Source: Akkermansia muciniphila (GTDB lineage: Bacteria; Verrucomicrobiota; Verrucomicrobiia; Verrucomicrobiales; Akkermansiaceae). From it: 32,024 nt of DNA. A program made the position numbers and the translations under genes. The first letter of the stretch is position 1, and every line of letters starts with the position of its first letter. The notes under the pieces were generated by a model. That model was not told where the DNA came from, made no database searches, and saw only the letters and a list, made by a program, of their open reading frames with translations. This document shows, piece by piece, positions 1-32,024 of this stretch. The stretch spans positions 1-32,024 of the forward strand of contig CAMDCV010000044.1 of assembly GCA_945890645.1 (NCBI GenBank), in the 5' to 3' direction.

Positions 1-78
1 TAAAGCTTCCCAGTTGTTGGGAAAAAACGACTTCAAAATGACCCAGTCTTCTTCGAACCCATGATTGCTATTGTTCAT
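1..78 (-). CDS. Partial transposase-like protein (5' end only)
   Basis: An open frame runs from an ATG at 78 off the left edge, giving 26 residues. The segment around residues 12-26 (DWVILKSFFPNNWEAL) resembles the N-terminus of IS4-type transposases common in PVC bacteria, which often begin with a phrase like 'LLPxxWxELA'. Only 26 residues are visible, so the family is a recollection-based guess. It could instead be the start of an unrelated protein. The repeat-rich DNA that follows (131-310) is compatible with an insertion-prone region. Confidence 0.35.
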   Translation of the reverse strand, partial: MNNSNHGFEEDWVILKSFFPNNWEAL

Positions 79-130
79 GCACTAGGAAGATAGCCGTAAC
101 GCGTCGAATGTCAAGAAACAAGTTAGCGCT

Positions 131-310
131 TATGGGGCGATGCCCTAGGTTAGATCCCCATTCGTGATTTCAAGGGCTGAAAGCCCGACACAAAGGCTGC
201 TTCATTCTTGTTGGCGATTCATGTCACGGGCCTTCAGACCTTTCATTTCATTTTATATCCTAAAACCCAGCCCGATGGGCTGGGCTGGTATGTAACCGGA
301 CCTTTGGTCC
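131..310. repeat. REP-like cluster of four short palindromes
   Basis: Between the edge ORF and the first gene there are four compact hairpins with 3-nt loops: GGGC-GAT-GCCC at 135-145, GGGCT-GAA-AGCCC at 174-186, CCCAGCCC-GAT-GGGCTGGG at 266-284, and GGACC-TTT-GGTCC at 298-310. Spaced tight palindromes of this kind are the hallmark of repetitive extragenic palindromes. The window also carries a RAYT-type transposase (16617-17726), the enzyme class linked to REP mobility, but no sequence match between its flanks and this cluster was seen. I see no credible gene in 79-378. Confidence 0.6.
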
Positions 311-378
311 TTAAGAGCTGAGAGAAATTCTTTAAATTGTTGCGCGCGGCATCGTAATTCATAGCATCAAGAGTCTCT

Positions 379-831
379 ATGATGTCACTCAGCCTTCCCA
401 CCGCCCGTCGCGGGGCTTTTATTGTCGCTTCGTTTGCACTGAGCACTCTGATTACGGCGCTGTTTATTCGGGCCTATGAGGGTTATATTTCGCCTGAATC
501 GATGTTGCTATCGGGAGCTATTGCGAGTGGCAAATGGGCGATCCAGATCCTAAACGGCATGCTCCTCCTCGGAGAAAAACGCTGGCTCTATATCAGCGAA
601 CTAGCCACGACTTGTTTGATCGGCAGTCTGACCTTGTTGCCCTATGCCATTTTTTCCGGCGGTGCTGGGTTCTTCTTTGGCAGTCTGGGAGTTTCCATTC
701 TCACGATGGGCATCGTCATCTGTTTGCGGCTTTCTCACGTCTGGCTGTCGTGGCATTGGAAAGCGTTATGGTTCATTCTTCTCGCTTGTGCGGTAACGTT
801 GCAACTCACCGTTGTGTTTGATATTTTATAG
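379..831 (+). CDS. Small integral membrane protein, unknown function
   Basis: A 150-residue protein made almost entirely of hydrophobic segments, with about four or five likely transmembrane helices (near residues 12-30, 38-65, 72-88, 92-118 and 128-148). There is no signal peptide and no catalytic motif I recognise. Two ATG codons are adjacent (379 and 382), and either could be the start. It lies between the REP cluster and the convergent GH78 gene. I do not recognise the family. The even hydrophobic pattern supports a real gene, but nothing in the context suggests its job. Confidence 0.6.
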   Translation: MMSLSLPTARRGAFIVASFALSTLITALFIRAYEGYISPESMLLSGAIASGKWAIQILNGMLLLGEKRWLYISELATTCLIGSLTLLPYAIFSGGAGFFFGSLGVSILTMGIVICLRLSHVWLSWHWKALWFILLACAVTLQLTVVFDIL

Positions 832-900
832 GTTGTTAGAAAGAAAGCCTAAATTGAAGTTCGCCGAATTTGTCAGATCGGACGGGGCCTTCTGATCAAC

Positions 901-3735
901 TCATTTCACTACGATTTTATGCGAACCGGGCTTCAGAGTCTGGGTCACAGGCGTGGTGTCGCCTTTGCCCCACGGGGAGGTTTTCGGCAGCGTGAGTTCG
1001 GCGGTGGTATTTGGTGGGATAGTGGCTTCGTAGAGAAGTGAGCCATCGTCTTGGCGATTCCAGTGGATGGAAATGCGACCGTGTGGAGAATCGTGATGGG
1101 CTTTGATCCATGAAATGGTATCGGTTTCGGTGGTGGCTTTTGCGGAGGGGAAATGAGGGTAGAGTTTAATTTTTGAATAGCCGGGTTCGAGTGGCGCGAT
1201 GCCAGCGAGGTCGGTTATCATCCATTCAGTGACGGCACCGAAGGCGTAGTGCGAAAACGAATTCATGGCGGCATTCATTTTGCCATCCGCGCCGCCGAAG
1301 CCGTGTTCCTCGGTGTAGGAATTCCAGCGTTCCCAGATGGTGGTAGCACCATTTTTTACTTCGTAGCCCCACGACGGATATTTACGCGATTGCAACATGG
1401 AAACAGCGAGGTCGAGATTGCCGGTGCTGGTGAGCATGGGCAGCAAGGGCTTGGTGCCGAGGAAACCGGTGGTCATGCCGGTATTTTTTTCTCCTGCCTT
1501 CGCACGGATCAACGCGGCGAGATGAGCCCCGGCGGCTTTGCGTTCGGCGGGATCGGTGAGAAGTTGGCAATCAAGTGCTAACACATAGGCGGATTGGGAT
1601 TCTGGTTTGATGGTGCCATCTGGCTGGAGGTACTGGGCACGGAAGTTCTTGCGCATGGTGTCAGCCCATACACGATATAGTTTCGCTACGGGGGTGAAAC
1701 CCTGCACATCGGCCATTTCCGCCATCATTTGAGAGCATTTGGTGAAGTAGGCAAGCTCGACGAACGGGTGCGGCGTGGGGTCGTTGAGATTGAGCCAGTC
1801 CCCCCACGGCGCGCCGAAGGCTTTGCCTTTGAGGTCGGGATCGTGGGCTAAACGAGCTTCCATAAAACGCGACATGTTTTTCCAATGAACCGTAAAAAAC
1901 GATGTGTCTCCTGTGGCTTTCCACAATGCGTAGGGCACGATGATCCCCGCATCCGACCAAGCGGTGCCGTGGATACCGCCGCCGTGACCGAAACAGTAAG
2001 GCGCGTAGGATGGATAGAAACCTTCCTTAGTGACGGCTTCATTCAACTCGCGCAGCCACTTGCGGAAAAACGCGGCGACATCGGCATGGATCGCGGCGGA
2101 GGCAGCGTAGATTTGGGCGTCGCCCGTCCAGCCGAGTCGTTCATCGCGCTGCGGGCAATCGGTGGGTAGCTCGATCCAGTTCGCGCGTTGGGTCCAGACG
2201 GCATTTTCAAAAATCTTGTTCACGACGGCATCGTTACACTCGAAGCTGGAGGCAAGCTGAGTATCCGAATGCATCACGAGACCAGTGATGGTATCGAGCG
2301 GTGGTTCTTTGTCGAAGCCAGTGATTTCTACATATTGAAAACCATGAAAGGTGAAACGAGGTGTCCATGTTTCTCCCTTGGGATCACCCTTGGCGATGTA
2401 GGTATCGGTCGCGCGCGCTTGGCGCAAATTTTCCGTCATCATGCGGCCATCGGGATGCAGCATCTCGGCGAAACGGAGCGTGAATTTTTTTCCAGCATCG
2501 GCTTTGACCTTAAGTCGCACGTTGCCAGCGAAGTTTTGTCCGAGATTGAAAATCCATGTGCCGGGCTTGATTTGTTTCACGGATTTCGCTTCGAGTTCTT
2601 GCGTGATGCGCACGGGTTGAGCGGGGTAAGCTTGCATTACTGGTGGTCGGACGAAACCGAATTCGCGTTTTTCATTTTTGATGAAGGCATCGGAAAACGG
2701 TTCGATGATGGAGCCGTTGTCTTGCGCGAGGATGGCGTTTTCCCACTTGGAATCGTCGAATGTGTGTGTCGCCCAGCCGGGCATTTCCTTGCGGGCATCG
2801 TAGGCTTCACCCATCAGGAAATCGGCTTCAACTTCGGGGCCGGTGGAGGTTTTCCATTTGGTATCAGTGCCGATGATTTCACTACTACCATCATCGTACT
2901 TCACGTGGATTTCCACCATCAGTGAGGGAGTCTTGCCATAGATGTTGCGGCCCGTTTTGTGTGGACCATAACCGACGAGTTTTCCGTAGCCGACGTAACC
3001 GGCATACCATCCATCGGCGACGATGGCACCAATGGCGTTTTGTTTTTCGGTGAGATAAGGCTTGAGGTCGTAGGTGTTGTAGTAAGCGCGCTGGCGGTAA
3101 TCCGTCCAACCGGGAGTGAAATAGGCTTCGCCGACGCGCTTGCCGTTGATGTGGAGTTCATAGATGCCGAGAGCCGATGCATAGGCGATGGCACTGACGA
3201 TTTTTTTCTCAGGAGTGAAGGTGCTGCGGTAATAGCGAGCGGGCGGAAGGGATAGTTTTTTCTGATCTTTGTGAAAGGGAGAGGTGTCTTTGTAAGAGAT
3301 GAAGGGTTGCGTCGGTTGTTTGCCGATGAGGGCGGTGAGGAATGGAACGGGGATATACCACTGTGAAGGCGTATCGCCGATCCAAGTGAAAATTTTCAGA
3401 TAGACATAGGTGGAGGATGGCAGGGGTTTTCCGGCGTAGAGAGCGTGTGGGTTGGTGGATTCCACGCGACCGCTATCCCAGAGGTCGGCCTTGCCGATTT
3501 CGAGAAGCTCTGCCTTGGTAGCAGCGAGGATATGATACGCTGTTTGGCTGCGACCGGAGGTCGGGCCTTCGATGCGCCAGGTGATGCGGGGTTGTGCGTC
3601 ATCGATGCCGATGGCGACAGATTGGTGAGCGACTTTGACATCAATGGGAGTGTGGGCATCAGTGTTCCTTGGCGTGAGGGCTGGTTGCGCATGCAGCAGC
3701 AGGGCAGAACCGAGGAGAATGAGGATTTGTTTCAT
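901..3735 (-). CDS. Secreted alpha-L-rhamnosidase, GH78 family
   Basis: A 944-residue protein, a typical full length for bacterial GH78, with a signal peptide at residues 1-16 (MKQILILLGSALLLHA). It should hydrolyse terminal alpha-L-rhamnose from glycans outside the cytoplasm. Family signatures in order are an N-terminal beta-sandwich start (GIDDAQPRITWR, 43-54), a carbohydrate-binding-like module (about 165-340), and the (alpha/alpha)6 barrel with DCPQRDERLGWTGD (526-539), which holds the acid residues of the active site. A second conserved acidic site is TIWERWNSY, with Glu802. It is the last gene of the minus-strand arm of the locus, downstream of two sulfatases, and its upstream intergenic region is repeat copy A. 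The exact linkage it cuts cannot be read from sequence. Confidence 0.92.
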   Translation of the reverse strand: MKQILILLGSALLLHAQPALTPRNTDAHTPIDVKVAHQSVAIGIDDAQPRITWRIEGPTSGRSQTAYHILAATKAELLEIGKADLWDSGRVESTNPHALYAGKPLPSSTYVYLKIFTWIGDTPSQWYIPVPFLTALIGKQPTQPFISYKDTSPFHKDQKKLSLPPARYYRSTFTPEKKIVSAIAYASALGIYELHINGKRVGEAYFTPGWTDYRQRAYYNTYDLKPYLTEKQNAIGAIVADGWYAGYVGYGKLVGYGPHKTGRNIYGKTPSLMVEIHVKYDDGSSEIIGTDTKWKTSTGPEVEADFLMGEAYDARKEMPGWATHTFDDSKWENAILAQDNGSIIEPFSDAFIKNEKREFGFVRPPVMQAYPAQPVRITQELEAKSVKQIKPGTWIFNLGQNFAGNVRLKVKADAGKKFTLRFAEMLHPDGRMMTENLRQARATDTYIAKGDPKGETWTPRFTFHGFQYVEITGFDKEPPLDTITGLVMHSDTQLASSFECNDAVVNKIFENAVWTQRANWIELPTDCPQRDERLGWTGDAQIYAASAAIHADVAAFFRKWLRELNEAVTKEGFYPSYAPYCFGHGGGIHGTAWSDAGIIVPYALWKATGDTSFFTVHWKNMSRFMEARLAHDPDLKGKAFGAPWGDWLNLNDPTPHPFVELAYFTKCSQMMAEMADVQGFTPVAKLYRVWADTMRKNFRAQYLQPDGTIKPESQSAYVLALDCQLLTDPAERKAAGAHLAALIRAKAGEKNTGMTTGFLGTKPLLPMLTSTGNLDLAVSMLQSRKYPSWGYEVKNGATTIWERWNSYTEEHGFGGADGKMNAAMNSFSHYAFGAVTEWMITDLAGIAPLEPGYSKIKLYPHFPSAKATTETDTISWIKAHHDSPHGRISIHWNRQDDGSLLYEATIPPNTTAELTLPKTSPWGKGDTTPVTQTLKPGSHKIVVK

Positions 3736-3750
3736 GAGTGTGGTGTTGGA

Positions 3751-3882
3751 TTTTTAAAATCAAAATTCAGCAATCGTCACTCAGCAATCGTCAATCGATT
3801 CTTGGACAGTAGCGGTTGATCATTCGATTTGATTTACGATTTACGATTGATGATTGTTGATGTTTGATTTTTGAATGAAGAG
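3751..3882. repeat. AT-rich intergenic repeat, copy A
   Basis: This copy fills the gap between the first sulfatase and GH78. It is about 90% identical by eye to copy B (5471-5595). It differs mainly by one extra 7-bp unit (TTTACGA) and by a variable core at 3801-3812. The two arms, 3754-3800 and 3821-3878, are imperfect inverted repeats of each other; each carries strings of GATT(T/G)ACGATTG and TTGATTTT when read outward. Because it lies directly upstream of GH78, it may carry promoter elements (TTGACG on the minus strand) or may be a MITE-like element. Confidence 0.7.
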
Positions 3883-3889
3883 TTTTGAA

Positions 3890-5458
3890 TTACCTTAGAT
3901 CTTTGAAGGGAAATGGTGAGGTGGCTTGAGCGGGGCTGACTGTTTCATCGCGACGGGGAAAATAGCGAGGTGCGATGTTTTTGGTGAGCCATTGTTTGAG
4001 TTGTGCGTGAAGTTGATTCGTGAGTTCGGGATTTGCGCCAGAAAGATCGTTAGATTCAGTGGGATCGGCGGGGATGTTATAGAGTTCGAGTTTGCCGTGC
4101 CAGTCCCAAATGAGTTTGTGATCACCCACGCGAATCCCGGAGTGCGGAGAGAGAGGTTGGCCGTTGTTTGGATGAATCACTTGAACGTTGAAAGGATAGT
4201 GCCAAATGAGTGTGCGTCCGGGTCCGGGGGATGTAGGATCTTTGAGCAGGGGCACCATGCTGCGACCATCGAGATCGGGCGGCAAAGGATTGCCGGTGAG
4301 CTCGGCGACGGTAGGCAGGAAGTCGGTGCAATCGATGACGGCATTCGACCACTTACCGCCCTCGAAGTGACCGGGTTGGCACACGATGGTGGGAACGCGA
4401 ATGCCGCCTTCGTAGAGCATGGCTTTGCCGCCTTTGAAGGGGAAGTTGGTGGTGGCTGCGGGGTCGGTGTAAGTGACGCCGCCGTTGTCGGAGGTGAAGA
4501 TTAGTATCGTGTTTTTGGATAGGCCCGTTTCTTCGAGTGTTTTGCGGATGGCGCCGATGGAGTCGTCGAGGTGCTTGAGCATCGCGGCGTAGGTGGCGTT
4601 GTTACGACCGAGATGTCCGCGTTGTTTTTTATCAGTAAAGCGTTTTTCCTCAGGCTTCGGTGCTTGAAACGGCGTGTGGACAGCGAAAGGGCAGTAGTAG
4701 AGAACGAAGGGTTTGCTCTGGTCCTTGCGAGCTTTCAGATAGTTCACGGCGCGAGCGCTGAGGTCGTCGGTGAGATAGTCTTGCTGAGTCGGCGCTCCGG
4801 ATTGACCGACACGGTACTTGCCCGGCATGGTGGGGAAAATCGGTTTGGTTTGATTCCATTGTTTCTGCCAATTAAAGTAGGGCGAACCACCGGCATCGAA
4901 GAATGCAAGTTCTTGAAAACCATGCGCGGCGGGCATCAACTCTGGCACGCCATGACCGCCGAGATGCCATTTGCCGAGAAAGGCGCAGTCGTGAGTGGCG
5001 ATGACTTTCGGCCAAGTCGGCAGGGCGGGATCGATCGATGTGTTAGAGGTCGCATTGATCCACGGGCGTTTGCCTTTGATGGGATCGGTGTGGGAGATGA
5101 CATCGTGCGGCGAATAATCCGCTGGTGGTTTTTGATTTTGATTGAAATAGGTTTTCGTGTTTGGGGTGGCAGTCGTGACGCCTAAGCGCGAGGCGATGCG
5201 GCCTGTGAGAATCGCGGCGCGGGTGGGTGAACAAAGTTGGTTCGAGTACGATTGCGAAAAGGCAATGCCATCGGCGACAAGTTGATCGAGATGGGGTGTT
5301 TCGAAAAAGAGTTCTTCGGGAGTGGTCTTGTTGAAATGGCGCGCATAGGCACCGATGTCGGTGATGCCGAGGTCATCGGCGAGAATGAAAACGATGTTCG
5401 GCGGCGCGGCGGAAGATGTTGTTAGAGTGAGGAGGGCGTAAAAGAGGATTTTTTTCAT
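3890..5458 (-). CDS. Secreted type I sulfatase (arylsulfatase A-like)
   Basis: A 522-residue formylglycine-dependent sulfatase with a signal peptide (residues 1-18). It removes sulfate esters, here presumably from a glycan. Visible hallmarks are the metal-binding LADDLG (Asp28, Asp29), the modification motif C76-S-P-T-R80 followed by AAILTGR, LGKWHLGGHG (Lys163, His165), His261, SDNGG (Asp324, Asn325), and the KGGKAMLYEGG segment near 342-352. All catalytic positions are present, so it should be active if an FGE or anaerobic maturase exists elsewhere. It lies between repeat copies A and B, in line with the iduronate-2-sulfatase-like gene and GH78. The sulfated sugar cannot be assigned. Confidence 0.93.
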   Translation of the reverse strand: MKKILFYALLTLTTSSAAPPNIVFILADDLGITDIGAYARHFNKTTPEELFFETPHLDQLVADGIAFSQSYSNQLCSPTRAAILTGRIASRLGVTTATPNTKTYFNQNQKPPADYSPHDVISHTDPIKGKRPWINATSNTSIDPALPTWPKVIATHDCAFLGKWHLGGHGVPELMPAAHGFQELAFFDAGGSPYFNWQKQWNQTKPIFPTMPGKYRVGQSGAPTQQDYLTDDLSARAVNYLKARKDQSKPFVLYYCPFAVHTPFQAPKPEEKRFTDKKQRGHLGRNNATYAAMLKHLDDSIGAIRKTLEETGLSKNTILIFTSDNGGVTYTDPAATTNFPFKGGKAMLYEGGIRVPTIVCQPGHFEGGKWSNAVIDCTDFLPTVAELTGNPLPPDLDGRSMVPLLKDPTSPGPGRTLIWHYPFNVQVIHPNNGQPLSPHSGIRVGDHKLIWDWHGKLELYNIPADPTESNDLSGANPELTNQLHAQLKQWLTKNIAPRYFPRRDETVSPAQATSPFPFKDLR

Positions 5459-5470
5459 GGGTGGTGATGG

Positions 5471-5595
5471 GTTTTGAAATCAAAAGTTAGCAATCATCAC
5501 TCAACAATCGTCAATCGATTCTCAGAGTGGAGCGGTTGAACATTCGATTTGATTTACGATTGATGATTGTTGATGTTTGATTTTTGAATGAAGAG
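5471..5595. repeat. AT-rich intergenic repeat, copy B
   Basis: Directly upstream of the first sulfatase (start 5458). It shares with copy A the inverted-arm structure, the phrase AGCGGTTGA in the core, and the end GATTTTTGAATGAAGAG. It has one TTTACGA unit fewer than copy A. The strong similarity outside coding DNA, in two gaps of the same gene cluster, marks it as a dispersed element. Confidence 0.7.
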
Positions 5596-5612
5596 GGGGC
5601 TTGGTGCTTGGA

Positions 5613-5638
5613 CCCTGCGTCACTAAAGTTATGCAGGG
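5613..5638 (-). other. Hairpin after the second sulfatase
   Basis: CCCTGC (5613-5618) and GCAGGG (5633-5638) can pair around a 14-nt loop, 20 bp past the stop of the iduronate-2-sulfatase-like gene. No T-tract follows on the minus strand, so an intrinsic terminator is not well supported. It could be an mRNA-stabilising stem or part of the adjacent repeat element. Confidence 0.3.
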
Positions 5639-5658
5639 CAGGAAGTGCCGCCACGAGT

Positions 5659-7137
5659 TCATTCGGGAATCGGGTCGGTGCGTTTGACGGGTTTGCCATC
5701 CCAGACGGCGGTGTCGGTTTTCGCATCGTAGGTGAGGACGCGCTTGGCACTGCCGACAGCAGGGGGAAGATCGATTTTGGGTAGCCATTTTTTGTGCTCG
5801 GCGATTACCGCAGCGTGTTCGGGTTTGGTGGCGAGATTGTGCCACTCGCGAGGATCGGCCACCATGTCGTAGAGTTCCTCTGAACCATCAGCATAGCGGA
5901 TGTAGCGCCAGCGTTCGCTGCGGATGCCGTGATTTCCTTGGTTGTGCGTGGTGATGGCGGGGCGCTCACGTCTCGCGGTAGCATCTCGGAGTTGTGGCAT
6001 GAGACTGAGGCCTTCGAGTTTTGCATTGGCGGGGATTTTTGTGAGATCGATGAGTGTCGGGAAAATATCGAGCAGTTCGGCGGGTGAAAGTAAGCGCTGG
6101 CCTCCTTTGACGCCGGGACCAGCGAATATGAGAGGCACACGGGTCGAGCGTTCCCAGAGCGTGTGTTTGCCGGTGATGCCTTTTTCGCCGAGATGCCAGC
6201 CGTGATCGCCCCACAGCACGACAATCGTATTTTTATCACGACCCGTTTCTGTTAGAGTTTTTAATAAGCGTCCGACTTGTGCATCAACGAAGCTCGTGCT
6301 GGCGAGATAACTGCGGACGAGGTTGCGCCACTGATTGTTTTCGCGGACCCATTTGAGGCGAGGCGATGATAGGTGCCAATCAAGATACCAAGAAAAATGC
6401 GGCACATCGTCGCGGTCGTTTTCTAGAATGGTGGGAAGGACGCTGTCATCATCGGGGTAAAGATCGAACCATTTCTGCGTCGCGTAGCATGGAACGTGAG
6501 GGAGGAAAAATCCGGCGGCGATGAAAAAGGGTTGGTCGGTGGGGGCATCGCGAATTTGTTGTTCGATCCATGTGGCGACTTTGTAATCGCCTTTTTTAGT
6601 GTCGTCGTTATCCAGTGGCCATACACCCCAATCGACGAGTTTGTTATTATCCATCGGTGTGGGGCCGACGAGTTTTTTCGGGGGCGATGAACCGACACCG
6701 CCAAAGCCACCGATGCTATCGAATTCTGCTAGTTTTGGTGGGCCGCCTGCCTTGGTGCCCAAGTGATAGATTTTTCCAGTGGCATAGGTGTGGTAGCCGT
6801 GGGCGGCGAAGTATTGCGGTAGAGAAAGTTGACTACGCAAATCAGGATGCGTGCGAGGTGTGGGCTCGAGGCCGTAGATGCCAGTAGTGGAGGGACGTAG
6901 GCCGAAGAGCACACTCGTGCGCGAGGGATTGCAGATGGGCGCTTGGCAATGGGCATTGAGAAAAGTAGTGCCGCGCGCGGCGAGGGCATCGATGTTCGGA
7001 GTCTTGACGAGCGGATGCCCGCCAAGGTGACCGATCCAATCGTTTTGATCATCGATGCAGAGAAACAAAATGTTCGGACGAGGTTCTGCGGCACCTACGA
7101 GTTTGACGAACAATAGCAGGGCCAAAAAAGTTTTCAT
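5659..7137 (-). CDS. Secreted sulfatase, iduronate-2-sulfatase-like
   Basis: A 492-residue type I sulfatase with a signal peptide (about residues 1-16). The opening PNILFLCIDDQNDW (Asp29, Asp30) and the text around it are typical of the iduronate-2-sulfatase/choline-sulfatase-like branch. The formylglycine motif is C69-N-P-S-R73. Other active-site candidates are TGKIYHLG (Lys122, His125), LPHVP (His214) and LWGDHGWHLGEKG (Asp311, His312). Its ATG overlaps the stop of the upstream gene by 4 bp (ATGA), so the two are probably translationally coupled. It belongs to a different sulfatase subfamily from the neighbour at 3890, suggesting two differently placed sulfate groups on the substrate. The similarity to iduronate sulfatase is a family trait, not a substrate claim. 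Confidence 0.93.
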   Translation of the reverse strand: MKTFLALLLFVKLVGAAEPRPNILFLCIDDQNDWIGHLGGHPLVKTPNIDALAARGTTFLNAHCQAPICNPSRTSVLFGLRPSTTGIYGLEPTPRTHPDLRSQLSLPQYFAAHGYHTYATGKIYHLGTKAGGPPKLAEFDSIGGFGGVGSSPPKKLVGPTPMDNNKLVDWGVWPLDNDDTKKGDYKVATWIEQQIRDAPTDQPFFIAAGFFLPHVPCYATQKWFDLYPDDDSVLPTILENDRDDVPHFSWYLDWHLSSPRLKWVRENNQWRNLVRSYLASTSFVDAQVGRLLKTLTETGRDKNTIVVLWGDHGWHLGEKGITGKHTLWERSTRVPLIFAGPGVKGGQRLLSPAELLDIFPTLIDLTKIPANAKLEGLSLMPQLRDATARRERPAITTHNQGNHGIRSERWRYIRYADGSEELYDMVADPREWHNLATKPEHAAVIAEHKKWLPKIDLPPAVGSAKRVLTYDAKTDTAVWDGKPVKRTDPIPE

Positions 7138-8003
7138 GGAGTTTTGCGAAGTTTTTCAAAGCGGGCGCGGATTTCATCGAGGGTGCCGATGGTGAGGTAG
7201 AAATTGTAATCCACTACGAGGCCTTGGGTAAGAGTCAATCTCCGCACGGGTGCGACGTAGGAACACGCCGAGCCGTTAGGGCCGGTGGAGCCATTGCCGC
7301 GGTGACGATAGGTGACGGCGTCCTGTGTGCCGGGGGTGTAGATGCCGATGCCGAAATTTGTATCGTCCACATAGGCGAGCCAATTTCCTGTGTATGTGAT
7401 GCCTTCAGGTTTGAGGTCTTTGCCAAGGAGATGGGGAGCATGCTTGACGAGTTTCCCGTCGCGCTCGAACATCAAATGAGGCAGCGCAAAGTCCACAAAC
7501 ATGGCCGGCATTTCTTGGTGGGCGTTGGCTTTTTGCGATGGTCCGGTGTAGTCGAGACGCATGCGGATTTTAGCGACGGCACCATCAAGCGTGATCCACT
7601 CCTGCATGATGGCTTCGGGGCAGGTTTTGGCACTGGCCCAATGGAGCGGCTCGATTTTTGCGAAGAGTTCTTTTTCGGTGAGTTTGAAGTCGAGGGTTTT
7701 GGCATCTTCTCCTTTGTAGCTGCCGCCTTGCACCGGATTGTAGGACCATGGTTTTTTTGCCCACATCGAGCCATCGCGATCGCCGTAATAGGATTGCTGA
7801 ATGAAACGGCCTTCGTCGTGATGATTCAGCAAATTGCGTTTATCTTTCGAGAGCGCGAGGTATCCGATCGCAGCGCCGCGCGCTTTATCAACACCGATAC
7901 GAATCGTGCCGTTGTCGAGATAGGTGAAAGGGTCTTTAGCGGCGGCGTGTGAATTGCAAGTTACAGCAATCAGCGTAGCAATGGTGATAAAAAAGCGATT
8001 CAT
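7134..8003 (-). CDS. Secreted protein of unknown function, coupled to a sulfatase
   Basis: A 289-residue protein beginning MNRFFITIATLIAVTCNSHAAA, a clean signal peptide, which is why the ATG at 8003 is chosen over an in-frame ATG at 8081 that would add an unlikely leader. The mature part opens with NGTIRIGVDKARGAAIGYL and contains NLLNHHDEGRFIQQSYYG and SYNPVQGG. I recall similar phrases in unannotated secreted proteins from saprophytic bacteria and fungi, but I cannot name a family. The high content of aromatic residues and beta-prone sequence suggests an all-beta carbohydrate-binding or catalytic domain (inference). It is the first gene of the minus-strand arm and overlaps the next sulfatase by 4 bp, so a role in the same glycan pathway is likely. 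Confidence 0.85.
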   Translation of the reverse strand: MNRFFITIATLIAVTCNSHAAAKDPFTYLDNGTIRIGVDKARGAAIGYLALSKDKRNLLNHHDEGRFIQQSYYGDRDGSMWAKKPWSYNPVQGGSYKGEDAKTLDFKLTEKELFAKIEPLHWASAKTCPEAIMQEWITLDGAVAKIRMRLDYTGPSQKANAHQEMPAMFVDFALPHLMFERDGKLVKHAPHLLGKDLKPEGITYTGNWLAYVDDTNFGIGIYTPGTQDAVTYRHRGNGSTGPNGSACSYVAPVRRLTLTQGLVVDYNFYLTIGTLDEIRARFEKLRKTP

Positions 8004-8052
8004 GTAATATTTTGATACGTCTGTAAGCCGCAGCATGTTGCAGATTTTTTCG

Positions 8053-8081
8053 GCTGTATGTAACCTTCGTATGTCTATCAA
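8053..8081 (-). promoter_or_regulatory. Possible sigma70 promoter for the minus-strand arm
   Basis: On the minus strand, TTGATA (8081-8076) is followed after 17 bp by TACAGC (8058-8053), about 50 bp before the start codon at 8003. The -35 match is good and the -10 match is poor. It lies in the 198-bp divergent gap (8004-8201) that must hold promoters for both arms. I see no obvious operator. Confidence 0.3.
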
Positions 8082-8140
8082 CGAGGCAATGTTTTATTTG
8101 TTATCGGCCGTTGCGATTCGGCTAGGGTGGGACAAATGGA

Positions 8141-8174
8141 TGATTTTTGATTTCCGATTTGAATACCAGGGAAG
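8141..8174 (+). repeat. Partial intergenic repeat, copy D
   Basis: The stretch TGATTTTTGATTTCCGATTTGA, split here for length, continues to GATTTGAATACCAG at 8157-8170. This 14-nt end is identical to the end of copy C upstream of GH106 (11756-11769). It sits about 30 bp before the oxidoreductase start. The shared end next to two start codons of the plus-strand arm could be a promoter or operator feature, or just a degraded member of the A/B repeat family. Confidence 0.45.
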
Positions 8175-8201
8175 CAGTGACTAGTGTCTCGTTCACAAAT
8201 C

Positions 8202-9569
8202 ATGAAACGAAGATCTTTTCTCACCAACGCCGTCGGCACCCTGGCGGCCAGTTCTGTTTTTCCTTCCTTCGCGATCGGCAAGCCAGGGAAGTCCGCGAAT
8301 AGCAAATTGAACATAGCTTTTATCGGGTCGGGTGGTTGGATTGCCCGACAGCCCTACGAGCAGGGTTGCAAGGACGAAAATCTTGTGGCGTTTTGCGATG
8401 TGGATCGCGATCGATGCGCGGAAAACATGAAGAACTGGAAAACCACGCAGCCGTTTTATGAGGACTTCCGTGAGATGTTCGACAAAATGCATAAGGACAT
8501 TGATGCCGTTGTCATCTCGACTCCGGACCACACACATTTTCCTGCCACACTCGCGGCAATGGAGCGCGGCATACATGTTTATACGCAAAAGCCGCTAACG
8601 CATAACATTTGGCAATCCCGCACACTCGTCAAAGCACAGGACCACTACAAGGTCATCACGCAAATGGGAAATCAAGGGCACGCGGGTGATGGCATCCGTC
8701 AATCGGTGGAAGCCTATCGCGCTGGAGTGATCGGTGATGTCAGTCAAGTGTATTGTCGAAACACTGGCCCCGAAATGGGTGGTCAGCATTTTGCCAATCC
8801 TGCAACGATGCCACTGCCCGCCATGCCCACACCGGAGGGGCTAAACTGGGACCTATGGCTCGGCCCGGTGGCGAATCGCGACTATCATATCGACTATCAT
8901 CCCACAAAGTGGCGCACGTTTTATGACTTTGGTTTAGGCATGCTTGGCGACTGGGGCTGTCATACGCTTGATACACCGGTGTGGGCACTCGATCTCGATC
9001 CGCCGACTTTGGTCGAATGCCTGGAACGCAAGAATTCGCTCGATGGCGTGATTCCCGCTGGTAGCCGCATAAGATATCACTTTCCTGCGAAGGGGACTCG
9101 CGGTCCGGTGACGCTCGATTGGTTCGATGGACCACAGGACTGGAAAGAGTTCGGCCGCATCGATAAATTTGGTGCCGAACATGCAGCGCATTTGGGACGT
9201 GCTTGTTGGATGGTTGGTACCAAGGGCATGATGGGCTGCGGCACGCATGCGGGTGCGCCATTAATTCTTCCTGAGGAGTTGCACAAAAATTGGCAAACGA
9301 ATCCGCCTGCGGCTTCGATCCCCCGCGTCGCCGGTGGTCCGTTCCGCGAATGGCTGCGCGCGATCAAAGGCGAAGGCCCTGAGCCGGGTTCGAATTTCCA
9401 CTACGGTGCCAAGCTCACGGAAATTATTCTGTTAGGTGTGTTGGCCCAGCGTTTTAATACGCGCATTGAATGGGATGCGAAAGCCGGTCGCATCACCAAT
9501 CGCCCCGAGCTCAATGCTTTCGTCAAGGAACCCGTTCGTTCTGGATGGGAATATGGGGAAAAACTCTAA
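8202..9569 (+). CDS. Tat-exported Gfo/Idh/MocA family oxidoreductase
   Basis: A 455-residue NAD(P)-dependent sugar oxidoreductase. The ATG at 8202 is preferred over a GTG at 8184 because it opens directly with the twin-arginine signal MKRRSFLTNAVG, ending near FAIGKPG; the protein is therefore expected in the periplasm with its cofactor bound. The Rossmann motif is NIAFIGSGGWI (38-47). The family's EKP-type site reads TQKPL with Lys130, and WGCHTLDTPVW is the usual conserved C-domain segment. It leads the plus-strand arm, 12 bp before the DUF1080 gene. In the established 3-keto-glycoside pathway such enzymes oxidise a sugar hydroxyl before bond cleavage. The substrate here is unknown. Confidence 0.92.
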   Translation: MKRRSFLTNAVGTLAASSVFPSFAIGKPGKSANSKLNIAFIGSGGWIARQPYEQGCKDENLVAFCDVDRDRCAENMKNWKTTQPFYEDFREMFDKMHKDIDAVVISTPDHTHFPATLAAMERGIHVYTQKPLTHNIWQSRTLVKAQDHYKVITQMGNQGHAGDGIRQSVEAYRAGVIGDVSQVYCRNTGPEMGGQHFANPATMPLPAMPTPEGLNWDLWLGPVANRDYHIDYHPTKWRTFYDFGLGMLGDWGCHTLDTPVWALDLDPPTLVECLERKNSLDGVIPAGSRIRYHFPAKGTRGPVTLDWFDGPQDWKEFGRIDKFGAEHAAHLGRACWMVGTKGMMGCGTHAGAPLILPEELHKNWQTNPPAASIPRVAGGPFREWLRAIKGEGPEPGSNFHYGAKLTEIILLGVLAQRFNTRIEWDAKAGRITNRPELNAFVKEPVRSGWEYGEKL

Positions 9570-9581
9570 CAAAATTAAATT

Positions 9582-10580
9582 ATGTTAAAAAAACGATGCA
9601 TATTATTTGGTGTAGGTGCCTTGCTAACTACCGTAACCATCACCGCGCAGCCCAAATCCGAGCCGCGCCTCTGGACCGATCCGGAAGTAGCGTTGCGCGA
9701 GGATCCCGATTTCGCAGTGCAGGGCGAATATCGATCTTCCGGTGACAAGGGGGTAGTCGGCGCCCAAGTGGTCGCACTCGGTATGGGTCAGTTTGAAATG
9801 TATGTTCTCGAAGGCGGTCTGCCGGGTGCAGGATGGGAACCCGCACTGTCACGCACTTTAGTGAAAGGCGAGCGCAAGGATGGCAAGATCGCCTTTGTCG
9901 AAGGAAACATCTCCTCCACAATCGAAAACGGAGCCATTTCTCTCATCAAAGCCGATGGCGCGAAGGTCACACTTAATCGCACAGAACGCACTAGCCCCAC
10001 CTTGAATGCCAAACCGCCCGAAGGAGCGGTGGTATTATTTGATGGTTCATCAATCGATGCATGGCTCAACGGAAAAATGGAAAGCGGTTTCATGATGGCC
10101 GTTGGCAGCACGAGCAAACAGCAGTTTGGCGATTACAAACTCCACGTCGAATTCCGCACACCCTACAAGCCCGATGCCCGCAGTCAAAAGCGCGGCAATA
10201 GCGGCATCTATCAGAGCGGCCGATGGGAGACGCAGATTCTCGACTCCTTCGGACTCGAGGGCAAAGACAATGAGTGTGGTGGCATTTACTCAATCGCAAA
10301 ACCGCGTCTGAACATGTGTCTGCCGCCGCTAACATGGCAGACCTACGATGTCGATTTCACCGCGGCTAAGTTCGATGCCGCGGGTCAACGCATCGCCTGG
10401 CCGCGCATCACCGTGCGCTTGAACGGCGTGCTCATTCATGAGGATCGTGAACTCATCAAAGACTTCACACCAGCTGCTCCTATCTCGAAACCTCTTACCT
10501 CACCCGAGGGACCCATTTTCCTCCAGCAACACGATAACCCTGTCGCATTTCGCAACATATGGATCGTGCCCGGCAAGTGA
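9582..10580 (+). CDS. DUF1080 / 3-keto-disaccharide hydrolase-like secreted protein
   Basis: A 332-residue protein with an N-terminal signal (residues 1-23, ending near TITAQ). The C-terminal half is a clear DUF1080 domain, a concanavalin-like sandwich: VVLFDGSSIDAWL opens it, followed by KLHVEFRTPY, GNSGIYQSGRWETQILDSFG, WQTYDVDF, RITVRLNGVLIH, and GPIFLQQHDNPVAFRNIWI at the end. DUF1080 members paired with Gfo/Idh/MocA enzymes have been shown in gut Bacteroides to cleave 3-keto-disaccharides. The N-terminal 140 residues are less conserved and may be an accessory module. It follows the oxidoreductase after 12 bp, consistent with one operon and consecutive steps. Confidence 0.9.
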   Translation: MLKKRCILFGVGALLTTVTITAQPKSEPRLWTDPEVALREDPDFAVQGEYRSSGDKGVVGAQVVALGMGQFEMYVLEGGLPGAGWEPALSRTLVKGERKDGKIAFVEGNISSTIENGAISLIKADGAKVTLNRTERTSPTLNAKPPEGAVVLFDGSSIDAWLNGKMESGFMMAVGSTSKQQFGDYKLHVEFRTPYKPDARSQKRGNSGIYQSGRWETQILDSFGLEGKDNECGGIYSIAKPRLNMCLPPLTWQTYDVDFTAAKFDAAGQRIAWPRITVRLNGVLIHEDRELIKDFTPAAPISKPLTSPEGPIFLQQHDNPVAFRNIWIVPGK

Positions 10581-10634
10581 GAATAATGCAATATCTCTCT
10601 GCTCCCAACAGTATTGTCCGTCTATTACAAATTT

Positions 10635-11645
10635 ATGAAGATTCCCTCCATCAAGTCGCTAAGCAAATGCGTCGCTATTGTCATCGCTGCTACTACTAGT
10701 TGCTACGCACAAGAAGCGGCGAAAAAACGAACTTGGGACAATGACGCGAAAGGCGTGCAAGTTTTCATCCTCGCCGGACAATCGAACATGGTCGGTCATG
10801 GTAAGGCGGAAGAAGGGCATGGCGACGTCAAGGGTGCCATCGGTGGACTGCGTTACCAAATAGTCAATGATCCGAAAAATTATGGGCATCTTGTGAACAA
10901 AGACAGCACATGGAAAACCCGCGATGATGTGAAAGTTTGGTGGCGTGATAGCGATATCCAGCAAGAGCGTGCTGTTATCAAGGGTGACTTGAAGATTGGC
11001 TATTCGCAGAGTCGCAATCCTGGCTGGATCGGACCAGAGTATGGCTTTGGTTGGATCGTGGGCGAGCATGTCAAGCAGCCGGTATTGCTCATTAAAGTCG
11101 CTTGGGGCGGCAAGAGCCTCCATGTTGATTTCCGCCCACCCAGTGCCGTCGCACGCGGTGGTGCCGTCGGCCCGTATTACACGGCATTGCTCGACTACGT
11201 GGAAGATTGTGTCAGCAATTTGGACAAAGAATTTCCCGAATGGAAGGGCAAGGGCTATCGCATCGCGGGCATTGGTTGGCATCAGGGGTGGAATGATCGT
11301 GTCGATAAAGTGGCCTCGGATCATTATGAAGCCAATCTCGTGGATCTCATCAAGGATCTGCGCATGGAATTTGGCAATCCGAAGTTGCCGTTTTCCATCA
11401 GTACCACCAGCATGGATCCTCCCCCCGAGCCCACTCAGGTCGAACTCGCGCAGCTCGCCGTAGCCGATGTCAAAAAGTATCCCGCCTTCAAAGGAAATGT
11501 CGCCACCGCGAATGCTCGTCCATTCTGGCGCGATGCCTCGGTCTCACCCAGCAACTTCGGCTATCATTGGAACCACAACGGCGAAAGCCAGTATCTCAAT
11601 GGGAAAGCCATGGGCGAAAATATGGTGAAAATGCTTACGCCGTAG
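10635..11645 (+). CDS. Secreted SASA-family carbohydrate esterase
   Basis: A 336-residue protein of the sialate O-acetylesterase-like (SASA, CE6-related) SGNH hydrolase family. The ATG at 10635 gives a signal peptide ending near SCYAQ; an in-frame TTG at 10614 would add an unneeded leader. The nucleophile block is VFILAGQSNMVGHG (Ser50). A second conserved block, GIGWHQGWND, follows, and the C-terminal block YHWNHNGESQYLNGKAMG should hold the catalytic His. It probably removes acetyl or related esters from the glycan so the sulfatases and rhamnosidases can act. It lies 54 bp after DUF1080 and 141 bp before GH106. Confidence 0.88.
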   Translation: MKIPSIKSLSKCVAIVIAATTSCYAQEAAKKRTWDNDAKGVQVFILAGQSNMVGHGKAEEGHGDVKGAIGGLRYQIVNDPKNYGHLVNKDSTWKTRDDVKVWWRDSDIQQERAVIKGDLKIGYSQSRNPGWIGPEYGFGWIVGEHVKQPVLLIKVAWGGKSLHVDFRPPSAVARGGAVGPYYTALLDYVEDCVSNLDKEFPEWKGKGYRIAGIGWHQGWNDRVDKVASDHYEANLVDLIKDLRMEFGNPKLPFSISTTSMDPPPEPTQVELAQLAVADVKKYPAFKGNVATANARPFWRDASVSPSNFGYHWNHNGESQYLNGKAMGENMVKMLTP

Positions 11646-11685
11646 GGTCAGAAAGTCAAAAGGTCGTAAGGTCCTAAAGTCGGGA
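11646..11685 (+). repeat. Five tandem octamers, consensus RGTCNNAA
   Basis: Directly after the esterase stop codon there are five consecutive 8-bp units: GGTCAGAA, AGTCAAAA, GGTCGTAA, GGTCCTAA and AGTCGGGA. The spacing is exact. They are noncoding and lie between the esterase and repeat copy C. Their role is unknown. Multiple spaced GTC cores could be a protein-binding array or slippage-prone junk. Confidence 0.6.
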
Positions 11686-11726
11686 AGATACTCGTCTCTT
11701 GCGAAGCGGTCTGATGTCTATGGATT

Positions 11727-11771
11727 GATTTACGATTGATGGGTGTTGATGTTTGATTTGAATACCAGTGA
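11727..11771 (+). repeat. Intergenic repeat, copy C (single arm)
   Basis: The segment ATTTACGATTGATGGGTGTT (in 11728-11747) and the following TGATGTTTGATTTGAATACC (11748-11767) match the right arm of copies A and B, but the left arm is missing. It ends 16 bp before the GH106 start codon. Its terminal GATTTGAATACCAG is identical to copy D. Confidence 0.6.
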
Positions 11772-11786
11772 CTCCATTACCATTTT

Positions 11787-14717
11787 ATGAAACAGCTACT
11801 TTTCCTTACCACTCTACTTTTCACACTAAGCGCAACATCACTCCGCGGTGACTTGTCGCAAGACGATTTTCGCAATCCACCGATTGAGGCGCGACCGATG
11901 GCCTTGTGGACTTGGTTGAATGGATATGTGGACCATAAACAAATCTCGCGTGAGCTGGAAGAAATGAAAGCCAAGGGCATGCGCGGTGGAGTCATTTGGG
12001 ATTTGGGGAGCATTGCGGATCCGCAGAAAATGATTCCTGCTGGGCCGGAGTTTCTGGGGCCGGAATCACTGAAGAGTATTCACCATGCGATGGATGAAGC
12101 TGAGCGCCTCGGGCTAGAACTTGGACTGGTGGCATCGAGTAGCTGGAATGCGGGTGGCACCTGGATCAAGCCGGAGAATGCGAGCAAGGCATTGTTGTGG
12201 AGTGAGCTGAGCGTCGAGGGCCCAAAAGAGTTTTCGGCAGTGTTGCCGCTGCCGCAAAAAGTTTCCGCTCATCATCAAACAGTTGCCGTGTGGGCCGTTC
12301 CCGACGCGGCGGACAAAACCATCGCTAGTGCGGCATCGGTGCGCTTGGATGACAAGGTCGATGCGGAAGGGCGTTTGACTTGGTCGGTGCCAGCAGGTGC
12401 GTGGCGCGTTTTGCGTTTTGTCTCTAAAAACACCGGAGAGTTGCTGAATTGCCCGAGTCCCAATTCGCGCGGTCTGCTCATTGATCATCTTAGCGGACCG
12501 GCGACAGACGTGCATTTTCATCACATGCTCGATACCTTGTCGAAAGGCCGTGATGATTTTGGTTCACTGAAAATGTTGATGCTCGATAGCTACGAAGTAC
12601 ATCCAGCAAATGATTGGACTCCAGAATTTCTCCAGTCGTTTCAGAAGCTCAACGGTTATGATGCCACGCCATGGTTGCCAGTGCTTGCGGGATGGACGGT
12701 AGGCAGCAAGGAACTGAGCGAGCGGTTTCGTCATGATTATACGAAAACGGTGAGCGACTTGATGATCGATGGCCACTTCGCACGTTCGCGTGAAATTTTG
12801 AACAAGCGCGGTTTGCAATTGTTGGCGGAAGGGGGACATGGTGGCTATGCACGTGTGGATCCGCTGAAGGCGTTAGGCGCGTCCGACATCCCGATGGGCG
12901 AGTTTTGGAATCATCGCAAAAACTGGGTGACGAAAGAAGCGGCCAGCGCGGCACACATTTATGGCAAGCGTTTTGTGAATTCCGAGTCGTTTACGGGTTG
13001 GCAGAATTGGCAGGATGGTCCGGCGGCTTACAAACGGCTTTTCGATATTGCCCTCTGCGCGGGATTGAACCAAGTGACGTTTCATACCTTCGCCCACAAT
13101 CCACCCGAAGCGGGGCTACCAGGTTACGCTTACCATGCGGGCGAGCATTTCAATGTCAACGCCACTTGGTGGGATCAAGCCGGGCCGATGCTTGCTGATA
13201 TGTCGCGCGCATGCCACTTGATGCAACAGGGTCGTTTCGTAGCGGATGTTTGCGCTTACTATGGCGATAATGCGCCGAATCTCGTGCCTGCTCGTCGCTT
13301 GCCGCCGACCATAGAGAACCCCTATCCCGATGGCACCTGCCAACATTGTGGGCGCGCTCTTCCTGTGGACTTGCGTTCGTTAGGTCAAGGCTATGATTAT
13401 GACTACATCAATGAGGAAGTGCTGCTCACCCGCATGAAGTTCGAGAACGGCCTGCTGGTATTGCCTGATGGCATGAGCTATCGCATGATGGTGCTGCCGG
13501 ATCGCAAAAGCATTTCGCTCGCCGCGTTGAAACGCATAGTCGAGCTCGTCGAGGCCGGCGCTACGATTGTCGGCCCGAAACCGGAGCGCTCTAATAGCTT
13601 GCGCGGCTATCCTGATTGCGATCGCGAAGTGCAAGCGCTCGCGAACAAAATTTGGGGCAAAGATGTAAAGAAAAAATCGCATATTTATGGCAAAGGGAAA
13701 GTTGTTTGGGACACCCCGCTGCGCGACGTGCTGATGGCCATGAAAGTGGAGTCTGACTTCGTTGTTGAGGCTATCGACAATTTGGATCAGCACATCGACT
13801 ACATCCACCGCGCCACGGCGGAGGAAGACATTTATTTTGTTTCGAATAGCGCTATGAAGCGTGAAGTCGTGCGTTGTCGATTCCGCGTCTCCGCAGATCG
13901 CGTGCCGAGTTTTTGGAACTCGGAGGATGGCAGTGTAAAGCCGTGTTATATGTACGAAACGAAAGACGGTTTCACATACATCACACTCGACCTCGCTCCC
14001 TCATCATCGGTGTTTGTGGTTTTTGCCAAGGGTGAGAAAAATGATGCCATCGTAAAAATCGAGAGAAAGGAGGGGGTCTGGTCAGAAAATCGTCCCGAGC
14101 TTGATATCATGAGCGTTGATCATAAGCAACTCACCGCAAACATCTGGCGAGCAGGGGAGTATCATATTCAAACTGCCAGCGGACGCAGCAGCCAAATCAA
14201 GGTTTCACAAGTGCCAACAGAGCTATCCCTCTCTGGTCCATGGACGGTGACTTTTCCTCCCGACCGAGGCGCGCCCGCCATAGTTATGATGGAGACTCTC
14301 ATGGACTGGACTAAATCCACTGATCCTGGTGTGCAGTATTTTTCCGGTACGGCTCGCTATGAAAATCAGTTCACTTTAGCCGCGGCATCCGTAACACCTT
14401 TGATGCTCGATCTCGGCAGCGTAAAGGATGTGGCCGTAATCCGCATCAATGGCAAAGAAGCCGAAGTGCTGTGGAAAGAACCCTATCGGATCGATATCGC
14501 TCCTCACGTGCAAGCGGGCGAAAACAAATTGGAAATCAGTATCGTCAACACTTGGAATAATCGCATCATCGGTGACCTGCACAGCCCTGAGGAAGCGCGA
14601 ATCACCCGCACGAATCTTGTGGGAAAATTTCGTCCGAATATGCCCTTGTTGCCGTCCGGTTTACTTGGTCCTGTTGTGCTGCGTTCGCCCGTGATCATCA
14701 CGGCTGAGCTGAAATAA
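11787..14717 (+). CDS. Secreted GH106-type alpha-L-rhamnosidase
   Basis: A 976-residue protein with a signal peptide (residues 1-21). The opening of the mature protein, RPMALWTWLNG at about 36-46, then ISRELEEMKAKGMRGGVIWD, is the typical start of the GH106 barrel. MLMLDSYEV and GEFWNHRK lie in the central barrel region. A C-terminal beta-sandwich (about 815-975) ends with LLPSGLLGPVVLRSP, as seen in this family. GH106 enzymes remove alpha-L-rhamnose from complex polymers such as rhamnogalacturonan II. It is unrelated in sequence to the GH78 enzyme at 901, so the locus carries two independent rhamnosidase folds. It is last in the plus-strand arm, convergent with the MFS gene, leaving only 6 bp between the stops. 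Confidence 0.88.
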   Translation: MKQLLFLTTLLFTLSATSLRGDLSQDDFRNPPIEARPMALWTWLNGYVDHKQISRELEEMKAKGMRGGVIWDLGSIADPQKMIPAGPEFLGPESLKSIHHAMDEAERLGLELGLVASSSWNAGGTWIKPENASKALLWSELSVEGPKEFSAVLPLPQKVSAHHQTVAVWAVPDAADKTIASAASVRLDDKVDAEGRLTWSVPAGAWRVLRFVSKNTGELLNCPSPNSRGLLIDHLSGPATDVHFHHMLDTLSKGRDDFGSLKMLMLDSYEVHPANDWTPEFLQSFQKLNGYDATPWLPVLAGWTVGSKELSERFRHDYTKTVSDLMIDGHFARSREILNKRGLQLLAEGGHGGYARVDPLKALGASDIPMGEFWNHRKNWVTKEAASAAHIYGKRFVNSESFTGWQNWQDGPAAYKRLFDIALCAGLNQVTFHTFAHNPPEAGLPGYAYHAGEHFNVNATWWDQAGPMLADMSRACHLMQQGRFVADVCAYYGDNAPNLVPARRLPPTIENPYPDGTCQHCGRALPVDLRSLGQGYDYDYINEEVLLTRMKFENGLLVLPDGMSYRMMVLPDRKSISLAALKRIVELVEAGATIVGPKPERSNSLRGYPDCDREVQALANKIWGKDVKKKSHIYGKGKVVWDTPLRDVLMAMKVESDFVVEAIDNLDQHIDYIHRATAEEDIYFVSNSAMKREVVRCRFRVSADRVPSFWNSEDGSVKPCYMYETKDGFTYITLDLAPSSSVFVVFAKGEKNDAIVKIERKEGVWSENRPELDIMSVDHKQLTANIWRAGEYHIQTASGRSSQIKVSQVPTELSLSGPWTVTFPPDRGAPAIVMMETLMDWTKSTDPGVQYFSGTARYENQFTLAAASVTPLMLDLGSVKDVAVIRINGKEAEVLWKEPYRIDIAPHVQAGENKLEISIVNTWNNRIIGDLHSPEEARITRTNLVGKFRPNMPLLPSGLLGPVVLRSPVIITAELK

Positions 14718-14723
14718 TGGAAA

Positions 14724-16028
14724 TCACATCGCTTCCGTAGTCGGATTTGGATCACGGCGCTGCGCAGTGGTCCCATCTTCACGCTGATCCATGACACGGA
14801 TAATTTTTAAATAATACAAAATGCCGATGATATAGAGAAATGCCGTGGCAAGAAAAACGGCCCAATACGGCACGTCCATGGATCGCAACACCTGAAAGAC
14901 CCGCGCTGCTAACCACCAGGCACCACTCCAGATTGCGCCACTACAGGCACTCATGAGTTCGCGGTTTCTCTCACCTACGTAATTCATGGTCAGCTCGCTG
15001 GTCGCCGGTCCCGCCATGCTCATCAGCGGTTGTCGTACGATAAAACAAGTGACCGCAATGGGCAATGACCACCACAACTCGCGCCATAGTTCCGTCAGAC
15101 CCATGAGGACCAACAAGACGATCGCCACCCCTTGCACCCCGATGATCGCGCCACGCCAGCCATAGCGCCGACGAATTTCCGGCACCATTAAGCCGGTGAG
15201 CAGTACGAGCACATTGCTGATCGTCCCGTAGGCGGAATACTGTGACGAAGAAACCGCATGCACGGAACTAAAAAACAGATTGAGAAACTGAATGCTCAAG
15301 CCTGCGCCCGTGGCAATCACTAAACTAGGAATCAGCGAGCGTAGTAAAACGGGCACGTCTTCCTTGTGCATGTGCAACCAGTGCTTGGGGGCAGCACCCT
15401 CTGGCGGTGGATCGGGCAATCGTAAGAACAAAAAAGGCGCGCCGAACCCTGCCAAGGTCAGCAGCAATAAGGTCGCGTACTCATCGAGCACGATAGGAAG
15501 GCCAAACAAATCCATGTGACCCATGCCTTGCAACGCACTGGAGAGAACGCCGCCGCAAATGCTTGCCGCCGCCCAAGTGGCGAACAGCAAGCTCAGCGCC
15601 TCGCTCGATTTATCGGGGCTCACCATGCGTAACACCATCGGTAAGCTGGCGACGTTTAAGACCAATCCTGCAAATCCCATCAACAGAAAACACCATGACG
15701 CTGCTGACATATGCCCGCGTTGCACGGTTTCGAGCGATGCCAACGCCATTAAGGGAAACAGCACCGAGCCAATTACCAACGGCCAGCGCAGTCGTTTGCC
15801 GCGTAGCCAAAGTCCAGCGGGGATGGCCAAAAAGAATGTGGCGACAAAGCGTTGCGATGTCAGCGCCGCGATCGCCGGGTCATCGAGGTGATGCGATTTC
15901 AGAAATAAATTCAGCAACAAAAACTGCGCCGTCTGAATCAGGTTGAGCAAAAACTGCCCTGCGGCAAAAAGGATGATGCTCTTGGGCAGGGTGCCGTATT
16001 GTTGCAACCAGCGTGGTAAAGTTGCCAT
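14724..16028 (-). CDS. MFS transporter
   Basis: A 434-residue polytopic membrane protein with about 11-12 hydrophobic helices and a long central loop (about 218-232, LPDPPPEGAAPKHW) that separates the two six-helix halves, as expected of the major facilitator superfamily. The basic segment LRGKRLRWP between helices 2 and 3 fits the family's cytoplasmic loop. It has a minus-strand start with no gene immediately upstream, so it is probably its own transcription unit. Its position at the end of the glycan locus suggests uptake of a released sugar such as rhamnose or a uronic-acid oligomer, but that is inference only. No SusC/SusD-type importer is present. Confidence 0.85.
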   Translation of the reverse strand: MATLPRWLQQYGTLPKSIILFAAGQFLLNLIQTAQFLLLNLFLKSHHLDDPAIAALTSQRFVATFFLAIPAGLWLRGKRLRWPLVIGSVLFPLMALASLETVQRGHMSAASWCFLLMGFAGLVLNVASLPMVLRMVSPDKSSEALSLLFATWAAASICGGVLSSALQGMGHMDLFGLPIVLDEYATLLLLTLAGFGAPFLFLRLPDPPPEGAAPKHWLHMHKEDVPVLLRSLIPSLVIATGAGLSIQFLNLFFSSVHAVSSSQYSAYGTISNVLVLLTGLMVPEIRRRYGWRGAIIGVQGVAIVLLVLMGLTELWRELWWSLPIAVTCFIVRQPLMSMAGPATSELTMNYVGERNRELMSACSGAIWSGAWWLAARVFQVLRSMDVPYWAVFLATAFLYIIGILYYLKIIRVMDQREDGTTAQRRDPNPTTEAM

Positions 16029-16232
16029 TGATCAACGAACACAAGCCTCCATTTCAATGGTGAAGACCGCGCATGAGATAAAGGATGACAGCAAACAATA
16101 AGACGACATGTGGGCAAGAGAGTAGGAAGTTGAACGTAGGAACCTATGCTGTTCCAAAAGTCAACACATCGCCATCACTGTGCCTAGCCACCACATTTGC
16201 GGTCAAGAGCAAACAGATTTTGACCCTTAGGA

Positions 16233-16373
16233 TTAGCATTCTAAATCAGCGATTTGATTGAGTTTGAAAACTTTAGAACGATAGCGCTGCCAAGCAAACA
16301 GAATGGCACCCCAGAAGAACGTGTAAACCAGTAGAATCAGCCAGTGGGCAATCCGAATGCCTTTGCCTCCCAT
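16233..16373 (-). CDS. Possible 46-residue single-pass membrane protein
   Basis: A short frame starts at an ATG at 16373 (MGGKGIRIAHWLILLVYTFF...) and encodes one strong transmembrane helix followed by a basic tail (RYRSKVFK). The helix and positive-inside tail look real, but the frame also stays open further upstream into repeat DNA, which is unlikely to be coding. It may be an intact small membrane protein, or the 3' remnant of a gene broken by the adjacent RAYT element. In the rest of the gap (16029-16232) I see nothing convincing. Confidence 0.35.
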   Translation of the reverse strand: MGGKGIRIAHWLILLVYTFFWGAILFAWQRYRSKVFKLNQIADLEC

Positions 16374-16475
16374 ACTGCTTTCAATTGGTATGATCGCCTC
16401 TGGAAATATAAATCTTCCTACTGTCGAGAATTGCTGGTAAAAGAAAATGTTGTTTTTGGTGCGACGCGCATGGAC

Positions 16476-16584
16476 ACATGAGATGGGGACCACATGAGAT
16501 GGGGACAGACAAACTATCAAAAAGTTCTCATTAGATAGGGACAGACCATTAGATAGGGACAGACAAACTGTCAAAAAAGTTCTT
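16476..16584 (+). repeat. Tandem repeats 5' of the RAYT transposase
   Basis: Two direct repeats of about 54 bp (16476-16529 and 16530-16584). Each consists of two short units ending in GGGGAC or GGGACAGAC, followed by AAACTRTCAAAAA(A)GTTCT. The short units occur four times in all: ACATGAGATGGGGAC at 16476 and 16492, and ATTAGATAGGGACAGAC at 16530 and 16548. They lie 32 bp before the transposase start and no copy is seen on its 3' side. GGGACAGAC-type repeats beside Y1 transposases are, from memory, frequent in environmental bacteria. Confidence 0.65.
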
Positions 16585-16616
16585 GGCATGGGAAAAGTTT
16601 CTGGTAGGTTGGGTGC

Positions 16617-17726
16617 ATGAGACGTTCGCGCTGGCTGGCTCCTTGGAAAGATTCGTTGGTAAAACCTGCGATTTACCATTGCGTGTCGCGTGTGGTGGAT
16701 CGCAGGTACGTCTTTGGCGATGCGGAGAGGGAGCAGTTCCGCATCTACTTGCGGATGTATGAGAAATTTACGGGGTGTCGGTTACTGTCGTATTGTATCA
16801 TGTCGAACCATTTCCACATTCTGCTGGAAGTGCCGCCGATGCCGCAGGGTGGGCTTGGCGATGAAGAATTGCTCACGCGCCTGCGGGCTATTTACACTGA
16901 TGGCGTGGTGAGCTTGGTGGAAAAGGAACTAGCGGATGCACGTGCCAAAGGCATTGCGGAATACGCGGATCAAATCCACAAGCGCTACACGTATCGGATG
17001 CATGATTTGAGCCAGTTTATGAAAACTGTGCTACAACGAACGACGCGGTGGTATAATCTCTGCCATCAACGAAAAGGGACCTTGTGGGAGGAGCGCTATA
17101 AAAGTGTGATTGTCGAAGATGGTATCGCGGCGCGCACTATGGCGGCCTATATTGATCTCAATCCTTTGAGAGCCGGGATGGTGAGCGATCCGGCGGAGTA
17201 TCGGTGGAGCAGCTACGGCGAAGCCGTGGGCGGCGGCACGAACGGCAACGGAAAGAAAGCGCGCGAAGGGCTGGTGCGCGCGTGCATGAGTCATCGGGGC
17301 GGGGGATTTGAGTCGGAGAAATGGAAGGAAGTCGCAAAAGTCTATCGTAAAGCGATGGGACTCGCACTAGAGCGCAAGAGCGGTCGTGCGGGTGAAGAAG
17401 TCAATGAAGCAAAATCAAAGCGCTTAGCCGCAGTTACGAAGAAGAGTTTGCAACTCGGCGAGAAGCCCGACCCTAATGCCTTGAAGCAAGACGATAACGA
17501 TACCGTCTTGCCTGAATTGCGGAAGGCGGAAATGTTACGCTATCGCATCCGCTATTTCACCGATGGGGCCATCATCGGCAGCAAAGCGTTTGTCAACGAA
17601 GCCTTTACCAAAGCACGTGAGCGCTTTAGCGAAAGACGCAAGGACGGAGCGAGAAAGATGCGAGGCAAAGCGGCGGCAGCGGGCGATGCTTTATGGAGTG
17701 TAAGAGACTTAAAAGTTGATGTGTAA
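16617..17726 (+). CDS. REP-associated tyrosine transposase (RAYT, Y1/HUH family)
   Basis: A 369-residue member of the IS200-like Y1 transposase superfamily. The N-terminal domain has the entry PAIYHCVSRVVDRRYVF (17-33), the metal-binding HUH motif in MSNHFHILLE (His65, His67), and a candidate catalytic Tyr161 in LWEERYKSVIVEDG. These enzymes nick and rejoin single-stranded DNA at hairpins. The C-terminal part from about residue 215 is lysine- and arginine-rich and longer than in short RAYTs; it probably binds DNA. All core residues are present, so it may be active. It is a lone gene with no partner tnpB, typical of domesticated RAYTs linked to REP sequences. Confidence 0.9.
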   Translation: MRRSRWLAPWKDSLVKPAIYHCVSRVVDRRYVFGDAEREQFRIYLRMYEKFTGCRLLSYCIMSNHFHILLEVPPMPQGGLGDEELLTRLRAIYTDGVVSLVEKELADARAKGIAEYADQIHKRYTYRMHDLSQFMKTVLQRTTRWYNLCHQRKGTLWEERYKSVIVEDGIAARTMAAYIDLNPLRAGMVSDPAEYRWSSYGEAVGGGTNGNGKKAREGLVRACMSHRGGGFESEKWKEVAKVYRKAMGLALERKSGRAGEEVNEAKSKRLAAVTKKSLQLGEKPDPNALKQDDNDTVLPELRKAEMLRYRIRYFTDGAIIGSKAFVNEAFTKARERFSERRKDGARKMRGKAAAAGDALWSVRDLKVDV

Positions 17727-17855
17727 GTGCGTTCATAAAAATGGATGCGCGGGAAATTAGCGTTCATCAAAGTCATAAGTGTTAGCTAGGGTTCACTATC
17801 GCCATTTTGGTTTTGCATTGCTCTCGCATCGGTGGGTGTTTAGGTTTGTTGCGAC

Positions 17856-18779
17856 ATGAATTGCGTTGCATTATTTTCCGGACAGGGGGCTCAGAAGGTG
17901 GGCATGGGCAAGGACTTCTATGAATCATCGGCCACAGCTCGGGCGATGATGGACGAGGCGGATCAGGTGCTAGGATTTTCTCTAACAAAAATTATGTTTG
18001 AGGGACCAGAAGAGGAACTAACGCGCACTTCGCGCTGTCAGCCGGCATTGTATTTGCATGGTCTGGTGGCGATGACTTTGTTGGCCGAGCGTGTCGCGGG
18101 TTTTGCGGTGGATGCGACGGCGGGACTTTCGTTAGGCGAGTTCACGGCGCATGCGGCGGCTGGTACATTTACGTTTGCGGATGGCCTGCGCTTGGTTGCG
18201 AAGCGTGGCGCATTGATGGAAGAGGCTTGCGAAAACACCCAGGGAGCGATGGCGGCCTTGATAGGTGGGGAAGAAGAACAAATCCGCGCACTGGCAGCGG
18301 AGTGCGATGTGGATGTGGCGAATTTGAATGCTCCTGGACAGATTGTTTTGTCTGGTGCCGTGGCTGGGATCGATGCGGTTGTTGAGAAAGCGAAAGATTT
18401 TGGAATTCGTCGTGCGATCAAACTCAATGTTGCCGGTGCTTATCACTCGCGTTTGATGCAATCCGCGCAAGATCAATTGGCAGTGGCGATGCAATCGGCT
18501 TCCATGCAGCCCCCGCGTGTGCCAGTGGTCTGCAATTTCGGGGCCTCGGTGGTCAATGAGCCTGCGGAGATCCGTTCGATGCTGGAAAAGCAGGTGACAG
18601 GATCCGTGCGCTGGACAGAGTCGATTCAACAACTGAGAGCGATGGGTCAAGCGCGTTTCATTGAATTTGGTCCGGGAAAAGTCATTGCGGGCTTGGTTTC
18701 GAAGATCGAAAAAGATGCTGAAATTGTAAGCATTGAAGACCTCCCTAGCTTAGAGGCCGTGATTGAGAAATGGGCGTGA
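17856..18779 (+). CDS. fabD: Malonyl-CoA:ACP transacylase
   Basis: A 307-residue cytosolic enzyme of full family length that moves the malonyl group from CoA to acyl carrier protein at the start of fatty-acid synthesis. It opens with ALFSGQGAQKVGMG (5-18). The nucleophile elbow is GLSLGE with Ser92, and the family's substrate-carboxylate Arg is Arg117 in AKRGALME. Catalytic His197 sits in GAYHSRLM. The residue before the nucleophile is Leu rather than the His of the E. coli enzyme, a known variant. It stands alone here, with no fabH, fabG or acpP next to it; a tRNA gene follows. Confidence 0.95.
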   Translation: MNCVALFSGQGAQKVGMGKDFYESSATARAMMDEADQVLGFSLTKIMFEGPEEELTRTSRCQPALYLHGLVAMTLLAERVAGFAVDATAGLSLGEFTAHAAAGTFTFADGLRLVAKRGALMEEACENTQGAMAALIGGEEEQIRALAAECDVDVANLNAPGQIVLSGAVAGIDAVVEKAKDFGIRRAIKLNVAGAYHSRLMQSAQDQLAVAMQSASMQPPRVPVVCNFGASVVNEPAEIRSMLEKQVTGSVRWTESIQQLRAMGQARFIEFGPGKVIAGLVSKIEKDAEIVSIEDLPSLEAVIEKWA

Positions 18780-18822
18780 AAGAGAGGTAATGAGAAAAAT
18801 TCACATTTTTAGTATTTTCTTA

Positions 18823-18851
18823 TTGCCAAAGTCTGGGAATGCTCCTAGTTT
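18823..18851 (+). promoter_or_regulatory. Promoter of tRNA-Asp
   Basis: TTGCCA (18823-18828), a 17-bp spacer, and TAGTTT (18846-18851), followed by a GC-rich stretch (CCGCGCGCCCG) before the tRNA at 18872. The GC-rich discriminator is typical of stable-RNA promoters under stringent control. The -10 is a weak consensus match, but the layout matches the candidate promoter at 31908. Confidence 0.5.
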
Positions 18852-18871
18852 CCGCGCGCCCGAGTGAACGG

Positions 18872-18948
18872 GGAGCGGTAGCTCAGTTGGTTAGAGCGCC
18901 AGCCTGTCACGTTGGAGGCCGCGGGTTCAAGTCCCGTCCGCTCCGCCA
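18872..18948 (+). tRNA. tRNA-Asp (anticodon GTC)
   Basis: A complete cloverleaf: acceptor stem GGAGCGG/CCGCTCC, D arm GCTC...GAGC, anticodon arm CCAGC-CTGTCAC-GTTGG with anticodon GTC, T arm GCGGG-TTCAAGT-CCCGT, discriminator G, and an encoded CCA at 18946-18948. The discriminator G and the GTC anticodon both fit aspartate. Confidence 0.97.
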
Positions 18949-18998
18949 CTCACTCAGGTTTTCAACTGATTTGTTTTTTGTTTTTCATTGTTTTTTGC

Positions 18999-19028
18999 AA
19001 ACGGCTTCCTGACAACAGGAAGCCGTTT
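18999..19028 (+). terminator. Hairpin terminator after tRNA-Asp
   Basis: A perfect 13-bp stem (AAACGGCTTCCTG / CAGGAAGCCGTTT) with a 4-nt loop (ACAA), 50 bp past the tRNA. Only a short T run lies at its end and just after it (GTTTCGCTTT). A run of T residues lies on its left side. It separates the tRNA from the convergent methyltransferase gene and may serve both. Confidence 0.65.
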
Positions 19029-19114
19029 CGCTTTATCAGGATGAGCCGCGATTCGTGTGTCTGTGAATGCAGAGAATCGTAGTCCGCCTTATGCCGCGAA
19101 TCTACCTACAGCCT

Positions 19115-19855
19115 TTAAAGTCTCCGCCAATAAGTAAGGAGCGATTGCGACCACTGAAATTTTCGTGCGGTTTCGCGAATGAGGAAGGGCTCATGGCAGT
19201 GATGCACGAGGGTGAAGTGAGGGCTGAGCTTATGTTGCAGCCAGGTGAAAGTATCTGCATCAGGCCAGTGCGAAGGTGGAGTAAACTCTTCCAACCATGT
19301 GCAGGGCGTGGCGAGGACGAGTTCGCCGCTATTGCAAACGAGCGCAGGTAGTTTTTCTAACAATAACTCTGGTTGTGGCAGGCGGCAGAGAAGATTCGCC
19401 GCATGGACGCGGTCAAAGGTGCCGAGGTCGTCGCGCAGATGCATGGCATCGCCTTGTTCGAATCGGCAACGTTCGCGCTCACCTTGCGCTTGGGCTTGAA
19501 GAGTTTGGTAGTGATGGGCTTCGTCATGACGACGATAGGACAGCACTTGTCCCTGTTGCAGGGCTTGGGCTGCATGGATGAAGGCATGTGAGTAATCAAT
19601 GCCGATGACTTGCTCGCAATTGCTAGCCATGGCAACGGTAGAAGCTCCAACGGCACATCCAAGGTCAAGGCCGCGCTTGACGGACAGATCCGAAAAATGT
19701 GCCACAGTGCGCTGGGTAAACCCTAGTGCTTGACGCATCGCAAGCGGGTAGGGGATGCCCGCCGTGGCGAAAACCTCATCATCACTGGCGTAGTGGAATA
19801 ACAAATATTCCTCTAACAGGCGCTGAGACTCGTAGATGTTGTCAGGCGACCCCAC
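19115..19855 (-). CDS. Stand-alone OvoA C-terminal-type methyltransferase
   Basis: A 246-residue class I SAM-dependent methyltransferase. The SAM-binding motif I is LDLGCAVGASTVAM (63-76), followed by VIGIDYSHAFI. The start NIYESQRLLEEYLLFHYAS and the phrases NLLCRLPQPE and TPCTWLEEFTP closely match what I recall of the putative 4-mercaptohistidine N1-methyltransferase family, the C-terminal domain of the ovothiol enzyme OvoA. In OvoA it methylates the imidazole of a thiohistidine. Here the N-terminal sulfoxide-synthase domains are absent and no such gene lies in the window. It begins 2 bp after the stop of the M29-like gene, so the two form an operon. The real substrate may be a histidine thiol or something else. 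Confidence 0.82.
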   Translation of the reverse strand: MGSPDNIYESQRLLEEYLLFHYASDDEVFATAGIPYPLAMRQALGFTQRTVAHFSDLSVKRGLDLGCAVGASTVAMASNCEQVIGIDYSHAFIHAAQALQQGQVLSYRRHDEAHHYQTLQAQAQGERERCRFEQGDAMHLRDDLGTFDRVHAANLLCRLPQPELLLEKLPALVCNSGELVLATPCTWLEEFTPPSHWPDADTFTWLQHKLSPHFTLVHHCHEPFLIRETARKFQWSQSLLTYWRRL

Positions 19856-19857
19856 AA

Positions 19858-21066
19858 TTAGAATGCGGTCAGTGCGTCCATGATGTAGCGACTCGGGCGG
19901 AAGTTCTCGATGATGATTTCTTCTTGATCGCCGCGTTTCATGCGCACCTGACTGATGTTGAAGTTAGGCGTTTTGTGAGGCGCGAAAAGGATGTCGTCGT
20001 GAGTGGAATTCTCATGCTTCTTGAACATGGATGGCACGATGTCTCCACCGAGATGGTCATCGCGACCAGTGGCAAGGTGGCAAGTGCCTAACACTTTTTC
20101 GTCTTGGATATCGGCACCAGAAACAGGTAGCACCTGGGTGCCGAAGCCGAGCTCACCGAGTGTTCCAGTCATCGGGTCGTCGAGGAGTCGAGCATTATGG
20201 GCATCGATCGTGTCTTGATTTCCTTGAATCAGAGTAGAGCGAACGATATTGCGGTTTTCGACATCGAGCACACCGAGAGTACCGTCCTCGTACTTCATCG
20301 GGAATTGACCGCGGGCGTCGCTCGGCACGAAATACACTTCACCCGCAGGGAGATTGGCGATGTCGGGTGTGAGGCCATTGCAGAGCCCGTGTGACTTCTG
20401 AGCTTCCTGACGATCAAGGCCGAGCCATGCGGTGAGGACGCGACCATCTTCTAAGGCGAAATCGATTTCGATGGATTCAGCACCAGTCATGGCGAGACGA
20501 ATTTTTTCCGCATCACGTGAGACTTCGTGGTAATTCACAGCGAGTCCTGAGGAGAGAATGATGTCATTCACACCATGCAGTGTGGCTCCACGGAAGCCAA
20601 ACTGTTTGGCCTTGGCGGTGAGTGGTGCTGTGGCAGAGTAAGTAGAAATGCAGAGAATCAGATCGTAATTTGGATAGAGATCACGGTCGAAGGAAAATTG
20701 TTTGCCATGACTGTCCCATACTTCATCTGCGAGGTCGAGGTTGGAACCATAGGTCATGCGATAGGCGAACATTTCACCGCCGTGCATGCCGAGATCTTTC
20801 ATGACACCCAGTTGTAGGCTTTGGTAGAAATGCTGATAGGCGCGTTTTTGAATGGGATAGCCTTCTTCTGTGAGGAAGTGAAAATCTTTGATCATCGGCG
20901 CAGGATCTGCGAAATCAACGAGCACACAAATCTTGCAACCGGCAGTGGGAGTGAAGACCGTGTTGAGTAGTTGGCGTAGATTGAAGGCAGGGAACTTGCG
21001 CTTTTCGGGGTGAAGCAAAATATCTTCTCGCAAGTAATCGGGCAGTGTCAAGCAGGTGGCGGACAT
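19858..21066 (-). CDS. M29 (aminopeptidase T)-like metallopeptidase homologue
   Basis: A 402-residue cytosolic protein starting at the ATG at 21066 (MSATCLTLPDYLRED); an in-frame codon at 21099 would add 11 unlikely residues. The second half resembles the M29 aminopeptidase family: NLPAGEVYFVPSD, GTLGELGFGTQ, and HLATGRDDHLGGDI correspond to the conserved Glu/His-bearing blocks that hold the metals. The first half (to about residue 170) has no motif I can name beyond FPAFNLRQLLNTV. Length agrees with M29 (about 370-410). It lies upstream of, and almost touching, the OvoA-type methyltransferase. It may release amino acids or hydrolyse a dipeptide-like precursor; that is inference. Confidence 0.7.
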   Translation of the reverse strand: MSATCLTLPDYLREDILLHPEKRKFPAFNLRQLLNTVFTPTAGCKICVLVDFADPAPMIKDFHFLTEEGYPIQKRAYQHFYQSLQLGVMKDLGMHGGEMFAYRMTYGSNLDLADEVWDSHGKQFSFDRDLYPNYDLILCISTYSATAPLTAKAKQFGFRGATLHGVNDIILSSGLAVNYHEVSRDAEKIRLAMTGAESIEIDFALEDGRVLTAWLGLDRQEAQKSHGLCNGLTPDIANLPAGEVYFVPSDARGQFPMKYEDGTLGVLDVENRNIVRSTLIQGNQDTIDAHNARLLDDPMTGTLGELGFGTQVLPVSGADIQDEKVLGTCHLATGRDDHLGGDIVPSMFKKHENSTHDDILFAPHKTPNFNISQVRMKRGDQEEIIIENFRPSRYIMDALTAF

Positions 21067-21148
21067 GAAGCAAGGTAGCAACGACTTTTGACCGCGCAAG
21101 AGTCATGACGAAAAAAAATGAATTTTCGCGGTTAGATAGTGACAATGC

Positions 21149-22948
21149 TCAATCGCGGACGGGCTCACCGAGGATTCGGGCGATCTGGCGTTCTATAAGT
21201 GGCAAGCCATCCCGAAGCGCGCGAATGGATTCGCCTAACGATTTGTCATGAAATCCAAATGACTCTACATCAAAGCCTTTATCGCTGACTTTTTTCATGG
21301 CTCGTGCTAAGGTGCGAGCGGTATTAGCGAGATTGAGCGCTTCATTGTAAAGAGCCCGGTCATCGGCGGCAACGATACGATCGAGTGGGTCGAGGTTAGT
21401 CCGCGCCGATTCGTGCGCCGCTTGTACCAGTGCAGATGTGACTCGGTGACCTTCGTCATCACGATAGAAATCGGTAATTTGATTCAGCGGGAGCAGTGCC
21501 GCACGAATTTGATGAGCGAGGCATTTTTCCGATAGCTGTGTTGGGCGTTTGCCTTTGGCTTGCAGGAGGAGAAATTGAGCAGAGGCATACTGCGGCGTGG
21601 CTGTTGCAATTGTTTCTAATCTACCGCGCACAAACTGATTGGTAACGAAGGGACCGATGCTTGATGTCGATTTTTCACGGATACTCGCAAAATTACTCAA
21701 AGAAGCGGCAACGGCGGCATCGGGTTGTTTTTTGCTGAAAGCAATCAACTCATCGAGGTTCGCCGCGAGAAAAATGTCGTGCTTCATAAAAAATCCCAGA
21801 TCATCCATGGCCAGAAGTCCATTTAGCATTTCCTCCGCGGATTTCGGTAGCACTATGCGAGTGGGCGGGCATGCCGCGAGTGAACGAATTAGTTCCCAAC
21901 TATTCTTCGGCAGAGAAAGTTTGCCGTCTTCCTCGACGATGCCGATGACGATGCCGGTTGGTTCATCGCCACTGATGGATGAAGCCGCGAGCACAGCTGC
22001 GGCGGCTGATAGCGCTTCTCCATTGCGTCGGATCGAATAAATGTCCTTCGGTGGCAAGCTCAAGTGAACCACCCCTCCACGGGGCAGACCGTGATATTTT
22101 TCCCGGAAACGAGGCACCGTGCTTTTGTTGATTTCGATCAAGATGGGACGGATGCGTTCCTCGTCGAAGTCGTTCAGGTGGTAGCGGAAATTTTCATGTT
22201 CCGCATCCGTGGAAGTGCTCATGGAAATGGGCGTGAGCTTGAGAATATAGTCTTTGGTTTCTTCGCGATAGAGCCACAGCGGTGAAGTGATGACCGCGCT
22301 GTTGCGTGCAAAAACGACTTCTTTGTTATCTGATGTCTCTTCCTTTGGATTTTCTTCTGGCGGTGTTTCCTCGGGTGATTCTTCGCGCTGGGTGATCTGT
22401 GGCTCGTTTTTGGGTATGAATTCGTCTAACGAAGCGACCCAGTTTTTCCAAGGCCCTGTTTCTTTTTTGTAGCCAGCAGCGGAAGGATGATCTGGGTCCA
22501 CTTTGGCAAGTACTTCGCCGAGGCAAAGCGCAAGGGTGTTGCCATCTTTGCCCGCTTCATCGCTCGCGAGCCACGACTGCGTGCGCCAAGCTCTCGATTT
22601 TGCCGCAGCGACGACAGCGAATTCAGGTATGCTGGGAGTATTTTCTTCGCTCAATTGATCCAGTAAATCCATCGTTTGACGGTTCACGGGATCGAGGGCT
22701 TGAGCGAGGGCGAGCAATTGGGCCGCAGTGCGCTGCTGCTCGTGATTTTTTATGTCCACGGCAGCGCTAATCACGGTGAGTTGACCGCAAAGCTGCTTCA
22801 TGGTTTCGACATCAATGGGCAAGAGGTCGCGCCGAAATGGCACATTGTCCGTCGGTGTGATGAAGCGTGCATGGACTTGGGGCACTGCCAGCAGACAGAA
22901 TGCCGCCACGAGATTCAGGAGCCATGGGGAAAATGTGTTCGCTTTCAT
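21149..22948 (-). CDS. Large secreted protein with a degenerate Lon-like region
   Basis: A 599-residue protein. The ATG at 22948 is chosen because it opens with a signal peptide (MKANTFSPWLLNLVAAFCLLAVPQVHA); the frame extends upstream without a better start. Residues 185-208 form a Glu/Pro-rich linker. Residues about 308-405 resemble the Lon (S16) proteolytic domain: GEALSAAAAVLAASSISGDE, GIVIGIVEEDGKLSLP, then RIVLPKSAEEM and NLDELIAFSKK, in Lon order. Ser314 is near the Lon nucleophile position, but the Lys of the dyad does not line up (Lys348 is offset), so catalysis is doubtful. The N-terminal and C-terminal regions are helical and unrecognised. It is divergent from the thioesterase gene (84-bp gap). 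Confidence 0.75.
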   Translation of the reverse strand: MKANTFSPWLLNLVAAFCLLAVPQVHARFITPTDNVPFRRDLLPIDVETMKQLCGQLTVISAAVDIKNHEQQRTAAQLLALAQALDPVNRQTMDLLDQLSEENTPSIPEFAVVAAAKSRAWRTQSWLASDEAGKDGNTLALCLGEVLAKVDPDHPSAAGYKKETGPWKNWVASLDEFIPKNEPQITQREESPEETPPEENPKEETSDNKEVVFARNSAVITSPLWLYREETKDYILKLTPISMSTSTDAEHENFRYHLNDFDEERIRPILIEINKSTVPRFREKYHGLPRGGVVHLSLPPKDIYSIRRNGEALSAAAAVLAASSISGDEPTGIVIGIVEEDGKLSLPKNSWELIRSLAACPPTRIVLPKSAEEMLNGLLAMDDLGFFMKHDIFLAANLDELIAFSKKQPDAAVAASLSNFASIREKSTSSIGPFVTNQFVRGRLETIATATPQYASAQFLLLQAKGKRPTQLSEKCLAHQIRAALLPLNQITDFYRDDEGHRVTSALVQAAHESARTNLDPLDRIVAADDRALYNEALNLANTARTLARAMKKVSDKGFDVESFGFHDKSLGESIRALRDGLPLIERQIARILGEPVRD

Positions 22949-23032
22949 GAGGGTGATGCCTTTCGCTTGGGCTACGTGATTAAGCAACGCAATGTTGCAA
23001 AAGTCGCGCGGGTTTGTCAAACTATCGGCACG

Positions 23033-23443
23033 ATGCCAGAAAAAATTGCCATGAACACGCGCGAGGAAGTGATGTTTTTCGACACGGACTGCGGTGGGGT
23101 CGTCCACAATCTAGCGTATTTGCGGATGATCGAGACCTGTCGCACACGGCTCGCTGCCTTGATGGGGATGGATTTGCCCACGATGGCCCAAACGCAACTG
23201 TATCCCGTGGTGGTGCGCACCGAGGCCGACTATCGAATGCCCGCCAAGTTAGGCGATTGGCTGCGTATTGAAGGCCAGCTTGCGGAAATCGAAGGCGCGC
23301 GATTTTGGTGTACATTTGCTGTCGTTCGGGAATCCGATGGTCAAGTGCTGTTGCGCGCGCGGCAGGCATTGGCATTGGTGCAAATGCCGGAGGGGAAACC
23401 ACGGCGATTGCCTGCAGAGTGGCGCGAGAAATGGGGTGTTTGA
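23033..23443 (+). CDS. Acyl-CoA thioesterase, 4HBT hotdog family
   Basis: A 136-residue single hotdog-domain protein, the usual size for the 4-hydroxybenzoyl-CoA thioesterase/YbgC group. The hallmark MFFDTDCGGVVHNLAYLRMIE (Asp17 and Asp19 region) is nearly canonical, with the catalytic Asp and the GVVHN turn. It should hydrolyse a small or aromatic acyl-CoA in the cytoplasm. The ATG at 23033 is used; a second ATG at 23051 would give 130 residues and keep the domain intact. The reading frame stays open far upstream inside the antisense gene, but that part is not coding. It is divergent from the Lon-like secreted protein and has no obvious pathway partner here. Confidence 0.88.
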   Translation: MPEKIAMNTREEVMFFDTDCGGVVHNLAYLRMIETCRTRLAALMGMDLPTMAQTQLYPVVVRTEADYRMPAKLGDWLRIEGQLAEIEGARFWCTFAVVRESDGQVLLRARQALALVQMPEGKPRRLPAEWREKWGV

Positions 23444-23450
23444 TGTTTTG

Positions 23451-23705
23451 TTAGAACAAGGAAGCTCCCGTTTCGGCACGCGGTTTCTTTTTGGGCCGTG
23501 CGAGAACGCCATCGAGACGAATCAGGTCGTCCATGGTGGGTTCCCATTCCCCTTGGCGTAATCGCAAAAGGTCGCTCTGCCAATCACGTGTCGGGCCTTC
23601 TTGTTGCTGCATCAGTTGCGCTAACTCCGCGAGTCGTCCGCTGATCGCAAGCTCCTTGCGCGTCCGGCGCAGCCAGAACTCGATGAACTTGCGATCTCTT
23701 ACCAC
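23451..23705 (-). CDS. Small protein of unknown function (84 aa)
   Basis: A short basic protein (VRDRKFIEFWLRRTRKEL..., ending in PKKKPRAETGASLF) that starts at a GTG 12 bp after the TM2 gene stop. The text is predicted to be mainly helical, with a repeated Leu/Arg heptad feel around residues 20-65. It has no membrane segment and no motif I know. Position, codon usage and tight spacing to the TM2 gene support a real gene in the same transcript. It ends 7 bp from the convergent thioesterase stop. Confidence 0.55.
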   Translation of the reverse strand: MVRDRKFIEFWLRRTRKELAISGRLAELAQLMQQQEGPTRDWQSDLLRLRQGEWEPTMDDLIRLDGVLARPKKKPRAETGASLF

Positions 23706-23717
23706 AATGAGGTGCTG

Positions 23718-24143
23718 TTAGAACCAAGTCTTGCGACCGATAATGTAGATGCGCTCGAATTCCTCATCGGTCTTGGTGAGATACGTGATGCCTTCGATGA
23801 GACCAATCACGGCAATCACCAAAGTAGGAATGCCGCATAGGAAATAGCCGAGCACGCCAATGACGCACATGATAATGCCCTCATTTTGGTAACCCAAGAT
23901 AAATTTGTGGACACCAAAAGCTCCAAGCACGATCGCCAAGATTCCCGCAAGAATTTTTTTGTCCTTCGCGGGAGATGGTGTAGGTGGAACGGGTGCCGAG
24001 TATTGAGGTGCTGGTGGCGGGTCGTACGCGGGAGTCGGTGGTGGTGAATCCACGGGCGAGGGTGCCGCAGGCGGTGGTGGCGGCATGTCTTCGGCAGGAG
24101 TCGAAGGATTGTTTTGAGGATCGGGTGATTGTTCGGTGGACAT
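23718..24143 (-). CDS. TM2-domain membrane protein with proline-rich N-terminus
   Basis: A 141-residue protein. Residues 1-58 are a low-complexity Pro/Ala/Ser region (about 40% proline). Residues 60-125 are a TM2 domain: KKILAGILAIVLGAFGVHKF, then YQNEGIIMCVIGVLGY and a third hydrophobic run with GLIEGITYL, giving two to three helices and the family's GAFGVHKFILG core. TM2 proteins are of unknown function in bacteria. It is divergent from the spermidine-synthase-like gene, with 49 bp between starts, and is followed by the 84-residue protein. Confidence 0.88.
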   Translation of the reverse strand: MSTEQSPDPQNNPSTPAEDMPPPPPAAPSPVDSPPPTPAYDPPPAPQYSAPVPPTPSPAKDKKILAGILAIVLGAFGVHKFILGYQNEGIIMCVIGVLGYFLCGIPTLVIAVIGLIEGITYLTKTDEEFERIYIIGRKTWF

Positions 24144-24192
24144 GATGCCATTGAGTTACTAAAGTTTTTTCGCTGCGGCAACTCAAATTGAC

Positions 24193-24873
24193 ATGAAACC
24201 ACGAATTATTCTCGCTCATACAACGCTTCCCGATGGCAGCAATCTCGAACTCCACGAACACGATGGGCGCCACTACTTGCATTCGCACGGACAGCAATGG
24301 GCAGGATCTTCGACACGAATCGCGGAGGAAGAATTGGCGAAATTGGGTACCCATCCGTTTCGCCCTGCACGACAGCCGAAAATGCTAATCCTAGGTCTTG
24401 GGCTGGGAACCTTGGTAAGAGCGGTAGGGGGGGCTATCCCGCAAAAAAAAGCGGAGTTCACCGTCTACGAACCGCAGCGCGAATTGGCTCAGTGGCAGAA
24501 GAAATTTTTCCCCGAAGAAAATTGCTTTCAGGACAGTCGCGTGCGGGTGTCGCATGAATTGACACCCTCATCACTGGCGCGGGAAAATGGTTCGCTGCAT
24601 GCCATCTTGGTTCAAGCCGATGCCTGTCCCTTGGAAAACGGTAAAATTTTGTTAGATGATCGACGTTGGCTCGGTGCCATGCGAGATGCGCTGCAATCCG
24701 GTGGCGTGCTCGGCATCACTGCCGCTCGCATCATACCCGGCATGTTCTCACGATTGAGACGCGCGGGCTTTGATGTGGTGGAACATTTTGTCGAAAGCAA
24801 TCCCGCCGCGAAAAAACCCCGTCGCTACCCGATCTGGTTGGCGCGCAAGCCCGCGGGAAATATAGAAAAATAA
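24193..24873 (+). CDS. Spermidine-synthase-like methyltransferase-fold protein
   Basis: A 226-residue Rossmann-fold protein. A short N-terminal beta region (LELHEHDGRHYLHS) precedes the nucleotide motif MLILGLGLGTLVRAV (about 69-83) and the acidic loop VYEPQREL, the layout of the SpeE/spermidine-synthase-like family. The family's usual second-half signature D(A/S)F is not obvious; here it reads AILVQADACPL. It may be a SAM-binding enzyme rather than a true aminopropyltransferase. It has its own divergent promoter region and is followed after 59 bp by the secreted adaptor gene. Confidence 0.75.
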   Translation: MKPRIILAHTTLPDGSNLELHEHDGRHYLHSHGQQWAGSSTRIAEEELAKLGTHPFRPARQPKMLILGLGLGTLVRAVGGAIPQKKAEFTVYEPQRELAQWQKKFFPEENCFQDSRVRVSHELTPSSLARENGSLHAILVQADACPLENGKILLDDRRWLGAMRDALQSGGVLGITAARIIPGMFSRLRRAGFDVVEHFVESNPAAKKPRRYPIWLARKPAGNIEK

Positions 24874-24932
24874 TTGCATAAAACCTGCTTCGCAAAACGT
24901 TATCTTCCGTCACCTGTATCTTTGATTGATTC

Positions 24933-26333
24933 ATGAAAACCAGCTGTTTGATTATTTTGTCGTGCCTCACTGGCTCCTTGTTTGCGGAGTCTCTGACCCT
25001 CAAATCAGGTGAATTTAACGTCCGTCCCTCATTCACGGCGACCTTGATTCCTGAGCAAGCCGAGCCCGTAGCCATCCCTGCGAAAGAGTGGTCCACCTTC
25101 ACCATTCTCGAAATCGTGCCACATGGCAGCTACGTCAAGAAAGACCAAGTGCTGGTGCGTTTTGATGATGAATCTTATTTGAAAAAATTGCGCGATGCTG
25201 AATCGGCAGCGGAGGCCGGAAAACTCACTCTCGCCAATGCGGAAGCGGATTTCGCAAGTGCGGAAAAATTTCTTCCCATGCAATTGCAAAGTGCGAAAAT
25301 CAAAGCGGCTGATGCTGCGGAAGCATGGGATTACTTTCGCAAGACTCGTCGTGATGCCGATACCAAGGAAGCCATCCTCAACTTGCGTCAGACGGAGTTG
25401 CGCCTAGAATCGGAGCGCGAAGAATTGAAACAGTTGGAAAAAATGTATAAAGCGGATGACCTCACGGAAAATACCGAAGAAATCATCCTTAAGCGTCAAC
25501 GGGAAATGGTGAAAGCGTATGAAGTAACATTAGAGTTGGCGAAGCTGGCACACACTCGTCAGTTGGAAGTCACTCTACCACGTGAAGCCGTGCAATTGGA
25601 GCGCGAAGCACAGAGCAGTGCCATCTCTTTGAAAGAGAACGAGCAAAACCTGCCGCGCAATCTCGAATTAAAACGCATTGCGCTGGAAGACGCACGCGTC
25701 AGCGCCAAACGAAGTACCGAGGACCTCGCCGCCCTCCAGGCCGAGAAGGAAATGTTTGCCCTTAAGTCTCCCACGAGCGGATATTTTTATTATGGCAACA
25801 TACAGGATGGGCGCTGGACTACCGGTGAGCCCGTGAAGGCACTCGTGCCATTTTCGCCCGTCGCGGTCAAACGTCCCTTTGCTGTGGTTGTTCCCGACAA
25901 AGCGAAGTTGCTGATGGAAGCCACAGTCGAAGAAAGCGTCCTACGTGCCATCAAAGCCGATCTTAAAGGTTTCGCTGCGATGACCGGTCGTGCAGATGTT
26001 TCGTTTCCTGTCAGCGTCGTCAATGTGGCAAACACGCCGGGGATCGATGGTCGCTATCGCGTGTCCCTTTCAGCAGAGTTGCCCAAAGACATGTCCGTAG
26101 TCGCGGGAATGACAGCTAACGTGCAATTGTCTGCCTATCAAGCAAAGTCGGTCATCACAGTTCCCGTCGCGGCTCTGAGCGCTAATGGCGAAGGCGGATG
26201 GGAAGTGAAGCTGCAAGAAACTGAGGACAAAATCAAGCAGGTGTCCGTCAAGCGCGGTTGGACATGGGCTGGCAAGGTCGAAATCCTCTCAGGCCTCAGC
26301 GAAGGTCAAAAGATCATCGTTCCCGCTCCATGA
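24933..26333 (+). CDS. Secreted HlyD/RND-type membrane-fusion (adaptor) protein
   Basis: A 466-residue protein with a signal peptide (residues 1-18, ending SLFAES). A lipoyl-like half motif (VAIPAKEWSTFTILEIVPHGSYVKKDQVLVRFD, given here only by its limits at about 48-80) leads into a long Ala/Glu/Lys-rich coiled coil (about 84-275). The second half-motif (LKSPTSGYFYY) and a beta-barrel domain follow. This order is that of periplasmic adaptors, which join an inner-membrane pump to an outer-membrane channel. No pump or TolC-like gene is adjacent. Instead its stop overlaps the next start by 4 bp (ATGA), coupling it to a squalene-cyclase-like repeat protein. Confidence 0.83.
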   Translation: MKTSCLIILSCLTGSLFAESLTLKSGEFNVRPSFTATLIPEQAEPVAIPAKEWSTFTILEIVPHGSYVKKDQVLVRFDDESYLKKLRDAESAAEAGKLTLANAEADFASAEKFLPMQLQSAKIKAADAAEAWDYFRKTRRDADTKEAILNLRQTELRLESEREELKQLEKMYKADDLTENTEEIILKRQREMVKAYEVTLELAKLAHTRQLEVTLPREAVQLEREAQSSAISLKENEQNLPRNLELKRIALEDARVSAKRSTEDLAALQAEKEMFALKSPTSGYFYYGNIQDGRWTTGEPVKALVPFSPVAVKRPFAVVVPDKAKLLMEATVEESVLRAIKADLKGFAAMTGRADVSFPVSVVNVANTPGIDGRYRVSLSAELPKDMSVVAGMTANVQLSAYQAKSVITVPVAALSANGEGGWEVKLQETEDKIKQVSVKRGWTWAGKVEILSGLSEGQKIIVPAP

Positions 26334-27544
26334 AATCCGTTGCCCTCCTTTTGCTGTTTGTTAGTGGTGCGTCAGTCATGGCGGATCCCACAACGACCAC
26401 CGCCGCTGTTGAAACCGCTATCCGCACCGGCGTTGATTCACGCATTTTGATTCCGGAGGAAAAAGTGACCAAAGCTGCGGTGGAAGATGCGATCCGTCGC
26501 GGCGTGGATTATTTGGTGGTGAAACAGAATGCCGATGGTTCTTTCGGTGGTCCCTATCGCACAAAGGGACTGAATATTTATGCGCCATTGCCGGGCGCGC
26601 ACGATGCCTTTCTCGCTGGTGCTTCAGGCTTAGCATTGGCGGGATTGTTAGATTCGGAAGACCAACGCGCTGAAGTTAAAAGAGCGATCGAACGCGGCGA
26701 AAAATGGTCCTTCGAGAAGCTGCCGGAATTGCGTCGCGCGGATGGTACCACTACTTACAATATCTGGGGGCACGCCTACGGACTGCGCGCGATTTCACGA
26801 CTCTATCCCCTCGCAGAAGGTGATGCTGCTCGTCAAACAGCGTTGAAGAATCTCGCACAGCAACAGATCGATTTCGCCAATCGTTACGAAGATCTTAACG
26901 GTGGTTGGGGATACCTCGATATTTACGATGGACTGCACACGCAGAAACCCAGTGGAATTACGACCTCATTCACATCAGCGACGATGATGCTGGCAATGAA
27001 AGAAGCGCGCGACATCATGGGTGTGAAATTAGAGCCTAAGGTTGTAAAGACTACCTTGGCTTCCATTCGCCTACAGCAATTTCCCGATTTTACGTATGCC
27101 TATTCGCACGGCCATCACATGGCGCCTCAAGGGGAAATCAACCGTCGCAATGGCTCACTCGCGCGCTCACAAGCCTGCAACGCCGCGCTGCGTGCCTTCG
27201 ATGATCCGAAGATCACCAATGATGTGCTGGCAACGTGGTGCGATAATTTCATCGAGTTTGAGCGATGGCTGGATCACGGTCGAAAGAAGCCGAGACCGCA
27301 TGAATCGACCTTCAAAATCTCCGGCTACTTTTATTACTACGGAGTCTATTATTACACCGAGTCAGCCAAGTACCTGCCGATTGAAAAGCAACGTGAGCTT
27401 GCAAAAGGCTTGGCACGCATCATTCTCACCCGTCAGGAAAAGGATGGATCGTGGTGGGACTATCCGCTCTACGATTATCATCAACCGTATGGCACGGGCT
27501 ATTCACTGATGGCCCTGAAGTGGTGTCGCGACGTGATGCAATAA
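26330..27544 (+). CDS. Secreted prenyltransferase/squalene-cyclase-like repeat protein
   Basis: A 404-residue protein; the ATG at 26330 gives a signal peptide (MKSVALLLLFVSGASVMA) and overlaps the upstream stop. Alpha/alpha-toroid repeats are marked by QW-like elements: QNADGSFGG (about 65), LNGGWGYLD (about 208) and RQEKDGSWWDYP (about 370), with intervening Gly/Ala-rich helices (GASGLALAGLL, SFTSATMMLAM). The terpene-cyclase acid motif DxDD is absent, so cyclase activity is not supported. Similar secreted toroid proteins are common in planctomycetes and verrucomicrobia with unknown function. Coupling to a membrane-fusion protein suggests a shared envelope role. Confidence 0.8.
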   Translation: MKSVALLLLFVSGASVMADPTTTTAAVETAIRTGVDSRILIPEEKVTKAAVEDAIRRGVDYLVVKQNADGSFGGPYRTKGLNIYAPLPGAHDAFLAGASGLALAGLLDSEDQRAEVKRAIERGEKWSFEKLPELRRADGTTTYNIWGHAYGLRAISRLYPLAEGDAARQTALKNLAQQQIDFANRYEDLNGGWGYLDIYDGLHTQKPSGITTSFTSATMMLAMKEARDIMGVKLEPKVVKTTLASIRLQQFPDFTYAYSHGHHMAPQGEINRRNGSLARSQACNAALRAFDDPKITNDVLATWCDNFIEFERWLDHGRKKPRPHESTFKISGYFYYYGVYYYTESAKYLPIEKQRELAKGLARIILTRQEKDGSWWDYPLYDYHQPYGTGYSLMALKWCRDVMQ

Positions 27545-27693
27545 AATTTCAATTCCTCAATCAAATCAAACCTCAACACCTTGTCCTGCCCTGGCCGAAT
27601 GGCGACGGAGGATCCAGAATCGACAACTCGTCCGTCGAAGCCTCGGCGAAGTTGGATCGTCAATTTCTTCTTCCCTCCCGTGATGCAATAAAT
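27532..27693. repeat. 14-bp direct repeat flanking a REP-like segment
   Basis: CGTGATGCAATAAA occurs at 27532-27545, across the stop codon of the toroid gene, and again at 27680-27693. The 134 bp between the copies hold GTCCGTCGAAGCCTCGGCGA (27630-27649), which resembles short REP-type units seen in many environmental genomes. This looks like a small insertion with a target duplication, or a local duplication that kept the stop codon. Confidence 0.5.
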
Positions 27694-27731
27694 CACGTGC
27701 CAAAATCATCGCGATCTTTTACGCTGCCGCC

Positions 27732-28460
27732 ATGCCCGCTCCGCTTCGCCCGGTCGCACTCTTTGATTTCGATGGCACCATTCTGCCGTGGGATACGCAG
27801 AAATTGTTTTGTCATTACGTCCTGCAACGCCATCCGCAGCGGCGTTTGTTTTTGCTCGCTTACGTTGCATTGCTACCCTTCGCCCCGATTTTAGGTTCAG
27901 AGGGGTTGAAGCGGGTGTTCTTGAGTTTTTTGTGGCGTATGAAACAAGAAGAAGTTGCCGAGCTCGCAAGGGGTTTCGCAGAGCAATGGCTACCCGCTCA
28001 TGCGTGGCCGGAAATGATGGCGCAGTTGGAAAGTCATCGTCAGCGCGGTGACCTAACGGTTCTCGTATCCGCCAGCCCCGAGCCCTATGTGAAAGAATTT
28101 GGTCGCATTCTGGGATTCGACATCAGCCTCGGCACGCAGATCGAATTTCCTGATGCGGGATTACCCCTGTTTCCGGATCTCGTGAATAATAAAGGCTGGC
28201 AAAAAGTCGCCCGTCTCCACAAAGTACTAAATACATCGTATTTCAGCGGCGAGCAGTTGCATCGAGCGCATGGATACACCGACAGCACTGCCGATTTACC
28301 GATGCTGACTTTATGCCAAAGTGCCACAGTGGTGAATCCTTCGCCGCGCTTGCGGGCCATCGCCGAGGAAAATGGCTGGCAGATTATGGACCTGGAGCGG
28401 CCCTGGAAAAATCGTCTGCATCGCTACTGGCATCGCTTGAAATACGTCACGGGTCTCTAG
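27732..28460 (+). CDS. HAD-IB family phosphatase
   Basis: A 242-residue haloacid-dehalogenase-like hydrolase of the SerB-like IB group. Motif I is FDFDGT (Asp12, Asp14), motif II is VLVSASPEPY (Ser in the loop), the motif III lysine is in NNKGWQK, and motif IV is GYTDSTADLPML. The helical cap between motifs I and II (about 20-105) is hydrophobic (RRLFLLAYVALLPFAPILG) and may lie near the membrane, as in family members acting on lipid phosphates. All catalytic positions are present. It is followed closely by the nitrilase gene, 46 bp on, so the two may be co-transcribed. Confidence 0.88.
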   Translation: MPAPLRPVALFDFDGTILPWDTQKLFCHYVLQRHPQRRLFLLAYVALLPFAPILGSEGLKRVFLSFLWRMKQEEVAELARGFAEQWLPAHAWPEMMAQLESHRQRGDLTVLVSASPEPYVKEFGRILGFDISLGTQIEFPDAGLPLFPDLVNNKGWQKVARLHKVLNTSYFSGEQLHRAHGYTDSTADLPMLTLCQSATVVNPSPRLRAIAEENGWQIMDLERPWKNRLHRYWHRLKYVTGL

Positions 28461-28506
28461 CGATTCCGTGCTTTTCAGCTTCGGTGCGAATGCTATGGTC
28501 GTGCCC

Positions 28507-29340
28507 ATGAATAGCACTTTGCGCGTTGTCAGTCTGCAGTGGCAGCACCGGGATTTTTCTCAGACGGAAGATTTCTGGACGGAGCTTTCTTGGCAGGTGC
28601 GCATCGCGCAAGAAGACTACGCGGCGCAGCTGCTGGTGCTACCGGAATATGTGGCAGCAGGTTTGCCGGATGCTTGGCCAAGTGAGCAGGAATGGCTGTG
28701 GCATCTCGCTGCACTGGCGACAAAACACGGACTTTGGATCGTCGGAGGATCATTACCTCATCTTAAAGAGGATGGTTTGCGCAATCGTTGTTGGATCGTC
28801 GGACCTGAGGGTGAGCAGCGGGCACAGGACAAACTGCACATTACACCGTGGGAAGCGACCACTTGGCAAATGGTTGGCGGAAACAAGTGGGTCGTGATCG
28901 AAATCGGTCATTGCAAAATCGGCGTGGCGATTTGTTATGATGTCGAATTTCCCGAGCAAATCCGCGCGCTGGCCGAAGCCGGTGCCGAAGTGCTGTGTGT
29001 GCCCTATTGCACCGATGACGAAGCAGGTCATCATCGTGTGACTCGCTGTGCGTTGGCGCGTGCGGTAGAAAATACGATGTACGTAGTAACAGCAGGTGGC
29101 GTCGGACCTATCCGCAAACGCGAAGGCTTCGCGCACCACTTCGCGGAGTCCGTGATCGCAACGCCCTGTGATCTCGGATTTCCCCCAGACGGCATTCTCG
29201 CGCGCGCATTGCCGGGTCAAGCACAATGCCTGGCGGCAGATCTTGATCTCGATCTGCTGCGAAAAAAACGCACGACAGGCACGGTTTTGCCGCTGCGTGA
29301 TCTGCGACGCGATCTTTTCCCTACGACAAAAGAATTGTAA
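28507..29340 (+). CDS. Carbon-nitrogen hydrolase (nitrilase superfamily)
   Basis: A 277-residue amidohydrolase with the full catalytic set: Glu47 in VLPEY, Lys109 in QDKLHITPWE, and Cys143 in GVAICYDVEFPE. This arrangement fits the aliphatic-amidase/omega-amidase-like branch and argues against a degenerate copy. The ATG at 28507 (MNSTLRVVSLQW) is preferred; in-frame ATGs at 28468 and 28494 would add residues with no family match. Its substrate is unknown. It could be an omega-amidase or a nitrilase-like repair enzyme. It lies between the HAD phosphatase and the two-component pair. Confidence 0.87.
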   Translation: MNSTLRVVSLQWQHRDFSQTEDFWTELSWQVRIAQEDYAAQLLVLPEYVAAGLPDAWPSEQEWLWHLAALATKHGLWIVGGSLPHLKEDGLRNRCWIVGPEGEQRAQDKLHITPWEATTWQMVGGNKWVVIEIGHCKIGVAICYDVEFPEQIRALAEAGAEVLCVPYCTDDEAGHHRVTRCALARAVENTMYVVTAGGVGPIRKREGFAHHFAESVIATPCDLGFPPDGILARALPGQAQCLAADLDLDLLRKKRTTGTVLPLRDLRRDLFPTTKEL

Positions 29341-29356
29341 AGTTTTGGTAAATGAG

Positions 29357-29388
29357 ATCGCCTCGGCGGCGATGTTACGCTTTTTTCT
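29357..29388 (+). terminator. Possible terminator between nitrilase and response regulator
   Basis: ATCGCC (29357-29362) pairs with GGCGAT (29368-29373) around a 5-nt loop, followed 7 nt later by TTTTTTCTT. It is placed right after the nitrilase stop. The gap between stem and T-run is longer than ideal, so this is moderate support only. It also lies in the leader of the response regulator. Confidence 0.4.
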
Positions 29389-29399
29389 TAGCCATAGAG

Positions 29400-30113
29400 A
29401 TGAGCGCACATTCTTCCAAACGTCGAATTTTGATGGTCGATGATGACCGCAAGCTTTGCTTGTTGGTCAAAGATTATCTCGACAGCATGGGCTTTCACGT
29501 GGACATGCGTCATTCGGGAACGGAGGGGCTGAAACAGGCGCTCGCGGATACTTATGATGCTCTCATCCTGGATGTGATGATGCCTGGCATGGATGGCATC
29601 GAGGTGCTGCGGGAGTTGCGCAAAAAATCCGATGTGCCGGTGCTGATGCTCACGGCGCTGGGTGAGGAGTCGGATCGCATTGTGGGATTGGAAATCGGTG
29701 CGGACGATTATTTGCCGAAAACATTTTCCTCGCGCGAGCTACTGGCGCGCTTGCGTGCGGTGACTCGTCGAAGCCAGCGTATCGCCGAACAAGATGCTAC
29801 GATGGATCTAGTAGATGGGGATTTGCGTTTGAACGTTGCGGCTCATACGGTCTCGTTACTGGGGCAGCCTGTTGACCTCACCGCGCTGGAATTCGCTTTG
29901 TTGCTGAGTTTGATGAAAGCGAAAGGGCGTGTGAAAACGCGCGAGGCTTTGATCGAGGAAGTGTCGGATCGGAGATTCGATGTGTTTGATCGTTCGATCG
30001 ATGTTCACATTTCCAGTTTACGGAAAAAGCTCGGAGATGATCCGCGCGAGCCACGCTTTATTCGCACCATCCGTGGCGTGGGATACACCTTGGGAGAAGC
30101 ACCACACGCATGA
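29400..30113 (+). CDS. OmpR/CpxR-type response regulator
   Basis: A 237-residue two-component regulator. The ATG at 29400 is chosen since it starts just before the receiver domain (RRILMVDDD, Asp14/Asp15); an upstream in-frame start at 29352 reads through the hairpin leader. The phosphoacceptor is Asp58 in LILDVMMPGMDG, with Thr85 and Lys107. The usual KPF reads KTF at 107-109, an unusual Pro-to-Thr change after the conserved lysine. The C-terminal winged helix (about 140-234) has DLTALEFALL and the recognition segment FDRSIDVHISSLRKKLG, ending in IRTIRGVGYTL. It overlaps the kinase start by 4 bp. Confidence 0.95.
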   Translation: MSAHSSKRRILMVDDDRKLCLLVKDYLDSMGFHVDMRHSGTEGLKQALADTYDALILDVMMPGMDGIEVLRELRKKSDVPVLMLTALGEESDRIVGLEIGADDYLPKTFSSRELLARLRAVTRRSQRIAEQDATMDLVDGDLRLNVAAHTVSLLGQPVDLTALEFALLLSLMKAKGRVKTREALIEEVSDRRFDVFDRSIDVHISSLRKKLGDDPREPRFIRTIRGVGYTLGEAPHA

Positions 30114-31693
30114 AATCCAAACGTTCCCTTTCTCTACTGTGGAAAATGCTGATCTGGCTGTTGCTGCATCTGGCGTTGCTGGCGTTAGTGGTCATTTCGC
30201 TAGGCGCGTGGCATTTTCATTCTGGACTCGATGTGCTTCTGCGTGGCAGTGCCGGGGATCGTTTGCGCGCGTCAGGTGAGCAGATTGGCAGTCAGTTGCG
30301 GGAGCTGCCGAGGAGTCAGTGGGAGCCTGTCATGAAAGCGTTTGCCGAGGAGCATGGTGTGGCTTGCGATATCTGGATGCCCCATGGTGACTGGGCGACG
30401 CATACCATTAGCGAAGTGCCGGAAGAGGTGAAGGAGCGACTCAATCGTGACCGTCCGCCGCCGCCACCGCAACGTCCTCAGCATTATGAATCTGACAGGC
30501 GACCACCACCGCCGGATCGGCCGGAACGGCTGGGGCCGCCGGGGGAAAATCGCCCACCACCACGTGATGCATTCGTTCAGCGGGATCCGATGGGTCCTGA
30601 TGATAGGACCATGCCGCCTCGCGAGCCTTCAGGCCCGCAGCGAGTCAATGAGTTTCAGCCTGCACGGCCGATATTTTTCCTCGCCGATAAAAAGCAAGAT
30701 GCTTATTGGGCGGCGGTGCACGTGCCAATGCAAGCGCGCAGTGGACCTGACCATGTGGTGTGGCTGATCCGTTCGGAATCGCTGAGTGCGAATGGCTTGT
30801 TGTTTGATATTACTCCGTGGGTCATCGGCGCGGTTTCGCTGTTGTTGTTCAGCATTCTATTTTGGGTGCCCTTTGCGCTCAGCATCACTCGCTATGTTGC
30901 CAAGTTGAAACAGGCGACCGATCACATTGCCGATGGTCATTTCGATGTGAATCTCGACACTCGCCGCAGCGATGAATTGGGGAGTCTCGGAGCAGCGATC
31001 AGCGGCATGGCGGCGCGCATTGATCATTTGCTCAAAGGACAAAAACGTTTTCTCGGCGATGTGGCGCATGAGCTCTGTTCGCCACTCGCACGACTGCGCA
31101 CTGGCTTGGGTATTCTTGAAACGCGATTGCCAGAGACCGAACAATCGCGACTTGCCGCCATCGAGGAAGAAGCCACCGAGTTGGCGGAGTTGATTGATGA
31201 AATCCTAGTGTTTTCCCGCGCTACCGTCGGCATGCAGCAAGTGCGCGGCAAGGAGATTGCCCTGCGCGATTTAGTCGAGGAAGTCAGGGCACGTGAAGCA
31301 TCGGAGCTCGCCATCGAGCTAGAGATTGATCCTGCTGTCACCGTGCTGGCGGATACCAAATTACTCAAACGCGCGATCGGTAACGTGTTGCGCAATGCCG
31401 TTCGCTACGCAGGCGAGCAAGCGCACATTCGCATCCAAGCGATTGCCGAAGCGGGAACCGTGTGCCTTGCGATCATCGATGACGGACCCGGCGTGCCCGA
31501 GTCGGAAATCGCTCATCTTTTCGAGCCATTTTACCGTCCCGACACCGCCCGCACTCGCGAAACAGGTGGCGTCGGTCTCGGTCTCACGATTGTCAGAAGC
31601 TGCGTAGAAGCTTGTGGTGGCAAGGTAAGCGCGCGCAATCACCCACCCAAAGGCTTCTGCGTGGAGATGACATTGCCGGCAACATCTGCGTAA
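30110..31693 (+). CDS. CpxA-like sensor histidine kinase
   Basis: A 527-residue inner-membrane kinase partner of the response regulator. Helix 1 is at about 12-34 and helix 2 at about 236-258; the periplasmic loop between them (about 35-230) carries a striking Pro/Arg-rich stretch at about 114-175. HAMP follows (260-312). The H-box is DVAHELCSPLARLR with His320, the N-box is AIGNVLRNAVRYA (422-434), G1 is IDDGPGVPESE, the F-box is LFEPFYRPD, and G2 is GGVGLGLTIV. This order is that of CpxA/EnvZ-class kinases that sense envelope state. No CpxP-like gene is visible in the window. The two genes form one operon. Confidence 0.94.
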   Translation: MKSKRSLSLLWKMLIWLLLHLALLALVVISLGAWHFHSGLDVLLRGSAGDRLRASGEQIGSQLRELPRSQWEPVMKAFAEEHGVACDIWMPHGDWATHTISEVPEEVKERLNRDRPPPPPQRPQHYESDRRPPPPDRPERLGPPGENRPPPRDAFVQRDPMGPDDRTMPPREPSGPQRVNEFQPARPIFFLADKKQDAYWAAVHVPMQARSGPDHVVWLIRSESLSANGLLFDITPWVIGAVSLLLFSILFWVPFALSITRYVAKLKQATDHIADGHFDVNLDTRRSDELGSLGAAISGMAARIDHLLKGQKRFLGDVAHELCSPLARLRTGLGILETRLPETEQSRLAAIEEEATELAELIDEILVFSRATVGMQQVRGKEIALRDLVEEVRAREASELAIELEIDPAVTVLADTKLLKRAIGNVLRNAVRYAGEQAHIRIQAIAEAGTVCLAIIDDGPGVPESEIAHLFEPFYRPDTARTRETGGVGLGLTIVRSCVEACGGKVSARNHPPKGFCVEMTLPATSA

Positions 31694-31907
31694 TTACTAA
31701 AATTATAGTAGAAGGCGAATGCGTCACGCAGTTTAACTTGGCACGACACCTGCTTGTGTGCAATATGAAGTCGATTTAGTGGCAATTCCTTCTTCCAATC
31801 GATCAAATATCACACCAACTGAGAATTATTTTTCCACCGCAAACCATTGATTTTCAATGGTTTAGGGAGGACTCGCAAAAAAACTTCAAAAAACTAGAGA
31901 AAAATCG

Positions 31908-31935
31908 TTGACGTTTTTTGTGAAATCAGTAGTCT
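31908..31935 (+). promoter_or_regulatory. Strong-looking sigma70 promoter with GC-rich discriminator
   Basis: TTGACG (31908-31913), a 16-bp spacer, and TAGTCT (31930-31935), then CTCCCCGCCGCGG. Very AT-rich DNA lies just upstream, as expected of an UP-element region. The arrangement parallels the tRNA-Asp promoter at 18823. It points rightward, toward the edge. Confidence 0.5.
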
Positions 31936-31973
31936 CTCCCCGCCGCGGTGAAGTGCCCGGCACGTGAGAGACT
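31931..31973 (+). promoter_or_regulatory. Leader inverted repeat at the right edge
   Basis: AGTCTCTC (31931-31938) and GAGAGACT (31966-31973) form a perfect 8-bp stem enclosing a GC-rich 27-nt loop, overlapping the -10 and the predicted transcript start. It could be a processing stem, a leader hairpin or an operator. No known riboswitch consensus was recognised. Confidence 0.4.
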
Positions 31974-32024
31974 CCTCAGTTGATCGCGACTTTATCGGAG
32001 AACGACAGCAATGTCCTGACCTGA

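Follow-up and report, generated by a model that had tools for sequence, protein, structure and literature searches.

The window, a stretch of 32,024 nucleotides, is one whole contig (C44) of an Akkermansia muciniphila assembly of 3.82 Mb (97.55% complete); 57 PF00884 matches were found across this assembly, two of them partial, and the habitat of the source bacterium is probably fresh water. Nine neighbouring ORFs were all found where the original prediction had placed them, and the Pfam scores, which agreed with the domains it had assigned, were above gathering for every product except the orphan protein U289. Eight of these genes form a locus spanning positions 901–14717 and are arranged in two divergent arms separated by an intergenic space of 180 bp (8004..8183): the minus arm comprises GH78, S1a, S1b, and U289, and the plus arm comprises GFO, a DUF1080 gene, SASA, and GH106. 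Export signals, called by eye and with a hydropathy script, were seen on all products except the transporter encoded by the ninth gene, as had been predicted.

The GH78 alpha-L-rhamnosidase (901..3735, minus strand; PF17389, 340 bits) has a Sec signal and combines the PF17389 domain with the motifs DERLGWTGD (residue 531) and WERW (residue 801), which we take to be the acidic motifs of family GH78; its closest PDB chain was 3w5m (618 bits). The sulfatases S1a (3890..5458, minus strand; PF00884, 153 bits) and S1b (5659..7137, minus strand; PF00884, 159 bits) are of the formylglycine type, with Sec signals and the motifs CSPTR (residue 76) and CNPSR (residue 69), respectively; both thus combine PF00884 with the C-x-P/A-S/T-R motif that defines class S1, and the prediction of two sulfatases holds. 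The closest PDB chains for S1a were 7oza and 9fo1 (kappa-carrageenan sulfatase S1_16). For S1b, the closest chain was 6hhm (165 bits; choline sulfatases, 152 bits), which is named P18_S1_7 in the accessible part of PMC9096561 and described there as acting on the 2-sulfo-xylose of ulvan; it ranked ahead of the rhamnose-3-sulfatase P36_S1_25. With 7oza, 9fo1, and P18_S1_7 as the closest solved sulfatases, nothing points clearly to rhamnose as the sulfated sugar. The predicted sulfated, rhamnose-containing substrate is supported in part: sulfatases and rhamnosidases do occur together and GH105 is lacking, whereas the position of the sulfate on rhamnose gains no clear support. A partial ulvan pathway with its lyases elsewhere in the genome would fit the rank of 6hhm and the GH78–sulfatase pairs of ulvan degraders (PMC8360166, accessible part); however, the choline sulfatases score nearly as high for S1b, and PF07470 (GH88/GH105) had no match in the whole 97.55%-complete host genome. 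The canonical ulvan pathway is therefore unlikely and was rejected as the main reading, and its partial form is considered very improbable. The lack of a lyase or GH105 in the window had been noted originally; those window ORFs that were scanned with Pfam likewise showed no lyase domain, and the absence of GH88/GH105 extends to the whole genome. The ulvan lyase families are PL24, PL25, PL28, PL37, and PL40.

The plus arm begins with GFO (8184..9569, plus strand; PF01408, 63.5 bits), a Gfo/Idh/MocA oxidoreductase with a Tat-like KRRSFL start, the start codon of which is probably the ATG at 8202. Its score against NF058561 (BT_2158_fam) was 312 bits, below the equivalog cut-off of 750, and its closest PDB chains were 8tdf and 8tdh; by sequence, it is a candidate glycoside 3-dehydrogenase. 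The DUF1080 protein (9582..10580, plus strand; closest PDB chain 4qhz) has a Sec signal and a 147-residue N-terminal region, the first 142 residues of which matched no Pfam family, followed by PF06439 over residues 148–328 (111.7 bits against a gathering score of 26.8). PF06439 (DUF1080) is now named 3-keto-disaccharide hydrolase. The SASA-type carbohydrate esterase (10614..11645, plus strand; PF03629, 71.5 bits) has a Sec signal and the motifs GQSNM and WHQG, and the assignments predicted for all three proteins agreed with Pfam and the motifs. The host genome yielded a single PF17132 protein, the GH106 alpha-L-rhamnosidase (11787..14717, plus strand; PF17132, 522 bits); its residues E270 and E400 correspond to E461 and E593 in 5mqm. 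That chain is among its closest solved structures, and we take it to be BT0986, from a pectin-degrading system, with these two glutamates presumably catalytic. Two kinds of alpha-L-rhamnosidase are thus encoded beside exported sulfatases, as predicted. The GFO and DUF1080 pair resembles the 3-keto-glycoside pathway as far as sequence similarity indicates, and a 2024 study in Nature reportedly describes stepwise oxidation–elimination–hydration of glycosides. In 11 regions around 12 of the closest matches of GFO (G159 C22, G035 C2, and G247 left out), GH78/GH106 and U289 were each found in none and DUF1080 in two. GFO was rejected as a locus marker because it is too common, with matches in 278 of 288 genomes. 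A co-mention search of the literature found no paper joining at least three of GH106, sulfatase, DUF1080, and Gfo/Idh/MocA.

An MFS transporter gene (14724..16028, minus strand; PF07690, MFS_1, 54 bits) flanks GH106 and had been counted among the locus genes. MFS matches were present in 10 of 38 related genomes, the window's own included, and no GH78, GFO, DUF1080, SASA, or GH106 match was found around MFS in eight other genomes (G288, G289, G291, G292, G293, G294, G295, and G215, with G314 left out; three of the stretches were only 5–14 kb long). Divergent sulfatases (24–29% identity) lie 2–7 kb from MFS in G288 and G295, and in G291 a U289 paralogue (38%) is located some 13 kb away from it. 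MFS was rejected as the locus transporter and is probably a mere neighbour. A 116-nt repeat precedes GH78 and S1a, and partial copies of it precede GH106 and GFO. Its core has about two dozen copies across the genome (25 rows, of which some overlap), and several of the genes that follow these copies look unrelated by eye; the repeat is thus a dispersed intergenic element that gives no proof of co-regulation, and it was rejected as a locus-specific regulator site.

U289 (7134..8003, minus strand) is the orphan of the minus arm, an exported protein of 289 residues and a candidate glycan-cleaving enzyme; of all members of the locus it is the most informative. Its listed start, a TTG at 8081, would make it 26 residues longer. 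An ATG at 8003, which gives a Sec-type signal peptide, was preferred by eye and used in all comparisons, which thus do not test the choice of start. The start of S1b overlaps the stop of U289 by 4 nt, suggesting a single transcript. As the prediction of an unknown secreted protein implied, U289 had no match in Pfam, NCBIfam, or the PDB sequences; it is under purifying selection, and homologous genes recur in relatives. Of 30 other U289 loci, 11 have rhamnosidase genes nearby, against none of 20 control regions (Fisher p 0.0016). The 30 loci are not all independent, since the members of L033/L035 and of L040/L041 are nearly identical and a single genome supplied both L047 and L048. The loci were 4.8 to 20.9 kb long (L052 was left out as a copy of L043), and the controls were 20 stretches of 20 kb at round coordinates from 12 U289-bearing genomes, none of them from genome_contigs MAGs. 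Some queries were derived from case loci, possibly favouring them; leave-one-out profiles, which address this bias, still recovered the rhamnosidase of each locus, and the full profiles matched nothing in the controls. Sulfatase genes were not significantly enriched (13/30 against 5/20, p 0.24) in these sulfatase-rich genomes. A supported clade of 16 rows (98/98), the window included, contained 10 loci with a rhamnosidase, and all 16 held a rhamnosidase or a sulfatase. Outside this clade, a rhamnosidase was found in only 2 of 15 U289 loci; thus, the U289 family is not confined to a role in rhamnose glycans.

The structure model of U289 (pLDDT 88, pTM 0.85) was closest to the GH174 endo-1,3-fucanases 8jd7 and 9k1g (Z 23.5 and 22.0; next match 18.5), with 255 of 289 residues aligned, so the predicted fold is GH174-like. 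At the sequence level, profiles A1, A2, and A3 and the single sequence retrieved no GH174 chain from the PDB sequences at E up to 10, and U289 therefore lacks the sequence similarity expected of GH174. The alignment of 23 members has 21 invariant columns, among which D63 and E164 are the only acids. They are 101 residues apart, and the corresponding distances from D119/E120 to E218, the residues listed for Fun174A in the accessible part of PMC11943901, are 99/98; this comparison concerns spacing only. U289 also lacks a C-terminal region present in a sister group of about 450–500 residues. U289 represents a conserved family with a GH174-like modelled fold and a candidate new glycan-cleaving family. 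This fold has relatives in the large galactose-mutarotase-like group, where numerous members are not endo-hydrolases, and GalM and aldose-epimerase chains were among the matches (Z about 16). Together with other U289 branches whose loci have no detected GH78 or GH106 and mostly no sulfatase genes, these matches would suit a periplasmic sugar mutarotase or epimerase that only conditions freed sugars and does not cleave the chain. This explanation is rather unlikely, as the GH174 chains score clearly higher, a U289 gene lies directly against a GH106-type gene in L047, L049, L050, and L057, and the need for an exported free-sugar mutarotase seems less obvious.

The gene order across Verrucomicrobiota, whose comparison the original prediction had proposed, shows U289 associated with rhamnosidases in further families of this phylum as well. 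The order U289–(variable genes)–S1a–GH78 was found in L034, L037, and L039, and the order U289–GH78 in L032 and L036; the GH78 orthologues in these five loci are 75–80% identical. S1a orthologues (73–76%) were found in L034, L037, L038 (a copy cut by the contig end), and L039, and relatives of 45–46% lie about 6–7 kb from U289 in L047–L049. For S1b, the loci of the relatives offered no close orthologue (the best match was 44% over 90 residues, in L034). The sole GH106 match of genome G211 (5.3 Mb) and one of the two in G194 adjoin a U289 gene. Thus, U289, S1a, and GH78 recur jointly, whereas the whole plus arm lies beside the minus arm in none of the relatives examined. This separation, the lack of rhamnosidases and U289 around the close relatives of GFO, and the place of 5mqm, presumably of pectin-degrading origin, near GH106 would be accounted for by two independent side-by-side loci: the minus arm, conserved and directed at a sulfated glycan, and the plus arm, acquired separately and acting on an unsulfated rhamnoside, such as a pectin side chain or plant glycoside, through GH106, the esterase, and 3-keto chemistry. 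We regard this as somewhat unlikely. The two arms share one 180-bp intergenic space, and by sequence L038 and L057 join relatives of plus-arm parts to U289: in L038, GFO and DUF1080 are divergent from S1–U289–...–S1a, and in L057, from another family of the phylum, GFO–SASA–GH106–U289 lie on one strand. The GFO relatives in L038 and L057 are, however, only 31% and 27% identical to that of the window, and PF17132 gave 43 match rows in the L057 genome, so that GH106 may adjoin U289 there by chance.

The observation underlying the original prediction is confirmed, and its interpretation is partly supported. Our somewhat favoured reading is that of a two-armed, divergent, exported locus, possibly under joint regulation, for a sulfated heteroglycan bearing alpha-L-rhamnose, with U289 as the candidate chain cleaver. 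In the minus arm, U289 would probably cut the glycan chain, S1a and S1b would take off sulfate, and GH78 would free rhamnose. In the plus arm, the Tat-exported GFO would probably oxidize C3 of a sugar, the DUF1080 protein would then split the activated 3-keto-glycoside, SASA would take off acyl groups, and GH106 would take rhamnose beyond the reach of GH78. The freed rhamnose or fucose might enter a microcompartment route encoded on contig C22, where shell genes are clustered with phosphate propanoyltransferase, acetate kinase, and aldehyde dehydrogenase genes; such microcompartments are linked to rhamnose/fucose catabolism (PMC5615132, accessible part). Only tentatively, U289 might represent a new family of glycoside hydrolases, related to GH174 in fold, that cuts inside a sulfated rhamnose-containing chain. 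With S1a and GH78 it would form an old core, joined, depending on the glycan, by different sulfatases, GH116, a pectate-lyase-like protein, or a 3-keto module. This exported family of about 290 residues, conserved in several families of this phylum and frequently encoded close to rhamnosidases, offers a testable candidate for a backbone opener. Beyond ulvan lyases and a GH39 endo-rhamnosidase (PMC8360166), we know of few enzymes able to open the backbones of sulfated glycans rich in rhamnose, and PMC8857213 considers such glycans hard to degrade.

Among known systems, the Formosa agariphila ulvan locus (PMC8360166 and PMC9096561, accessible parts) likewise uses S1 sulfatases and a GH78 exo-rhamnosidase against a sulfated glycan of rhamnose. 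It differs in that the window genome has no GH88/GH105 match, that GH106, the 3-keto pair, and U289 are additional, and that S1a and S1b are only putative as regards rhamnose sulfate. The loci with which Verrucomicrobiota attack sulfated methyl pentoses (PMC8857213, PMC5615132, and PMC13174399, accessible parts) come from the same phylum, and in PMC13174399 also from the family Akkermansiaceae; they share GH78 and GH106 near sulfatases and a rhamnose/fucose microcompartment, while the available main text of PMC8857213 does not mention Gfo, DUF1080, or oxidoreductase, nor that of PMC5615132 DUF1080. The GH174 endo-1,3-fucanases (8jd7, 9k1g; PMC11943901, accessible part) are similar to U289 in its modelled fold and in two conserved, similarly spaced acids; U289, in contrast, has no detectable sequence similarity to them, is shorter, and has rhamnosidases as neighbours. 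In the window, as in the BT2157/BT2158 3-keto-glycoside pathway (BT2157, accessible part of PMC9007349; BT2158, NF058561), a Gfo/Idh/MocA 3-dehydrogenase homologue is encoded next to a DUF1080 protein, and both products carry export signals. GFO, however, falls short of the equivalog cut-off for BT_2158, the locus showed none of the other pathway enzymes, and the window pair is linked to sulfatases and rhamnosidases; if 3-keto-glycoside-type chemistry in this setting were confirmed, the pathway would extend to sulfated glycans.

ORF calling and Pfam/NCBIfam searches confirmed the divergent locus, with eight of the nine predicted genes forming two arms. The minus arm comprised the genes of the orphan protein U289 (7134–8003), the S1 sulfatases S1b (5659–7137) and S1a (3890–5458), and GH78 (901–3735), with a 4-nt overlap between the U289 and S1b genes. 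The plus arm comprised a Gfo/Idh/MocA oxidoreductase gene (GFO, 8184–9569) followed by those of a DUF1080 protein (9582–10580), a SASA esterase (10614–11645) and GH106 (11787–14717). Sec- or Tat-like signals, assessed by eye and by hydropathy, were found at the starts of all eight arm genes, in agreement with the expected export of the non-transporter products. The motifs of the sulfatases (CSPTR and CNPSR), GH78 (DER and WERW) and the SASA esterase (GQSNM) were intact, and E270 and E400 of GH106 aligned with the catalytic glutamates E461 and E593 of 5mqm. The locus is real and coherent. It is of a known kind, in which Verrucomicrobiota encode sulfatases and rhamnosidases together, and is unusual in two respects: the presence of a 3-keto-type gene pair and of an orphan protein whose family is conserved and has a predicted GH174-like fold. 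An ATC-rich heptad repeat was observed upstream of GH78 (3752–3867), S1a (5472–5587, including the palindrome TTTTGA-TT-TCAAAA) and GH106 (11725–11759), with a weak copy upstream of GFO (8136–8172); the repeat core was found roughly two dozen times across the genome, in some cases before genes that appear unrelated.

The MFS transporter gene (14724–16028), convergent with GH106, had been counted into the locus and is better regarded as a neighbour, since no matches of GH78, GFO, DUF1080, SASA or GH106 were found in the stretches around MFS in eight other genomes. Divergent sulfatases were close to MFS in two of these stretches, and 10 of the 38 related genomes, counting that of the window, had an MFS match. 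MFS is adjoined by an IS200-like (Y1) transposase-type gene (16617–17726), relatives of which were likewise found in MFS stretches (L080 and L082). Four ORFs of 226–652 residues in the contig half away from the glycan genes (19858–21099, 21149–23107, 24193–24873 and 24933–26333) gave nothing above cut-off in the Pfam scan.

The predicted oxidative component would be the pair of GFO and DUF1080 genes. The best NCBIfam match of GFO was the BT_2158 glycoside 3-dehydrogenase family, its nearest solved chains were 8tdf and 8tdh, and PF06439 is currently named 3-keto-disaccharide hydrolase, with BT2157 of this family described as a 3-ketotrehalose hydrolase (PMC9007349). On these grounds of sequence, C3-oxidation would be the likeliest role of the pair, although the GFO score (312 bits) was far under the cut-off of 750. 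Both families are, however, abundant: 20 PF06439 match rows (one under cut-off) were counted in the host genome, and 278 of the 288 genomes searched held GFO relatives. In the DUF1080 protein, the N-terminal portion (9582–10007) gave no Pfam match.

Gene order was conserved in part: U289-S1a-GH78 recurred in L037 and, interrupted by genes for further sulfatases or for a protein of pectate-lyase-like or GH116 type, in L034 and L039. Twelve of the closest GFO matches, lying in 11 regions, had DUF1080 nearby in two of these regions and GH78 or GH106 in none. Of the ten nearest U289 rows, including the window, six held a GH78 orthologue (≥75% identity) and five held an S1a orthologue (≥73%). In L038, GFO (31% identical) and DUF1080 diverged from S1-U289, with the contig edge falling within S1a. 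Loci from other families within the phylum (L047, L049 and L050) had U289 directly adjoining a GH106-type protein, and S1a relatives (45–46%) were found 6–7 kb from U289 in L047–L049; L057 carried GFO (27%)-SASA-GH106-U289 on one strand.

Neighbours were searched by tblastn at 1e-10 in 31 U289 loci, including the window, and in 20 control regions of 20 kb from genomes also holding U289. Rhamnosidases were found in 12 of the 31 loci (11/30 without the window versus 0/20 controls, p 0.0016), and sulfatases in 14 (13/30 versus 5/20, p 0.24, not significant). Since some queries originated from case loci, the GH78 and GH106 profiles were rebuilt 12 times, each time omitting one of the rhamnosidase-bearing loci; all 12 were recovered (weakest, L053, E 1e-23), whereas the full profiles found nothing at E below 0.01 in the controls. 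Whole-genome GH106 counts varied widely: the single match in G211 and one each of two in G194 and six in G227 were next to U289. The source genome of L057 (G118) held 43 PF17132 (GH106) match rows, far above the 13 other genomes searched, so the L057 case is weak by itself. In the U289 tree, the window fell into a supported clade (16 rows); rhamnosidases were found in 10 of these and a rhamnosidase or sulfatase in all 16, versus rhamnosidases in 2 of the 15 rows outside (L053 and L057).

U289 relatives were detected in 27 of 288 genomes of the phylum and in 9 of 10 within the genus, three of the latter (the window's own included) at no less than 74% identity; genome_contigs (MAG contigs) yielded 16 loci, two of them Bacteroidales. 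Codon comparison with six orthologues revealed 8–17% change at second positions versus 47–56% at third positions; therefore, U289 is under purifying selection. The family showed architectures of about 290, 320–340 and 450–500 residues, the last with an extra C-terminal region; a 778-residue ORF of a distant genome (L053:8105–10441), about 6 kb from a GH78 gene, includes the U289 domain. In another U289 branch, U289 adjoins (L056, L060 and L061, near 9.5 kb) or lies about 5 kb from (L043) a large protein that by eye resembles carbamoyl-phosphate synthase. No rhamnosidases were detected in these four loci, so part of the family may be housekeeping-like.

GH88 and GH105 had no match genome-wide, so the lack of GH105 noted in the window extends beyond it, and lyase-type ulvan breakdown by the host appears unlikely. 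The nearest named activities of the sulfatases were directed to kappa-carrageenan for S1a (9fo1, ranking behind the unassigned chain 7oza) and to xylose-2-sulfate of ulvan for S1b (6hhm; PMC9096561), and the sulfate may thus not be on rhamnose. The best-fitting candidate substrate is a sulfated heteroglycan with alpha-L-rhamnose residues. The host is likely a freshwater member of Verrucomicrobiales, probably of Akkermansiaceae; its draft genome (3.82 Mb, window = contig C44) contained 57 sulfatase-domain matches. On contig C4, a dense cluster (~60–121 kb; L086 and L087) has runs of adjacent sulfatase genes and also a gene that by eye resembles pectate lyase. Genes for microcompartment shell proteins lie on contig C22 together with those for phosphate propanoyltransferase, acetate kinase and aldehyde dehydrogenase, as in the microcompartments that freshwater Verrucomicrobia (PMC5615132) and aquatic Akkermansiaceae (PMC13174399) are described to have for using rhamnose/fucose.

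Orphan U289 merits follow-up. Its sequence had no match in Pfam, NCBIfam or PDB sequences, whereas the model built from 17 sequences (pLDDT 88, pTM 0.85), of the wider galactose-mutarotase-like fold group, was closest to 8jd7 (Z 23.5; 255 residues aligned at 3.0 Å with 13% identity), followed by 9k1g (Z 22.0; next row 18.5). The predicted fold of U289 is like that of these GH174 endo-1,3-fucanases, to which no sequence similarity was detected. Alignment of 23 members of the wider family revealed 21 invariant columns, in which D63 and E164 were the sole acids; their spacing is close to that of D119/E120 and E218 listed for the GH174 enzyme Fun174A in a review (PMC11943901), a likeness that is suggestive only.
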